A stretch of DNA of 64,000 nt, taken from the NCBI RefSeq assembly GCF_023206395.1, contig NZ_CP066149.1, forward strand, positions 124,001-188,000, in the 5' to 3' direction. The notes under the pieces are model-generated. The model searched no databases and was not told the DNA's origin. It was given only the letters and a program-made list of their open reading frames with translations. Each line of letters starts with the position of its first letter. Position 1 is the first letter of the stretch. The position numbers and the translations under genes were made by a program. Source of the DNA: Vibrio sp. ED004. Its GTDB lineage: Bacteria; Pseudomonadota; Gammaproteobacteria; Enterobacterales; Vibrionaceae. Shown piece after piece: positions 1-64,000 of this stretch.

Positions 1-790
1 GCTATATGTGATTTCGTCTGATTCACTGTGAGTTTAAGCTCTCCTTCTAGGATCTTCGTCGCTTGTGCAAGGGCATTCTCTGCTCCTGCCTTGCTACGAC
101 AAAGATGAGTATGTCATCCGCATAACGAACGAGCCTATGGTCACGCTTTCGCATTTCCTGATCGAACGCATCAAGGTAGATATTGGCAATCAAAGGACTG
201 ATAACACCACCTTGTGGACTTCCTAGCTCTGTCTCCTGCCAACTACCGTCTATCATCACGCCACTTTTCAGAAACTGTTTTATCAGCTCTAACACGCTGC
301 TATCTGTGACTCGCCTTCTGATGCTCTTGAGGATCAACTCATGGTCGAGTTTGTCAAAGCACTTCGACAAGTCCATATCTACGACGTGCTGTAATCCGTA
401 TCGGCGGATAAACATCGTGGATTTGTTGATTGCATCGTGACAACTTCGATTCGGTCTATACCCAAAACTTGATGGGTGAAATTGCTCTTCGAAGATGGGG
501 GTGAGGATATCATTGAGTGCTTGTTGGACAACTCTGTCCCTAACGGTTGGGATCCCAAGCAATCGTACCCCTCCGTCTTCTTTGGGTATCTCTACTCGTT
601 TGACTGGCTGAGGTTTGTATTGCTTGGTTTTGAGTTCAGAGAGGAGTTGATCGAGGTTATCACTCAGATTTTTCGGCGTAGTCGCTCAGGCTCTGCTCAT
701 CTATTCCAGCCGCGCCTTTCGCTTTCTTTACCTTTTTAAACCCTTTATACAGCCTCTCTTTGTTGAGCAGATGACCATATAAACTGTAAT
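1..790 (-). pseudogene. Group II intron reverse transcriptase/maturase, frameshifted and cut by window edge
   Basis: This is the intron-encoded protein of copy A. The uninterrupted stretch at 47-562 covers RT core motifs: [13 protein letters not shown], the [13 protein letters not shown] block, [24 protein letters not shown] and the catalytic YADD. After YADD the frame shifts because the run in CGACAAAGATG has one A fewer than in the third copy, so the protein ends in an unrelated tail. A second indel near 670 separates the N-terminal part from the RT core. The maturase (X) domain would lie left of the window. As it stands this copy cannot make a full-length protein. Confidence 0.8.
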
Positions 791-1537
791 AAACTCGCAC
801 TTTCTCTCCTTGGGTTGTGTGCTGTGTGGGGACAAGTGTTTCATGTCCAGTGTGGGTGTTATTTCTCTCTGCTATTCAGCCTTCTAGCTCAATGGCAATT
901 TACTGAAGTGTGTCAGAGTTACTCCCCTATACGGTTTCTTAGCTCAGTATCTTGCTTCCACAATCAACCAAACTAGGAATACCCCGATAGCGATTCGGTT
1001 TGGGTATCACTGAAAAAAAAAACATCTGTTCATCACAGACTTAAAGTGTACTTCCTCCCTTCGCAGCACTGAGTGCTTTTGGCATTTCAGTGCTCCATCA
1101 GACTTGATGCTGATGGTCAGCTAAGTTTTCTCCTCCACACCATTACTGGGCTTCTCGGGCTTAGCCTTACTCACTACTACGGATTCATCTGCCACCTCGC
1201 ACCAACACAGCTCTTAGCTTTCGCTTCGAGTTTGTGCTTCCAGACTTTGGATGTGGTGTCAGGCTTCCCAGTTACTGCACTGGCTCCCTGTTAACAATGC
1301 CACCCTCAAGCACAGCATAGGTCTGACTGAGTATAGGGCTTCGCGCTATTTCGGACGCTTACCCACCTATACTGCCGAAGCAGGTTTACTTGCGTTGTGT
1401 ACTGTTAACTTCCTATCGCTTCCTTCAGACCCTGCCGTTAGCCAGCAACGCCCTTGCGATTCGGATTATCTTCCCCTCAGTCGGGGTGATTCAGGTTTCT
1501 TTCAACCTAACGGGTTTGCCAGCTTCGCTGGGCAAAC
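1..1537 (-). mobile_element. Group II intron copy A (partial, 5' portion)
   Basis: This is the 5' part of a group II intron on the minus strand; its 3' end lies before the window. It is near-identical to the copies at 1538-3625 and 61338-63423. The 5' end (GTTTGCCCAGCG on the minus strand) abuts the 3' end of copy B exactly, so the two introns stand head to tail. Compared with the third copy it has an extra T near 670 and one A fewer near 101, both of which break the reverse-transcriptase frame. The exact exon-intron boundary is uncertain by about four bases, because GTTT occurs on both sides of the junctions. Confidence 0.85.
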
Positions 1538-3625
1538 ATCGAGTAGGGTGAGGCGTTACCGCCTCATCCCTCTCACAGAACCGTACGTACGGACCTCGTA
1601 TACGGCTCATGCACACTTCCATTCAGCATATTGGCTGAACACATGCCCTGTCCTTATTGTTCCAAGATTTACCAACCCTTGGTCATTAAACCATTGATTT
1701 GGCATCGCATAGCTTGATAGGGGACTCGCTGCACTGACCCAACTTGTCATTGAGATATGTTGGAACGGCGGCTTATACCCTAACTGTTTTAACCTTCGGT
1801 GTAACCGTTGAGGCTTCTTCCAAAGTTTCAACTGGATACTACGAAGTCTTCTTCGTAGCCACCCTGCTAACCTTGAGAACTCTCTGCTGCTATTGGTGAT
1901 CCTGAAGTATTGACTGAACCCTCTTAACACTGGGTTTAAAGCTTTTATGACTTGCTCAAGTGGCTTACCGCACCTCGCTTTGTCAGTCGCTTTAACTTAC
2001 TTTTTGAACCCTTTCAGTTTCTTAGTTTGAATGCGGGTAAATTGACTCCCGATTTCTACACCTAAGAACTTCACGCCATCACGGCTGTGCGCTATATGTG
2101 ATTTCGTCTGATTCACTGTGAGTTTAAGCTCTCCTTCTAGGATCTTCGTCGCTTGTGCAAGGGCATTCTCTGCTCCTGCCTTGCTACGACAAAGATGAGT
2201 ATGTCATCCGCATAACGAACGAGCCTATGGTCACGCTTTCGCATTTCCTGATCGAACGCATCAAGGTAGATATTGGCAATCAAAGGACTGATAACACCAC
2301 CTTGTGGACTTCCTAGCTCTGTCTCCTGCCAACTACCGTCTATCATCACGCCACTTTTCAGAAACTGTTTTATCAGCTCTAACACGCTGCTATCTGTGAC
2401 TCGCCTTCTGATGCTCTTGAGGATCAACTCATGGTCGAGTTTGTCAAAGCACTTCGACAAGTCCATATCTACGACGTGCTGTAATCCGTATCGGCGGATA
2501 AACATCGTGGATTTGTTGATTGCATCGTGACAACTTCGATTCGGTCTATACCCAAAACTTGATGGGTGAAATTGCTCTTCGAAGATGGGGGTGAGGATAT
2601 CATTGAGTGCTTGTTGGACAACTCTGTCCCTAACGGTTGGGATCCCAAGCAATCGTACCCCTCCGTCTTCTTTGGGTATCTCTACTCGTTTGACTGGCTG
2701 AGGTTTTGTATTGCTTGGTTTTGAGTTCAGAGAGGAGTTGATCGAGGTTATCACTCAGATTTTCGGCGTAGTCGCTCAGGCTCTGCTCATCTATTCCAGC
2801 CCGCCTTTCGCTTTCTTTACCTTTTTAAACCCTTTATACAGCCTCTCTTTGTTGAGCAGATGACCATATAAACTGTAATAAACTCACTTTCTCTCCTTGG
2901 GTTGTGTGCTGTGTGGGGACAAGTGTTTCATGTCCAGTGTGGGTGTTATTTCTCTCTGCTATTCAGCCTTCTAGCTCAATGGCAATTTACTGAAGTGTGT
3001 CAGAGTTACTCCCCTATACGGTTTCTTAGCTCAGTATCTTGCTTCCACAATCAACCAAACTAGGAATACCCCGATAGCGATTCGGTTTGGGTATCACTGA
3101 AAAAAAAACATCTGTTCATCACAGACTTAAAGTGTACTTCCTCCCTTCGCAGCACTGAGTGCTTTTGGCATTTCAGTGCTCCATCAGACTTGATGCTGAT
3201 GGTCAGCTAAGTTTTCTCCTCCACACCATTACTGGGCTTCTCGGGCTTAGCCTTACTCACTACTACAGTTCATCTGCCACCTCGCACCAACACAGCTCTT
3301 AGCTTTCGCTTCGAGTTTGTGCTTCCAGACTTTTGGATGTGGTGTCAGGCTTCCCCCAGTTACTGCACTGGCTCCCTGTTAACAATGCCACCCTCAAGCA
3401 CAGCATAGGTCTGACTGAGTATAGGGCTTCGCGCTATTTCGGACGCTTACCCACCTATACTGCCGAAGCAGGTTTACTTGCGTTGTGTACTGTTAACTTC
3501 CTATCGCTTCCTTCAGACCCTGCCGTTAGCCAGCAACGCCCTTGCGATTCGGATTATCTTCCCCTCAGTCGGGGTGATTCAGGTTTCTTTCAACCTAACG
3601 GGTTTGCCAGCTTCGCTGGGCAAAC
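1538..3625 (-). mobile_element. Group II intron copy B (complete length, ORF broken)
   Basis: This is a full-length intron of about 2.09 kb on the minus strand. Near its 3' end (about 1538-1610) lies a recognisable domain V, starting GAGCCGTATACGAGG and closing CGTACGGTTC, followed by a domain VI hairpin (GAGGCGGTAACGCCTC). The 5' end follows the T-run of the intrinsic terminator of the PL7 lyase gene at 3626-3658, the insertion preference described for group IIC introns. The 3' end runs straight into copy A, as expected if a second intron inserted at the same terminator. Subclass IIC is inferred from the target; the IEP was not classified. Confidence 0.87.
1607..2890 (-). pseudogene. Group II intron reverse transcriptase/maturase, multiple frameshifts
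   Basis: This is the intron-encoded protein of copy B in pieces. The segment at 2137-2754 carries the RT core up to YADD. The segment at 1607-1930 carries the thumb/maturase part (LNPVLRGFSQYFRI onward). The pieces lie in different frames. Against copy C there is an extra T near 2705, altered bases near 2800 and 2885, and a missing A near 2190. A stop follows the residues GFKK near 2005. No intact protein can be made from this copy. The many one-base differences between otherwise identical copies could be decay or base-calling error. Confidence 0.8.
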
Positions 3626-3658
3626 AAAAAAGCCACTTAACATTACGTTGAGTGGCTT
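3626..3658 (-). terminator. Intrinsic terminator of the PL7 lyase, used as intron target
   Basis: On the minus strand AAGCCACTCAA and TTAAGTGGCTT form a stem followed by TTTTTT. It lies about 45 bases after the stop of the lyase gene that ends at 3701. The T-run is directly followed by the 5' end of intron copy B. Confidence 0.85.
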
Positions 3659-3700
3659 GAGAAATACTGATTAAATTTAGTGACTTATCATCACTACTCG

Positions 3701-4738
3701 CTATTTACCGTTCAATTTCAGCGCTGTGAAAGTAACACTGTTGTAATCGCCGTTCTTTTTATCGATAGCAAAATCGCCAGTACCGCCACAACCCGGTCCC
3801 CATACAGGGTGTGAATCACTCACACTACATTGGCCATAAGCGCCCGCTTTATAATAGAAATCATCTTCAGCATAACCCGTTGGAGAGTCCAGCTCATCAA
3901 TGCCCTTGCTCAGGTCGATTTCATACTTAACCGTATCGTGACGCTCTGTTTCGAACGTTAGGTACATCATGGTACCTTTCACTTCCACTTTGTAACTAAA
4001 CTCTTCACCCAGAGCAATACCTGCTTCACCTGGTTCCGCAGGGTTTTCCCAAGTGTTGCCCCAAACAGGGTAAGCGATGTCGGCACGGTTTGGATCTTTC
4101 TTCTCTAGGTTACGTTCATAGTTCCAAAAGACCGAACCCATTTCTTGACCAGGAAACTTCTTATAGAAGATTTTCAGTGGTTCATTACCATGACCATAAC
4201 CGGTTCCAGCTTTGATTAACTCATTGTGCTTTTTCGCGTGAATTTGACCAACCACAACAGAGTGAGCTGGGTACTTTTCTGGATACTTAGCGTTAATTGC
4301 AACGTGATTCACTTTTAGCGTCGCTTCCAACGTTCCACCAATCGCACTGTATTCACTGGCTGTTGGGTGACTCGATAGTGCCCACTGGTTTCCTTTATCA
4401 GCCGTATCGATAGAGAAATCGGCACCACGCGGCATCTGGCGTAACTCTGAGCGAGCATTCTTAGAGTTCTTAGTGGTGATCGCTTGGTTTTGCACTTCAA
4501 ATACAAGGTTGCCATCTTTATCAAGATGGAAGAAATCACTGTGCGAGTAGCTCATCATCGCTACCCCTTCGATTTCATCAACGCGACCATCTTTATTAAT
4601 ATCCGAAGGAATGGTTATTTTCCAATTATGCATATCAAACTTATCCGCAGGTACCGGATAAGACACACCATTATTAGCAAACGACACAATAGGTACTGCT
4701 GATAGCAAAGCTACAGCAAGCATATTTTTCTTAAACAT
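3701..4738 (-). CDS. Secreted alginate lyase, polysaccharide lyase family 7
   Basis: This is a 345-residue single-domain PL7 alginate lyase, cutting alginate by beta-elimination outside the cell. A signal peptide covers about residues 1-21 (ending VSFA). The three family motifs are present: RSELR at 96-100, QIH at 165-167 (catalytic His) and FYYKAGAYGQ at 294-303 (catalytic Tyr region). The C-terminal part has Cys residues near 304 and 317 that could form a disulfide. The gene stands alone, divergent from the KdgM-like porin gene at 5213, and ends at a terminator that has attracted a group II intron. It resembles the single-domain PL7 enzymes of V. splendidus. Which numbered Aly paralogue it is, and whether it prefers mannuronate or guluronate blocks, cannot be told from the sequence alone. 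Confidence 0.93.
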   Translation of the reverse strand: MFKKNMLAVALLSAVPIVSFANNGVSYPVPADKFDMHNWKITIPSDINKDGRVDEIEGVAMMSYSHSDFFHLDKDGNLVFEVQNQAITTKNSKNARSELRQMPRGADFSIDTADKGNQWALSSHPTASEYSAIGGTLEATLKVNHVAINAKYPEKYPAHSVVVGQIHAKKHNELIKAGTGYGHGNEPLKIFYKKFPGQEMGSVFWNYERNLEKKDPNRADIAYPVWGNTWENPAEPGEAGIALGEEFSYKVEVKGTMMYLTFETERHDTVKYEIDLSKGIDELDSPTGYAEDDFYYKAGAYGQCSVSDSHPVWGPGCGGTGDFAIDKKNGDYNSVTFTALKLNGK

Positions 4739-5212
4739 TTAAATTATCCTTAATTGTTAACACATACTGAGCACGCTCTCAGCACTGGAATTACTTTAAA
4801 CACGAATTTGTAATAACCATTAACTAACAAATATCCAATCCCATTATCTCTTGTCGAAAAGGCTTGTTGGATTACACTGCCATAATTGGCAGTCCTAGTT
4901 ATGACTAACCGAATTCAATATGATCTATTTGTCTTATTTTAACACGTCAAAAAATACTTATTTTCCAGCGTTATAAACATGAGACACAAGTCATGCTCGG
5001 ATTGATTAATTGTGCGATAACTGGGATGTTCATAACATTTAACTATATATTTAATCGATTATTCGAAACTTCTTGATAGATATCACAGAAATTGGGAGCG
5101 GTAATAAATACCATATTTGTCATACATTAATTTAATACCATTTAAGGTATTGACTTGTAATCCAGGGGTACATTGGATGTATCCACCATAAAAATAATAG
5201 TGAGACAAAGGT
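4739..5212. promoter_or_regulatory. Divergent promoter region between PL7 lyase and KdgM-like porin
   Basis: This 474-base AT-rich intergenic region must hold promoters for both flanking genes. It contains an operator-like TTGTCATACAT (5117-5127), a half-site at about 4808-4818 and a separate palindrome AATACCATTTAAGGTATT (5134-5151). No ORF in it looks real. Confidence 0.6.
5117..5127. promoter_or_regulatory. Operator-like site upstream of the KdgM-like porin
   Basis: TTGTCATACAT matches the recurrent TTGTANTACAA palindrome at 8 of 10 defined positions. It lies about 86 bases before the porin start. It is close to the TTGTCATACAA variant in front of the TctCBA operon. Confidence 0.5.
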
Positions 5213-5971
5213 ATGAACTCTGTTACAAAAATTGCTGCAATTGTTGTTACAACTCTTCTTGCGGGTACGGCGACGGGCGCAACTCTTGATTACCGTGCTG
5301 AACATAAACATGAAGACGACAAATACGCGCACCGTATTAAGATTGGTGGTAGTACGAAAATAGCGGACGAGACAAAACTATATTTTAGCGTTGAGCAAAA
5401 ATTTGCTCCAAATGCAGAGGGCGATATATATAACCAATTAGAACGTGGCGATTCCGAATTTGATTGGGGCGTTCGTTATGCGTTAAATGACAAGTGGTAT
5501 TTACAGCCAGGTATGCCTATTACGTTCGGTGATGAAAAAACAACATTTAAACCACAATTTCGTGTTGGATATAAAGCTGACTTCGGCTTAACAACCGCTC
5601 TTCGTTACCGTCATGAATTCCAAAACTACACAGACAGTTCAAGCAGTTCGCTCACAAAAGTTAATGGCGACAAAATAGCACTAGCTGGCGAAACTGTTCA
5701 ACAAGGTAAATTCACATTGACTGGTGCTTATAAATTCCAAAATGAAGACTTAAAAAATCTTCAACTAAGTTATGAAGCGAACTACGTAAAAAGCTATGAA
5801 GACCAAGTAAAAGCAAATGGCGAAGATTGGGAATGGGATTTAGGTGTAAAGATCGGCTATAAATTCGACAACTTAAGACCTTATGTCGAATTTTGGACGT
5901 CAGATTATGGCTCAGCGCAAGAAAATGAACGTCAGTTAAAAACACGAGTTGGTATTACATACTCATTTTAA
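5213..5971 (+). CDS. KdgM-family oligosaccharide-specific outer-membrane porin
   Basis: This 252-residue protein has a signal peptide (about 1-23, ending GTATGA) and a pattern of alternating beta strands typical of the KdgM/KdgN family, small 12-strand monomeric barrels. It ends in the aromatic residue of YSF, the usual recognition signal for barrel insertion. The family was described for oligogalacturonate uptake in Erwinia (Dickeya). In alginate loci, homologues are thought to admit oligoalginate, and that role is inferred here from the neighbouring lyases. ATG at 5213 follows ACAAAGGT, a modest ribosome-binding site. An IS3-family element begins 27 bases after the stop codon. Confidence 0.9.
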   Translation: MNSVTKIAAIVVTTLLAGTATGATLDYRAEHKHEDDKYAHRIKIGGSTKIADETKLYFSVEQKFAPNAEGDIYNQLERGDSEFDWGVRYALNDKWYLQPGMPITFGDEKTTFKPQFRVGYKADFGLTTALRYRHEFQNYTDSSSSSLTKVNGDKIALAGETVQQGKFTLTGAYKFQNEDLKNLQLSYEANYVKSYEDQVKANGEDWEWDLGVKIGYKFDNLRPYVEFWTSDYGSAQENERQLKTRVGITYSF

Positions 5972-6032
5972 TCGTCTTCATTAGCCACCTATAGAGTGTG
6001 TCTCGTCCTAAAATACGTTGACAGTATTTCTA

Positions 6033-6878
6033 CTAAGCCAACAGCGCCAGCTGTTGGCTTTTTTCATGCACCTCATTTGGAGTTTTCATATTGAGACTAA
6101 GGTGCGGCCTCATATTGTTATAGATATTTATAGACTCTTTTACAAATCGTTTAAGCTCTCCGAGATTTTTACATCTATCAAGTAAGAACTCTTGTTTCAG
6201 TATTCCATTTACTCTCTGCTAATGCATTTTGGTAGCAGTCATAACCATCTGTCATCGAAGGCATTATGCCGCTAATTTTCAATTTATCTTGATAACCACC
6301 TGAGTAAGACTGCAGACCACGATCTGAATGATGGATACAAGAACGATGGTATTGTCGCCCTTTGATAGCCATATCTAGCGCTTTCACGACATCCGTCGCT
6401 TTCATTTCATTGCTCAGCTCATAACCCATTATTTTTCGACTAAACGCATCTGTAACCAATGATAGGTAGTGAACTCCTTCGTCAGATTTAACATAGGTTA
6501 TATCGCTCACAAACACAATCTCTGGACTACATGGTTGGTAATCCTTTAATAAATTCGGTTGCTTCTTCATCCAATGTCTACTGTTGGTCGTTTTTGTAAA
6601 ACTACGTTTAGGTCTTACCAATAATCGTTCATCTCTTAAGTAATTGAAAAGCGCATCTCGACCCAACTTGATACCTTGCTCTTGTAGTTTGGGTTTAATC
6701 AAAAAATATAACTTCCTAGTACCAACCCGAGGTATATAATGCCTAATATTCAACACCATTTCTTTAATCGGTTTAAGCTCTAACTGACGATGATTAGCTC
6801 GCTTTTCTCGTTGATAAGCACTCTGTCTCGTTATCCCGCATAGCTTACATATTCGGACTAAACTTATTCCTTCTTGTC
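6033..6878 (-). pseudogene. IS3-family transposase orfB, frameshifted
   Basis: This is the DDE transposase frame of the IS. The reading frame starts in the overlap with orfA near residues RQEGISLVRIC and runs through GITRQSAYQREKR. It then carries the first catalytic Asp (FVSDITYV), the second (HHSDRGLQSYS) and the Glu region (NALAE). Right after NALAE the frame breaks: two bases of a CT repeat near 6212-6218 are missing compared with the expected AERVNGILKQEF, and the rest (NGILKQEFLLDRCKN to SQQLALLA, stop at 6033-6035) continues in another frame. Catalytic residues are present but the protein is interrupted. Confidence 0.83.
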
Positions 6879-7255
6879 TTGAAGGCTTCTTGATCCTTGG
6901 CTAGATACTTTTTTCTGAGACAGGTTCCGTGCTCAGCATCAAGAATATCAACCACTCTATTTAAAATTTTTTCGTCTTCCAACTCTTTCTCAAGACGTTT
7001 TATTTTCTGTGCAGATGATTCTTTAGGCTTCGGTGATTGATGCCTGGCATTGATCCTTGGATTTTGCGCCCTATTCACCTTACCGTGCTTTCAAAGCCAG
7101 GTTAAAACGGTTGAGCGGCCTTGGATACAATAAATGGATTGGGCTTGTTTATATGTCATATCGCCTCTTTCTACAGCGGCGACAATCTTCGATTTAAAGC
7201 CTAGTGTGTAATCACGCTGAGTGCGCTTAATGTAGGTATTATTTGAAGTAATCAT
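6845..7255 (-). pseudogene. IS3-family orfA (helix-turn-helix protein) with internal stop
   Basis: This is the DNA-binding frame of the IS. The start at 7255 gives MITSNNTYIKRTQRDYT, a typical OrfA N-terminus, followed by a helix-turn-helix. Codon 55 is TGA (7091-7093), where the family expects a charged residue (WL-stop-KHGK). The frame then continues with a leucine-rich coiled coil (KIKRLEKELEDEKI) to the end at 6845. A single C-to-T change from CGA to TGA would explain the stop. Confidence 0.78.
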
Positions 7256-7295
7256 AATTCGTCCTCAATGTGTAAACACATTTCAGGACGGGACA

Positions 7296-7585
7296 GTACT
7301 GAGTACGGGCCTTATACGTCACAAAATACTACGCCAGGTGTGGAAGTAACTGCGACAGCCATTAAGTTCTCTTCAAACAGTGGGACTGCAGATACAACTT
7401 TATATGTCGACGACTGCAGAGTTTACTCCGATACAGCAGGCACAACTGAAATCTTCTCCGATGACTACAAGAACTACGAGAACTACGAGAACTACAGCAT
7501 TGGTGCAAATTTGAGTGCTTCACCATACAACTCAAGTACATTCTTTGCGGTTGTTGCTGAAGATCCTCTGAACGCTGATGAGTAG
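7296..7585 (+). pseudogene. C-terminal remnant of a secreted protein truncated by the IS
   Basis: An open frame enters from the IS end and gives about 95 residues rich in Thr, Ser, Asp and Tyr. It includes DTTLYVDDCRVYSD and the ending VVAEDPLNADE, a beta-sandwich-like composition typical of extracellular polysaccharide-active or binding domains. The start codon within the IS (7268) is accidental. A 9-base tandem repeat (GAGAACTAC) encodes a KNYENYENYS stretch at about 7467-7497. Its position among lyase genes suggests it was once a lyase or binding module. No catalytic motif remains, and I do not recognise the family. Confidence 0.6.
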
Positions 7586-8220
7586 TAAGTTAACCTAAAA
7601 CTCTGTCAAAAATGCCATCCTAGTGAAGACACTTTTATTTCTATTCGACTTAACTAAATCGTTCATTTGAAAAAAGCTAACTCGCAAATAGCCCACTTAC
7701 TCTCGCCATTAAGAGACTTGTCATTCAATGCCAAATTCAAACCTCGAAAGCTCACCAATCCCTTTAAACTTCCACGCGTCGTCGATTATTTAACTAATCG
7801 ACATGTTTTTCTGCTGCGAATCACTATTAACTTAGGCTAGAAATGTCTCAACATAAATCATGTTGTAATTACAAACTCTTCCCTACCTAGATACCACTAT
7901 AAATAACCTGTTTGCATAGAATTTAGGGTTTAGGGCTTAATCTCGATTTACAAACCAACCTTAAACACCGACCCATGAATGGTCGAGAATACTTAATATG
8001 TAAATACAAGCTCGTACGAGCGACCTAAGCTTATCGTTCCCAGTAACATTGCATGTAACCGCTATTTACTAAGATAGGCACGTGAGGCGAATGGGAAGCT
8101 GTGTTGACGATTGAATAAGAGGTGAGAGGCTAAATTTGGAACGTAGAAATATGGTTAACCACCAGCCCCTCTACTTGATCTATTGAACGGCCTACTATTT
8201 CCCCAGCTCAAATAACAAGC
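7586..8220. other. Intergenic stretch without recognisable gene
   Basis: About 635 bases lie between the truncated remnant and the terminator of the CBM32-PL7 lyase gene. I see no convincing ORF, RNA gene or repeat. It may be residual sequence from the gene damaged by the IS. Confidence 0.5.
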
Positions 8221-8257
8221 AAAAAAAAGCCTCCAAACCCTGAGACTGGAGGCTATT
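8221..8257 (-). terminator. Intrinsic terminator of the CBM32-PL7 lyase gene
   Basis: On the minus strand, AGCCTCCAGTCTCAGGGTTT and GGAGGCT form a GC-rich stem followed by eight T. Confidence 0.88.
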
Positions 8258-8292
8258 ACGATAACTGAAATATTAAGTGTTATTCGATCAGA

Positions 8293-9861
8293 TTACTTTT
8301 TGTATTGATCGTGCGATACGTCTAGTTGGTAGAAAGTCGCTTGTGAGTAATCGTCTAGGTCGCCGCTGATGTTTTGGTTGTAAACACCGGCTTTGAAGTA
8401 CATGTACTTGCCGCCTACGTCGTAACCGCTGTTGCTCATATCAACCACTTGTACAACGTCGTCTTTGCCTTCACGCATTAGCGTTACTGTCATCGTGTTG
8501 CCTTTAACGTCAATACGGTAGCTGAACACTTCGCCAAGCGCGATACCATCTTCACCCACTTCAGCCGTCATATCGCCCACTAGAGGGTAGAAATCCTCTT
8601 TTGTTGCGTCTTGGCTTTCGTGTGCAAAGTAAACTGCACCCGTTGGTTGGTTTGGCAATTTACGGTAGTACAAACGAATCGGCTCATCGTTTTGATCGTG
8701 AATCTGGCCAATGATAAAGCGACCTACTTCATTCGCATTACCCGTTGTTGTTGCATGGTCGATTTTCAATGTCGCTTCTAGAACGCCATCAATACCTGCC
8801 GCAGCTTCTAAATCAGATTCAGGTGCGCTTGAGAATACCCAGTTGTTCTTGTTAACACCTTTTGTGCTAATAGACTGGTCACCACGACGCATCATCTCAC
8901 GAAGCTCAGTACGTGCGTACTTAGTGTTTTTAGAGGTACGTACACCTTTCACGTAAGACTTGAAGACTAAACCACCGTCGTCAGCTGTGTAGAAGATCTC
9001 TGGGTGTTGGTAACCGTTTGCAAGGTTCCACTCAGACACGTCATCAGGCTTGCCGTTTTTGTCATGGTCGAATGGTTGAGACAGGTACCAATGAGTCATG
9101 TCGAAGTTTTCGCTCGGTGCATTACCTGCAACGGGTGTTGCTGGTAAGCCAGTCGGAACAGGTAGTGCGCTGCGCGTATCACATTTAACAGAAGTCTCAC
9201 AAGGGTAAACCGCTGCTACGCCGAAGTTACCAGAGCGTAGATCTTTACGTGCAGCTTTACGTGCTTTTTCTGCCGCTTTCATTTCAGCGATAATTACTGC
9301 TTCTGCAGCTACTACATCTGAAGTGATGATATGGCTAGCAGGACATGCGTTGATGCTACAGTTAACTGCCGCTAATCCAGTCACACTGTTCCAACCGTTT
9401 TTGGTGTTACCGTGACCAACATATCTTACGTAACGTGCTTTCACTGCAGGCTCAAATTGGAAACGCTCTAGGCCGATAGCTTTACCAGAACTCAGTTGGT
9501 TCTCAAGTACCGTCGTCCAGGTTTCACCATCGACACTCACTTGAATATCAAACTTAGATTGGCGCTCATTACCTTTACTGAATGATGCTTGAACAGCGTC
9601 AAATTCTTGCACTGAACCATAATCTAGCATTGCCCACTCACCGTCACCCGCTGAAGACCAACGTGTTGTTAGATCTTGGTCAATAAGACGATCTGGGCCG
9701 TTACCATCATGGCTACTAGCGGCAACTGAAACTGGCGTTAGAAGCGCTTCACCCGTTTCTTTGTTATTTGGAAAATCAGCAGTCGTCGTGCTGGTGCTCG
9801 CACAACCAACCGCAAGTAGAATAGAAGAAGCGAGTAAGGTTTTTAGAGTAATTTGTTTCAT
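8293..9861 (-). CDS. alyB: Lipoprotein alginate lyase with CBM32, helical linker and PL7 domain (AlyB-like)
   Basis: The start is taken at the ATG giving MKQITLKT (9861), because this places a standard lipoprotein signal first: LLAVGC with Cys20 lipidated and Ala at +2, which predicts the outer membrane. The mature 522-residue protein has a CBM32 (F5/8 type C) fold at about 40-170 (SSHDGNGPDRLIDQD, RYVRYVGHG), a charged alpha-helical linker at about 185-215 (MKAAEKARKAARKD) and a PL7 catalytic domain at about 245-520. The domain carries ARTELREMMRRG, IIGQIHD and YMYFKAGVYNQ. This order, with the rigid helix, matches V. splendidus AlyB. It probably acts on polymer at the cell surface. Two operator-like sites lie just upstream. 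Confidence 0.9.
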   Translation of the reverse strand: MKQITLKTLLASSILLAVGCASTSTTTADFPNNKETGEALLTPVSVAASSHDGNGPDRLIDQDLTTRWSSAGDGEWAMLDYGSVQEFDAVQASFSKGNERQSKFDIQVSVDGETWTTVLENQLSSGKAIGLERFQFEPAVKARYVRYVGHGNTKNGWNSVTGLAAVNCSINACPASHIITSDVVAAEAVIIAEMKAAEKARKAARKDLRSGNFGVAAVYPCETSVKCDTRSALPVPTGLPATPVAGNAPSENFDMTHWYLSQPFDHDKNGKPDDVSEWNLANGYQHPEIFYTADDGGLVFKSYVKGVRTSKNTKYARTELREMMRRGDQSISTKGVNKNNWVFSSAPESDLEAAAGIDGVLEATLKIDHATTTGNANEVGRFIIGQIHDQNDEPIRLYYRKLPNQPTGAVYFAHESQDATKEDFYPLVGDMTAEVGEDGIALGEVFSYRIDVKGNTMTVTLMREGKDDVVQVVDMSNSGYDVGGKYMYFKAGVYNQNISGDLDDYSQATFYQLDVSHDQYKK

Positions 9862-9874
9862 ATTTAATCCATTA

Positions 9875-9885
9875 TTATAATACAA
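9875..9885. promoter_or_regulatory. Operator-like site 1 upstream of the AlyB-like gene
   Basis: TTATAATACAA matches TTGTANTACAA at all but one defined position and sits 14 bases before the start codon. Confidence 0.5.
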
Positions 9886-9981
9886 AGACAGCGTTCGTAA
9901 GTGAAAGCTAAATCAGCAAACACGAGCTATAAGGCGATTCCCCTCTCAGTATTTGCGATAACATGAAAATATTACGTAATC

Positions 9982-9992
9982 TTATAATACAA
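9982..9992. promoter_or_regulatory. Operator-like site 2 upstream of the AlyB-like gene
   Basis: The same 11-mer as at 9875 (TTATAATACAA) is repeated 107 bases further upstream. Paired sites at this distance could allow looping. Confidence 0.5.
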
Positions 9993-10215
9993 ATAAAACA
10001 TTTCATTGAATAAATGAGACTGGGAACACTTTCCGATTTTTCCATACTTTAACTGGATCACACTTCCTATTGATAAAAACAATATATAAAAAAATTGAAT
10101 GCGAAATAGGCTAGCAATACCAAAGCAACCTAGTTGAAATAACAAGTTTTGAATCCAGTGAATCCGCTCTTTTCAACGATAAGATCCAACGATTGCCTCC
10201 CTCCTCTCAGAACGC

Positions 10216-10254
10216 AAAAAGACCACATCGTTGTAAACCAATGTGGCCTTTTGA
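10216..10254 (-). terminator. Terminator of the tandem-PL7 lyase gene
   Basis: On the minus strand, GGCCACATTGG and CGATGTGGTC form a hairpin followed by TTTTT. It lies about 90 bases after the stop at 10347. Confidence 0.75.
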
Positions 10255-10346
10255 GTTACCGTTCTAGCTATTCAGGATTAGTGCGACTATTTAATGACCA
10301 GTGGTACTATTCAAGCATCAGTGATCGCATTCAACTCCCAGGAAAC

Positions 10347-12078
10347 TCAATAGTGCGCCGCTCTAAGAGAACTAAAGCTCACATCGAACACTTCACCGGC
10401 ATAGTCGCTATCAGGCTTAAATTGTGGATAGATGCCCGCTTTGAAATAGAAAGCAATATCTGTCGATGTCCAATCTGATGTTAACGACACCGTCTCCCCA
10501 TCTTTGTCGGTGTAATCTTGTCCCCATGGGATTGAATGAGAAACAGTGTTGGTTCCATCTAAGTCATGGGTTGCTAAGTACACACCGTCTTGGTTAGCAC
10601 GTATCGTATATCGCCACTCTTCACTGGCCGAATAAGTACCTAATTCAACACTGAACGGTTCGCAATGACCGCAGTCTTGGTTGTTTCGTTCAAAGTCGGA
10701 GTTTAGAATCACGCGTACTGGTTTACCCTCACCTTCCCAGAGCAACTTCACTAGGGCTTGATTAATCTTCCAGCCGTGTATTTGCCCAAGCACTACTTTC
10801 GGGTCTTGGTTATTAATGTTCGGATAGTCCTCGATTCTCAGGGTTGCGGTTAACTCATGACTGGTTGCGTTGGTTCTAGTGTCGTCCAAATACCAACTCG
10901 TATCTTCATCGCTGGTGCTGCAATCTGGTTGAGCATTACTTTGGTATAGCTCTCTGAGCTCAGAGCGAATATAGCTAGAGTTTTGCGTAGAGGTGCCATA
11001 TCCCATATCCGCTCTAAAGTGCATTCTTCCTTCATCGGCATTGAAGTAAGAAAGATTAATATCGCTGTGGTACACATCGCTATCATTTGAAAGCAGATCT
11101 TTGCTCGATTCACAGCGTTCCGGTTCTAACTCAGCAGCACTATCACCACCGCTTCCATACCAAGTATCTTTACTTGCCGGAATGGTCAGCTTCCAATCGC
11201 TAATATCCCAATCGTTTGAACCATCGATTTGAGTCGTTGTGTATAGCAATACCTGATAATAGGCGGTCGCTTCACCGTTTTCGAATTGATTATAGATTCC
11301 CACTTTAAAGTAACTCAGTAGATGCTGCCAGTAGGTGATATCTCCATCGACTTTAACTTCATCGTTCACTTTGATCGAAAGGGTGTTCTCATAAACAGAA
11401 AGATCAAACTTGGTGAAACTATCGAGTTCCGTCTCGCCCAAGTTGTAACGACTATATGAAGTAGTGTAACAATTTGAAGGGTCGACAGCACTGCTGCAAT
11501 CAATGGCATTGTTCTTCATGACAGCCCAATAATGGCCTGTGAGCCCATCTCGTTCTTGCTCCCAAACCACGCGTAATAAAGGATGTGGTATATACCCTGT
11601 GCCACTTTCGTCTGTGCCTTTATTGTGTATCTGTAGTAATGTCACTTCGTCATGATCGGCTGGTGAGCTAGCCATTGAGTTTTCAATATCGGGAAGGCTT
11701 ATTTCTGCGTATGGGTTTCGCTTCACGCCCGCTTCATTGACATCGAAGTTTTCTCCTTCGCGAACTTCAGAGCGCATCTTGTAATTGACAATTTTGAAGA
11801 TAAGATTCTCAGTTTCCCCCATCAACGTAAAAATAGTCGCTGACATAACCATCAAAGTTTCCATCTTTTAGTTCAGAGGTTTTATTACCCTCTTCTCCGC
11901 TAGCGTCAGACACCTGAAGATCAGAACTGGAAAGAATATTTTGGTACTTGGCAATGTCATATGGAGGGACTGCACCATATGACGTTCCAGGGTTTGTGAC
12001 ATCAGAAGGATCACTACTATCACTTGAGTCGCTTGAACTACTTCCACCACAGCCGTACTTGAGCGAAGCGAGTACCAC
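10347..12078 (-). pseudogene. Alginate lyase with two PL7 domains, split by a one-base frameshift
   Basis: Two overlapping frames together encode one protein of about 575 residues. The upstream piece (12078-11809) has a lipoprotein-like N-terminus (LASLKYGCGG, then a Ser/Asp-rich linker) and ends VSDYFYVDGGN. The downstream piece (from about 11815 to 10347) continues ETENLIFKIVNYKMRSEVRE. One extra G in a five-G run (plus-strand C run at 11816-11820) causes the break. Domain 1 has RSEVR, LLQIHNKG and YFKVGIYNQF. Domain 2 has RSELREL, LGQIHGWK and YFKAGIYPQF. Both keep the QIH His and the Tyr motif. The true start is unclear: the only in-frame starts are GTG, so a second small error near 12080-12110 is possible. 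The enzyme is functional only if the frameshift is a sequencing error. Confidence 0.83.
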
Positions 12079-12238
12079 AACGAAGATTGGTTTATTCTCA
12101 CTTATCCATAAGAGTAGAGTGATAATGTATATTTGTACTATTTTATGTCAATTGTCCATTTATCAGAATGTGAGATGCGGCAAATGAGGCGATATGAACC
12201 GTTTTTGCCGAGGGTTTAGAGACAAAAACAACGCAGAA

Positions 12239-12275
12239 AGGCCACTCTAAACTCGACAGGTTTGGAGCGGCTCTC
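12239..12275 (-). terminator. Likely terminator of the chemoreceptor gene
   Basis: On the minus strand, GCCGCTCCAAACC and GTTTAGAGTGGC form an imperfect stem followed by a short T-rich tail. It sits just after the MCP stop codon. Confidence 0.55.
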
Positions 12276-12327
12276 AGGCTAAAAACCAAAATTAACACAT
12301 TGATTTTTAGTGCTTATAGTAGAAACG

Positions 12328-14244
12328 TCAGACTTTGAAGCTACTCATTAGCTCGCTAACGCTACCATTCAATGTTTTGATTTCAGCGGATTCTGTCAGT
12401 TGATCTTGGCTTAGCTTATTGAGCTCCTCAACGAAGCTTTCAATCTTATGCATGTTCTTAGCGATACTCTGAATCAGGGCGTTTTGCTCAACAGAAGATC
12501 CTGAAATATCGTTATTGAAACGACTCACGGTTTCCATCTGTTCCGTTAGCTTCGCTAGCATGTTTACCGCTTGAACAACTTGAGCACGAGTCATCTCGCA
12601 ATTGCTCTTCGTTAACTCAATCGATTTAACCAAACCATCCGATTTAGACTGCAACCCAGACAGCGCCTCTTCTATTTCAGAGGTACTGATTTGAGTTCGG
12701 TTTGCTAGCGCACGGACTTCGTCAGCTACCACAGCAAAACCTCGACCATGCTCGCCTGCTCTCGCCGCCTCTATGGATGCGTTTAACGCAAGCAAGTTGG
12801 TTTGTTCAGCAATACCACCAATCACAGACACTATCGACTGGATGCTCTGCGTTTCATTAGCCATAGAACGAATATCATCAGACGTTGTGCAAACCTGTTT
12901 CTCAAGATCACTGATGTACGTTTCTGTCACTGTGTTGATTTGCTTAGTCTCGTCACTAAACACGGCCGTATCTCGCGCTGCTTCTGCCGCTGACTGTGAG
13001 TTCTTCTCGACTTCACTTGAAGCTTCAGACAACCCATTAATCGCAGAGACGACTTGAACCGTTTCATCGGTATGAACTTTCAGTACATCGCTGGTTTCTT
13101 TACAGCCTTCTCGAATACTTAATACCTTGGTATCAAGATCCGAGTTCTTGAATTTCACGTCTTTAACCATCTCTTGAAGGCCAATGATGAACAAGTTGAT
13201 GTCTTTGGCGATGTGTCCTAGGTCGTCATTGCCTTTCTCGGCAAGCCTTTGAGTCAGGTCGCCATTACCTTGAGAAAGGTCGTGAACAATTTTACGCAGT
13301 GACACGATTGGGCGGTAGAAACGATTCAGGAGTAGAATCATTAATATGACTGACCCCAATACACAGGCAATAATCAGCATTCGAGCATCTGACATCACAC
13401 CATTCAGCTGATTGAGCGCGAGATCAGGGTCAATACTTGAAATCATGTACCACTCTTTCTGGCTGCCAATATCGACCTTCTTAGCCATCAAGATTCGCTG
13501 ATTACCATCAATCACACCTTCAATAAATTGATCCGGTCGTTCGATGGCTTTGTTGAGTTTCATTAAGGCGTCAGCAGAAGAGATATTGCTCTGTGGAAGC
13601 ACGTTGTCTATTGTGGATGCGACGACCATCCCTCTCTCATCCACGATGATACCTGTCGCTTCGTAGATGCTATCTAGCTGTTTGAGTTGAGTTTCCAAAT
13701 CATCGAATCGAATGTCCGCCATGATCACGCGATCTTGGTATGAGTAAGTCACACCAATCATAGGCACTTGAGTACTCTTGGTGAAAAACAGATCACTAAA
13801 AGATAAGCCTGATTTCAATTTCGCTTGTTGATACCAAGGGCGAGTCGTTGGGTTGTATTTTTCTTTGATTCCAACACCATTAGGGAAAGACTCTGAAGGA
13901 CGAGAAGTGTAAGAACGGCCGTCGTCAAAACCCACCACAATTTTGTCAATGCCACCGAGCTTTGCAGCATAATGCATGAGTGCTTCATTCGGCACTTGGT
14001 ATGGGGATTTCATGAATTCTTGTGCAACGGAGTTGACCGTATCTATGGTGCGCTGAACGGTACTTTCTATTTGATTGATTTCTATCGTAAGCGAGTGATC
14101 AATCTCGTTATAAATCGTTTGGTTTACCTGTTCAGTGGCCAAGTTAAGCGTAAACCAGTTCGTAAATGCTAAAGCACTAGAACTAACGATCGCTACCATT
14201 AAAATCAATTTTCCTTTAAACCCTAGAGACAATTTTGAATTCAT
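12328..14244 (-). CDS. Methyl-accepting chemotaxis protein with periplasmic dCache-type sensor
   Basis: This is a membrane chemoreceptor that senses a periplasmic ligand and signals to CheA/CheW. The start is placed at MNSKLSLGF (14244), preceded by GGTGATGAG; ATG at 14253 is possible. A first membrane helix lies near 10-30, then a periplasmic double-Cache sensor (about 35-285, with RPWYQQAK, the hallmark of Cache domains) and a second helix ([17 protein letters not shown]). A HAMP domain and a long cytoplasmic coiled coil follow, with the conserved tip [19 protein letters not shown]. There is no C-terminal pentapeptide for CheR tethering. It stands alone between lyase genes on the same strand, so a role in chemotaxis to alginate products is plausible but inferred. 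Confidence 0.92.
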
Positions 14245-14670
14245 AAAACTCATCACCCATATCAACCTATGTCTATTATTTTCATCCGAATGAAATGGTT
14301 ATTTTTTGCATTTTCGAAGATACGGGAAGTGAAACCTGTTCATGCCGTTCCATCGTCACAACCATCAATTTAATTAATATTGTATGTTTAATTAACTGCA
14401 CTTTCTGTGAGCGATCTTGATATATCAAAACTGGTTAAAACTACCCTGTGACATAGGTATCATTTATGAGTTTGAAACTTTTAACGTGATTAGAAAGGAA
14501 TGATTAACCAATCAAAACTGATCAACTTTCAGATAATTACCTCACAACTTCGCCGATAATGCCTTTACTCAAATTATTCATATCACTTTCGGTCATCTGA
14601 CTAGGAAAGTGAGCCTTAAGTCACATTTTCACTAACCAACCATTCACTAAAGGCATTCAACCTTAAAATT
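14245..14670. other. Upstream region of the chemoreceptor
   Basis: This AT-rich region of about 425 bases must hold the MCP promoter (reading left). It contains a TGTGACATAGG stretch (14448-14458) reminiscent of half a CRP site. No ORF or repeat is apparent. Confidence 0.4.
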
Positions 14671-14673
14671 TAT

Positions 14674-14684
14674 TTGTAATACAA
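14674..14684. promoter_or_regulatory. Operator-like palindrome TTGTAATACAA
   Basis: This is an exact match to the recurrent palindrome. It contains TACAAT, which could serve as a -10 box for rightward transcription into the terminator-ended stretch at 14690-14915. It is about 430 bases from the MCP start, far for direct control of that gene. Confidence 0.6.
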
Positions 14685-14685
14685 T

Positions 14686-14915
14686 AAGCCTTAAGTTATT
14701 GTGTATTTGAATCATAACTTAAGTTCTTTCTGAATGCTTTTGTGCAATTCAAAGTGGAAATTGAAGCGTCTCGCTTTAAGGTCATTGAACACGTTTAACG
14801 TAGAAACTGTCGGGGGATCTCGTTAAGCGGTACTTCACTTAGATTGTTCATTCGTTTTTTCAGACGGCTCGTCCGAATACGCCCACATAGTCACCAGCTG
14901 TGTGGGCTTTTTTTT
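14686..14915 (+). ncRNA. Candidate small RNA with intrinsic terminator
   Basis: A strong rightward terminator (14881-14915) ends a stretch with no plausible ORF and no plus-strand gene before it for several kilobases. An operator-like palindrome containing a possible -10 (TACAAT) lies at 14674-14685. It is followed by a perfect 10-base inverted repeat, CTTAAGTTAT and ATAACTTAAG (14690-14723), which would form a 5' hairpin. The T-run (eight T) would suit Hfq binding. I recognise no known sRNA family. The 5' end is a guess. Confidence 0.45.
14881..14915 (+). terminator. Orphan rightward terminator
   Basis: GCCCACA and TGTGGGC pair around the loop, with an additional inner pairing, and are followed by eight T. 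No plus-strand coding gene precedes it. Confidence 0.8.
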
Positions 14916-15307
14916 GTTTTGTGATTATCGCTTCGGGTTTTGGTTATCGCTCTACGCTACGAACTATCGCCCATTAATGACGGTATTAGATATTTAATCA
15001 TGTGAAAATAGAGAGTCAGCTGATACATAACAAAGCACGTCTAGAACAAAGAGTTTCTGGAGGCGTTAAGTGTTAACAAGCAGCATTGAAAATCGAGATT
15101 AAATGAAAGTCGAAACAGGTAGAGTTTTGATTAGATAGAACAACAAGAAGCAAAAAGAGTAGAACAAGAAAATTAATACTGATGGCTGCGGGTTTTACGA
15201 GGGAGAGTGAAACCGTGGGAGCAAACTGGTATTAAGGATAAAACAGGTATCGAGGATAAAGCGGGATTTGAGATAAAACAGGCTCATAGATCAGGCTTGT
15301 GCAGATA
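14916..15307. other. Intergenic stretch without recognisable gene
   Basis: About 390 bases lie between the orphan terminator and the end region of the DEH reductase gene. No supported gene or repeat is seen. Confidence 0.4.
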
Positions 15308-15364
15308 AAAACGAACCTCGCTGAGGTATCGCCGCCTAACAGACAGGCAATACCCTAGCGAGGT
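15308..15364 (-). terminator. Terminator-like inverted repeat after the DEH reductase gene
   Basis: On the minus strand, CCTCGCTAGGGTATTGCC and GGCGATACCTCAGCGAGG form a long stem, followed by TTCGTTTTTA. Confidence 0.7.
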
Positions 15365-15374
15365 CGTACGTCGA

Positions 15375-16256
15375 TTACTTCTCTAGTTTAGCGAAGTAGT
15401 CGAAGATTACTGGTACATCGTTGTTACCCATGCCTGCGTCAACAGCAGCTTGTAGGCTTGTTGCAGTACCTTGAGCGATTAGAGACTCAGTACCTAGCTC
15501 TTCACAAAGAGCAAGGAAGTAACCAAGGTCTTTGTTAGCGTTAGCAACAGAGAAACCTAGCTTCTCTTCGCCGTCTACTGCGTAGAACTTACAGAATTGC
15601 ATGAACGGAGAGTTAGATGGACCTGCAGACATGATGTCAAACAGTTGTTGGCCATCAACACCAGCGCGTTGAGCAACAGCGAAAGCTTGAGACATAGTTG
15701 CAACAGTCGTCATGCCCATGAAGTTGTTTACAAGCTTAGTTACGTGACCTGAACCTAGAGCACCTAGGTGGAATACGTTTTCGCCTTGCTCTTCAAGAAC
15801 AGGTTTAACTTTGTTGAAAGTTTCCATGTCGCCAGCAGCCATGATGTTCAGAAGACCATCTTTAGCGTGTGCTGGAGTACGACCTAGAGGTGCGTCGATC
15901 ATGCCCGCGCCCTTTTCAGCTAGAGCTGCGCCGATTTTCTTAGTAGAAGCAGGGATAGAAGTACCGAAGTCTACTAGTACTGCGCCTTCTTTGATGCCCG
16001 CTAGAACGCCGTCTTCGCCGTAAACGATTTTTTCAACAACAGCTGAAGTTGTAAGACAAAACTGAACGATGTCACTTGCAGCAGCTAGTTCTTTAGCAGA
16101 AGTGAATGCAGTCGCATTGCCGCGATCTGTAACGCGAGCAACAGCTTCAGCGCTTAGATCCATTACGTTTACGTGGTAACCGCGCTTTTGTAGGTTTTCA
16201 ACCATGTTGCCGCCCATAAGACCTAGGCCAATGAAACCGATTACAGGTTTAGTCAT
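15375..16256 (-). CDS. dehR: DEH reductase, 3-hydroxyisobutyrate dehydrogenase family
   Basis: This 293-residue NAD(P)H-dependent enzyme belongs to the beta-hydroxyacid dehydrogenase (HIBADH/tartronate semialdehyde reductase) family. It has the Rossmann motif GFIGLGLMGG (7-16), the substrate-binding GTSIPAST segment (about 98-105) and the catalytic Lys in GHVTKLVNN (Lys174). In alginate loci of V. splendidus this family member reduces 4-deoxy-L-erythro-5-hexoseulose uronate (DEH) to 2-keto-3-deoxygluconate, which KdgK then uses. The function is assigned from the family plus the context. Tartronate semialdehyde reductase is the main alternative. It is a single-gene unit. A weak operator-like TTGTATGATTA lies at 16278-16288 in its upstream region. 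Confidence 0.85.
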   Translation of the reverse strand: MTKPVIGFIGLGLMGGNMVENLQKRGYHVNVMDLSAEAVARVTDRGNATAFTSAKELAAASDIVQFCLTTSAVVEKIVYGEDGVLAGIKEGAVLVDFGTSIPASTKKIGAALAEKGAGMIDAPLGRTPAHAKDGLLNIMAAGDMETFNKVKPVLEEQGENVFHLGALGSGHVTKLVNNFMGMTTVATMSQAFAVAQRAGVDGQQLFDIMSAGPSNSPFMQFCKFYAVDGEEKLGFSVANANKDLGYFLALCEELGTESLIAQGTATSLQAAVDAGMGNNDVPVIFDYFAKLEK

Positions 16257-16857
16257 GTTTAAACTCCAAATATAGTATTGTATGATTATATGGTCATTAT
16301 AATAACGACGTCTTTTCCGTTACGCAATAGTTTTAGGGTAATCCTTCGATGCTTAGACGCAAGTTGTGACGGGGATTCACTTTACGAGAGAATATGGTCA
16401 CGCTTTGCACTTTGAGGAACGATATCTCACTCAAAAATTCGTCCATTGATGAAATAACATACGTTAAATGTCATACGATTATTAAGAATAAGCCACGCCT
16501 CTAACTATTGTTAACTCACTGGTCCTTTTCTCAGTTAGCTCTAAAACAGTCAGTACTAAAGTAAAAGCCGTCAATGACTAAGAGCATTCACTGTAAACAA
16601 GCACTCAAACGTGTCTGGAACATCCCTCTCCCTTAATCTGCGTAATTCAACAACCCCTTACCAGCTATTGCTCCTGTATCGATTGGTTTGGCATCGAGAT
16701 GCCTAGCAAATGCAGTTGTCGCGCTGTTTGAGTGTGTGTGGATACACTTTAATAGAGGCTTGTGACGCAAAAGTTTAAACTGTGATGCCTTTTAACTGCG
16801 ATGAAGCATCGCCAGTTTCGCCCAAACTAACAGTGTTCCCCTTTTCACCCTACAAAC
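16257..16857. other. Intergenic region upstream of dehR
   Basis: This is a 600-base region with the dehR promoter at its left end. Only a degenerate operator-like sequence near 16278 is visible. No ORF is supported. Confidence 0.4.
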
Positions 16858-16888
16858 AAAAAAACTCCAAGCTTTCACTCGGAGTTTT
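16858..16888 (-). terminator. Terminator of the PL15 lyase gene
   Basis: On the minus strand, AAACTCCGAG and CTTGGAGTTT form the stem, followed by a T-run. Confidence 0.82.
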
Positions 16889-16917
16889 TAATAGATCGCT
16901 TCTGTTATTTCAGCAGA

Positions 16918-18996
16918 TTACAGTTCAATTGAAACCGTTTCGCCGTCAACATTAAGCAGTAGCGTGTTGCCTTCAAGCTTGTGAGACACTTCAACTTGCT
17001 CGCCTTCGTTCTTATTAGGAACAAGAAGCGTTAGGATGTTGTGCTCTTTAGAAGGCTTGAATTCCACTTCAACGTGACGGTGAATTTCAAGATCTTCAAA
17101 CTCGTATGGGTCAACTTCGCCGAAGCCTTCAACGTTCTTAACTGAAGTGATGTTATCAGCAGACTCGTTGATGAGGTTCACGTCAAGGTGCGCTACTTCA
17201 CCACGGATAGTGAAAGATTTATCAGCCACTTCGTTTGCGAAAGTTGTGTGCATTAGCCAAGTCATGTCTTTCTCTTCAGAAAGTGTCGCCTTGTCTTGCA
17301 TTACGAATACTTTACCTTGAACAAACCAGATCTTACGCTTGTAAGATTCGATTTCAGGAACGAAGTATTTGTAAGATGCCGTTGCATCACCTTCAACCAT
17401 CTTCACATCAGATTCTGTGTCGAAGTCAGAGATTGTACCGCCCGCTTCAATACAGAAACGGTCTTGGTGGTTCTCGTAACCTGTGTTCTTGTTCTCGCCG
17501 TACTGGCCTTTTCCGCCGAATAGTGGCAGGTTTTTCGAGAACGTGTGACGACGCCATTTGGTGTGCATATCAACACCGAAACCACCGTAGTAGCCAGTGA
17601 TTGACGCTAGCGTTTCACCGAATGCATGCAACGTGAATGCGTTCTGGTCACCGTGAGAGTGACTGATTGAGCCAAACGGAGAACACTTAAATACCATGTG
17701 AATATGGTTATCACGCTCAGTCATCTTGTTGTGGAATGCAGCCCAACCCGTGATTGGGAACACTTTCAACAATGGATCGTTTGATGGCGCTTTCTCTTCT
17801 GGTGCATCCCAAAGGATGTTGAAGCGAAGATCGTCGTAACCGAAGTCCCACCAGCCGAAGTTGTAGAACTTCGTGTGCGCTTCAGTATCACGGCCTTTAA
17901 GCTGGTTGTAGTACCAAACGTACTCCGGCTTCTGGTTAACACCTGCGTAGTGCTTGATGTTGTAAGCCAGTTTTAGACCAGGGAAATCACCGATTGAAGA
18001 CTGGTCACAGAAGCTTGCGCGCTTAGAGTGAACAGGCATGCAGTAAAGCGGGAAGTCACCGGTGTTTTCGTAGAATGTTTTATTGAACATGTCTACGCCG
18101 CAGTACGCTTTCAATAGGTCGAATGCTTCGCCTAGGAATGCAGTTTGCGTGTTCCAGTAATCAGGACCTTCAGCCCAACCGCCGTCTACACCGCCCCATG
18201 GTGGGTAGTGTACTGCGTAGTATTCTAGAGCGTAAGCAATGTACTCGCCTGCTTTCGGGTGATCGTGGTAAAGCGCGATACACGTTGGGATGATAGCAGA
18301 AGAGATAGAACGAACACCGTGACTGTTTAGTGGGTTGTTCAATAGATCAACCGTCACTTTCAGGTGATGCATGATTTCGTCTAGACGCTCAATCAACGCA
18401 TCTTGAACTTGCTGACGTTCTTCATCTGTGAAGTAGCCGTGTAGCCAGTCGTAACCCCAAGCCATAGCCGCGATAACACGGAAAGCCGCTTCATCGTTAT
18501 AGCCACGAGAAGTCACACCTTCAGGATCGTACGTAGACAGTTTTAGAGTCCAAGCTTTTGCATTCGCAATTAGCGCTTCGTCTTCTTTTACCACACCAGC
18601 AATCGCTAGGTTACGTGTCGCGTTCAGTGCCATTTGGCAATCAACGTACATTTGACGCCAGTAAGGACGCCATAAAGAAGCTTTGCCTACTGTTTCCGCA
18701 GGGTACGCTTGAGGCTCTTCGAAAGGTGCTGTCTCAAGGAACTTAACGGTAGAGTTGTTGTAGAAATCATCAAACATGCAGTGAGCTTCATCAGCTTTCA
18801 CTTTTGCTTTAAATTCTTGTAGCTGATCTGCTTGAACAAGAAGACGTGGACGTGCTTCGCTCAAGTTGTCTAGGAATGATAGGTCGAAGTCACGTTTTTG
18901 TACTTCGATAGGGAGTAGGTCTACAAGATTACCTGCTGAAGTGTCATTCTCCAGCTTCATCTTCCTGATTGCATCAAGAGATTTTTGGTCGCTCAT
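16918..18996 (-). CDS. oalA: Oligoalginate lyase, polysaccharide lyase family 15 (OalA-like)
   Basis: This 692-residue enzyme is of the PL15 exo-oligoalginate lyase type, with an N-terminal (alpha/alpha)-barrel followed by a heparinase II/III-like beta-sandwich half. Recognisable parts are the barrel segments RGYNDEAAFRVIAAMAWGYDW and NSHGVRSISSAII, WGGVDGGWAEGPDYWN, and the HSHGDQNAFTLHAFGE segment typical of heparinase II/III C-terminal domains. It releases unsaturated monouronate from short oligomers. No signal peptide is present, so it should act in the cytoplasm after symporter uptake. An operator-like palindrome (19053-19063) and a CRP-like site precede it. It has its own terminator, so it is transcribed separately from the symporter gene upstream. 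Confidence 0.92.
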   Translation of the reverse strand: MSDQKSLDAIRKMKLENDTSAGNLVDLLPIEVQKRDFDLSFLDNLSEARPRLLVQADQLQEFKAKVKADEAHCMFDDFYNNSTVKFLETAPFEEPQAYPAETVGKASLWRPYWRQMYVDCQMALNATRNLAIAGVVKEDEALIANAKAWTLKLSTYDPEGVTSRGYNDEAAFRVIAAMAWGYDWLHGYFTDEERQQVQDALIERLDEIMHHLKVTVDLLNNPLNSHGVRSISSAIIPTCIALYHDHPKAGEYIAYALEYYAVHYPPWGGVDGGWAEGPDYWNTQTAFLGEAFDLLKAYCGVDMFNKTFYENTGDFPLYCMPVHSKRASFCDQSSIGDFPGLKLAYNIKHYAGVNQKPEYVWYYNQLKGRDTEAHTKFYNFGWWDFGYDDLRFNILWDAPEEKAPSNDPLLKVFPITGWAAFHNKMTERDNHIHMVFKCSPFGSISHSHGDQNAFTLHAFGETLASITGYYGGFGVDMHTKWRRHTFSKNLPLFGGKGQYGENKNTGYENHQDRFCIEAGGTISDFDTESDVKMVEGDATASYKYFVPEIESYKRKIWFVQGKVFVMQDKATLSEEKDMTWLMHTTFANEVADKSFTIRGEVAHLDVNLINESADNITSVKNVEGFGEVDPYEFEDLEIHRHVEVEFKPSKEHNILTLLVPNKNEGEQVEVSHKLEGNTLLLNVDGETVSIEL

Positions 18997-19052
18997 TCTA
19001 ACTCACTTATATTCAAGTTGACTGAAAGGAATTAGTAATAATATACGTCTTA

Positions 19053-19063
19053 TTGTAGGACAA
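19053..19063. promoter_or_regulatory. Operator-like palindrome upstream of the PL15 gene
   Basis: TTGTAGGACAA differs from TTGTANTACAA at one defined position and keeps both outer arms (TTGT and ACAA). It sits 57 bases upstream of the start. Confidence 0.6.
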
Positions 19064-19105
19064 TTAAATCTGTTTCGATTCGATTGAACACTTTTTTACA
19101 GTTTT

Positions 19106-19121
19106 CGTGATTTAGGTCAGA
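19106..19121. promoter_or_regulatory. CRP-like site upstream of the PL15 gene
   Basis: CGTGATTTAGGTCAGA matches TGTGA-N6-TCACA at 8 of 10 positions. It lies upstream of the operator-like palindrome relative to the gene. Confidence 0.4.
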
Positions 19122-19157
19122 TATCTTTCACCTGACGGTTTTCCCGTTTTGCAGAAC

Positions 19158-19191
19158 AAAAAAATGCGACGCCCTTTCGAGTCGTCGCATT
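19158..19191 (-). terminator. Terminator of the symporter gene at 19215
   Basis: On the minus strand, AATGCGACGACT and GGGCGTCGCATT form a strong stem followed by seven T. Confidence 0.88.
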
Positions 19192-19214
19192 CTATTATAA
19201 ACGTTTTCTATGTA

Positions 19215-20993
19215 TTAGCTTTCGGTTACCGTTTTCGCTTGCTTGCCGCCGTCATCGACCGCTTTAACAAGTAGCACACCAACACCACCAACAATCACAC
19301 CACATAAGATGAAGACTAGACGTCCCCACATTGGGTTAGTTAGTAGAGCCATTAGCATAATACCCACACCTGCTACTGCAATCAGTTTACCAAGCATTTC
19401 ACGCTGCTTGTTATCCAGTACTTTCTGCTCTGCAGACTCAGCGACTAACGGAGTAGATAGGTTACCGAAGAACTTATCAACGTCTGCTTGACGCTTCTCA
19501 GACAGTGGTTTGTAGAACAATGTCGATAGGATGAAGAAGCCACCTGTTAGTGTAATGTGGCCAATTAGACCAATCGCAACTTTAACATCAGACCATTCAC
19601 GGCTCGTTAACTCTTCAAGACCGAATACAGATGACACCATTTCAGCGTTTACAACGAAACCTACGTAGTAAGATACAAGGCCACCCACTACTAGCGTACC
19701 CCAACCTGCCCAGTCTGGAGTCTTCTTAATGAAGAAGCCTAAGAATGCAGGGATTGTCATTGGGAAGCCGATTAGAGCACCAACGTACATCATTGTATCG
19801 AACAGGCTCAAACCTTTAAGCGAGTTAATGAACTGAGCGATAAGGATGATAGCGATACCGAAGACTGCAGAAGTAATCTTAGAAACCGTTACTAGCTCTT
19901 TCTCACTTGCGTTGCCTTTACGAACAATAGTTTCGTAGAAGTTCTTAACAAAGATACCTGAGTTACGGTTTAGACCTGAGTCCATAGAAGACATTGTCGC
20001 TGCAAACATCGCCGCAACTAGAAGGCCTACCATACCTGCTGGCATGTACTCTTGTACGAAGTATAGGTATGCAAAGTCACCTGCTTTCTTACCAGCTTCT
20101 GGGTAAGCAGCTGCTAGGTCGACACCTTGACCAGCGATGTACCAAGAAGGCATGAACCAAATGAATACACCACAAAGCATTAGCACACATGCAAGCAGTG
20201 CTGCTTTCTTAGCATTCTTTGAGTCTTTAGCCGCTAGGTAACGGTAAGAGTTAAGCATGTTGTTCGTAATAGAGAATTGCTTCACGAAGATGAAGAATGC
20301 CCAGATGCTGAAGATGCTTAGGTAGTTGATGTTGTTACCAGAAAGGAATGAACCGCCTTCTGCTACAGGGAAGTTATTAACGATTTCGCCAATACCGCCG
20401 CCTTGTACAACCGCAACAACAGCACATGTAACCGTAACTGCCATGATGATAACCATCTGCATAAAATCAGATGCGATAACTGCCCATGAACCGCCCGTTA
20501 CTGACATAGCTAATACTACTAGACCAGTAATCCAGATAGTCGCTGTCATGTCGAAGCCGAAGATACCAGAAGCGATGATTGCTAATGCGTTTAACCATAC
20601 ACCTGCAGAAACCACACTATTTGGCATTGAAGACCAAGTGAACACTTGTTCGTTAGTCGCACCAAAACGCATACGGATTGCTTCAATTACCGTCACTACA
20701 CGTAGTTGACGGAACTTAGGTGCGAAGTATGCGAAGTTCATGAAGTAACCAAAAGCATTGGCGATAAAGATAACCGCTACGGCAAAACCATCGTTATACG
20801 CTTTACCTGCCGCACCGGTGAATGTCCATGCACTAAACTGGGTCATAAAGGCGGTTGCACCAACCATCCACCACAGCATATTACCGCCCCCGCGGAAGTA
20901 ATCACTGGTGGTACTAGTAAATGTCCTAAACATCCAACCTATCGCAATCAAGAATAGGAAATAAATGCCGACAATAATCGTGTTGAGTTCCAT
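19215..20993 (-). CDS. Sodium:solute symporter, ToaA-type oligoalginate/uronate transporter
   Basis: This 592-residue inner-membrane protein of the SSS family has about 13-15 hydrophobic helices. Family marks include TSDYFRGGGNMLWWMVGATAF near the start, the AAMFAATMSSMDSGLNRNSG segment (helix 8 sodium-site region) and a conserved hydrophilic tail. It is closely similar to the second symporter at 39350 (shared TQFSAWTFTGAAG, KTPDWAGW, GREWSD). Homologues in V. splendidus alginate loci (ToaA/ToaB) take up short oligoalginate or DEH with sodium. The exact substrate here is inferred. A perfect operator-like palindrome lies 60 bases upstream. Confidence 0.88.
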   Translation of the reverse strand: MELNTIIVGIYFLFLIAIGWMFRTFTSTTSDYFRGGGNMLWWMVGATAFMTQFSAWTFTGAAGKAYNDGFAVAVIFIANAFGYFMNFAYFAPKFRQLRVVTVIEAIRMRFGATNEQVFTWSSMPNSVVSAGVWLNALAIIASGIFGFDMTATIWITGLVVLAMSVTGGSWAVIASDFMQMVIIMAVTVTCAVVAVVQGGGIGEIVNNFPVAEGGSFLSGNNINYLSIFSIWAFFIFVKQFSITNNMLNSYRYLAAKDSKNAKKAALLACVLMLCGVFIWFMPSWYIAGQGVDLAAAYPEAGKKAGDFAYLYFVQEYMPAGMVGLLVAAMFAATMSSMDSGLNRNSGIFVKNFYETIVRKGNASEKELVTVSKITSAVFGIAIILIAQFINSLKGLSLFDTMMYVGALIGFPMTIPAFLGFFIKKTPDWAGWGTLVVGGLVSYYVGFVVNAEMVSSVFGLEELTSREWSDVKVAIGLIGHITLTGGFFILSTLFYKPLSEKRQADVDKFFGNLSTPLVAESAEQKVLDNKQREMLGKLIAVAGVGIMLMALLTNPMWGRLVFILCGVIVGGVGVLLVKAVDDGGKQAKTVTES

Positions 20994-21052
20994 CGTGTAT
21001 CCTTTGTCCGTTGTAATTTGTTACGAGAACTATAGGAAATCTCAAACCTTAT

Positions 21053-21063
21053 TTGTAGTACAA
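21053..21063. promoter_or_regulatory. Operator-like palindrome upstream of the first symporter
   Basis: TTGTAGTACAA is a perfect match to the recurrent palindrome, 60 bases before the start codon. Confidence 0.65.
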
Positions 21064-22028
21064 TAATCCAAATAAGTGATGGTGATCTTATTTTGATTGA
21101 TTAAGTTAATTATATATATGACATAGGATGGAATATAGCCAATACATTAAGGCAATTACTGGGGTTTGAGGTAAAAACATGAGAAATCAAACCACAAGAG
21201 CACCCACCCCATAAAAATCAATCACTTACGAAAAAGTGAGACTTTGCACACTTATTAACAAATACAACCAAACACATATAAATATAAAATTCTCAAAAAT
21301 AATAAAAGCCAAATTAGAACTGAATTACCCTCATTTATCACACAATAAACCAGTATTTCCTATCAATTGAGAGCGAATAATTTCATTAGAATTCTACGTA
21401 AATTAATCAATATAGAAGCGGCATATCTTGTTGAGATAGTGATGAATTCAAAATACAAAAAATGAAAAATCATAAATGATGCATCATTATTTTTTAGGGA
21501 GCTCAAGTGTCTAAGACACGTATCTCGGGCGCAATATTCTTTTAATTGCGATGCTAAAGAACTACCGCTAGACGTATACAAGGAAGAATTGACTTAAGAA
21601 AGAGTTAATCGGGAATGAACCAAAACAGTGCTATACATGGTGCAACACGCTTCCCAAAAACAAAAAATCACGCACTTGGCATACCTGTTTAACTGGTTTT
21701 GATGAACCTATAAATAGTTCATCGGGACGTTTACTTAGTTCACATGAAAGTTCAAAACCGCGTTTAGCTTGCAGTTGCTAAACGGTCGTTAGCGTCTTGT
21801 AGGAGAGCCGCTGACATGTGCGTATTTATCCCGTATTTTTTAGGGCGTTCTATTATCAAGCTAAAATAAAACTGGATCCGGATCTGTATCCATTCATACC
21901 CAGTTCATAAAAAGACCAGAATCACACTATTTCCGACATAATATGGTTAAAACAAGATCGAAGTCTTGTTAGAAGACTTTCACTTGTGACCGCTCCCCAC
22001 TTCCAAGCTTTCGTTAATTGAAGAATTA
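21064..22028. other. Intergenic region between divergent symporter and TctCBA units
   Basis: Nearly 1 kb of AT-rich sequence separates the two divergent units. Apart from the operator-like site near each end I see no convincing ORF. A 72-codon frame at 21363-21581 lacks a ribosome-binding site. The phrase GCACTTGGCATACC occurs here near 21671 and again, as part of a terminator, near 25731. Confidence 0.45.
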
Positions 22029-22039
22029 TTGTCATACAA
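22029..22039. promoter_or_regulatory. Operator-like site upstream of the TctCBA operon
   Basis: TTGTCATACAA matches TTGTANTACAA at all but one defined position, 39 bases before the first gene's start. Confidence 0.58.
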
Positions 22040-22077
22040 TATTCTATATTCATCTACCAAACGTAAGGACATGCGGC

Positions 22078-22548
22078 ATGCGCTCAATGAAAGATATCAC
22101 TCAAGACGCGATCGACATCGTAAAACCCGCTATCGACAAGCTGTTTGAAAGAACAAATCGAAAAGAACTGCATATTGTCGTTATGAATCCACACCTTAAG
22201 CCTTGGGAATCCTCTTTTGAAGACGCCATTCTATACGAGGAATCGTTAGGAGATCCTGATAACTGGACAATCAAATTTGATCACCTTGCCCGTAAGAAAG
22301 CACAACAAGCGTGGCGAGAATCGACAAGCAATCTAACACTGCATTCCCAACACCCATCTTCACTACGTGACGAAGACTTACTGTTTTATGGTTCGTTTGT
22401 TTACGGAAATGTGGTTGTTGCCTGCAGTGGCGTACAACAATGGTATGACATGCTGATAAGTGGCTGGATAGCAGTAGCTATTGAACAGCTAGCAATGCAC
22501 GAGTACCAAACAGAAAAAGCAGAAAACCCTACAAAAACATATCGCTAA
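22078..22548 (+). CDS. GlcG/HbpS-like (DUF336-type) small protein of the TctCBA operon
   Basis: The start is taken at ATG 22078 (MRSMKDITQDAID) because AAGGA lies eight bases before it; the longer frame would need a TTG start. The 156-residue product has no signal peptide. The middle and end (LARKKAQQAW, then GSFVYGNVVVACSGVQQW and LISGWIAVAIEQL) resemble the GlcG/HbpS/PduO-C fold, where a KA..A helix is followed by a Gly-rich VGVSG-type strand and a helix. That assignment is tentative. It is the first gene of an operon with tctC, tctB and tctA. Small proteins of this family often accompany organic-acid transport or oxidation genes. Its function is unknown. Confidence 0.62.
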   Translation: MRSMKDITQDAIDIVKPAIDKLFERTNRKELHIVVMNPHLKPWESSFEDAILYEESLGDPDNWTIKFDHLARKKAQQAWRESTSNLTLHSQHPSSLRDEDLLFYGSFVYGNVVVACSGVQQWYDMLISGWIAVAIEQLAMHEYQTEKAENPTKTYR

Positions 22549-22573
22549 TAATTAGAAACAGAAGGAACTTACT

Positions 22574-23500
22574 ATGAGTAAATTATTGAAATCCATCATG
22601 CTGGCAGCCGGTATACTTGTTTCTGCAACGTCGATTGCAGCTGACTACCCGAGCAAGAATATTCGCTTAGTTGTCCCATTTGGCGCGGGCGGCGGTACCG
22701 ATGCTGTTGGCCGTACCCTTGCAAATAGTGCGAAAGACATTTTAGGACAAAACATTTCAATCATGAACCGTACGGGTGGTGCTGGCGCCGTTGGTATGAG
22801 CTTTGGTGCTCAGCAGCGTGCTGATGGTTACACGTTAACAGTGGTAACACGTGAAATTGCTTCACTTCCTCAAATGGGTTTAATGCGTCATACCGCTGAT
22901 GACTTTAGACTCATTCGTCTAGTTAACTTAGATCCTGCGGTCGTATTGGTTGCAGCTGATAGCCCATACAACACGATTAACGACCTGATTAAGGAAGCCA
23001 AAGAAAAACCAGGCAGCGTAAAATTCGCTTCAACCGCTGCGCCAAACTTCTACCTAATGTCTCTTGAAAAAGATCAAGGCATCAAACTAAACGCTATCCC
23101 TTACAACGGTGCATCAGAAGCAATTCCTGCTGTATTAGGCCATCACACAGACGTCACTATGGTTACTCCCGGTGAAGCTATCGCTCAGCTTCGTTCAGGC
23201 CAACTAAAAGCATTAGGTGTCATGTCTGAAGAGCGTATTCAATACATTCCAGATGTTCCGACTTTGAAAGAGCAAGGCATTGATGTAGTAACAGGTACAT
23301 GGCGCGGTATTGGTGCTCCAAAAGATACACCTGATGCAGTAATCGAGAAGCTGGGTGCTGCATTTGATGAAGCAATGGCAAGTGAAGAGTTCAAATCTTT
23401 CATGGAGAAAGGTGCTATGACGATTCACAACCTTGATGACAAAGCCTTCACTGAATTTGTCGCAGAAGATACAAAATCACTGACTCAATTAATTCAATAA
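22574..23500 (+). CDS. tctC: Tripartite tricarboxylate transporter substrate-binding protein (TctC family)
   Basis: This 308-residue periplasmic binding protein of the Bug/TctC family has a signal peptide at about 1-23 (ending SIAA). The family hallmarks follow: YPSKNIRLVVPFGAGGGTDAVGR at the mature N-terminus, the NRTGGAGAVG segment, the PYNGASEAIPAVLGHHTD ligand loop and DVPTLKEQGIDV. It captures a carboxylate (such as citrate, other di/tricarboxylates or sugar acids) and delivers it to TctAB. The operator-like site in front of the operon hints that an alginate-related acid may be the ligand. That is inference only. A 25-base gap separates it from the preceding gene and 87 bases separate it from tctB. 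Confidence 0.92.
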   Translation: MSKLLKSIMLAAGILVSATSIAADYPSKNIRLVVPFGAGGGTDAVGRTLANSAKDILGQNISIMNRTGGAGAVGMSFGAQQRADGYTLTVVTREIASLPQMGLMRHTADDFRLIRLVNLDPAVVLVAADSPYNTINDLIKEAKEKPGSVKFASTAAPNFYLMSLEKDQGIKLNAIPYNGASEAIPAVLGHHTDVTMVTPGEAIAQLRSGQLKALGVMSEERIQYIPDVPTLKEQGIDVVTGTWRGIGAPKDTPDAVIEKLGAAFDEAMASEEFKSFMEKGAMTIHNLDDKAFTEFVAEDTKSLTQLIQ

Positions 23501-23587
23501 CCTTTGTTCAGAGGCACAGCTTTATCCGTTGTGCCTCTGCTATTAGTTTGTACCTTTCCCTTGCTTTACTTTTTAGGGGTAAACTCC

Positions 23588-24049
23588 ATGTCTAACGCTC
23601 ACTCTAACTTAAACCGAAACGTCGTTTTCCCTTCTATCATCATTATCCTTAGCGCAATCGCTCTCGCGCTGATCACTCAATTTGATCGTCCGATGTACCA
23701 AGATGCAAGTGTCGATGCAAAATTCTTCCCGATGATGATTGTGATTGCCCAAATTGCTATCTGTATAGTTCTCATCATTCAACACAAGTTAAAAGGTGCC
23801 TCAGAACAACAAGAAGCGATGATAAGCAAGATGTCGATTTTCGGCGTTGCTTTTCTTATTGGCTACGCATTACTCATCAGTGTGGTTGGCTACCTTTACG
23901 CGAGTTTGATTGCATTTATGTTTTACCTCGTTTACTTCAAAGTGAAGAAGCCAATCTATTACGTTGTCGCCGTTGTCTTTGTTTTCGCGGTTTACTATCT
24001 ATTTGGCGAGGTGTTCTACATCGCGCTTCCTGAAGCAACGTGGTCATAG
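23588..24049 (+). CDS. tctB: Tripartite tricarboxylate transporter small membrane subunit (TctB family)
   Basis: This 153-residue membrane protein has four hydrophobic helices, the TctB pattern. The start is taken at ATG 23588 (MSNAHSNLNRNVVFP), because the 28 codons before it are an in-frame extension starting from a non-ATG codon. It has the characteristic early DASVDAKFFPMMI segment after helix 1. It pairs with TctA in the membrane. Its stop codon (TAG, 24047-24049) is directly followed by GGAGG, the ribosome-binding site of tctA, indicating tight translational linkage. Confidence 0.85.
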   Translation: MSNAHSNLNRNVVFPSIIIILSAIALALITQFDRPMYQDASVDAKFFPMMIVIAQIAICIVLIIQHKLKGASEQQEAMISKMSIFGVAFLIGYALLISVVGYLYASLIAFMFYLVYFKVKKPIYYVVAVVFVFAVYYLFGEVFYIALPEATWS

Positions 24050-24057
24050 GAGGTAAT

Positions 24058-25557
24058 ATGTTTGAATATCTAATCGATGGTCTCGCAACTGCAGTTAGCT
24101 TTGCAGTGCTTCCTGTCCTTGTTTTTGGCGTACTGGGAGGCGTTATTTTAGGCGCACTACCCGGCCTTACAGCGACAATGGGCGTGGCGATTCTCCTTCC
24201 ATTTACCTTTGGTATGGAACCGACTTCAGCTCTTGTGATGTTAATTGGTGTATACATTGGTGGGATTTACGGTGGCTCAATTGCCGCAATTTTGCTTAAA
24301 ACCCCGGGAACACCAGCTTCTGCAGCAAGTGTACTCGACGGTCACACGATGGCTGTTAGAGGACAAGCAGCAAGAGCATTAAGTATTTCTGCTGTTGCAT
24401 CATTTATTGGCGGGCTATTAAGTACTATCGTCCTCATCGCGATTGCGCCTAAATTAGCGACCTTTGCACTGCGTTTTAATGCGCCAGAATATTTTGCACT
24501 CGCTCTGTTTGGTTTAACGATTATTGCGAGTGTTTCTTCAAACAACATTTTTAAAGGATTACTTGCGGGAACCATTGGATTATTGGTTTCAACTGTAGGA
24601 CTCGACCCAATCAGCAGTGTGCCAAGATTTACTTTTGACATCATGGATCTTTACAGCGGAATCAATGTCATCCCTGTCTTGATTGGTTTATTCGCTCTGT
24701 CTGAGGCATTAAACCAACTAGAGAAGCTGTTCTCTGAGAAAAAAGTCGTTGCACCGAAATTTGACCACAAACTATTAAGTAAAAGTGACCTCAAAGAAAT
24801 GCTACCAACGGCTGTAAAAAGTGGTTTGATGGGAACCACCATCGGTTCTGTACCGGGTGCTGGTGCTGATATTTCGGCATTCGTTTGTTACAACGAAGCA
24901 AAACGTTCATCGAAAAAACCAGAAGAATTTGGTAAAGGATCAGTTCGAGGTCTAGCAGCAGCCGAATCAGGAAACAACGGTGTAACGGGTGGTTCATTAG
25001 TTCCATTGTTAACACTAGGCGTTCCTGGGGATGCTGTAGCAGCGGTTCTTCTAGGCGCACTCATTGTTCAAGGTTTAACACCAGGGCCTCTGCTGTTTGC
25101 CCAAAACCCGGAAGTGGTTTATGGCGTATTCAGTTCGATGTTGGTTGCTAACCTTGTGATGCTAGTGATTGGTTTACTGGGAATTCGTTTCTTCTGCCGC
25201 ATCATTGAAGTACCGAAGATCATCATGATTCCAATCATTGTCTTCCTTTCAATTGTTGGCGCTTACGCAATTAATAACTCAATGTTTGATGTGGGTATTG
25301 CAATCGGTTTCGGTCTACTTGGCTTTATCTTAACTAAACTGGATATTCCGTCTTCGCCAATTCTGCTTGCGATCATCTTAGGGCCAATGGCAGAAACAAA
25401 CCTGAGGAAATCGCTGTTGATGTACGATGGCAGTTGGTCTTTCCTTTATGAGCGCCCTATTGCACTCGCGTTTATCTTGCTAGCTGTATTTTCTGTTTAT
25501 TCAACGTTGAAAATGAAGAAAAAGCAGAAACAAAAGGAAACTGAGCAATATCCATAG
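24058..25557 (+). CDS. tctA: Tripartite tricarboxylate transporter large membrane subunit (TctA family)
   Basis: This 499-residue inner-membrane protein has about 12 helices. TctA hallmarks are GALPGLTATMGVAILLPFTFGM near the start, YGGSIAAILLKTPGTPASAA, and the second repeat GSVPGAGADISAFVCYNEA. ATG 24058 is chosen because AGGAGG lies four bases upstream. Last gene of the operon; a terminator follows at 25651-25677. It imports the ligand of TctC using an ion gradient. Confidence 0.92.
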   Translation: MFEYLIDGLATAVSFAVLPVLVFGVLGGVILGALPGLTATMGVAILLPFTFGMEPTSALVMLIGVYIGGIYGGSIAAILLKTPGTPASAASVLDGHTMAVRGQAARALSISAVASFIGGLLSTIVLIAIAPKLATFALRFNAPEYFALALFGLTIIASVSSNNIFKGLLAGTIGLLVSTVGLDPISSVPRFTFDIMDLYSGINVIPVLIGLFALSEALNQLEKLFSEKKVVAPKFDHKLLSKSDLKEMLPTAVKSGLMGTTIGSVPGAGADISAFVCYNEAKRSSKKPEEFGKGSVRGLAAAESGNNGVTGGSLVPLLTLGVPGDAVAAVLLGALIVQGLTPGPLLFAQNPEVVYGVFSSMLVANLVMLVIGLLGIRFFCRIIEVPKIIMIPIIVFLSIVGAYAINNSMFDVGIAIGFGLLGFILTKLDIPSSPILLAIILGPMAETNLRKSLLMYDGSWSFLYERPIALAFILLAVFSVYSTLKMKKKQKQKETEQYP

Positions 25558-25612
25558 TTGACTGTTTGTTCAATGGGTAACGGTTAACACATCGCATTTA
25601 GCTTGTGACTTA

Positions 25613-25637
25613 TAACCAATAACCAATAACCAATAAC
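25613..25637. repeat. Short tandem repeat (ATAACCA-type) after tctA
   Basis: The 8-base word AACCAATA is repeated about three times. A short simple repeat in a non-coding gap. Confidence 0.7.
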
Positions 25638-25650
25638 ATGAAAACACCAA

Positions 25651-25677
25651 AGCCAGAGACCTATGTCTCTGGCTTTT
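25651..25677 (+). terminator. Terminator of the TctCBA operon
   Basis: AGCCAGAGAC and GTCTCTGGCT form a perfect 10-base stem followed by a T-run. Confidence 0.9.
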
Positions 25678-25718
25678 TAGTACACAATAAACAATCAATT
25701 CCTGTAAAAACAGACAAT

Positions 25719-25748
25719 AAAAAGGGCATGCACTTGGCATACCCTTTT
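25719..25748 (-). terminator. Terminator of the GntR-family regulator gene
   Basis: On the minus strand, AAAAGGGTATGC and GCATGCCCTTTT form the stem, followed by T. It lies about 70 bases after the stop at 25820. Confidence 0.75.
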
Positions 25749-25819
25749 AAGTCGTTTATCCGAGCGTGATACTGTTCATCTCAATATGAAATTACTCATA
25801 CACGCTCTATTCATTCCTA

Positions 25820-26536
25820 TTACGCGGTCACCAGACGGTGGTTGGCGTCTTGCAAATGAGCAGCCGACATTGTACGTGCTTTTTCACTGTCACCAGCCAT
25901 AATCGCTTCATAAATCCTTCGGTGTTCATTGATACATGTACTGCCCTCTTCAGAAGAGTGCACAATAAAGTTAACAAACATGGTAGTCAGAATATTGCCA
26001 AATGGCAGGTAGAAATCGTTACCTGTCGCATTAAAGATCAAGCTGTGGAAACGAGTATCGATGTCTGTCCAACGTTCTTGGTCAAACACTTCTGCATCGT
26101 CCACCTCAACCATCTTCTGGAAGATCTCTGAAAGCTCAATACGTTGCTCAGCAGTCGCAAATTTTGCGGCTAATGCACACGCTTCTGGCTCAATAGCACG
26201 ACGAAGGCCTAAAAACTGAGAACAGAATTGATCTATGTCGGTTAGACCATCCATCCATTCAATCAGTTGAGGATCAAGAAAGTTCCAGTATGCGCGGTCT
26301 ACTACACGAGTGCCGATTTTCGGGCGGGACTCTAACAGACCTTTAGAAGTCAGTAGTTTGACTGCTTCACGTAGTGCCGTTCGGCTGATACCAAACTGTT
26401 CACACAACGCCATTTCACCAGGAATAATAGAACCTTGTGGCAGTTCACCAGACAAGATTCCACGAGCGATTTCACGTGCGACTTGCACGTGTAGGCTACG
26501 CTTCGAGCCCGAAATTGAATTAAAAGTGCTAACCAT
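25820..26536 (-). CDS. FadR-subfamily GntR transcriptional regulator
   Basis: This 238-residue regulator has an N-terminal winged helix-turn-helix (about 10-78: LHVQVAREIARGILSGEL, then GISRTALREAVKLL as the recognition region and RPKIGTRV as the wing). An all-helical FCD ligand domain (about 95-232) follows, with DIDTRFHSLIF and NEHRRIYEAI, the usual Asp/His metal-site positions. FCD regulators sense small carboxylates and most often repress until ligand binds. It sits between the TctCBA and PhnDCEE-like operons. The recurrent TTGTANTACAA sites across the window fit the known FadR-type operator pattern t.GTa.tAC.a, so it is the best local candidate regulator of the alginate genes. Its ligand may be KDG or DEH. 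Both points are inferences. Confidence 0.9.
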   Translation of the reverse strand: MVSTFNSISGSKRSLHVQVAREIARGILSGELPQGSIIPGEMALCEQFGISRTALREAVKLLTSKGLLESRPKIGTRVVDRAYWNFLDPQLIEWMDGLTDIDQFCSQFLGLRRAIEPEACALAAKFATAEQRIELSEIFQKMVEVDDAEVFDQERWTDIDTRFHSLIFNATGNDFYLPFGNILTTMFVNFIVHSSEEGSTCINEHRRIYEAIMAGDSEKARTMSAAHLQDANHRLVTA

Positions 26537-26802
26537 AAGTTCACTTATTTTATATGTTATGTTTATGTATTATTTAATGATGACTATAACAGTATTTCAA
26601 CCTACAGCCAATTGAGTAAAATAAAAGCGAAGAACAGCCTGTTAATTTAACAAATTAATCAAACACTTAGAAAATACACACGCCCATCCAACCAGAAATA
26701 TTATGTTACATCATTCATAAATCCGTCATCAAAAAGCAGCGGTTCTGTCATCGTCGATTCCTATACTCCCTTCCCAACAGATAACTCAATTGGACTGAAA
26801 TA

Positions 26803-27759
26803 ATGAAACCGACAAAAACAAATCTCACGCTTAAGAGCGCTATTACTGCTGCGCTGATTTTTTCTGGTTCTGCATTAGCAATGGATACACGATACGAAGA
26901 TCGCTCTGGTAACTTAGTCGCCGATGTTCCTCAAGATCAATCACAATGGGTTGACCCAAACACGCTAATTTTCGCTTATACGCCAGTTGAAGATCCTGCA
27001 GTATACGCTGATGTGTGGAGCGAGTTTTTGAGCCACCTTGAAAAAACCACAGAAAAGACGGTTCGTTTCTTTCCTGTTCAAAATAACGCTGCTCAAATTG
27101 AAGCAATGCGTTCAGGTCGTCTACATATTGCAGGTTTCAACACAGGTTCGACACCACTAGCGGTTAACTGTGCAGGCTTTGCCCCATTCACAATGATGGC
27201 TGCAGAAGATGGTTCTTTCGGTTACGAAATGGAAATCATCACTTACCCTGGTTCTGGTATTGAGAAAGTAGAAGACTTAAAAGATAAAAACCTAGCGTTC
27301 ACATCACAAACGTCTAACTCTGGCTTCAAAGCACCTTCTGCAATTCTGGATGCTGAATACCAACTTCAACCTGACCGAGATTTTAAACCTGCATTCTCTG
27401 GCGCACACGATAACTCTATTTTAGGTGTGGCGCACAAAGATTACGACGCAGCAGCCGTCGCTAACTCAGTATTGAACCGTATGCTTTCACGCGAAGTTGT
27501 GAAAGAAGGTCAAATCAAGAGCATCTACAAATCTCAAACCTTCCCAACAACAGCTTACGGTACTGCACACAACCTGACGCCAGAGTTGCAAGAGAAGATT
27601 CAAAAAGCCTTCTTCACTTTCGACTGGGAAGGCACAAAGCTTCAAGAAGAATTCGAGCGTAACGGCGAAGCGAAATTTGTTCCAATCACTTACCAAGAGC
27701 ACTGGGAAGTAATTCGTACTATCGATACAGCAAACAAAGTGTCTTACACGTGTAGCTAA
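26803..27759 (+). CDS. PhnD-like ABC transporter substrate-binding protein
   Basis: This 318-residue periplasmic protein of the phosphate/phosphite/phosphonate-binding (PhnD) superfamily has a signal peptide at about 1-26 (ending SALA). Characteristic parts are LIFAYTPVEDPAVYADVWSE, the NNAAQIEAMRSGRLHIAGFN stretch and DLKDKNLAFTSQTSNSGF. The next genes encode one ATPase and two permeases, the PhnCDEE arrangement. No phosphonate-degrading genes are nearby, so the real ligand may be something else, such as a sugar acid or another oxyanion. The C-terminus has an unusual extra Cys (SYTCS) that could pair with Cys in VNCAGFA. Confidence 0.87.
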   Translation: MKPTKTNLTLKSAITAALIFSGSALAMDTRYEDRSGNLVADVPQDQSQWVDPNTLIFAYTPVEDPAVYADVWSEFLSHLEKTTEKTVRFFPVQNNAAQIEAMRSGRLHIAGFNTGSTPLAVNCAGFAPFTMMAAEDGSFGYEMEIITYPGSGIEKVEDLKDKNLAFTSQTSNSGFKAPSAILDAEYQLQPDRDFKPAFSGAHDNSILGVAHKDYDAAAVANSVLNRMLSREVVKEGQIKSIYKSQTFPTTAYGTAHNLTPELQEKIQKAFFTFDWEGTKLQEEFERNGEAKFVPITYQEHWEVIRTIDTANKVSYTCS

Positions 27760-27902
27760 GTTCAAACGAACTAAAAAGCCAATCACACACTGATTAAACT
27801 AACTGCAGGAATACGTGCCTGCAGTTATTCACCACTCTTTCCGGTTTGCTCTCCTCGTCTGCCTCTGGCGAACTCTTAGTACACCGTCCTTATAGGAATT
27901 TT

Positions 27903-28721
27903 ATGTCGACTCTTACCCTTAAAGGGCTTACCAAGCACTATTCAAGTTCTGACAAAGCCCTAACTAACGTCAGCTTATCAGTAAATGCTGGCGAAGTTGT
28001 TGGATTAATTGGCCCATCTGGTGCGGGTAAATCAACGCTTATTCGTTGTATTAACCGACTTACTGAGCCCACTAGCGGCGAAGTTATCTTTTCCAATACC
28101 AACCTCGAAACGCTTTCTAAGAGACAACTTAGGCAATCACGCCGTGAGATTGGGATGATCTTCCAAGAGTACGCACTGATTGAACGTTTGACGGTTATGG
28201 AAAACGTACTTTCAGGTCGTTTAGGGTACGTGAATTTCTGGCAAAGCTTTACTCGTCGTTTCCCAGAATCAGATATCCAAGCCGCTTATGGCCTACTAGA
28301 CCGCGTTGGATTATTGGAACACGCCAATAAAAGAGCCGATGCTCTGTCGGGCGGTCAGCGCCAACGTGTAGGTATAGCTCGCGCACTCGCTCAAAAGCCG
28401 AAATTGCTGTTGATTGATGAGCCAACGGCCGCACTCGACCCACGTACTGCTCGCCAGATCATGCGATTGATCAGCGAGATTTGTTCAGAGCAACAGCTCC
28501 CAGCCATCATCAATATTCACGACGTTCAGTTAGCAAAACAGTTTGTTGACCGCGTTATCGGCCTAAATGCAGGCTGTGTTGTATTTGATGACAAACCAAC
28601 TCTGCTCACTGAAGATGTATTGACACAGATCTACGGTGAAGAAGATTGGAGTCAACAGGTAGAAGAAGAGGAAGATGACCTGAACATCACGAATCCTCGC
28701 TTGTCAGAGGCAACAGTATGA
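27903..28721 (+). CDS. PhnC-like ABC transporter ATP-binding protein
   Basis: This 272-residue cytoplasmic ATPase has Walker [10 protein letters not shown] (37-45), the signature [15 protein letters not shown] and Walker [14 protein letters not shown], plus a His switch (NIHDVQLAK). The start is ATG 27903, following AGGAATTTT; the longer frame is a non-coding extension. It powers import with the two permeases. Its C-terminus overlaps the first permease start by four bases (ATGA), a sign of coupled translation. A Glu/Asp-rich tail ([10 protein letters not shown]) extends past the usual PhnC end. Confidence 0.88.
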
Positions 28722-29518
28722 TTCAGTCATATCCAAAACAATGGACCAAGCCGCCACTGATTTCCAACCCATGGCTGCGTTGGAGTTTGATCATCATTGT
28801 TGCGGTGTACTTATACCTTGCAACCCAGTCGGTACATATAAACTGGACTCGAATTTACGAAGGCAGCGAACGCGGCTGGCAGTTCATTTTGGCTTTCATG
28901 AACCCTGATTTTGGTGGCCGTTGGAACAACATCTCACAAGGTTTGATTGAGAGCTTAACCATGACGCTCACATCAACCGTGGCAGGTGTCATTCTTTCAA
29001 TCCCATTTGGGTTAGGCGCGGCCAAAAACCTAGCCCCAACTCCCGTTTACCTATTCTGTCGTGCGTTTATTTCTATCGCGCGTAGTTTACAAGAGATCAT
29101 CGTAGCGATTCTGTGTGTGGCTTTGTTTGGCTTTGGTACGTTTGCTGGTTTTGTCACGCTCACCTTCGCGACCATCGGCTTTCTCGCAAAACTGTTTGCC
29201 GATGAGATTGAAGCCATTGACCCAGCACCACTCACCGCAATGCGTGCAACGGGCGCAAGCTGGTTACAACAGGTGAACTACGCAATTCAAGCACAGGTGA
29301 TGCCACGCTTTATCGGGCTTTCGATGTACCGACTCGACATCAACTTTCGTGAGTCTGCTGTGATTGGCATTGTTGGCGCAGGTGGTATCGGCGCAACATT
29401 GAATACAGCTATGGACCGTTACGAATACAGCGCAACAGCCGCTATTCTATTGATTATTATCGTGATCGTGATGATGTGTGAATACCTATCAACCATCATC
29501 CGCAAACATGTACAGTAA
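28718..29518 (+). CDS. PhnE-like ABC transporter permease, first subunit
   Basis: This 266-residue inner-membrane permease has about six helices. The BPD_transp_1 coupling motif is present (the [20 protein letters not shown] loop, followed by [18 protein letters not shown]), typical of PhnE proteins. It overlaps the ATPase gene by four bases and ends ten bases before the second permease. It probably forms a heterodimer with that permease. Confidence 0.87.
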
Positions 29519-29528
29519 GGAACGACGA

Positions 29529-30359
29529 ATGAGTACGCTAAATGACACCTCTACAAGCTCTATGAATCGTACCCAATGGCAGCGTTACGACAGTAAACAG
29601 AGCCTAATGCTCTGGCTTGGTTGGCTTTGCTTTGTTGCCCTAACGGTTTTTGCATGGCAAATCATGAACAAAGACACGATTTGGTACTTTGTGACTGATT
29701 CACCCAACCAACTTGCTGACATCTCGTCACGTATGTGGCCACCAAGATGGAGCTACTTGGAGTCACTTTGGAGCCCGTTGTGGGACACGATTAACATCGC
29801 GACACTTGGCACATTGTTAGGGATCGTACTGGCGTTTCCGGTTGCGTTCTTAGCTGCACGTAACACGACACCAAGCATGACGTTTATCAGACCTATTGCG
29901 CTGTTTATCATCGCAGCAAGTCGTTCAATTAATTCGTTAATTTGGGCTCTGCTATTAGTGGCGATCATCGGCCCAGGTTTGTTGGCGGGTATTGTCGCAA
30001 TTGCCCTACGCTCGATCGGTTTCGTGGCTAAGTTGATGTACGAAGCAATTGAAGAAGTGAACGCAACACAAATGTCGGCGATTCAATCGACGGGCGCATC
30101 TCCGCTGCAAGTGTTGAACTACGGTATTCTTCCTCAAGTGATGCCAAGTTTCATCGGCACGAGTCTGTTCCGTTGGGACATCAATATTCGTGAATCTACA
30201 GTATTAGGCTTGGTCGGCGCAGGCGGTATCGGTTTGAAACTACAAGAGTCGATGGCGATGTTGGCATGGCCTCAAGTGACTGTGATCTTCTGCGCGATTC
30301 TCGTGACAGTTATCTTCTCTGAATGGTTGGCTGCCAAAGCACGAAAAGCCCTAATCTAA
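29529..30359 (+). CDS. PhnE-like ABC transporter permease, second subunit
   Basis: This 276-residue permease is homologous to the preceding gene. It shows the same EEVNATQMSAIQSTGASPLQ coupling loop and the RESTVLGLVGAGGIGLKL segment. The start at ATG 29529 is chosen because AAGGAACGACG precedes it closely and the longer frame overlaps the upstream gene. It is the last gene of the operon; a terminator follows at 30406. Confidence 0.87.
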   Translation: MSTLNDTSTSSMNRTQWQRYDSKQSLMLWLGWLCFVALTVFAWQIMNKDTIWYFVTDSPNQLADISSRMWPPRWSYLESLWSPLWDTINIATLGTLLGIVLAFPVAFLAARNTTPSMTFIRPIALFIIAASRSINSLIWALLLVAIIGPGLLAGIVAIALRSIGFVAKLMYEAIEEVNATQMSAIQSTGASPLQVLNYGILPQVMPSFIGTSLFRWDINIRESTVLGLVGAGGIGLKLQESMAMLAWPQVTVIFCAILVTVIFSEWLAAKARKALI

Positions 30360-30405
30360 ATAATAAAAGCAACGTTAACTAGTTGGTTAGCTAGTCAATA
30401 AGATC

Positions 30406-30430
30406 AAAGCCTACTCAGTGAGTAGGCTTT
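30406..30430 (+). terminator. Terminator of the PhnDCEE-like operon (bidirectional)
   Basis: AAAGCCTACTCA and TGAGTAGGCTTT form a perfect stem. T or A runs on both sides could also serve the convergent FAH gene. Confidence 0.85.
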
Positions 30431-30463
30431 TCGTTTGTTAAGACTTTACAGACAAATTCGCGC

Positions 30464-31288
30464 TTAGAACCGTACTTCATTAACGACAGTCCCTACCCCT
30501 TCAATGGTCACACTTACTTGGTCTTTATCGGATAAAGCAAACGTTCTGCCCGGTGTGCCCATAAAAATTAGGTCGCCCGGCTTGAGAGTAAAATAGTGAC
30601 TCAAGTAGCTGACGACTTTTCGAGGCTTGTGAATCATGAACGAGGTATTTTCTTGCTGCACAACCTCGCCGTTAACGCGTGTGGTCAGTTGCACCTTGTT
30701 ATAATCGACACCACGAACAATCGTATTACCAACTGGGCCAAAGCCGTCGGATGCTTTCGCTCGAAGCCATTGTAAATCCGTACCTTGCCAGCTTCTTTCT
30801 GTAATATCGTTACCCACAGTGACACCAAAGATCGCTTGTTCCGCTTCTTGTTCACTGGCTCGGCTCAACTCTTTACCAATCACAACCACCAACTCTCCTT
30901 CAAAATGAACGTTGTTCGCTTTCGGTGGCACTTGAATCACTTCGCCTGTGAGGGTTAAAGAAGAAGGAAGCTTAAGAAACATAGGGGGTGGCGCACCGGC
31001 AGGCGATGCTAGGTGGCTGGCGAAGTTCATGCCGACCGCAAACACCTTTTCAGGCTTGGTAGGCAATAATACTTCGACTGACTCAAGAGGAATCGAGGTT
31101 TTCGCGACTGAATAGTCACCGAAAATATCCCCGCTGATTGGCAACACAGAGTCTTTATCTAACTTCCCATAACTGATTTTGTCTTGATATTGATAACGCA
31201 CGAATTTCTCGCTGCTGTCCTTAATTGCGGTTTCTGCATTGACATAAGCAGCGCTTGAAATCATCAATATCGCCATTAATCCCTTCAT
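30464..31288 (-). CDS. Exported fumarylacetoacetate hydrolase (FAH) family protein
   Basis: This is a 274-residue FAH-fold protein. FAH proteins hydrolyse, decarboxylate or isomerise 2-oxo or acylpyruvate compounds using a divalent metal. The core matches the family: KVFAVGMNFASH, the metal-binding FEGELVVVIGKE, GVTVGNDITERSW, KASDGFGPVGN and KPGDLIFMGTPG. Unusually, the N-terminus (MKGLMAILMISSAAYVNA) looks like a cleavable signal peptide, which would put the enzyme in the periplasm, whereas most FAH proteins are cytoplasmic. It is convergent with the PhnDCEE-like operon. Whether it acts on alginate-derived keto acids is unknown. Confidence 0.85.
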   Translation of the reverse strand: MKGLMAILMISSAAYVNAETAIKDSSEKFVRYQYQDKISYGKLDKDSVLPISGDIFGDYSVAKTSIPLESVEVLLPTKPEKVFAVGMNFASHLASPAGAPPPMFLKLPSSLTLTGEVIQVPPKANNVHFEGELVVVIGKELSRASEQEAEQAIFGVTVGNDITERSWQGTDLQWLRAKASDGFGPVGNTIVRGVDYNKVQLTTRVNGEVVQQENTSFMIHKPRKVVSYLSHYFTLKPGDLIFMGTPGRTFALSDKDQVSVTIEGVGTVVNEVRF

Positions 31289-31338
31289 GCTTGATTCCCT
31301 TATCGATTAATCTCCAATCTAACTCTAGTCCACTATGG

Positions 31339-31418
31339 TTATCTTCGACTTATTCTAGTTCTCTTCGGCTCACTCTTGTTATCTTCGAGCAACTCTAATT
31401 ACCCACGGTCAATTCCAG
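31339..31418. repeat. Degenerate 20-base tandem repeat (four units)
   Basis: Four consecutive 20-base units share the frame TTatCTtCGgctcAcTCtag: 31339-31358, 31359-31378, 31379-31398 and 31399-31418. A fifth, shifted unit may lie at about 31308-31328. It sits upstream of the FAH gene. Confidence 0.65.
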
Positions 31419-31453
31419 TACGTGTGAAAGATTGGATCTCAAATCGCAGACAT

Positions 31454-31490
31454 AAAAAAACCGAGCAACTCGCAACGAGTTACTCGGTTT
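31454..31490 (-). terminator. Terminator of the PL17 operon
   Basis: On the minus strand, AAACCGAGTAACTCG and CGAGTTGCTCGGTTT form a long perfect stem followed by a T-run. It lies about 150 bases after the stop at 31642. Confidence 0.87.
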
Positions 31491-31641
31491 GACTTATTTC
31501 CGATATTCTTTGTCATCGACTTTAGTTTCGTTCAGTTACTTAGATGCGAACACCCTTACAACCGAACATGACATGGCGCTTCGTTCCCGCAAAGCACCAT
31601 GTCAGCACACACCATCGTTAAAAGGTATGTGTGTTGATCAT

Positions 31642-33795
31642 TTACAGTTGAGCAAATGATCCTTCCCACGAGTATGTCTCACCAGCAAACTCAACCGTGT
31701 GAGTTGCTTGCTGCTTATCTTCAGCTTGATTTGAAATACCGTAGTGGTAAGTGTTGCCAGATGTCGTTTGAATGCGCACAACAGTCCCGACACTGTTATG
31801 GCCAACAACAGACACTGATTTAACCAGACCACGAGCGCCTACAGAGGCTTCGATAGACTCGTTAAAGTAACCGTGTGTTTCCAATACAGAAGCAAACACA
31901 TGGTTTTGACCAGACTGACGTAAGATGAACGCAGGCTCACTCTTAAGGTTGAAGTCTGGATCGTTAGCACCAGTGCGAGCAAAGATAACTTCGCTGCCCG
32001 CATTAGCGCTGGTTACTAGGCTGTAGTAGCTGCTGTCATGTAGCCAGCTTACTAGAGAACCTTCTTCGTTCACTTTGCCTGAAGCAACGTTCCATAAATG
32101 TTGGTAACCGTTGTCTTCACCTAACGGCTTAAGCGTTGTTTCCATGTTGTAATCGAAGTCAGTACGAATGATTTGACCAGAGTGGTGAACTGGTAAGTCG
32201 TACTGGTGCTCAGCGTCAGCTTCGATGCGGTAAACATCAATCACTAGCGGCTTCTCGAACTCAGGAAGTTCAGCAAGAATCACGCTGCGTTGCATGTCTA
32301 CGCCTGTATAGTACTCAGAAATTGTGCCGCTCATGCCTTGCAAAGACTGGTCGTCTGCTACGAAGAAGTGCTTCTGACCAAACTTAGACTCAGCCAATGC
32401 TGTGTTGAAGTTATTCTGCGTTTTCTGATCAACCGTTACTGTGTTGTGAGCAACCGTCTGCTTACAGTAAGACTTGTTCTCTGGAATGTAACGACCACCA
32501 AACTTAGGCTCAACGTTTACCCAGCGACCGAAGCCGTAATCGTGCAGCACTTCGTGGCCACGGTTGAATACACTTAGGTGCAGTCCATCGTAGTGACCGT
32601 GGTCTAGCGCAGAGTGGTACTGGTGATCGCTGCCGTGTTGACCAAACCAGATCAACGCCATTGTGTCGTCGTCTTTCTCGTCACGGTGACGAAGGATGCT
32701 TACGCCGCCTTTTTCGCCTTCAGGGCCGTCCGTTACAAACAGGCTACCCCAGTTGAATGCTTTGATGTCGTCTGCTGCATCAACCGCATCAGACAGTGTT
32801 TTACCAGAAGCATGAACCCAAACATTTTTCTGGTGATCAGCCATACCAAGCAGAGTTTCAGTCTGCTCGTAACGGTGGTAACACACAGACGTAGCCATGA
32901 TAACGCCTTCATCGTTGATAGAGATCGTCTTCGATGAATCGTTCAGAGCAGGCAATGTACCGTCTGGGAATACAGTTTTGAATACAGAGTAAGACGTTGT
33001 CTTGATTACTGAATCGTTAAATTCGTAAATACCAATTTCTGGCTGACGACGTTCAATCGCTTCTGCGAACAGGTAGATTGGACGTAGAGAGAAACGGTGG
33101 TAGTAAGGACCTTCCATGTAGTAGCCGTCTGGCGAGAATAGTTGGTCAAGTTGCGCTAGGAAACCGCCGCTTACTTTGTCCAATTTCAGGCCGTAAAGTG
33201 CTTTATCTACAGATTCTTGATCGTTGATCGCGTAACCACAGATACCTACTGCAGCCACTGCCCATAGGCCGTGGTTGTGTACGATATCGAAGTCGTGTGC
33301 GTAAGTAACAACGAACATTTCGATCATTTGCTTAAGAAGATCGTCTTCGATAAGGCGCTTCTGCTCTTCAGAGATAGTGTGGTAAATGCAGCTGTACGCA
33401 CAAGAAGCGTAAAGCATCCACATGTTCTCGTTCAACGTTTGGTGGAACAGCTTACCCGGAGGGTTAGTGTCACGGCTTACGTTGCTTTCCAATGTTGGGT
33501 ATACCGTCGCGTACGCAGTTAGCATATCAACGATGTAATCACGGTACTTTGTTTCCTCAGTGATAAGGAACAAACGACCCGCTAGATCCATATGGATGTA
33601 GTTTTGCTTGTGACGGTTGTGCTCGTAACCGCCGCCTTCACCGTGACCTGGTACTTCAATGCCAACTTCAGCCATGTAAGCGTCAGTTTGTTTAATGTCA
33701 CGAGTTAATGCGTTACCTAAAAGGCTATCCTTGCCAAGTTCTTTACGAAGCTCTGTTGCTTCATCAAAGTTAAGTAAAAGTGGTTGATAGCTCAT
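31642..33795 (-). CDS. Oligoalginate lyase, polysaccharide lyase family 17 (second of pair)
   Basis: This 717-residue PL17 exo-lyase has an N-terminal alginate-lyase barrel (about 1-330) with the catalytic HNHG (173-176) and GPYYHR (about 229-234), corresponding to the His and Tyr known from the family's crystal structure. A heparinase II/III-like beta domain follows, with DHGHYDGLHLSVFNRG and GGRYIPENKSYCKQTVAHNTVTVD. It cleaves oligomers to unsaturated monouronate. No signal peptide is present, so it is cytoplasmic. The start ATG lies two bases after the stop of the upstream PL17 gene. The two are co-transcribed paralogues, equivalent to the OalB/OalC pair of V. splendidus. Which is which was not resolved. 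Confidence 0.93.
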   Translation of the reverse strand: MSYQPLLLNFDEATELRKELGKDSLLGNALTRDIKQTDAYMAEVGIEVPGHGEGGGYEHNRHKQNYIHMDLAGRLFLITEETKYRDYIVDMLTAYATVYPTLESNVSRDTNPPGKLFHQTLNENMWMLYASCAYSCIYHTISEEQKRLIEDDLLKQMIEMFVVTYAHDFDIVHNHGLWAVAAVGICGYAINDQESVDKALYGLKLDKVSGGFLAQLDQLFSPDGYYMEGPYYHRFSLRPIYLFAEAIERRQPEIGIYEFNDSVIKTTSYSVFKTVFPDGTLPALNDSSKTISINDEGVIMATSVCYHRYEQTETLLGMADHQKNVWVHASGKTLSDAVDAADDIKAFNWGSLFVTDGPEGEKGGVSILRHRDEKDDDTMALIWFGQHGSDHQYHSALDHGHYDGLHLSVFNRGHEVLHDYGFGRWVNVEPKFGGRYIPENKSYCKQTVAHNTVTVDQKTQNNFNTALAESKFGQKHFFVADDQSLQGMSGTISEYYTGVDMQRSVILAELPEFEKPLVIDVYRIEADAEHQYDLPVHHSGQIIRTDFDYNMETTLKPLGEDNGYQHLWNVASGKVNEEGSLVSWLHDSSYYSLVTSANAGSEVIFARTGANDPDFNLKSEPAFILRQSGQNHVFASVLETHGYFNESIEASVGARGLVKSVSVVGHNSVGTVVRIQTTSGNTYHYGISNQAEDKQQATHTVEFAGETYSWEGSFAQL

Positions 33796-33797
33796 TA

Positions 33798-36005
33798 TTA
33801 TTTCCCCTGCTCTGCAGTGCTAAGTTCTTCTGAATTTGTTTCTTGTAGAGTTGTCTCTACTGAGTAGAAGCCTGTCCAGCTGTATACTTTGCCGTTCAGT
33901 TCTACCTTATGTTCAGTGCTGTCAGTCGCACCAAGTTGGTTGCTGATCATCACTGTCACATTTGATTTCTCTGTGCTGATTTCGACGACTGAACCTACAT
34001 TTGTATGCGCTACAACCTTAATGTTTTTCACAACGCCGCGAGCATTGACTGATTGCTCGAACTCTTCGTTGAAGTAACCGTGCGTTTCTAGAACAGAAGC
34101 GAACAGTGTTGTTTCGCCCTTGCTACGTAGAATGAAAGCAGGCTCTGAACGTAGGTTGAAGCTTGGGTCGTTCGCGCCAGTGCGAGTAAAGATAACTTCA
34201 GCATTGTCGTTAGACGTTGCACTTAACCATGTGTAGTAGGTGTTGTTTTGTAGCCAGCTCACAAGTGCCGTGCCATTCACATCACCGCTTGCTACGTTCC
34301 ATAGGTGTTGGTAACCGAAGTCACTACCCAGCGTGTTCAACTCTTTGTTCGCTTGGTATTCAAAGTTAGTACGAACAATCTGGCCGGCATATTGGTGTGA
34401 GTAGTCGTATTGGTGTTCGCCTTCGCCACCTTTATCAGAATCTAAGCGGTAAAGATCCAATAGTAGCGGAGATTCCAACTCTTCAAGATTTAGCATGAAC
34501 ACGCTGCGTTGCATGTCAAAACCTTGGTAGTGGTCGTTAGCAAACGCACTCATGCCGTTGATTTGCTCGTCTTCTACTTTGAAGAAGTGTGGTAAGCCGT
34601 GTACTGCGTCTGCACGTTCAACATCAAAGTTGTTCTGGCATTTTTCATCAATCGTTACTGCGTTGTGAGCAATAGTTTGACGAGCGTAAGATTTGTTTTC
34701 ATCTAGGTAGCGGCCGCCAAATTTAGGCTCAACGTTGACCCAACGGCAGAAGCCGTATTCACGCAACACTTCTTGACCGCGGTTGAAGAAAGAAATACCT
34801 AGCGTATCAAAGTTACCGTGACCCATGCCGTGTTGGCCGTAGTTCATAACAAGTTGAGAAACGTCTCCTTTCTTGTCCTGCATACGGATAAATCCTTGCG
34901 CGCCGTTATGACCTTGAGGACCTTCGCTCAATTCAACACTTGGCCAGAAAGGCATGCCAATTTCTTTCTCTGCAGAAGCGGCTTCGTAAGCTTTAGACAG
35001 CTCAAGACCACATGGATGCATCCATACTGCGTCTTGAATCTTAGCCATACCCAGAATATTTTGGTCTACGCCGTTTTCAGAAGAGTAGTGCTTGCTGTAA
35101 ACACTTACCGCAACCTGAACACCCATGTCTGTGATACCCATAGTACGAGAAGCATCATTCAGAGCCGGGAACTCACCGTTCGGGTAAGCCGTCGCAAGCA
35201 TGGCTTGTACTGTGTTACCAATCACGCCGCCTTTGTAGTTGTAGATATCAACTTCAGGCATGTGTCTGTGGATCACTTCAGCGAACACACAAGTCGGGCG
35301 AATTGCGTAACGGTGGTAGTAAGGACCTTCCATGTAGTAGCCGGAAGGTGCAAACAGCTGAGAAACTTGCGCTAGGAAGCCACCAGTGTCGTTACGGTCA
35401 ATGCCGTACACTGACATTTCAAGGTACTCACGCTTGCCTAAAGCAAGACCACAAATACCGACAGCAGCTACTGCCCAAATGCCGTGGTTGTGAATTCGGT
35501 CGAAGTCGTGTGCGTATTTAACCGTAAACATTTCTAACATTGGTTCAAAAATGCGAGACTCAATATTGTCACGTTGTTCTTGTGTTAGGGTTGAAGCAAC
35601 ACAAGAGTAAGCTAAGCTTGAGAACATTAACCAACAGTGTTCGTTCAGGATTTGGTGGAACAAACGACCTGTAGGGTTTGTGTTTTTCTGTACGTGGTAA
35701 TCAAACGTTAGATATTTGTCAGCGTACTCTTCTAGTAATTCTGTAACAAAGTCAGCGTATTTTTGCTCTTTAGTGATCAAGAACATGCGACCAGCTAGGT
35801 TCATATATGTGTAATTTTGCTTATGGCGGTTGTGTTCGTAACCCCCAGCTTCACCATGACCTGGGACATCAATAGGTAGACGCATGAATGCTTCTAGGTC
35901 TTTCGCGTTCGCTGCAATGGTTTTGCCCATTAAGCTAGAACGGCCTACTTCAAGATGAAGCTGCTCGATTTCTGCTTCAGTCAACAATACTGGTTTAGTC
36001 GTCAT
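33798..36005 (-). CDS. Oligoalginate lyase, polysaccharide lyase family 17 (first of pair)
   Basis: This 735-residue PL17 exo-lyase is taken from the ATG giving MTTKPVLLTEAE (36005); ATG at 36023 is possible but less well placed. The catalytic motifs HNHG (172-175) and GPYYHRY (about 228-232) and the C-terminal GGRYLDENKSYARQTIAHNAV segment are intact. It is clearly paralogous to the following gene, with a longer charged tail (TTLQETNSEELSTAEQGK). No signal peptide is present. The gene is divergent from kdgF; the shared 330-base region has two operator-like palindromes and a CRP-like site. Confidence 0.93.
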   Translation of the reverse strand: MTTKPVLLTEAEIEQLHLEVGRSSLMGKTIAANAKDLEAFMRLPIDVPGHGEAGGYEHNRHKQNYTYMNLAGRMFLITKEQKYADFVTELLEEYADKYLTFDYHVQKNTNPTGRLFHQILNEHCWLMFSSLAYSCVASTLTQEQRDNIESRIFEPMLEMFTVKYAHDFDRIHNHGIWAVAAVGICGLALGKREYLEMSVYGIDRNDTGGFLAQVSQLFAPSGYYMEGPYYHRYAIRPTCVFAEVIHRHMPEVDIYNYKGGVIGNTVQAMLATAYPNGEFPALNDASRTMGITDMGVQVAVSVYSKHYSSENGVDQNILGMAKIQDAVWMHPCGLELSKAYEAASAEKEIGMPFWPSVELSEGPQGHNGAQGFIRMQDKKGDVSQLVMNYGQHGMGHGNFDTLGISFFNRGQEVLREYGFCRWVNVEPKFGGRYLDENKSYARQTIAHNAVTIDEKCQNNFDVERADAVHGLPHFFKVEDEQINGMSAFANDHYQGFDMQRSVFMLNLEELESPLLLDLYRLDSDKGGEGEHQYDYSHQYAGQIVRTNFEYQANKELNTLGSDFGYQHLWNVASGDVNGTALVSWLQNNTYYTWLSATSNDNAEVIFTRTGANDPSFNLRSEPAFILRSKGETTLFASVLETHGYFNEEFEQSVNARGVVKNIKVVAHTNVGSVVEISTEKSNVTVMISNQLGATDSTEHKVELNGKVYSWTGFYSVETTLQETNSEELSTAEQGK

Positions 36006-36072
36006 ATTCTTTGTCACCCTCAATAAAGAGTTTATCTGCTTAAACTTTGATTAAATTTTCAAACTCCATATA

Positions 36073-36083
36073 AAGTAATACAA
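36073..36083. promoter_or_regulatory. Operator-like site upstream of the PL17 pair
   Basis: AAGTAATACAA matches 8 of 10 defined positions of TTGTANTACAA and keeps the right arm fully. It lies 68 bases before the first PL17 start. Confidence 0.5.
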
Positions 36084-36224
36084 TATGAGCTTTAATCATA
36101 CCTATTCGTGGCCAAATGATGAGTAGAGTCACATAATTAGCCGTAAGTCATTGATGTGGTTGACTAATGGAAAATATCAGTCATTTGTTAAGTTGTTGAT
36201 TTATTTACGCTATATAAAGTATCA

Positions 36225-36240
36225 CTTGATCAATATCACA
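36225..36240. promoter_or_regulatory. CRP-like site between the PL17 pair and kdgF
   Basis: On the minus strand, TGTGATATTGATCAAG matches TGTGA-N6-TCACA at 8 of 10 positions. Its centre is about 27 bases from the perfect palindrome at 36255. Confidence 0.45.
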
Positions 36241-36254
36241 CAAATTTAGATATA

Positions 36255-36265
36255 TTGTATTACAA
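36255..36265. promoter_or_regulatory. Operator-like palindrome upstream of kdgF-kdgK-eda
   Basis: TTGTATTACAA is a perfect match with flanking A/T that extends the symmetry to ATTGTATTACAAT. Confidence 0.65.
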
Positions 36266-36338
36266 TTGGCCTCATTCCTTTATGATGAATGTAAGTTAAG
36301 TAACACTTAAAAGATTTAAACAGATTAGGAGATACACA

Positions 36339-36674
36339 ATGAACTCTTTCTTTATCTTAGATGAAAACCCTTGGGAAGAACTTGGTGGCGGTATTAAGCG
36401 TAAAATCGTTGCTTACACTGACGATCTAATGGCTGTACACCTATGTTTTGACAAGGGCGCGATTGGTCACCCTCATACTCACGAAATTCACGATCAAATC
36501 GGTTACGTGGTTCGTGGCAGCTTCGAAGCTGAGATTGAAGGTGAAAAGAAAGTACTTAAAGAAGGCGATGCTTACTTCGCTCGTAAACACATGATGCACG
36601 GTGCCGTTGCTCTAGAGCAAGACAGCATCCTTCTTGATATCTTCAACCCTGCGCGTGAAGATTTCCTAAAATAA
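36339..36674 (+). CDS. kdgF: KdgF, unsaturated uronate linearising cupin
   Basis: This 111-residue single-cupin protein converts the cyclic 4,5-unsaturated monouronate released by exo-lyases to linear DEH. The four functional residues known for KdgF are present at the same numbers: His46, His48, Gln53 and His87 (GHPHTHEIHDQIG and KHMMHG). It is cytoplasmic, with no signal peptide. ATG 36339 follows TTAGGAGATACACA, a strong ribosome-binding site. It is the first gene of the kdgF-kdgK-eda operon, with gaps of 34 and 73 bases. Confidence 0.95.
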   Translation: MNSFFILDENPWEELGGGIKRKIVAYTDDLMAVHLCFDKGAIGHPHTHEIHDQIGYVVRGSFEAEIEGEKKVLKEGDAYFARKHMMHGAVALEQDSILLDIFNPAREDFLK

Positions 36675-36708
36675 TTAATAGCGCAACCTCAGTTGCTAAG
36701 GTAAGCAT

Positions 36709-37641
36709 ATGAAATCATTAAACATCGCGGTCATTGGCGAGTGCATGGTTGAGCTACAAAAGAAACAAGACGGGCTTAAGCAGAGTTTTGGTGGCGATAC
36801 ACTGAATACAGCACTTTACCTGTCACGCTTAACAAAAGAGCAAGATATCCAAACAAGCTATGTAACAGCGTTAGGTACTGACCCATTCAGTACCGACATG
36901 TTGGAAAAGTGGCAAGCAGAAGGTATCGACACGAGCTTAATTGCTCAGCTTGATCACAAACAACCAGGGCTTTACTACATCGAGACCGATGAAACTGGTG
37001 AGCGTAGCTTCCACTACTGGCGTAGTGACGCTGCTGCGAAATTCATGTTTGATCAACAAGACACGCCTGCTCTACTTGATAAGCTATTCTCTTTTGACGC
37101 GGTTTACCTAAGTGGTATTACGCTTGCTATCTTGACAGAGAACGGACGCACGCAGCTATTCAACTTCTTAGACAAATTCAAAGCTCAAGGCGGCCAAGTA
37201 TTCTTCGACAATAATTACCGTCCTAAACTTTGGGAAAGCCAACAAGAAGCGATTTCTTGGTACTTGAAAATGCTTAAGTACACCGACACAGCGTTACTGA
37301 CGTTCGATGACGAGCAAGAGCTGTACGGCGACGAAAGCATTGAACAGTGTATTGCACGTACGTCTGAGTCTGGTGTGAAAGAGATCATCATTAAGCGCGG
37401 CGCGAAAGACTGCCTAGTGGTTGAAAGCCAAAGCGCTCAGTACGTTGCTCCAAACCCAGTAGACAACATTGTTGATACTACAGCGGCTGGCGACTCGTTC
37501 AGCGCAGGCTTCTTAGCTAAGCGTTTAAGCGGTGGCAATGCACGTGATGCAGCATTGGCAGGTCATATTGTGGCAGGAACTGTGATTCAGCATCCAGGTG
37601 CTATCATTCCTCTAGAAGCAACGCCAGATCTGTCTCTATAA
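36709..37641 (+). CDS. kdgK: 2-Keto-3-deoxygluconate kinase
   Basis: This 310-residue PfkB-family sugar kinase phosphorylates 2-keto-3-deoxygluconate to KDPG with ATP. It shows the N-terminal PfkB pattern (VIGECMVEL, FGGDTLNTALYLSRL) and the C-terminal signature DTTAAGDSFSAGFLA (from residue 256), whose GD supplies the catalytic Asp (262). It is the middle gene of the operon, between kdgF and eda. Confidence 0.95.
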   Translation: MKSLNIAVIGECMVELQKKQDGLKQSFGGDTLNTALYLSRLTKEQDIQTSYVTALGTDPFSTDMLEKWQAEGIDTSLIAQLDHKQPGLYYIETDETGERSFHYWRSDAAAKFMFDQQDTPALLDKLFSFDAVYLSGITLAILTENGRTQLFNFLDKFKAQGGQVFFDNNYRPKLWESQQEAISWYLKMLKYTDTALLTFDDEQELYGDESIEQCIARTSESGVKEIIIKRGAKDCLVVESQSAQYVAPNPVDNIVDTTAAGDSFSAGFLAKRLSGGNARDAALAGHIVAGTVIQHPGAIIPLEATPDLSL

Positions 37642-37714
37642 TTACGCACTTTAACTATTAATCAAGGGTTTGCTTAGTTGAAAGCAAGCCCACATTTAAC
37701 GTGAGAAAGAATTC

Positions 37715-38341
37715 ATGACTACATTAAATGAACAACTAGCAAACCTAAAAGTAATCCCTGTAATCGCGATCAACCGTGCTGAAGACGCTATCCCTTTAGG
37801 TAAAGCTCTTGTTGAAAACGGCATGCCATGTGCAGAAATCACGCTACGCACAGAATGTGCAATCGAAGCGATTCGCATCATGCGTAAAGAGTTCCCAGAC
37901 ATGCTAATCGGTTCAGGTACTGTGCTGACTAACGAGCAAGTTGACGCATCTATCGAAGCTGGTGTTGATTTCATCGTAAGCCCAGGTTTTAACCCTCGTA
38001 CTGTTCAATACTGTATCGACAAAGGTGTTGCAATCGTACCGGGTGTAAACAACCCAAGCCTAGTTGAGCAAGCAATGGAAATGGGCCTTCGCACGCTGAA
38101 GTTCTTCCCTGCTGAGCCTTCTGGCGGCACTGGTATGCTTAAAGCACTGACAGCGGTTTACCCTGTTAAATTTATGCCTACTGGCGGCGTAAGCTTGAAG
38201 AATGTAGATGAATACCTATCGATCCCTTCTGTTCTTGCGTGTGGCGGTACTTGGATGGTTCCAACTAACCTTATCGACGAAGGTAAGTGGGACGAACTAG
38301 GTAAGCTTGTTCGTGACGCTGTTGATCACGTTAACGCTTAA
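37715..38341 (+). CDS. eda: KDPG aldolase
   Basis: This 208-residue class I aldolase splits 2-keto-3-deoxy-6-phosphogluconate to pyruvate and glyceraldehyde 3-phosphate. It is a TIM barrel with Glu41 in EITLRT and the Schiff-base Lys129 in LKFFPAEPSGG, the Eda active-site pair. GSGTVL and PTGGVSLKN supply phosphate-binding loops. It completes the route from alginate to central metabolism. ATG 37715 follows GTGAGAAAGAATTC. Last gene of the operon; a terminator follows. Confidence 0.95.
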   Translation: MTTLNEQLANLKVIPVIAINRAEDAIPLGKALVENGMPCAEITLRTECAIEAIRIMRKEFPDMLIGSGTVLTNEQVDASIEAGVDFIVSPGFNPRTVQYCIDKGVAIVPGVNNPSLVEQAMEMGLRTLKFFPAEPSGGTGMLKALTAVYPVKFMPTGGVSLKNVDEYLSIPSVLACGGTWMVPTNLIDEGKWDELGKLVRDAVDHVNA

Positions 38342-38362
38342 TCTGTTTTAGATTTAGTGATG

Positions 38363-38386
38363 AAGCCTCACTTCGGTGGGGCTTTT
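38363..38386 (+). terminator. Terminator of kdgF-kdgK-eda
   Basis: AAGCCTCA-CTTCGG-TGGGGCTT forms a short GC-rich stem with a tetraloop-like turn, followed by five T. Confidence 0.85.
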
Positions 38387-38418
38387 TGTTATCTGCCGTT
38401 TATCGCACCGACTAGCAG

Positions 38419-38584
38419 TAATACCCATCGTGGTAAATAGCTGGTCACCCTAACTTGCTAAAACGCCCGATAACTGCGTTAGAACTTTTGATTGTAGAAT
38501 AACTACTTATCGAAAATTTCTGCCTTTTTCTCAAGCCTTTTCCCTACGCTATTTTTGATCACTTACTTACTGTGATTGGTATAA
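38419..38584. repeat. MITE-like 166-base element with imperfect terminal inverted repeats
   Basis: The left end TAATACCCATCGTGGTAAATA and the complement of the right end, read inward as TTATACCAATCACAGTAAGTA, match at 15 of 21 positions when both are read from the element's ends. No ORF is inside. Its size and ends resemble the small non-autonomous repeats scattered in Vibrio genomes; naming a family would need a search. Confidence 0.55.
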
Positions 38585-39250
38585 GACACTCTCAATCGAC
38601 TTTCTGTTTACCCACACATTCTATCACCTTTATCTCTATGGCTTCGTACAGGTCCGTGACTAAGACAAGCAAGAGCGTAGTGATGTGAGTTTTCAATCAA
38701 CGTCAGCACGCATCTGGCTGAGCGTTACTGGCGTATCTACGTCTATCACCCCTTATCCAAAAATGTTCCTTTTCAATACATCACCAAACATCTCGCATAG
38801 CATGTACAGAAGGTAACAATAGACAAAGTGAGCCGAAAAATGTGTCCCGTTGTACAGTTTAACGCCCACTCACTGACAAAAATTCCAAATATGTGCCTCT
38901 CTAGTTCGAAAAAGTAGTAAATAGCATAGAAAGGCTACATAGCCGCAGACAAACAAAAAATAGCGAAGTGAAAACAATAGGCTACTCTTGAACTCCCAAT
39001 TAGGAATCTTCAAGTATAGCGTTGTAAATTAACGTGAACCTAGTCGCACAATACACTAATTTGTAGCATATTTGTTACGGTTATAATTAAAATCTTATAG
39101 ATAAGAGAAAGTAAGCGATTTTTCTTATATTGTAATACATATGAACATTTAACCTTCAATTTATTTCACAACAAAAATAAATTCCACGCACAATTAATAT
39201 CCATTAAAACAACAACTTAAAAGATTTTTCAGTATTCAGTAAAAAATCAA
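38585..39250. other. Intergenic region between eda and the second symporter
   Basis: No supported ORF or RNA gene is seen. An operator-like TTGTAATACAT (39130-39140) lies in it, before the main promoter elements of the symporter. Confidence 0.45.
39130..39140. promoter_or_regulatory. Operator-like site, distal, upstream of the second symporter
   Basis: TTGTAATACAT matches TTGTANTACAA at all but the last position, 210 bases before the start codon. Confidence 0.5.
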
Positions 39251-39266
39251 TGCGACCTAGATCATA
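39251..39266. promoter_or_regulatory. CRP-like site upstream of the second symporter
   Basis: TGCGACCTAGATCATA matches TGTGA-N6-TCACA at 8 of 10 positions. It is about 25 bases (centre to centre) upstream of the perfect palindrome at 39278. Confidence 0.45.
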
Positions 39267-39277
39267 CTAAAGACATA

Positions 39278-39288
39278 TTGTAGTACAA
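39278..39288. promoter_or_regulatory. Operator-like palindrome upstream of the second symporter
   Basis: TTGTAGTACAA is a perfect match, 62 bases before the start, the same spacing as at the first symporter (60 bases). Confidence 0.65.
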
Positions 39289-39349
39289 ATAAACCTTGAG
39301 GCGAGTTAATCTAAGCCCAGTTAATTATGATATTTAAAAGGCTGAAAAG

Positions 39350-41116
39350 ATGACTATTGATACTTTTGTTGTTCTCGCCTACTTCTTCTTTTTAATCGCT
39401 ATTGGTTGGATGTTCCGTAAGTTCACCACGTCAACTAGTGATTATTTCAGAGGGGGCGGCAAAATGTTGTGGTGGATGGTTGGTGCAACTGCCTTCATGA
39501 CACAGTTTTCAGCATGGACGTTTACAGGTGCCGCAGGACGCGCGTTCAATGACGGTTTCGTTATTGTAATCCTATTCTTAGCCAATGCTTTTGGCTACTT
39601 CATGAACTATATGTACTTCGCTCCAAAGTTCCGCCAACTTCGTGTGGTAACAGCGATCGAAGCTATTCGTCAGCGCTTTGGTAAAACGTCTGAACAGTTC
39701 TTCACATGGGCAGGTATGCCGGACAGCCTTATCTCTGCAGGTATCTGGCTAAACGGTCTAGCTATCTTTGTAGCAGCGGTATTCAACATCCCAATGGAAG
39801 CAACCATTGTGGTAACGGGTATGGTTCTAGTATTGATGGCAGTAACGGGCGGCTCTTGGGCGGTTGTTGCTTCTGACTTTATGCAAATGCTTGTAATCAT
39901 GGCCGTGACAATCACTTGTGCGGTAGCAGCTTACTTCCACGGTGGCGGCTTAACTAACATCGTTGCTAACTTCGACGGCGACTTCATGTTAGGTAACAAC
40001 CTAAACTACGTGAGCATCTTCATCCTTTGGGTTGTATTCATCTTCGTGAAGCAGTTCGGTGTAATGAACAACAGCATCAACGCTTACCGTTACCTATGTG
40101 CAAAAGACAGTGAAAACGCACGTAAAGCGGCAGGCCTAGCATGTATCCTTATGGTTGTTGGTCCACTAATTTGGTTCCTACCACCTTGGTACGTAAGTGC
40201 ATTCATGCCTGAGTTTGCTGAGCAATACACATCAATGGGCGACAAAGCCGGTGATGCTGCTTACCTAGCATTCGTACAGAACGTAATGCCAGCAGGTATG
40301 GTTGGTCTTCTTATGTCAGCAATGTTCGCTGCAACGATGTCTTCTATGGATTCAGGTTTGAACCGTAATGCTGGTATCTTTGTAATGAACTTCTACAGCC
40401 CAGTTCTTCGTCAAAACGCGACTCAGAAAGAGCTGGTTATTGTAAGTAAGCTAACGACTATCATGATGGGTGTAATCATCATCGCGATTGGTCTGTTCAT
40501 TAACTCTCTACGTCACTTAAGCTTGTTCGATATCGTGATGAACGTAGGTGCGTTGATTGGCTTCCCAATGCTTATCCCTGTACTACTAGGTATGTGGATT
40601 CGTAAGACACCTGACTGGGCTGGTTGGTCTACTCTAGTGGTTGGTGGTTTCGTTTCTTACATCTTCGGTATCTCTCTTCAAGCAGAAGACATCGAGAACC
40701 TATTTGGTCTAGAAACAGCACTTACTGGCCGTGAATGGAGCGACTTGAAAGTTGGTCTAAGCTTAGCAGCTCACGTAGTGTTCACTGGTGGTTACTTCAT
40801 CATGACTTCTCGCTTCTACAAAGGCCTAACGCCAGAGCGTGAGAAAGAAGTTGACCAACTATTCACTAACTGGAACACGCCGCTAGTAGCGGAAGGTGAA
40901 GAGCAACAAAACCTAGATACTAAACAGCGTTCAATGCTTGGTAAGCTTATCAGCACAGCAGGTTTCGGTATCCTAGCAATGGCTCTGATTCCAAACGAAC
41001 CGACAGGACGCTTGTTGTTCCTACTATGTGGTTCGATGGTACTCACCGTTGGTATCCTACTGGTTAACGCATCTAAGGCTCCAGCTAAGATGAACAACGA
41101 GTCAGTTGCTAAGTAG
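39350..41116 (+). CDS. Sodium:solute symporter, ToaB-type oligoalginate/uronate transporter
   Basis: This 588-residue SSS-family inner-membrane transporter is closely similar over its whole length to the protein encoded at 19215-20993. Shared segments include TSDYFRGGGKMLWWM, FMTQFSAWTFTGAAG, FAATMSSMDSGLNRN and the soluble tail before the last helix. It probably carries DEH or short oligomers with sodium. It stands alone with its own promoter (CRP-like site plus palindrome) and terminator. Two copies of this transporter type are usual in V. splendidus alginate loci and may differ in substrate length. Confidence 0.88.
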   Translation: MTIDTFVVLAYFFFLIAIGWMFRKFTTSTSDYFRGGGKMLWWMVGATAFMTQFSAWTFTGAAGRAFNDGFVIVILFLANAFGYFMNYMYFAPKFRQLRVVTAIEAIRQRFGKTSEQFFTWAGMPDSLISAGIWLNGLAIFVAAVFNIPMEATIVVTGMVLVLMAVTGGSWAVVASDFMQMLVIMAVTITCAVAAYFHGGGLTNIVANFDGDFMLGNNLNYVSIFILWVVFIFVKQFGVMNNSINAYRYLCAKDSENARKAAGLACILMVVGPLIWFLPPWYVSAFMPEFAEQYTSMGDKAGDAAYLAFVQNVMPAGMVGLLMSAMFAATMSSMDSGLNRNAGIFVMNFYSPVLRQNATQKELVIVSKLTTIMMGVIIIAIGLFINSLRHLSLFDIVMNVGALIGFPMLIPVLLGMWIRKTPDWAGWSTLVVGGFVSYIFGISLQAEDIENLFGLETALTGREWSDLKVGLSLAAHVVFTGGYFIMTSRFYKGLTPEREKEVDQLFTNWNTPLVAEGEEQQNLDTKQRSMLGKLISTAGFGILAMALIPNEPTGRLLFLLCGSMVLTVGILLVNASKAPAKMNNESVAK

Positions 41117-41142
41117 CTAAACGCTAAACGCTAAACGCTAAA
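41115..41142. repeat. Short tandem repeat after the second symporter
   Basis: The 8-base word GCTAAACG is repeated about three times, starting within the stop codon region. Confidence 0.7.
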
Positions 41143-41171
41143 TAAGCATCTAACACGTTAAACCAATAATG

Positions 41172-41203
41172 AAGCCCATGTTATTCGATAGCATGGGCTT
41201 TTT
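41172..41203 (+). terminator. Terminator of the second symporter gene
   Basis: AAGCCCATG and CATGGGCTT form the stem, followed by five T. Confidence 0.87.
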
Positions 41204-41431
41204 GTTTGCATCTCTACTTAACTGTCGCTCTTGCTCTAAGTGACACTTTGATAAGTGATATCCCCTTCCCCAAACCCTTCAATTTCGTCAGTCAAAGGGC
41301 TCGTTCAAGCAGTTTTTTTTATCCTGACTAATCGAAACCCCACTTTATTTTTAACTTTCCAATGGTTTGATCTCTTTCTGCTTTTCTTTCTGTTACTTTT
41401 AACAACTAGACAAACACAACAGATAATTACA

Positions 41432-42196
41432 ATGAAAAAAACATCACTATTACTTGCTTCCATTGCTCTGGCACTTTCTGGTGTCGCACAAGCTGACCAG
41501 CTAGAAGACATTCAAAAATCAGGAACCCTGCGTGTGGGAACCACAGGCGACTACAAGCCTTTCTCTTACTTCGACGGTAAAACCTACTCTGGCTATGACA
41601 TCGATGTCGCACAGCACATTGCAGAGCAGCTAGGTGTCGAATTACAGATTGTTCGTACCACATGGAAAGATCTACTGACCGACCTCGACAGCGATAAATA
41701 CGACATCGCGATGGGTGGTATTACGCGCAAAATGCAACGCCAGTTAAACGCAGAACAAACTCAGGGTTACATGACCTTTGGTAAATGTTTCTTAGTTGCG
41801 AAAGGTAAAGCAGAGCAGTACGACAGCATTGAGAAAGTAAATCTGTCTTCGGTTCGTGTGGGCGTGAATATTGGCGGCACTAACGAGATGTTTGCAGATG
41901 CTAACTTGCAGAACGCAAGCTTCACACGTTACGAAAACAACCTAGACGTTCCGCAAGCCGTTGCGGAAGGCAAAGTTGATGTGATGGTGACAGAAACTCC
42001 GGAAGGTCTGTTCTATCAAGTAACGGACGAGCGCCTTGAAGCAGCTCGCTGTGAAACGCCGTTCACTAACAGCCAATTCGGTTACTTGATTCCTAAAGGT
42101 GAGCAGCGCTTTTTGAACACAGTGAACTTCATTATGGATGAGATGAAATTGAAAGGCGTTGAAGAAGAGTTTCTGATCCACAACTCTCTGAAATAA
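41432..42196 (+). CDS. Periplasmic cyclohexadienyl dehydratase/amino-acid-binding-like protein
   Basis: This 254-residue protein of the SBP_bac_3 fold has a signal peptide at about 1-21 (ending GVAQA). The start is ATG 41432 (MKKTSLLLAS); the longer frame has no ribosome-binding site. GTLRVGTTGDYKPFSYFDG, YDIDVAQHIAEQLGV and YDIAMGGITRKMQRQ resemble the periplasmic cyclohexadienyl dehydratase (PheC) branch more than amino-acid transporter proteins, and no permease or ATPase gene is adjacent. It could make phenylpyruvate or arogenate-derived phenylalanine in the periplasm, or be an orphan binding protein. Its link to alginate is not evident. Confidence 0.8.
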   Translation: MKKTSLLLASIALALSGVAQADQLEDIQKSGTLRVGTTGDYKPFSYFDGKTYSGYDIDVAQHIAEQLGVELQIVRTTWKDLLTDLDSDKYDIAMGGITRKMQRQLNAEQTQGYMTFGKCFLVAKGKAEQYDSIEKVNLSSVRVGVNIGGTNEMFADANLQNASFTRYENNLDVPQAVAEGKVDVMVTETPEGLFYQVTDERLEAARCETPFTNSQFGYLIPKGEQRFLNTVNFIMDEMKLKGVEEEFLIHNSLK

Positions 42197-42213
42197 TCTT
42201 CTATCGTTCTAGA

Positions 42214-42247
42214 TAAAAAAAATAGGCCAGCATTGCTGGCCTATTTC
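42214..42247. terminator. Bidirectional terminator between the PheC-like gene and the adhesin
   Basis: AAATAGGCCAGCA and TGCTGGCCTATTT form a perfect stem with A-run and T-rich flanks. It serves the two convergent genes. Confidence 0.88.
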
Positions 42248-42268
42248 GTTTTGGTTTCATGGTTCGCG

Positions 42269-45200
42269 TTAACCGTGGGTGATCACATTCTGCTGTACTA
42301 ATGCATCCAGAATGTCTGACGGCATTGTGCCACTTAAAGTTAGCTGTGGCGCAAGGTCTTCAACCACGATCACTTGCTCTGTGGTTCCTATACCATCAGG
42401 GTTGATCGTAAGCTCAATATCATCCCCTTCCACTTTCGCATCTATCTGTTGTAGCAATGCAGTCATGTCTGGAGGTGAATTCTTAAGCTCTGGCAAGACT
42501 TCGCGCAAGTCAATACTGTCCCCTTCAGACAAATCAAAGTCGGTAATCGTATCTTCAACACCATCTTCGATGTTCAGCCACACGAACGAATCCATACCAT
42601 CGCCACCGGTTAGAATATCTGAACCGCCGCCGCCAATGAGCGTATCGTCACCAGCACCACCTTCCAGTCGGTCATTACCTGAACCACCCGTTAAGTCAGT
42701 CGCATTAGCACCAGCCAGTAACTGAACATCATCGGTTTCCGAAGCCAAGTTGATATCAACCGCATTCGACACAATGTTCAAGTTCAGGTCAATCGATGCA
42801 GAGGTCGCTGTATCGTTGTTGTCAGTCTCTTCAGAAACTGCCTCAACTTTCAGTGTGTAGTTCCCTGGAGTTTGAGAAAGCCCAACCGCTTGCAAGCTGT
42901 CGATTGCATCCGCCGTTGCCACCCACACACCGCCGCCAAGATCCGTCACTGAACCCGCAGTACTGGTGATTTGAGCGCCAGCAGGCACATCACTAATATG
43001 CAGCGTTAGCTCTTCTGTAATGTCCGTTAAGGCCGCGATAATCCCAACTAAAGGAATACCACTCGCACTGACTGACTGACTCGCAGTAATGTTTCTCACG
43101 TAGTTAGTCGCACTATCGATAGACAGGGTTGGTGCATTCGCTACTGGCGTCACCGCGATGTTGTAAACCACAGGTGCTGTCTCTATCGCAATACCTGAAG
43201 GGTTGCCGCTGTCTTTGGCAGTGACTTCTAGGCCGATATTGTTGGTTGGAGCCAAGCTTGCATCAAGGTAAACCCCATTCGGGCTGGTCGGTGTGTCAAT
43301 CAAGGCATTCAGATCGCTCAGCGTCCCTACTAACGTCACCGAACCACTATTGTCACCATTAACGGTCACACTAGTACCAGCAGGTAGTGATACTGAAAGC
43401 GTTCCGTAATCAACGGTCAGTGTTACTGTCATCAAGTCATTAGCAAAGCTATCGACATAATCAGGGTCACTGACAGTAATACCACTCAACAATTGACCGG
43501 CATCCTCATCAACGAGCGTGGTGACACTGTCACCATTAACAACAGGCGTATCGTTCGGAGCACCATCTGAAATCGTCAGTGTAACTGTCGAAGTGACAAT
43601 ATCACCGTCTTTATCTTCTGACGTCAGGGTAATAGTCTTAACGATATCCCCGCTTGACTGGTTAAGATTGCGGTTCGGTTCAAAGCGCACATAGCCTTGC
43701 AGGGTGACGTAAAGTGAGCCTTCAGCAACCACAAACTTCTGCTCACCAGGATCATTTTGGTCAAGCGTAAATACTGTACCATTGTCGTAATTGATTTGAG
43801 TGATGGTGGTACCGTCAGCACCTTCTTGATCAAGCACATTAACGGTCGTGATTATTGGCGTGCCAGCGGCTAAATCAGCGACAGTTGGCTCGAAAATATT
43901 TAAAGCTCCATCTTGCATTATTTGAACATCATCAGTCACCGTGATTTTCAGAACGATCTCGTGTGATTTATCTTGATCGAAATCTTCGGCCACGACAGAA
44001 AAGTTAAGGTCAATCGCGTTTTCATCCGCGCCATCAGGGTGCTTAAGTGGTTTAAACAACTCAAATTGATAACCGTTGTTTAAGGTATCAAAAATGATTT
44101 TAAACACAGGCTGATTACTGATGATCGTTTGTGCTACATAAGTAAAGGTTGTACCGCTTTGTGAAACAGGTAACCATTCTAAACTTTCCTCGTCAGAAAC
44201 TAAGCTTGCGATGATTGAGTCTTCGTTAACAAGCTCATATTTCACAATGCCATCTGGACCTTCCGAGACATCGAATAGCCCATTAATAACGGTATCTTCA
44301 GACCGTTCAGAGCCAACGACAGAAAGGTCATTTTCGTCAACGGTTTCACTCAGGGAATGGGATCTGTTGATGGGCGATTGATCCATTACCTCGATTGGCA
44401 ATCGATATTGCTTAGACTCATCGCCATCACCGTCAACGGCCACAACATCAAATGGTATTGTTAATGTATCGAGGTTACTCGGTGTCGTAGCGTGATTGAG
44501 AGGGCCAAGCAAGGTAAAGGTGTAAGCACCATCATCAGTCAATACTAAGGTGAAAATTGGCGTTCCATTTAGCTCAGTTACGGCTTGGTAGGTGGTCGTA
44601 TTGGCAGCGTTGGTGGTCTCTATGATCTTAATCCCTTCATTCCCAGACGATAACGTTGCTTCCAGTGTTGAGATATTACGCAACTCGTAAGTTTCGACTT
44701 GATCTGCCCCTTCAGTTGTAATAAAGACTCCTTCAGCTCTATCGGATTCGAATAAATCATATAAACCAAATTCCTCAACGCTAAAGCTACTGAAGCCAGT
44801 TGTTTGTGTTTGAGTAATGATTGGAACATCATCGGTAATGGTCACCATAAGAGGCTTCATTGCTGAGTCAGTGTTGTCTTTGTCGACAACAATAACTGGT
44901 AGAGTGAATACTTGATCGTTGTTGCCTTGTACAGGCAGATGATCAAGCTCTTTTAACAAAGTGAATGTGTATTCGCCTAGTACCACACTATTAAAAGTGG
45001 TGGTAAAGATATCCGTTTGAACACCCCCACTTTCAACGAAACCAATATAGTTTCCGCTGTTGGCAGGATCTTCTTTGAGTTGAACAACTAAGCCGTCCGC
45101 TTTGAGATCGCCAGACTTGTTGAACTGAGTGGTATCAATACGGAAACGACTCACATCATCACTTCCCGCTGTGAAAGTAATGGTTTCAGTTTGGCTCACA

Positions 45201-48200
45201 GGTAAGCTCGGAGATGAGCCATCCATTAGATTCGCTTCTTCCAATGTAACCGTTGGTACCGTATCAATTACCGGTGGCACGCCATCTGAAATCGTCAGTG
45301 TCACTGTCGAAGTGACAATATCGCCGTCTTTATCTTCTGATGTCACGGTAATCGTCTTAACGATGTCACCACCAGAATGATTCAGATTTCGATTTAGCTC
45401 AAAGCGCACATCACCTTCAAGCGTGATAAACAACGAACCTTCTGTAAATACGAACTCTTGCTCACCAGTGTTGGTTTGCACCAGAGATTTTTCAGGCTGA
45501 CTACCATAAGTAAATTTGGTGATGGTGGCGCCATCGGCACTTTGCGCTGGCATCACATCAAACGTCGTTTTGGTTGTCGTGCCCGAGCTTGGCTCTGTGA
45601 TGCTAAGAGCTCCATCTTGCATTATTTGAACATCATCAGTCACCGTGATTTTCAGAACGATCTCGTCTGATTTATCTTGATCGAAATCTTCGGCCACGAC
45701 AGAAAAGTTAAGGTCAATCGCGTTTTCATCCGAGCCATCAGGGTGCTTAAGTGGTTTAAACAACTCAAATTGATAACTGTTGTTTAAGGTATCAAAAATG
45801 ATTTTAAACACAGGCTGGTTACTGGTGGCCGTTTGTGCTACATAAATGAAGGTTGTACCGCTTTGTGAAACAGGTAACCATTCTAAACTTTCCCCGTCAG
45901 AAACTAAGCTTGCGATGATTGAATCTTCGTTAACAAGCTCATATTTCACAATGCCATCTGGACCTTCATCGACGGTAAACAGCCCGTTAATAATGGTATC
46001 TTCGGATTGATCCGAACCAATCCCAATCAGATCGTCTTCATCGACAACCGTTTCACCAGTCGGAGCTATCATTACCGGTATATCGTCAATGACTTCAATT
46101 AGTAATTGATACTGATTTGAATCATCGCCATCACTGTCAACGGCAACAACATCAAATGGTATTGTTAATGTATCGAGGTTACTCGGTGTCGTAGCGTGAT
46201 TGAGAGGGCCAAGCAAGGTAAAGGTGTAAGCACCATCACCAGTCAGCACTAAGGTGAAAATTGGCGTTCCACTTAGCTCAGTTACGGCTTGGTAGGTGGT
46301 CGTATTGGAAGCGTTGGTGGTCTCTATGATCTTAATCCCTTCATTCCCAGACGATAACGTTGCTTCCAGTGTTGAGATATTACGCAACTCGTAAGTTTCG
46401 ACTTGATCTGCCCCTTCAGTCGTAATAAAGGCTCCTTCAGCTATATTAAATGGGAATACCTTATATAAACCAAATTCCCCAACGCTAAAGTTACTGAAAC
46501 CAGTTGTTTGTGTTTGAGTAATGATTGGAACATCATCGGTAATGGTCACCATAAGAGGCTTCATTGCTGAGTCAGTGTTGTCTTTGTCGACAACAATAAC
46601 TGGCAGAGTGAATACTTGATCGTTGTTGCCTTGTACAGGCAGATGATCAAGCTCTTTTAACAAAGTGAATGTGTATTCGCCTAGTACCACACTATTAAAA
46701 GTGGTGGTAAAGATATCCGTTTGAACACCCCCACTTTCAACGAAACCAATATAGTTTCCGCTGTTGGCAGGATCTTCTTTGAGTTGAACAACTAAGCCGT
46801 CCGCTTTGAGATCGCCAGACTTGTTGAACTGAGTGGTATCAATACGGAAATGACTCACATCATCACTTCCCGCTGTGAAAGTAATCGTTTCAGTTTGGCT
46901 CACTGGTAAGCTCGGAGATGAGCCATCCACGAGATTCGCTTCTTCCAATGCAACCGTTGGTACCCTATCAATTACCGGTGGCGCGCCATCTGAAATCGTC
47001 AGTGTCACTGTCGAAGTGACAATATCACCGTCTTTATCTTCTGACGTTAGGGTAATAGTCTTAACGATATCCCCGCTTGACTGGTTAAGATTGCGGTTCG
47101 GTTCAAAGCGCACATCGCCTTGCAGGGTGATGTAAAGTGAGCCTTCAGCAACCACAAACTTCTGCTCACCAGGGTTATTTTGGTCAAGCGTAAATACTGT
47201 GCCGTTGTCATAATTGATTTGAGTGATGGTGGTACCGTCGGCACCTTCTTGATCAAGCACATTAACGGTCGTGATTATTGGCGTGCCAGCGGCTAAATCA
47301 GCGACAGTTGGCTCGACAATATTTAGAGCTCCATCTTTCATTATTTGAACATCATCAGTCACCGTGATTTTCAGAACGATCTCGTGTGATTTATCTTGGT
47401 CAAAATCTTCGGCCACGACAGAAAAGTTAAGGTCAATCGCGTTTTCATCCGCGCCATCAGGGTGCTTAAGTGGTTTAAACAACTCAAATTGATAACCGTT
47501 GTTTAAGGTATCAAAAATGATTTTAAACACAGGTTGATTACTGGTGACCGTTTGTGCAAGATAAGTGAAGGTTGTACCGCTTTGTGAAACTGGTAACCAT
47601 TCTAAACTTTCCCCGTCAGAAACTAAGCTTGCGATGATTGAGTCTTCGTTAACAAGCTCATATTTCACAATGTCATCTGGACCTTCCAACGAGGCATCGA
47701 ATAACCCATTAATAACGGTATCTTCAGATTGTTCAGAGCCAACGACAGAAAGGTCATTTTCATCAACGGTTTCACTCAAAGAATACGAACTGAAGGTGGG
47801 CGATTGATCCATTACCTCGATTGGCAATCGATATTGCTTAGACTCATCGCCATCGCCATCAATAGCAACAACATCAAACGGTATTGTTAATCTATCGAGA
47901 TTACTCGGTGAAGTAGCGTGATTGAGAGGACCACGCAAAGTAAACGTGTAAGCACCGTCACCAGTCAGCACTAAGGTGAAAATTGGCGTTCCACTTAGCT
48001 CGGTTACGCCTTGGTAAGTGGTCGTATTGGCAGCGTTGGTGGTCTCTATGATCTTAACCCCTTCATTCCCAGACGATAACGTTGCTTCCAGTGTTGAGAT
48101 ATTACGCAACTCGTAAGTTTCGACTTGATCAGCCCCTTCAGTCGTAATAAAGGCTCCTTCAACTATATCGTAAGGGAATAACTCATATAAACCAAATTCC

Positions 48201-51200
48201 TCAACGCTAAAGTCACTGTCACCAGTTGTTTGAGTAATGTTTGGAACATCATCGGTAATGGTCACCGTTAGCGGTTTCATCGCTGAGTCAGTGTTGTCTT
48301 TGTCGACAGCGATAACTGGCAATGTGAAGATTTGATCGTTATTACCCTGAACTGGAAGATGATCTAACTCTTCCAACAAGGTGAATGTGTATTCTCCTAA
48401 AACCACGCTGCTAAACGTGATGGTAAAGATATCCGTTTGAACACCTCCACTTTCAACGAAACCAATATAGGTTCCGCTGTTGGCTGGATCTTCTTTAAGC
48501 TGAACTACTAGGCCATCCGATTTCAAATCACCAGACGTGTTGAACTGAGTGGTATCAATACGGAAATGACTCACATCATCACTTCCCGCTGTGAAAGTAA
48601 TGGTTTCAGTTTGGCTCACAGGTAAGCTCGGAGATGAGCCATCCACGAGATTCGCTTCTTCCAATGCAACCGTTGGTACCGTATCAATTACCGGTGGAGC
48701 ACCATCTGAAATCGTCAGTGTCACGGTCGAAGTGACAATATCGCCGTCTTTATCTTCCGATGTCACCGTAATGGTTTTAACGATATCACCACCAGCATGA
48801 TTCAGATTTCGATTTGGCTCAAAGCGCACATCACCTTCAAGCGTGATAAACAACGAACCTTCCGTAAATACAAACTCTTGCTCACTAGTGTTGGTTTGCA
48901 CCAGAGACTCTTCAGGCTGACTACCATAAGTAAATTTGGTTATGGTGGCGCCATCAGCACTTTGCGCGGGCATCACATCAAATGTCGTTGTAGTAGGTGT
49001 ACCCGTACTTGGTTCTGTGATGCTAAGAGCACCAGATTGCATCAATTGAGCATCATCACTGATAGTCACAGAAAGCGGTTTAGACGGTGAGATATCGCCA
49101 TCGGTGTCTTGTGCATACACCGACAAGTCAAAACTGAGATCGTTGTTTCCTAATCCGTCGACATGATCCAAACGCTCTAACAAAGTAAACGTGTACTCAC
49201 TCTGGTTGGTGTTATCAAATTCTAGGGTGAAGATAACTTTCTCAACACCTGAGCCATCCGTTGTGAACGCTATGTAATCACCTGAACCAGCAGGCTCTTC
49301 ACGCAAGCTCAATTCAAGACCATCAGACTTCAATACACCACTGGTATTAAACAGCCCTACTTCGACGACAATCTTCTCGATGTCATCACTGCTTGCGAGT
49401 GAAGTAATGGTTTGGGTCACACTGACAGGGCTGCCACTCGGCGTTGAACCATCAGCCAGTAAGCTTTCAGACAAGCTAACGCTCGGAACGACATTCAAGG
49501 TTGGTCCATCACCATCAACGATAGTGAGTGTGACTGTTGAAGAAGACATATCCTTATCAAAATCAGAAGAAGTAAATTCAATCAGCTTAACAATGTCGCC
49601 TGCAGAGTGGTCAAGATTACGATTTGGTTCAAACCTTAAATCACCATCCAAAGTGACAAACAGCGAGCCTTCAGTGAAAACAAACTCCTGCTCACCGCTG
49701 ATGCTTTGATCCAAAGTAATCGCAGATCCACCGTCATAGGTGAACTGTGTAATGGTTGCCCCATCAGCACCTGGCGTAGGCAAGACATCAACGGTCGAGG
49801 TAGTTGGTGTGCTAGTATTTGGCTCTGTGATGGTTAACGTGCCATCTTGCATTTGTTGGAGGTCATCTTGAATGGTGACAACAACATCACGCTTAACTGA
49901 GTCATCACCATCAGTATCAACCGCATAAACCGGCAAGTTGAAATTACGATTGTTATTAAGCGCGCCATCAAGGTGATCGAGTGCCTCAATCAGCTTGAAG
50001 GTGAACTGACCTTTGTTGACACTATCAAAATCAATGGTGAATACATTAGTTACATTACCGGCCCCATCATCAGTAAACCCGATGTAGTCACCAGGTGAAG
50101 CAGGATCTTCTTTTAGCTGAACAACAAGACCATTTGATTTCAGCACATCACCAGGATTGAATTCGTTGGTTGCAATTCTAAAGTGGCTTAAGTCATCACT
50201 ACCCACGGTGTAGGTAATGGTTTGTGTTGAACTCACCGCAGAACCACTTGGCGTTGAGCCATCCGCTAGGTTCACTTCCGATAAGTTAACGCTAAGAACA
50301 ACATCGATGACCGGGTCAATACCATCTTGGATCGTTAATGTGACATCCGCGGTATCAGTATCGTTGTCAAAGTCGCTGGTCGTTACAACAATCGTTCTAA
50401 CAATATCACCCGCTGAATGATCTAAGTTTCGATTTGGCTCAAAACGAACTTCGCCTTCAATCGTGATGTACAGTAAACCATCGGTTACGGTAAACACCTG
50501 CTCTGTCGATACATTCGGGTCCAAGGTGACAGCAATACCACCATCGTAAATAAATTGAGTAACCTTTGCGCCATCAGCACTTTGAGTCGGCATAACATCA
50601 ATGGTTGGCGTAGTTGGTGTGCCTGCCACGAGATCAGCCAGTGAAGGCTCAACAATATTCAATGACCCGTTTTGTACACCTTGTACATCATCGGTAATGG
50701 TCAATGTCATTGGTGACATCGCAGACTCATCACCATCGGTATCCACAGCTATAACAGGCATATCGAAGTTTAACGTGTTGTTGTGCAAGCCATCCGCATG
50801 GTCTAACGCTTCAAGCAGCGTAAACGTGTATTGCCCTAAATTGGTGGTTGAGAAACTGATCGTGAAGACGTTTGTTTCTACGTTAGCACCGTCTTTTACA
50901 AAGCCAATATAGTTCCCAGAGTTCGCTGGCTGCTCTTTAATCTCAACCTCTAATCCATTCGAGTTAAGAGCCCCCGAAGTATTGAACTGAGCAGGGTCAA
51001 TTTTGAAATGACTAACATCATCACTACCCTCGGTATAGTTAATCACTTGAGTCATCGATACTGGGTTACCCGTTGGCCCAGAACCATCAGCCAGATCGAC
51101 TTCAGAAAGACTCACGCCAGGGATGACGTTGATGATTGGTAGATCGCCATCCGTAATGGTTAGCGTTACTGTCGAAGTCACCACATCACTATCAGAGTCA

Positions 51201-52650
51201 CTTGAAGTGACCACTATCGACTTAACGATATCCCCGCCCGAGTGATTAAGATCGCGGTTTGGTTCAAAGCGCACATCGCCTTGCAGCGTGATATAGAGCG
51301 AGCCTTCAGCAACCACAAACTTTTGCTCTCCCGTATTGCTCTGGTCAACCGTAAACACTGTACCATTATCGTAATTGATTTGGGTAATAGTTGTGCCATC
51401 AGCCCCTTCTTGATCAAGAACATTGACGGTCGTTGTTGTCGGCGTACCCGCTGCTAAATCAGCCACAGTCGGCTCTTCAATCGTAAACGCGCCATCTATC
51501 ATGACTTGGATATCATCGGTAATCGTCACAGCAAGTGGCGACATTAGAGAATCATCGCCATCACTATCGACCGCGTACACTGGCAAGTTAAACGTTAGGT
51601 CGTTATTACCTTGAATTGGTGTGTGATCAATCGCTTCTATAAGCGTGAAGGTGTACTCACCTAAAGTCGTGCTGCTAAATGTAAGTGTAAAGACTGTGGT
51701 CTCGACATTTGAAGTGTCAGTGGTGAAGCCAATGTAGTTACCCGAACCTGCAGGCTCTTCTCGAATTTCAATCACTAAACCATCAGACTTCAGAGTACCG
51801 CCAGTATTAAACTCACTCGGCTCCAAACGGAATTTATCAACATCATCACTTTGGTTGGTAAAAGTGATGGTTTCTGTTTGGCTAACCGCACTACCACTTG
51901 GTGATGAGCCATCAACCAGATCCGCTTCTTTAAGTGATACACTCGGTACCGCATCGATAGTTGGGTTATCACCGTCGGTGATGGTCAGAGTAACCGTTGA
52001 TGTTACTGGATCTTTATCGAAATCACTTGAGGTGACCTCTATCAACTTCACGATGTCTTCACTCAAGGAGTGGTCTAGGTTACGGTTTGGTTCAAATCGC
52101 ACCTCACCTTGCAGCGTGATAAATAATTCACCCTCTGTGAAGCTGAATTGCTGCTCACCCGTGTCATTTTGGTCAAGCGTTCTAAGTTGGCCGTCATAGG
52201 TGAACTGAGTGATCGTCGCGCCATCAGCACTTTGATTTGGCATCACATCAATGGTGGTGGTTGTCACCGTGCCATCAGCAAGATTTGGTTCAACGATATC
52301 TAATGTGCCATCTTGCATGATTTGAATATCATCACCGATGGTTACACTTAACGGCGACATCACTGAATCATCACCGTCACTGTCTACCGCATAAACAGGT
52401 AGATCGAAGCTTAGATCGTTGTTATCTAAACCATCCACATGGTCTAACGCTTCAAGCAGAGTAAAGGTGTATTCACCCAACGTACTCGTAGAGAAGGCAA
52501 TCGTGAACACTGGAACTTCAGTGCCCGAACCATTGGTAATAAAGCCGATGTAAGTACCCGGATTAGCCGAATCTTCTTTTATCTCAACTGCAAATCCGTT
52601 CGATTTAAGATCATCGTTAGTATTGAACTTCGTTGGTTCAATACGGAATT
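42269..52650 (-). CDS. Giant RTX adhesin, C-terminal part (after the frameshift)
   Basis: This part starts in mid-protein; the first Met at 52510 is internal and has no ribosome-binding site. It holds about eight further T1SS-143-type repeats, three of them interleaved with two other domain types (FSVEEFGLY blocks and ETVDENDLSVVGS blocks). A cadherin-like segment follows (NGDSVTTLVDEDAGQLLSGI). The C-terminus has RTX calcium-binding nonapeptides (GGSGNDRLEGGAGDDTLIGG) and a typical type I secretion signal domain (DSFVWLNIEDG, TITDFDLSEGDSIDLREVL). It would be secreted C-terminus first by a LapBCE-like ABC system and stay anchored by its N-terminus. No secretion genes are in the window. Together with the next entry it forms one protein. 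Confidence 0.9.
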
Positions 52651-55600
52651 TTCAACATCATCACTTTGATTGGTGAACGAGATGGTTTGAGTTGAACTCA
52701 CCGCACTTGCATTCGGAGCAGAACCGTCACTCAGATTCTTTTCTGACAGCGTAACGCTTGGCACTGTGTCAATGGTTGGAATATCACCATCGGTAATGGT
52801 CAGCGTGACGGTTGAGGTCTGCACATCGTTATCGGAGTCGCTAGACGTCACCACAATCGACTTCACGATGTCTTCGCTCAGTGTGTGGTCTAGGTTGCGA
52901 TTTGGCTCAAAGCGCACTTCACCTTCAAGCGTGATGAACAACTCACCTTCCGTGAAACTAAACTGCTGTTCGCCATTATCATTTTGGTCCAGTGTTCGAA
53001 GATAGCCATCATAAGTGAATTGAGTGATCGTCGCGCCATCGGCACTTTGATTTGGCATCACATCAATGGTGGTGGTTGTCACCGTGCCATCAACAAGATT
53101 TGGTTCAACGATATCTAATGTGCCATCTTGCATGATTTGAATATCATCACCGATGGTTACACTTAACGGCGACATCACTGAATCATCACCGTCACTGTCT
53201 ACCGCATAAACAGGTAGATCGAAGCTTAGATCGTTGTTATCTAAACCATCCACATGGTCTAACGCTTCAAGCAGAGTAAAGGTGTATTCACCCAACGTAC
53301 TCGTAGAGAAGGCAATCGTGAACACTGGAACTTCAGTGCCCGAACCATTGGTAATAAAGCCGATGTAAGTACCCGGATTAGCCGAATCTTCTTTTATCTC
53401 AACTGCAAATCCGTTCGATTTAAGATCATCGTTAGTATTGAACTTCGTTGGTTCAATACGGAATTTCTCAACATCATCACTTTGATTGGTGAACGAGATG
53501 GTTTGAGTTGAACTCACCGCACTTGCATTCGGAGCAGAACCGTCACTCAGATTCTTTTCTGACAGCGTAACGCTTGGCACTGTGTCAATGGTTGGAATAT
53601 CGCCATCAGTAATGGTTAGCGTTACCGTTGAAGACACAAGATCGCTATCAGAATCACTGGAGGTTACGACTATCGACTTAACGATATCACCACCAGCATG
53701 GTCAAGGTTACGACTTGGTTCGAAGCGAATATCACCTTGTAGAGTGATATACAATGACCCGTCAGCAACCACGAACTTTTGTTCACCCGTATCATTTTGG
53801 TCAAGCGTTAATACCGCTCCACCATCGTAAGTAAACTGAGTAATGGTCGTGCCATCAGCACCTTCTTCATCCAGTATATTAACTGTCGACGTTGTCGGTG
53901 TACCCGCTGCCAAATCTGCAACCGTTGGCTCTGCAATTGTGAGAGAGTCGTTAACCATCACTTGAATATCATCAGTAATAGTCACGGCCAGTGGCGACAT
54001 CACAGAGTCATCACCATCGCTATCTACCGCGTAAACCGGCAAGTTGAATGTTAGATCGTTATTGCCTTGAATTGGTGTATGGTCAATCGCTTCCAGAAGC
54101 GTGAAGGTGTACTCACCCAAAGTGGTACTGCTGAAATCGAGTGTAAATACCGTGGTTTCGACATTCGAAATATCAGTCGTAAAACCAATGTAATTGCCTG
54201 AACCTGTTGGCTCTTCTCGAATCTCAATGATCAAACCATCGGACTTGAGCGCATTGTTAGTATTAAACTCACTTGGCTCTAAACGGAATTTCTCAACGTC
54301 ATCACTTTGATTAGTGAAAGTGATGGTTTCCGTTTGGCTAACCGCACTACCACTTGGCAATGATCCATCAGCGAGATCCGCTTCTTTAAGTGATACACTC
54401 GGCACCGCATCAATAATCGGATTGTCACCATCAGTAATGGTTAGCGTAATGGTTGAAGTTACCGGATCATTATCGAAGTCACTTGAAGTCACCACAATCG
54501 ACTTCACGATGTCTTCGCTAACTGAATGGTCTAGGTCGCGGTTCGGCTCAAAGCGTACTTCACCTTCAAGGGTGATAAACAGTTCACCTTCCGTGAAGCT
54601 AAACTGCTGTTCGCCATTGTCATTTTGGTCAAGCGTTCGTAGCTGACCATCATAAGTGAACTGAGTGATCGTTGCGCCATCGGCACCTTGGTTTGGCATC
54701 ACATCGACAGTACCGGTTGTCACGGTACCATCTGCAAGATTCGGCTCGACGATATCTAACGCACGATCTTGCATGATTTGAACATCATCGCCGATAGTGA
54801 CATTTAACGGAGACATCAGTGAATCATCGCCGTCGCTATCTACCGCGTAAACGGGTAAACCAAAACTGAGGTTGTTGTTGCCACGGGCATCTTGGTGATC
54901 AAAGGCTTCGATGAGTGTAAATGTGTACTCACCCAATGAACCAGAATTAAAGCTTAACGTGAATACTTGAGTTTCTACGTTTGTCGCACTGGTCGTAAAA
55001 CCAATGTAATTACCCGAACCTTGTGGATCTTCACGTAACTCAACAACTAAACCGTCCGATTTAAGATCATCATTAGTATTGAATTCCGTTGGCTCAATAC
55101 GAAAACGAACCACGTCATCACTTTGATTAGTGAAAGTAATGGTTTCCGTTTGGCTAACCGCACTACCAGTTGGCAATGAGCCATCAGCGAGATCCGCTTC
55201 TTTCAGCGATACACTCGGCACCGCATCAATAGTCGGATTGTCACCATCCGTGATCGTCAGCGTTACGGTTGAAGTCACCGGATCGTTATCGAAGTCGTTT
55301 GAGGTTACAACAATCGATTTCACGATGTCTTCGCTCACCGAGTGGTCTAAATTTCGGTTTGGCTCAAAGCGCAATTCCCCTTCAAGAGTGATATATAGCT
55401 CACCTTCGATGAAGCTAAACTGCTGTTCGCCAGTATCATTTTGGTCAAGCGTTCGTAGTTGACCATCATAAGTAAACTGAGTGATCGTCGCGCCATCGGC
55501 ACTTTGGTTTGGCATCACATCAATGATATTGGTTGTGATTGTTCCATCAGCCAGATTTGGCTCAACAATATCTAACGTACCGTCTCGCATGATTTGGACA

Positions 55601-58600
55601 TCATCACCGATGGTTACGTTAAGTTGAGACACCAATGAATCATCGCCGTCTGTATCAACCGCATAAACAGGCAGATCAAAGCTCAGATCGTTGTTATCTA
55701 AACCATCCACATGGTCTAGCGCTTCGAGTAAGGTAAAGGTGTATTCACCCAGTGTGCTCGTAGAGAAGGCAATGGTGAATACAGGAACTTCAGTATTCGA
55801 ACCGTTGGTAATAAAACCGATGTAAGTACCTGGGTTAGCCGAGTCTTCTTTTATCTCGACAGCAAATCCATTCGATTTCAGTGCACCGCCGACATTGAAC
55901 TCCGTTGGCTCAATACGGAAACTCGCCACATCATCACTTTGGTTCGTGAAGGTAATCGTTTCGGTCTGACTAACTGCGCTACCACTTGGTGAAGAACCAT
56001 CAGCTAAATTAGTTTCCGAAAGAGTAACACTTGGCACGGCATCAATGGTTGGGATATCACCATCGGTAATCGTCAGCATCACTGTAGAAGTCAGTACATC
56101 ATTGTCTGAATCGCTTGAGGTCACCACAATCGACTTCACGATGTCTTCGCTAGCCGTGTGGTCTAAATTGCGATTTGGTTCGAAGCGAACTTCACCTTGA
56201 AGAGTGATGAACAACTCACCTTCTGTGAAGCTAAATTGCTGCTCACCAGTGTCCGTTTGATCCAGTGTTCGTAGTTGACCGTCATAAGTGAACTGAGTGA
56301 TCGTCGCACCATCGGCACTCTGACTTGGCATCACATCGATGGTATTGGTTGTGATTGTGCCATCTGCAAGATTTGGCTCAGTGATATCTAACGTACCACC
56401 TTGCATGATTTGAACATCGTCACCAATGGTTACGTTTAATTGCGAGACCAGTGAATCATCGCCATCACTATCAACGGCGTAAACCGGTAAGTCGAAACTC
56501 AAATTATTATTTGCGAGGCCATCTACATGGTCTAGTGCTTCAAGTAAGGTGAAGGTGTATTGGCCTAAATTGGTATCCGAAAAACTAATCGTGAACACGT
56601 TGGTTTCGACGTTCGAACCATCAGTAACATAACCGATGTAGCCGCCCGGTGTGGTTGGGTCAGCTTTCAGCTCGACCGCTAATCCGTTTGATGTGAGAGT
56701 TCCGCCAACATTGAACTCAGTCGGTTCAATACGGAAGCTGGTCACATCATCACTTTGAGTGGTGTAAGTAATGGTTTGAATTGAGCTCACCGCGCTGCCG
56801 CTTGGTGCGGAGCCATCACTAAGATTAGATTCTGACAAGCTCACAGCTGGCACATTATCAATGGTTGGGATATCACCATCGGTAATGGTCAGCGTGACGG
56901 TTGAGGTCAATACATCGTTATCGGAATCGCTAGACGTCACCGCAATCGACTTCACGATGTCTTCGCTCAACGTGTGGTCTAAATTACGATTGGGCTCAAA
57001 GCGCACCTCACCTTGAAGCGTGATGAACAGTTCGCCTTCCGTGAAGCTAAACTGTTGTTCGCCATTGTCATTTTGGTCAAGCATTCGAAGTTGGCCGTCA
57101 TAACTGAATTGCGTCACCGTTGCGCCATCGGCACTTTGATCTGGCATCACATCGACAGTACCCGTTGTCACTGTGCCATCTGCAAGATTCGGCTCGACGA
57201 TATCTAACGCACGATCTTGCATGATTTGAACATCATCGCCGATAGTGACATTTAACGGAGACATCAGTGAATCATCGCCGTCGCTATCTACCGCGTAAAC
57301 GGGTAAATCAAAACTGAGGTTGTTGTTGCCACGGGCATCTTGGTGATCCAAGGCTTCGATGAGTGTAAATGTGTACTCACCCAATGAACCAGAATTAAAG
57401 CTTAACGTGAATACTTGAGTTTCTACGTTCGTCGCGCTGGTCGTAAAACCAATGTAATTACCCGAACCTTGTGGGTCTTCTCGTAACTCAACGGCTAAAC
57501 CGTTTGATTTAAGATCATCGTTAATATTAAATTCCGTTGGCTCAATACGGAAACGAACCACATCATCACTTTGGTTGGTGAACGTGATAGTTTGAGTCGA
57601 ACTCACCGCGCTGCCACTCGGAGCTGAGCCATCACTCAGATTCGTTTCAGAAAGAGTAACGCTTGGAATAACATCAATCGTAGGGTTATCACCATCAGTA
57701 ATGGTCAGCGTTACGGTTGAAGTCACCGGATCGTTATCGAAGTCGCTTGAAGTCACGACAATCGATTTCACGATGTCTTCGTTCACCGAGTGATCTAAGT
57801 TTCGATTGGGTTCAAATCGCACCTCACCTTGCAGCGTGATAAATAGCTCACCCTCGGTAAAGCTAAACTGCTGTTCGCCAGTATCATTTTGGTCAAGCGT
57901 TCGTAGCTGACCGTCATAGGTAAACTGAGTGATCGTCGCACCATCGGCACTTTGGTTTGGCATCACATCAATGGTGCTGGTTGTGATCGTGCCATCAGCA
58001 AGGTTTGGCTCGATGATATCTAGCGTGCCTTCTTGCATGATTTGAACATCATCACCGATGGTCACATTCAGTTGAGACACTAATGAATCGTCGCCGTCTG
58101 TATCAACCGCATAAACAGGCAGGTCAAAGCTCAAATCGTTATTATCTAAACCATCCGCATGGTCTAAGGCTTCAAGCAGAGTAAAGGTATATTCGCCTAA
58201 CGTACTCGTAGAGAAGCTAATGGTGAATACAGGAACTTCAGCGTTCGAGCCATCAGTAATAAAGCCGATATAAGTCCCCGGATTAGCAGAGTCTTCTTTT
58301 ATCTCGACTACAAAACCATTCGATTTCAGAGCTCCACCTACATTGAACTCAGTTGGTTCAATACGGAAACTCGCCACATCATCACTGCCTGCAGTAAAGG
58401 TAATCGTTTCAGTTGCACTCACTGCACTTCCGCTTGGTGCAGAACCATCGGCAAGATCTGTTTCAGATAAAGTAACAGGCGGAATCAGATCTATAGTTGG
58501 GTTCTGACCATCAGTAATACTCAGCTCAAGTGTTGAGGTATCAGTATCTCCATCACCATCTTCAGCTAAAAATGAGAATTGTTTTACTATAGTGTCACTG

Positions 58601-58890
58601 CTTGAGTGGTCGATATCACGAGCAACTTCAAAACTGAAATCACCGTTTAATGAGATAGTGACGACACCCTCAGTAAAACTGAAAGTCTGGGGAGCATCGG
58701 GGAGCAGGCTTTGATCTAGTGAGTAATCAACACCATCATAGTTAAACGATTGAATTGTAGAGCCATCTGCACCTTCGAAATTGAACAGGTTATACGAAAC
58801 AATGGTATCGCCCGCTAAAGTCGGTTCCGTGACTGATTCAATCTTATCAACGAGCTCAACAACATCATCTGTGACATTGACGAGAATCTC
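43560..58890 (-). repeat. Tandem repeat array of the adhesin (about 16 units)
   Basis: About 16 copies of a unit are recognised by DDVQIMQDGTLDIVEPNLAD, FTEGELFITLQGEVRFEPNR and VTLTITDGDNPTID. Between 52.2 and 58.0 kb the period is 816 bases (matching points at 52766/53582 and 54314/55130). Units near 52.3 and 53.1 kb are almost identical. Units between 43.9 and 49.0 kb are embedded in a larger super-repeat of about 1.7 kb. Confidence 0.9.
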
Positions 58891-60747
58891 AGCGGCTTCT
58901 GGTGTGTTCGAGCCTCCGGACAGTGCAGAGCGATCTCCATCCGCATCAACGGCATAAATAGGCAAAGCAAAGGTCAACAACGCGTCTTCAGCGCCTTGGT
59001 GAGAAAGCTCTTCGTACAGAGTGAATTCATAGTTCCCCAATGACGGACTATCAACTTTAACGTCAAAGACCGTTATTCGAGAACCATTGACTTCAACGTA
59101 GCCTTCGTAAGTTCTTACACCGTTAGTTTCATCAATAAACTCAAGCAATACGGCTTCGCCATTAGACGTTAAAGAGCCACCCGTATTAAACTCCGTGGGT
59201 TCAAGCTCGTAATGATCGATGATGTCGCTTTCAAAAATATCGGCAGTGATACTTCCGCTACCCGATACGGGCGCGGTTCCCTCTTGAGAACCACCAACAA
59301 TACCAGCTTCATCAACATCAATACTGTCAACATTGGTCACAACCGGGCTATCGCCATCAGTAATCTCAATGTTAATGGTATTAGTTACAACATCTTGGTC
59401 AAAGTCCGTAATCGTGATCGGCAGCGAAAAAGAGAGTGAGTCAGTGCCGATCTGTTCGATCGGATTAAACTGCTCGAATTTATAGGTGCCATCGGTATCA
59501 AGTGAGATAGTGAGAACCACCTCACCACGACCCTGGATAGCCAAAGTGATCGTCGTGCCATCATCAGAAAGTCTTGCCAGCGTGTTCTGATTATCACTGA
59601 GTACGCCATCAAACTGTTCTAATGCACTTGCATCGAAGACTGCTGATTGAAGGTTATCACTCCCAATATTGGAGAACGCGCCTTCGATTGCTGCGCTGCT
59701 CGTTTCAACGTTACTGATATTCACACTTTCAGCAGACGGATCTACCCCGTCAAATACGGTAATTTGTGTGTTGATAGGTGTTGCTAATGGATTTCCAGCG
59801 GTGTCTTCGCCTTGAATATCGAAGGTAATATCTATTTGATCGCCAGTATAGGAAACTTGGCCACCACCGACAGACGCTACATGATCAATCGGCTGAAAAA
59901 TCGTTGTGGTTAAAGAAAGCTCAATGTTATTTCCAACACTGACGGCATTAATGTCGATGCTTAAAACTGTATCAGTACCTTGGACACCAATAATAGAGTT
60001 GGTTGTCGCGTCATAAGTGAAGGTGACAGGCTGACCACTTGAGGTAATGTCACTGTTTAGCTCACTGAGTAATGACGCGAGGGATAGAGTTTCTGGAGCA
60101 AAAGAATCTGGAGCGAGTGCTAAACTACCAGCAATAATGGTTTCTGTCGTCGTGATAGATTGAGGATAAGTATTATCGGATATTGAGCCTTCAGTAAGAG
60201 CTTCACTGATTGATTGACCGCCTGATGAACGAGTGATCGACCTGAACTCTTCTCTGTCTTCATCAACGGTTTGTTGTTCTAGGCCTGCGGTCTCGAAAAA
60301 TGCCGAGGGATGGGTTTCTGTGTAGTTATAGTCTATCGTCACAAAACCCGCGTTTGCTGAACCTTGTCCGCCACCAGCCGCTGTTGCTTCTAAGATTTGA
60401 GTCGGATCGGCACCACCTAAAATGGCATCTTGGATAGCAGCAAGGTCGTCTTCGGTGAAGGTTTCTGCATCTGCTTGCTGTAAGTCAAAATTAACCTCAC
60501 CAGCTACTGGGGCGTCTACCCAAGCTGCATTTTCATCAACACAACCGACACAATTCTCTGCAACGGGAATCGAATCATTCTGAACGCCTAATACAAGTTC
60601 TGACTTGTTGGCCGTAATCACGATCTCATTTTCACGGATGGTATCGCCAACTGAAATTTTTCTTGCGCTGCCGTCTGGCTTAACTACGACGACATCTCCA
60701 CTAGCGGCTTCAACTACCGCAACCTGGCGCGAAACTTCGATATCCAT
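52579..60747 (-). CDS. Giant LapA-like RTX adhesin, N-terminal part with retention module
   Basis: The start is taken at MDIEVSRQVAVVEA (60747), preceded by GGGGGATAT; the eight upstream codons are excluded. The first 125 residues form the retention module known from LapA-type adhesins, including VVVVKPDGSARKISVGDTI and the LapG-type cleavage region DPTQILEATAAGGG, with TAAG at 122-125. Then come a Ser/Thr-rich linker and domains, and about eight repeats of 272 residues (816 bases). The frame breaks in DDVEN near 52650, where the matching repeat 816 bases away reads DDVEKFRIEP. Restoring one base joins both parts exactly: 18,480 bases, 6,159 residues. The protein is expected on the cell surface, mediating biofilm or particle attachment. 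Confidence 0.92.
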   Translation of the reverse strand: MDIEVSRQVAVVEAASGDVVVVKPDGSARKISVGDTIRENEIVITANKSELVLGVQNDSIPVAENCVGCVDENAAWVDAPVAGEVNFDLQQADAETFTEDDLAAIQDAILGGADPTQILEATAAGGGQGSANAGFVTIDYNYTETHPSAFFETAGLEQQTVDEDREEFRSITRSSGGQSISEALTEGSISDNTYPQSITTTETIIAGSLALAPDSFAPETLSLASLLSELNSDITSSGQPVTFTYDATTNSIIGVQGTDTVLSIDINAVSVGNNIELSLTTTIFQPIDHVASVGGGQVSYTGDQIDITFDIQGEDTAGNPLATPINTQITVFDGVDPSAESVNISNVETSSAAIEGAFSNIGSDNLQSAVFDASALEQFDGVLSDNQNTLARLSDDGTTITLAIQGRGEVVLTISLDTDGTYKFEQFNPIEQIGTDSLSFSLPITITDFDQDVVTNTINIEITDGDSPVVTNVDSIDVDEAGIVGGSQEGTAPVSGSGSITADIFESDIIDHYELEPTEFNTGGSLTSNGEAVLLEFIDETNGVRTYEGYVEVNGSRITVFDVKVDSPSLGNYEFTLYEELSHQGAEDALLTFALPIYAVDADGDRSALSGGSNTPEAAEILVNVTDDVVELVDKIESVTEPTLAGDTIVSYNLFNFEGADGSTIQSFNYDGVDYSLDQSLLPDAPQTFSFTEGVVTISLNGDFSFEVARDIDHSSSDTIVKQFSFLAEDGDGDTDTSTLELSITDGQNPTIDLIPPVTLSETDLADGSAPSGSAVSATETITFTAGSDDVASFRIEPTEFNVGGALKSNGFVVEIKEDSANPGTYIGFITDGSNAEVPVFTISFSTSTLGEYTFTLLEALDHADGLDNNDLSFDLPVYAVDTDGDDSLVSQLNVTIGDDVQIMQEGTLDIIEPNLADGTITTSTIDVMPNQSADGATITQFTYDGQLRTLDQNDTGEQQFSFTEGELFITLQGEVRFEPNRNLDHSVNEDIVKSIVVTSSDFDNDPVTSTVTLTITDGDNPTIDVIPSVTLSETNLSDGSAPSGSAVSSTQTITFTNQSDDVVRFRIEPTEFNINDDLKSNGLAVELREDPQGSGNYIGFTTSATNVETQVFTLSFNSGSLGEYTFTLIEALDHQDARGNNNLSFDLPVYAVDSDGDDSLMSPLNVTIGDDVQIMQDRALDIVEPNLADGTVTTGTVDVMPDQSADGATVTQFSYDGQLRMLDQNDNGEQQFSFTEGELFITLQGEVRFEPNRNLDHTLSEDIVKSIAVTSSDSDNDVLTSTVTLTITDGDIPTIDNVPAVSLSESNLSDGSAPSGSAVSSIQTITYTTQSDDVTSFRIEPTEFNVGGTLTSNGLAVELKADPTTPGGYIGYVTDGSNVETNVFTISFSDTNLGQYTFTLLEALDHVDGLANNNLSFDLPVYAVDSDGDDSLVSQLNVTIGDDVQIMQGGTLDITEPNLADGTITTNTIDVMPSQSADGATITQFTYDGQLRTLDQTDTGEQQFSFTEGELFITLQGEVRFEPNRNLDHTASEDIVKSIVVTSSDSDNDVLTSTVMLTITDGDIPTIDAVPSVTLSETNLADGSSPSGSAVSQTETITFTNQSDDVASFRIEPTEFNVGGALKSNGFAVEIKEDSANPGTYIGFITNGSNTEVPVFTIAFSTSTLGEYTFTLLEALDHVDGLDNNDLSFDLPVYAVDTDGDDSLVSQLNVTIGDDVQIMRDGTLDIVEPNLADGTITTNIIDVMPNQSADGATITQFTYDGQLRTLDQNDTGEQQFSFIEGELYITLEGELRFEPNRNLDHSVSEDIVKSIVVTSNDFDNDPVTSTVTLTITDGDNPTIDAVPSVSLKEADLADGSLPTGSAVSQTETITFTNQSDDVVRFRIEPTEFNTNDDLKSDGLVVELREDPQGSGNYIGFTTSATNVETQVFTLSFNSGSLGEYTFTLIEAFDHQDARGNNNLSFGLPVYAVDSDGDDSLMSPLNVTIGDDVQIMQDRALDIVEPNLADGTVTTGTVDVMPNQGADGATITQFTYDGQLRTLDQNDNGEQQFSFTEGELFITLEGEVRFEPNRDLDHSVSEDIVKSIVVTSSDFDNDPVTSTITLTITDGDNPIIDAVPSVSLKEADLADGSLPSGSAVSQTETITFTNQSDDVEKFRLEPSEFNTNNALKSDGLIIEIREEPTGSGNYIGFTTDISNVETTVFTLDFSSTTLGEYTFTLLEAIDHTPIQGNNDLTFNLPVYAVDSDGDDSVMSPLAVTITDDIQVMVNDSLTIAEPTVADLAAGTPTTSTVNILDEEGADGTTITQFTYDGGAVLTLDQNDTGEQKFVVADGSLYITLQGDIRFEPSRNLDHAGGDIVKSIVVTSSDSDSDLVSSTVTLTITDGDIPTIDTVPSVTLSEKNLSDGSAPNASAVSSTQTISFTNQSDDVEKFRIEPTKFNTNDDLKSNGFAVEIKEDSANPGTYIGFITNGSGTEVPVFTIAFSTSTLGEYTFTLLEALDHVDGLDNNDLSFDLPVYAVDSDGDDSVMSPLSVTIGDDIQIMQDGTLDIVEPNLVDGTVTTTTIDVMPNQSADGATITQFTYDGYLRTLDQNDNGEQQFSFTEGELFITLEGEVRFEPNRNLDHTLSEDIVKSIVVTSSDSDNDVQTSTVTLTITDGDIPTIDTVPSVTLSEKNLSDGSAPNASAVSSTQTISFTNQSDDVENSVLNQRSSILTMILNRTDLQLR
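52646..52656 (-). other. Single-base frameshift in the adhesin
   Basis: The plus strand reads GAATTTTCAAC here, against GAATTTCTCAAC in the corresponding place of the neighbouring, nearly identical repeat (near 53462). One C (G on the coding strand) is missing. Confidence 0.85.
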
Positions 60748-61337
60748 ATATCCCCCGTTGTCACAAAACACTATTCTCGAGCGCTGTGAAAATTATTTGT
60801 AATAGCAATTTCAGGTTTCATTTGAATGCAGACTTAACTCTCATCAACGGCAATCCATTGTCACGTCCAACTGGCCTGAAAAGAGAAAAGTATTTCACCT
60901 GTTTTTTTATAGTTTACTTACTCTTAAGCCTAGTCTTCCCCATAAAAAATGCCATGTCTGTGCTAAGGGACGTCTTTTCACAAATCGAGGTATTCTTGTT
61001 GGGGTTTGAAAAACTTAGTTAAAAGTTAGTATGGTGCTGATTTATATGCAAATAAATTCACAATGTAATTGCACCTCATTATTTATAAATATATACAGCA
61101 ATAAAGTTGATAAATCATTAGCAAACATGGGGCATTAATTGAGGCTAACTATGCGTTTGCAGCAAAGCAGAAGCAATTCCCATTTATGAGACGCTAATCA
61201 GAGGAAAGGTGGTGAAATTCGAATCAAAAACAATCAAATAAGTTGCATAAAGCGTATCTGTCGGAATTTTAACCAACTGATAAACAACTGCTAGCCGCTT
61301 CAATTTGGTCACAGGTTCTTTTCAGGAAGTGATAAAC
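60748..61337. other. Upstream region of the adhesin
   Basis: This 590-base AT-rich region must contain the adhesin promoter (reading left). No TTGTANTACAA site, ORF or RNA gene is apparent. Its right end is the 3' flank of intron copy C. Confidence 0.45.
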
Positions 61338-63423
61338 ATCGAGTAGGGTGAGGCGTTACCGCCTCATCCCTCTCACAGAACCGTACGTACGGACCTCGTA
61401 TACGGCTCATGCACACTTCCATTCAGCATATTGGCTGAACACATGCCCTGTCCTTATTGTTCCAAGATTTACCAACCCTTGGTCATTAAACCATTGATTT
61501 GGCATCGCATAGCTTGATAGGGGACTCGCTGCACTGACCCAACTTGTCATTGAGATATGTTGGAACGGCGGCTTATACCTAACTGTTTTAACCTTCGGTG
61601 TAACCGTTGAGGCTTCTTCAAAGTTTCAACTGGATACTACGAAGTCTTCTTCGTAGCCACCCTGCTAACCTTGAAACTCTCTGCTGCTATTGGTGATCCT
61701 GAAGTATTGACTGAACCCTCTTAACACTGGGTTTAAAGCTTTTATGACTTGCTCAAGTGGCTTACCGCACCTCGCTTTGTCAGTCGCTTTAACTTACTTT
61801 TGAACCCTTTCAGTTTCTTAGTTTGAATGCGGGTAAATTGACTCCCGATTTCTACACCTAAGAACTTCACGCCATCACGGCTGTGCGCTATATGTGATTT
61901 CGTCTGATTCACTGTGAGTTTAAGCTCTCCTTCTAGGATCTTCGTCGCTTGTGCAAGGGCATTCTCTGCTCCTGCCTTGCTACGACAAAAGATGAGTATG
62001 TCATCCGCATAACGAACGAGCCTATGGTCACGCTTTCGCATTTCCTGATCGAACGCATCAAGGTAGATATTGGCAATCAAAGGACTGATAACACCACCTT
62101 GTGGACTTCCTAGCTCTGTCTCCTGCCAACTACCGTCTATCATCACGCCACTTTTCAGAAACTGTTTTATCAGCTCTAACACGCTGCTATCTGTGACTCG
62201 CCTTCTGATGCTCTTGAGGATCAACTCATGGTCGAGTTTGTCAAAGCACTTCGACAAGTCCATATCTACGACGTGCTGTAATCCGTATCGGCGGATAAAC
62301 ATCGTGGATTTGTTGATTGCATCGTGACAACTTCGATTCGGTCTATACCCAAAACTTGATGGGTGAAATTGCTCTTCGAAGATGGGGGTGAGGATATCAT
62401 TGAGTGCTTGTTGGACAACTCTGTCCCTAACGGTTGGGATCCCAAGCAATCGTACCCCTCCGTCTTCTTTGGGTATCTCTACTCGTTTGACTGGCTGAGG
62501 TTTGTATTGCTTGGTTTTGAGTTCAGAGAGGAGTTGATCGAGGTTATCACTCAGATTTTCGGCGTAGTCGCTCAGGCTCTGCTCATCTATTCCAGCCGCG
62601 CCTTTCGCTTTCTTTACCTTTTTAAACCCTTTATACAGCCTCTCTTTGTTGAGCAGATGACCATATAAACTGTAATAAACTCGCACTTTCTCTCCTTGGG
62701 TTGTGTGCTGTGTGGGGACAAGTGTTTCATGTCCAGTGTGGGTGTTATTTCTCTCTGCTATTCAGCCTTCTAGCTCAATGGCAATTTACTGAAGTGTGTC
62801 AGAGTTACTCCCCTATACGGTTTCTTAGCTCAGTATCTTGCTTCCACAATCAACCAAACTAGGAATACCCCGATAGCGATTCGGTTTGGGTATCACTGAA
62901 AAAAAACATCTGTTCATCACAGACTTAAAGTGTACTTCCTCCCTTCGCAGCACTGAGTGCTTTTGGCATTTCAGTGCTCCATCAGACTTGATGCTGATGG
63001 TCAGCTAAGTTTTCTCCTCCACACCATTACTGGGCTTCTCGGGCTTAGCCTTACTCACTACTACGGATTCATCTGCCACCTCGCACCAACACAGCTCTTA
63101 GCTTTCGCTTCGAGTTTGTGCTTCCAGACTTTTGGATGTGGTGTCAGGCTTCCCCAGTTACTGCACTGGCTCCCTGTTAACAATGCCACCCTCAAGCACA
63201 GCATAGGTCTGACTGAGTATAGGGCTTCGCGCTATTTCGGACGCTTACCCACCTATACTGCCGAAGCAGGTTTACTTGCGTTGTGTACTGTTAACTTCCT
63301 ATCGCTTCCTTCAGACCCTGCCGTTAGCCAGCAACGCCCTTGCGATTCGGATTATCTTCCCCTCAGTCGGGGTGATTCAGGTTTCTTTCAACCTAACGGG
63401 TTTGCCAGCTTCGCTGGGCAAAC
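61338..63423 (-). mobile_element. Group II intron copy C (complete length)
   Basis: This intron of about 2.09 kb is near-identical to copies A and B. Domain V/VI is present at 61338-61415, and the 5' end GTTTGCCCAGCG directly follows the T-run of the speB terminator. The 3' exon begins GTTTATCACTTCC. Removing the intron would rejoin the terminator T-run to that sequence. It has the longest uninterrupted reading frame of the three copies, but even here the frame is lost before the maturase domain. Confidence 0.88.
61420..62686 (-). pseudogene. Group II intron reverse transcriptase/maturase, broken before the X domain
   Basis: The frame from GTG 62686 (MRVYYSLYGHLLNKERLYKG) runs 314 residues to 61742. 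It includes RT motifs 0-7: [70 protein letters not shown] and FLGVEIG. It then ends as LTKRGAVSHLSKS because an A appears to be missing in GTTCAAAAGTAAG. The expected continuation (KARCGKPLEQVIKALNPVL and the maturase part) is in another frame down to about 61420. If that indel were corrected, the protein would be a normal-length LtrA-type RT/maturase. Confidence 0.82.
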
Positions 63424-63458
63424 AAAAAAGCCCACCAAGTTAAACCTGGTGGGCTTTT
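63424..63458 (-). terminator. Terminator of speB, used as intron target
   Basis: On the minus strand, AAGCCCACCAGGTTTA and ACTTGGTGGGCTT form the stem, followed by TTTTTT. Intron copy C starts at once after it. Confidence 0.87.
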
Positions 63459-63496
63459 GAATCAGTATGCAGCGTTATGCTGTTAGCTGTAAAAGA

Positions 63497-64000
63497 TTAT
63501 GATTTAGCTAGGCGATTCGCCGTCCAAACATAAAGTAATTCAAGCGCAATCGTCGCGCCAACCAATGCGGTAATCTCACTTTGGTCGTACGCTGGAGAAA
63601 CTTCTACAACGTCCATACCAACCATGTTGATACCCTGTAAACCACGGATGATTTTCAGAACTTTATCTGAATTCAAACCACCACACACTGGCGTGCCAGT
63701 ACCCGGAGCAAAAGCAGGATCCAGACAATCGATATCAAACGTCAGATACACTGGCTTATCACCAACAATATCTTTCACTTGAGCAATGATCTCGTCCACA
63801 CTCATGTCATTGGCTTGCATCGCATTAATGACGTTGAAGCCATGACCTTCTTGTTTGTACTCAGTACGAATGCCGATCTGCACCGAATGTTCTGGCGAGA
63901 TAAGACCTTCGTTTGGTGCATGATAGAACATTGTGCCGTGGTCGTAACGGCTGCCTTGGTTGTAGGTGTCAGTATGTGCGTCGAAGTGAATCAACGCCAT
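63497..64000 (-). CDS. speB: Agmatinase, C-terminal part (5' end beyond the window)
   Basis: This 167-residue fragment, open to the right edge, is from the ureohydrolase family. It has the metal-binding HFDAHTD (from residue 5), [18 protein letters not shown] and the ending [14 protein letters not shown], all standard for agmatinase SpeB, which hydrolyses agmatine to putrescine and urea with two manganese ions. The usual length is about 306 residues, so roughly 140 are missing at the N-terminus. Distinction from arginase or guanidinobutyrase rests on overall similarity. It is unrelated to the alginate genes and probably marks the flank of the cluster. Confidence 0.9.

Follow-up and report, generated by a model that had tools for sequence, protein, structure and literature searches.

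AlgO of Sphingomonas sp. A1 is a GntR-type protein. A review presents it as a transcriptional regulator of alginate genes and describes AusR of Zobellia galactanivorans as a GntR-family repressor of alginate catabolism that is released by alginate oligosaccharides (PMC8286568). In Shewanella, comparative genomics predicted AlgR as regulator of the alginate pathway (PMC2996990), and this protein may overlap with the system described here. DgoR, the GntR/FadR repressor of D-galactonate use in E. coli, has an operator, IR1, that contains TTGTAGTACAA (PMC12288454); the dgo promoter is activated by CRP and repressed by DgoR (PMC7567609), and the metal ligands of the protein are D146, H150 and H195 (PMC7674646). 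Operators of the FadR subfamily, those of DgoR and others, follow a rule in which GT and AC stand 3 nt apart (PMC4494728). In a 2026 paper on Vibrio sp. C42, the regulation of alginate use by Vibrio was termed elusive; the alginate utilization locus (AUL) of this strain holds gntR-1, dehR, gntR-2, gntR-3, a symporter and TctCBA in the gene order found here, the order being the sole basis of our comparison, and gntr-1 and gntr-2 deletions were made (PMC13390454). Alginate induced the AUL lyase, catabolic and transport genes of C42, the exceptions being the ABC transporter and gntR-3; dehR-1, gntR-1, gntR-2 and all six AUL lyases were among the induced genes (PMC13390454). The main text of that paper has no mention of a palindrome or EMSA and uses "motif" twice, both times for transporter proteins.

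The 64-kb stretch of Vibrio DNA that was analysed, here called the window, carries a recurrent palindrome, TTGTANTACAA, which is very probably where a small group of related GntR repressors docks, in this Vibrio as in its relatives. As a probable repressor site before alginate genes, it points to a way in which the use of alginate is turned on. The sites and genes concerned are as follows.

5117–5127, plus strand: weak operator TTGTCATACAT, two mismatches, 12.9 bits; 85 bp before the KdgM-like porin gene
5213–5971, plus strand: KdgM-type porin (Pfam PF06178)
8293–9885, minus strand: AlyB-like PL7 alginate lyase with F5/8 type C domain (Pfam); probable ATG at 9861
9875–9885, minus strand: probable operator TTGTATTATAA, one mismatch; 13 bp before the probable AlyB-like ATG
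9982–9992, minus strand: probable operator TTGTATTATAA, one mismatch; 120 bp before the same ATG
12328–14265, minus strand: methyl-accepting chemotaxis protein (dCache, HAMP, MCPsignal; Pfam)
14674–14684, minus strand: exact palindrome; the chemoreceptor gene follows after 408 bp
16918–18996, minus strand: PL15-like gene (DUF4962, Hepar_II_III_C; Pfam); PL15 label from the initial annotation
19053–19063, minus strand: operator TTGTCCTACAA, 56 bp before the PL15-like gene
19215–20993, minus strand: sodium:solute symporter 1 (PF00474)
21029–21034, minus strand: putative −10 element TATAGT, 18 bp after the operator
21053–21063, minus strand: exact operator, 59 bp before symporter 1; 7/7 genomes
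21075–21090, minus strand: putative CRP-like element TAAGATCACCATCACT, at constant offset from the operator
22029–22039, plus strand: operator TTGTCATACAA; the TctCBA unit follows after 38 bp, its first gene opening with ATG 22078
22078–25557, plus strand: small unknown gene, then TctC, TctB, TctA (Pfam)
25820–26536, minus strand: GntR-C, FadR-type regulator (GntR + FCD; Pfam), one of three paralogues
31642–33795, minus strand: second gene of the PL17 pair (Pfam)
33798–36023, minus strand: PL17-type alginate lyase, first of the PL17 pair (Pfam)
36073–36083, minus strand: weak second copy, reported as AAGTAATACAA and TTGTATTACTT, two mismatches; 49 bp before PL17; 7/7 genomes
36225–36240, plus strand: putative CRP-like element CTTGATCAATATCACA before kdgF
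36255–36265, no strand assigned: exact operator common to the divergent PL17 and kdgF-kdgK-eda units; 7/7 genomes
36339–38341, plus strand: kdgF, kdgK, eda (Pfam)
39130–39140, plus strand: upstream operator TTGTAATACAT, one mismatch; 209 bp before symporter 2; 6/7 genomes
39251–39266, plus strand: putative CRP-like element TGCGACCTAGATCATA
39278–39288, plus strand: exact operator, 61 bp before symporter 2; 7/7 genomes
39350–41116, plus strand: sodium:solute symporter 2 (PF00474)

A re-scan of the window returned every site coordinate of the initial annotation; the sites at 5117 and 36073 have two mismatches. Exact TTGTANTACAA occurs four times (14674, 21053, 36255 and 39278) against a shuffle mean of 0.18, and with up to one mismatch 12 copies were found against a mean of 3.31; none of 100 window shuffles reached either number. 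One mismatch adds the sites at 9875, 9982, 19053, 22029 and 39130 and three copies that had not been listed, at 16049, 17906 and 19510, all within coding sequence. With up to two mismatches the window is not enriched (53 copies, shuffle mean 44, 12 of 100 shuffles reaching 53), and such copies were rejected as count evidence because their number is at chance level; the sites at 5117 and 36073 are consequently backed by position alone.

The motif scan of the whole genome that had been proposed gave no overall enrichment, with 13 exact copies for TTGTANTACAA and 19 for a reversed control (199 and 345, respectively, at up to one mismatch), but it revealed strong clustering. Clustering is the proper test: six of the 13 exact copies lie within C1:109415-163288, a 54-kb alginate block that accounts for 0.9% of the genome; the binomial P is 1e-9, or ~1e-7 once placement is corrected for. 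The clustering of exact copies, not their total number, is the strong signal. The block starts outside the window. The exact copy at C1:109699 was read as a control element of symporter 3; it could instead serve a divergent MORN-repeat ORF.

The 80 loci that surround relatives of the regulators contain 95 exact copies in all, compared with 4.4 in shuffles and 0–9 for each of 19 composition-matched control palindromes. Just six of the 95 fall inside ATG reading frames of at least 150 aa, though such frames cover 79% of the bases; 21 of the 80 loci have no exact copy. Gene families in these loci were compared by exact copies in the 350 bp upstream, against the largest of the 19 controls (in brackets). 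A copy precedes 36 of 52 symporters (0), or 36 of 43 symporter orthologues, 33 of the 36 sites lying 57–64 bp before the start, as well as 19 of 73 PL17 (1), 10 of 28 kdgF (0) and 4 of 21 SDR-type dehR genes (0); all seven PL15 relatives have one at up to one mismatch (1), as do 7/7 genomes compared for the site at 19053. There was little signal for KdgM (1/56 exact, or 14 at up to one mismatch, where the largest control reached 5), PL6 (1/20 exact) and PL5 (1/17 exact), and exact copies were absent upstream of PL7 (0/9), of chemoreceptors (0/5), for which 350 bp is too short, and of TctC (0/8), which is not the first gene of its unit. Symporter relatives in five Shewanella loci with A/C-type genes (84–86% identical) are without the site.

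Individual sites were also followed between genomes. The weak operator at 5117, which lies 378 bp before a divergent PL7 gene, is kept in 5/7 genomes, at 86–87 bp in G017, G018, G011 and G024, whereas G087 and G005 lack it before their assigned porins. The site at 9875 lies inside the longest ORF of the AlyB-like gene, whose start is TTG; the idea of dropping it was abandoned, since five of six AlyB-like genes checked have it at the matching place, as an exact palindrome in G007. The site at 9982 precedes all six of these genes and recurs in 7/7 genomes compared. The copy at 14674 was present in each of the five genomes (of seven, own included) in which the chemoreceptor gene and its start were found, with a gap of 405–418; an RNA explanation for the 400-nt leader was rejected on an Rfam scan of the window, which at gathering scores gave group II introns only. 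Of eight relatives, three carry the site at 22029 exactly and six within one mismatch; the genome-by-genome comparison found it in G018 alone, because the start before TctCBA was set at an upstream TTG in the two other listed genomes.

Among 118 genomes of the genus, exact copies average 9.4 in the 48 that bear the GntR genes and 3.4 in the 70 without (Mann-Whitney P 2e-17, without correction for kinship), compared with 11.8 and 10.2 for the reversed control (P 0.04). Six of the 70 GntR-negative genomes hold 7–10 copies, so the motif also arises by chance or with other proteins. A copy in G007 adjoins a different FadR-type gene and an agarase-type gene. For six GntR-bearing genomes, hand-picked among the genomes listed, we further inspected 20 copies that lie beyond the locus or at its edge. 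Ten sit inside ORFs of at least 150 aa, and the rest include copies ahead of a TRAP gene, of PL7 or PL15-like lyase genes, or of genes that have no alginate link; that all outside copies are regulon members was therefore rejected. That the sites mark an alginate regulon, as originally proposed, is supported by the footprints conserved across genera and by co-occurrence with GntR genes.

A FadR-type (GntR/FCD) regulator, the class named in the initial annotation, is very probably correct given the conserved sites, this co-occurrence and the presence of the 11-mer in DgoR IR1; the motif has GT and AC 3 nt apart (PMC4494728). The choice of the single gene at 25820–26536, GntR-C, is not supported as it stood. 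It is the one FadR-type GntR gene inside the window, but two more, GntR-A and GntR-B, lie 3.0–5.7 kb before the window start, so that GntR-C is only one of three candidate regulators. GntR-A is 87% identical to GntR-C and differs from it at four of the first 82 residues, which form the DNA-binding domain. All three exceed the Pfam cut-offs for both the N-terminal GntR winged helix and the C-terminal FCD domain, and they alone among the seven FCD regulators of the genome have the recognition helix SRTALRE. In a tree, B forms a clade (100/98), and a splendidus-group C clade (100/99) lies among A-type sequences; the program warns of long branches. An AlphaFold model (mean pLDDT 79, pTM 0.70) was set aside as a guide to the effector, its matches being general GntR/FCD ones alone, with TM of at most 0.5 to the model's length among the matches listed.

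Autoregulation of gntR genes is weak at best: 10 of 79 A/C genes have a site at up to one mismatch (control mean 3.5, largest 8) and 5 of 49 B genes (largest control 5), and no good operator was found before GntR-C. The window-genome counterparts of the ABC transporter and gntR-3 units of C42 have no site above 6.0 bits, which agrees with their lack of induction there. Against the pattern, there is no good site before dehR, gntR-A (4.3, 4.4 bits), gntR-B or PL7c (5.3), although dehR-1, gntR-1, gntR-2 and all the AUL lyases of C42 are induced. Among the GntR genes of the C42 locus, alginate failed to induce only the one that corresponds to GntR-C by position, gene order being the sole criterion (PMC13390454).

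The near-equal spacing noted at the two symporters was confirmed, with 59 and 61 bp between site and ATG (60 and 62 in the initial annotation). In a promoter whose −10 is TATAGT-like, the operator centre would sit near −36. The sequence TCAC, at −16 to −13 relative to the operator, is conserved in 22–25 of 27 non-redundant symporter promoters; the other half of this CRP-like element is weak, and the whole matches TGTGA-N6-TCACA at 4–9 of 10 consensus bases, mostly 6–7, at the best of 12 offsets.

From the sites, their conservation and position and their co-occurrence with GntR genes, we infer binding, repression, an effector and CRP action, and consider it likely that A/C-type GntR proteins repress through TTGTANTACAA, that an alginate-derived effector releases them and that cAMP-CRP assists. 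The operator would be TTGTANTACAA extended by A/T on either side, and its binders FadR-subfamily (FCD) proteins of the A/C type related to DgoR, in this genome GntR-A, its near copy GntR-C and perhaps the more distant GntR-B. Without alginate, the repressors, probably dimeric, would cover the symporter promoters at their −35 region and shut them off, together with the promoters that drive kdgF-kdgK-eda, the TctCBA unit and the AlyB, PL15 and PL17 lyases; a CRP-like site is predicted at the kdgF promoter and at those of the symporters, where it would lie near −60. A sugar-acid product of alginate breakdown (for example DEH, KDG or a short unsaturated oligomer) may then bind the FCD metal site and release the repressors, with cAMP-CRP assisting transcription. 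Rather tentatively, A, its near-twin C and B might share one operator over about ten promoters and split the work, with an ever-present C silencing the block while A and B respond to distinct alginate products or pair in mixed dimers. If so, uptake, cleavage, monomer catabolism and alginate chemotaxis would be switched stepwise through a common site.

The palindrome is real, and the chance that it is an A/T-rich sequence recurring without function is close to nil: the missing two-mismatch enrichment in the window and the lack of any across the genome would fit this, but conservation, position and the control palindromes make it very unlikely. The sites could be bound by the regulators as activators, or in both ways, which we regard as unlikely. 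The PL5 and chemoreceptor sites, 245 and 408 bp upstream, lie beyond the reach of simple blocking, except if the promoter too is far from the gene; on the other hand, an operator centre near −36, as predicted at the symporters, is a repressor position, one AlyB site is 13 bp from the ATG, and both AusR and DgoR are described as repressors (PMC8286568, PMC12288454).

Co-occurrence alone cannot separate the regulators of one locus, and the six GntR-negative genomes with 7–10 copies would suit an unrelated transcription factor that travels with alginate loci. Such a factor is nevertheless quite improbable, as the motif fits the FadR-subfamily rule (PMC4494728) and occurs in the DgoR operator, and a Pfam search of 30 window ORFs and 12 ORFs of locus L014 gave no DNA-binding regulator besides A, B and C. 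It is more doubtful still that GntR-C alone is the dedicated regulator while A and B do something else. This gene does lie in mid-regulon, adjoins the TctCBA unit, shares A's DNA-binding domain except for 4 of 82 residues, and has a C42 counterpart by position that is uninduced, as a resident repressor might be (PMC13390454). Against this, C orthologues (at least 96%) occur in 8 of the 48 GntR-bearing genomes of the genus and A/C-type genes in 48 of 48, and genomes without C still carry sites. In G101, the only A/C-type gene shares 78% identity with C and B was not matched at E 1e-40, yet two symporters have exact sites, 66 and 63 bp ahead of them.

With repression by A/C-type proteins as the preferred reading, the operator is defined, the candidate regulators are few and the target promoters are listed, which makes the regulation of Vibrio alginate use directly testable. 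The operator also serves to label alginate genes away from the main locus, among them a PL7 lyase on the second contig (L011) and perhaps a TRAP transporter (L007).

Among known regulators, AusR, a GntR-type alginate repressor, resembles the present candidate repressors and differs in coming from a flavobacterium, and AlgO belongs to the pit transport system; both are likened by description alone. Sites before lyase, uptake and catabolic genes, a feature of the AusR/AlgO class, are seen here. DgoR has the domain plan of A, B and C and was, by sequence search of the PDB, the best match to GntR-B and the second best to GntR-C, although a distant one (E 1.5e-18). Its D146, H150 and H195 align with D160, H164 and H205 of GntR-C, which are invariant in 23 sequences, and R102 and R224 are kept as R112 and R234. 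The galactonate pocket differs: R179, W181, D184 and T191 are replaced by N189, I191, S194 and C201, as read from the ungapped C-terminal part of the alignment. DgoR is linked to dgo genes and controls one operon, whereas the neighbours of A, B and C are alginate genes and three paralogues face many promoters. Its effector is a sugar acid, the class also proposed here, and the exact sites, predicted operators in this genome, are identical in sequence to TTGTAGTACAA of the DgoR operator.

The genome of Vibrio sp. ED004 consists of two contigs (5.83 Mb), and the window covers C1:124001-188000. The GntR proteins match those encoded by Vibrio sp. Isolate34 and 14G-20 exactly or almost exactly, which places the genome in Vibrio and, we infer, in the splendidus group. 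The alginate locus in the window includes PL7, PL15-like and PL17 lyases, a KdgM porin, two sodium symporters, TctCBA, kdgF-kdgK-eda, a DEH-reductase-type gene and a chemoreceptor (Pfam; functional names partly from gene order). It extends upstream of the window start into the adjoining stretch L014, which carries:

third symporter and a chondroitinase-B-type (PL6-like) gene
Alginate_lyase-type (PL5-like) gene and another porin
gntR-A, an SDR gene (taken as dehR), gntR-B and a MATE gene

Compared by gene order rather than sequence, the locus agrees with that of Vibrio sp. C42, as described in the C42 report (PMC13390454). Group II intron pieces (Rfam; 1279-1610, 3367-3536 and 61338-63334) with reverse-transcriptase genes alongside are found at both window ends, and an integrase-core gene is at 6178-6759; the left-hand pieces separate the gntR portion of the locus from the remainder. 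The alginate block is followed by two giant ORFs, 42269-52510 (3413 aa; DUF5801 and an RTX calcium-binding repeat) and 52579-60771 (2730 aa).

The recurrence of the 11-bp palindrome TTGTANTACAA noted in the initial annotation stands: four exact copies were found in the window against 0.18 expected, and six of the 13 genomic copies fall inside the 54-kb alginate block. When up to two mismatches were allowed, the window count was at chance level. A 19-base matrix built from the six alginate-block sites scored at least 15 bits at 10 places in 104 kb, six of them the seeds and all at genes of the locus. The second contig (L011) has a seventh exact copy, which precedes a PL7 lyase gene by 11 bp, measured to its probable ATG. 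The eighth (L007:1365-1511) lies about 136 bp 5' of a TRAP DctP gene, a possible further regulon member; a similar gene in another, less closely related genome of this genus (L160:1899-2038) also has an exact copy before it, the distance in the two genomes being about 130-136 bp. The remaining five (L008, L009, L010, L012, L013) fall within or next to genes that, inspected by eye, showed no connection to alginate. The roughly 400 bases that separate the exact putative operator at 14674 from the chemoreceptor (14266-14674) contain no clear gene, keep their length in five genomes and gave no Rfam match; an inverted repeat with CTTAAGTTAT arms is immediately 5' of this operator.

Relatives were collected in one scan with the three GntR proteins, and the best 80 of 117 were kept as loci (1.54 Mb). 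These contain 95 exact copies, compared with 4.4 in shuffled sequences, 11 of the reversed pattern and 0-9 for each of 19 palindromes matched in composition. Of the 80 loci, 59 carry one or more exact copies. None of these conservation counts is a probability, since related species do not contribute independent loci. In ED004 and six close relatives, the sites before PL15, PL17/kdgF, the three symporters, the AlyB-like PL7 lyase gene and the chemoreceptor are kept in every case in which the gene and its start could be located, and the porin site in five of seven genomes. The AlyB sites 13 and 120 bp 5' of the ATG are present in 5/6 and 6/6 genes checked, and the first is an exact palindrome in the more distant G007. 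This genome also carries an exact copy between an agarase-CBM-domain gene and a different FadR-type GntR gene (L161:1807-2886); the operator may therefore serve further regulators as well.

Symporter relatives of at least 75% identity have the site in 36 of 43 cases, and those below 45% in none of nine. The seven exceptions are one Vibrio locus, five from Shewanella and one from Mangrovibacter, where a variant occupies the equivalent position. In the Mangrovibacter locus (L071), from an enterobacterium, the A-type gene shares 78% identity with the query and the symporter 88%; both were probably gained by horizontal transfer. Thirty-three of the 36 sites are 57-64 bp 5' of the start codon. Among 27 symporter promoters (pairwise <85% identical), 22-25 have TCAC at positions -16 to -13 relative to the operator, where it supplies the better-matching half of a CRP-like 16-mer, and many show by eye a TATAGT-like -10 downstream of the operator. 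In the symporter 1 promoter of the window, TATAGT follows the operator after 18 bases; with this spacing the operator would be centred near -36 and the CRP-like element near -60. A second, weaker copy (as at 36073 and 39130 in the window) or a conserved half-site CACTTGTATGAT is found 5' of many symporter operators (L023-L102), an arrangement that might reflect binding of two dimers or DNA looping.

The C42 report (PMC13390454) describes induction by alginate of lyase, uptake and catabolic genes, and lists the ABC transporter and gntR-3 of its alginate utilization locus as not induced; the ED004 counterparts of these last two are without sites. It also gives dehR-1, gntR-1, gntR-2 and a lyase gene at the position of PL7c as alginate-induced. 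No good site was found upstream of their ED004 counterparts, which counts against this agreement of sites with induction.

The genome encodes seven FCD regulators, of which GntR-A, GntR-B and GntR-C alone carry the recognition helix SRTALRE. GntR-A is 87% identical to GntR-C, with only positions 2, 3, 4 and 31 differing in the first 82 residues, and 55% identical to GntR-B. In 118 genomes of the genus, taken from a larger group, a GntR match (E 1e-40 or better) was found in 48: an A/C-type gene (at least 72% to C) in all 48, although the G016 copy contains a stop and the G059 copy is incomplete, and a B-type gene in 47. A strong symporter match (E <1e-240) is present in 47 of these 48 and in none of the 70 others, 14 of which have weaker relatives only. 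Exact palindromes average 9.4 per GntR-bearing genome versus 3.4 in the rest, while the reversed control differs little (11.8 versus 10.2). Together with the 95 copies in relatives and the conserved symporter and lyase sites, this co-occurrence strongly supports reading the sites as an alginate regulon.

Its assignment to a single regulator, GntR-C (25820-26536), is not supported: a C orthologue (at least 96%) stands beside A in only 8 of the 48 genomes that all have an A/C-type gene. GntR-B is a possible regulator. In G101, where a single A/C-type gene and no B match were found, there are 11 palindrome copies, two of them before symporters. The stretches examined from Photobacterium, Psychromonas and Motilimonas (14 loci) show no B gene, yet 13 of them contain one or more exact copies. 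From the distribution of the three genes, sites and symporters, the A/C-type protein is thus the best-supported regulator, and GntR-C likely a redundant copy of it.

A literature search, mostly at listing level, turned up no paper that assigns an operator to the alginate genes of Vibrio. Searched in exact and degenerate forms, the 11-mer was found as an operator in the DgoR paper, others being judged by title or abstract opening; an earlier prediction may exist, e.g. with the Shewanella paper predicting AlgR. The predicted operator makes the regulation of alginate use in Vibrio testable.

DgoR, the GntR/FadR repressor of D-galactonate use in E. coli, has an operator, IR1, that contains the 11-mer (PMC12288454). 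By analogy, the A/C-type protein would probably block the promoter and a sugar acid would release it. Judged against PMC7674646, the DgoR metal ligands are kept in the GntR proteins studied here, but several pocket residues important for galactonate are not, which would fit another sugar acid as effector. The dgo promoter of E. coli, described in PMC7567609 as activated by CRP and repressed by DgoR, follows the same logic as that predicted for the symporter promoters.
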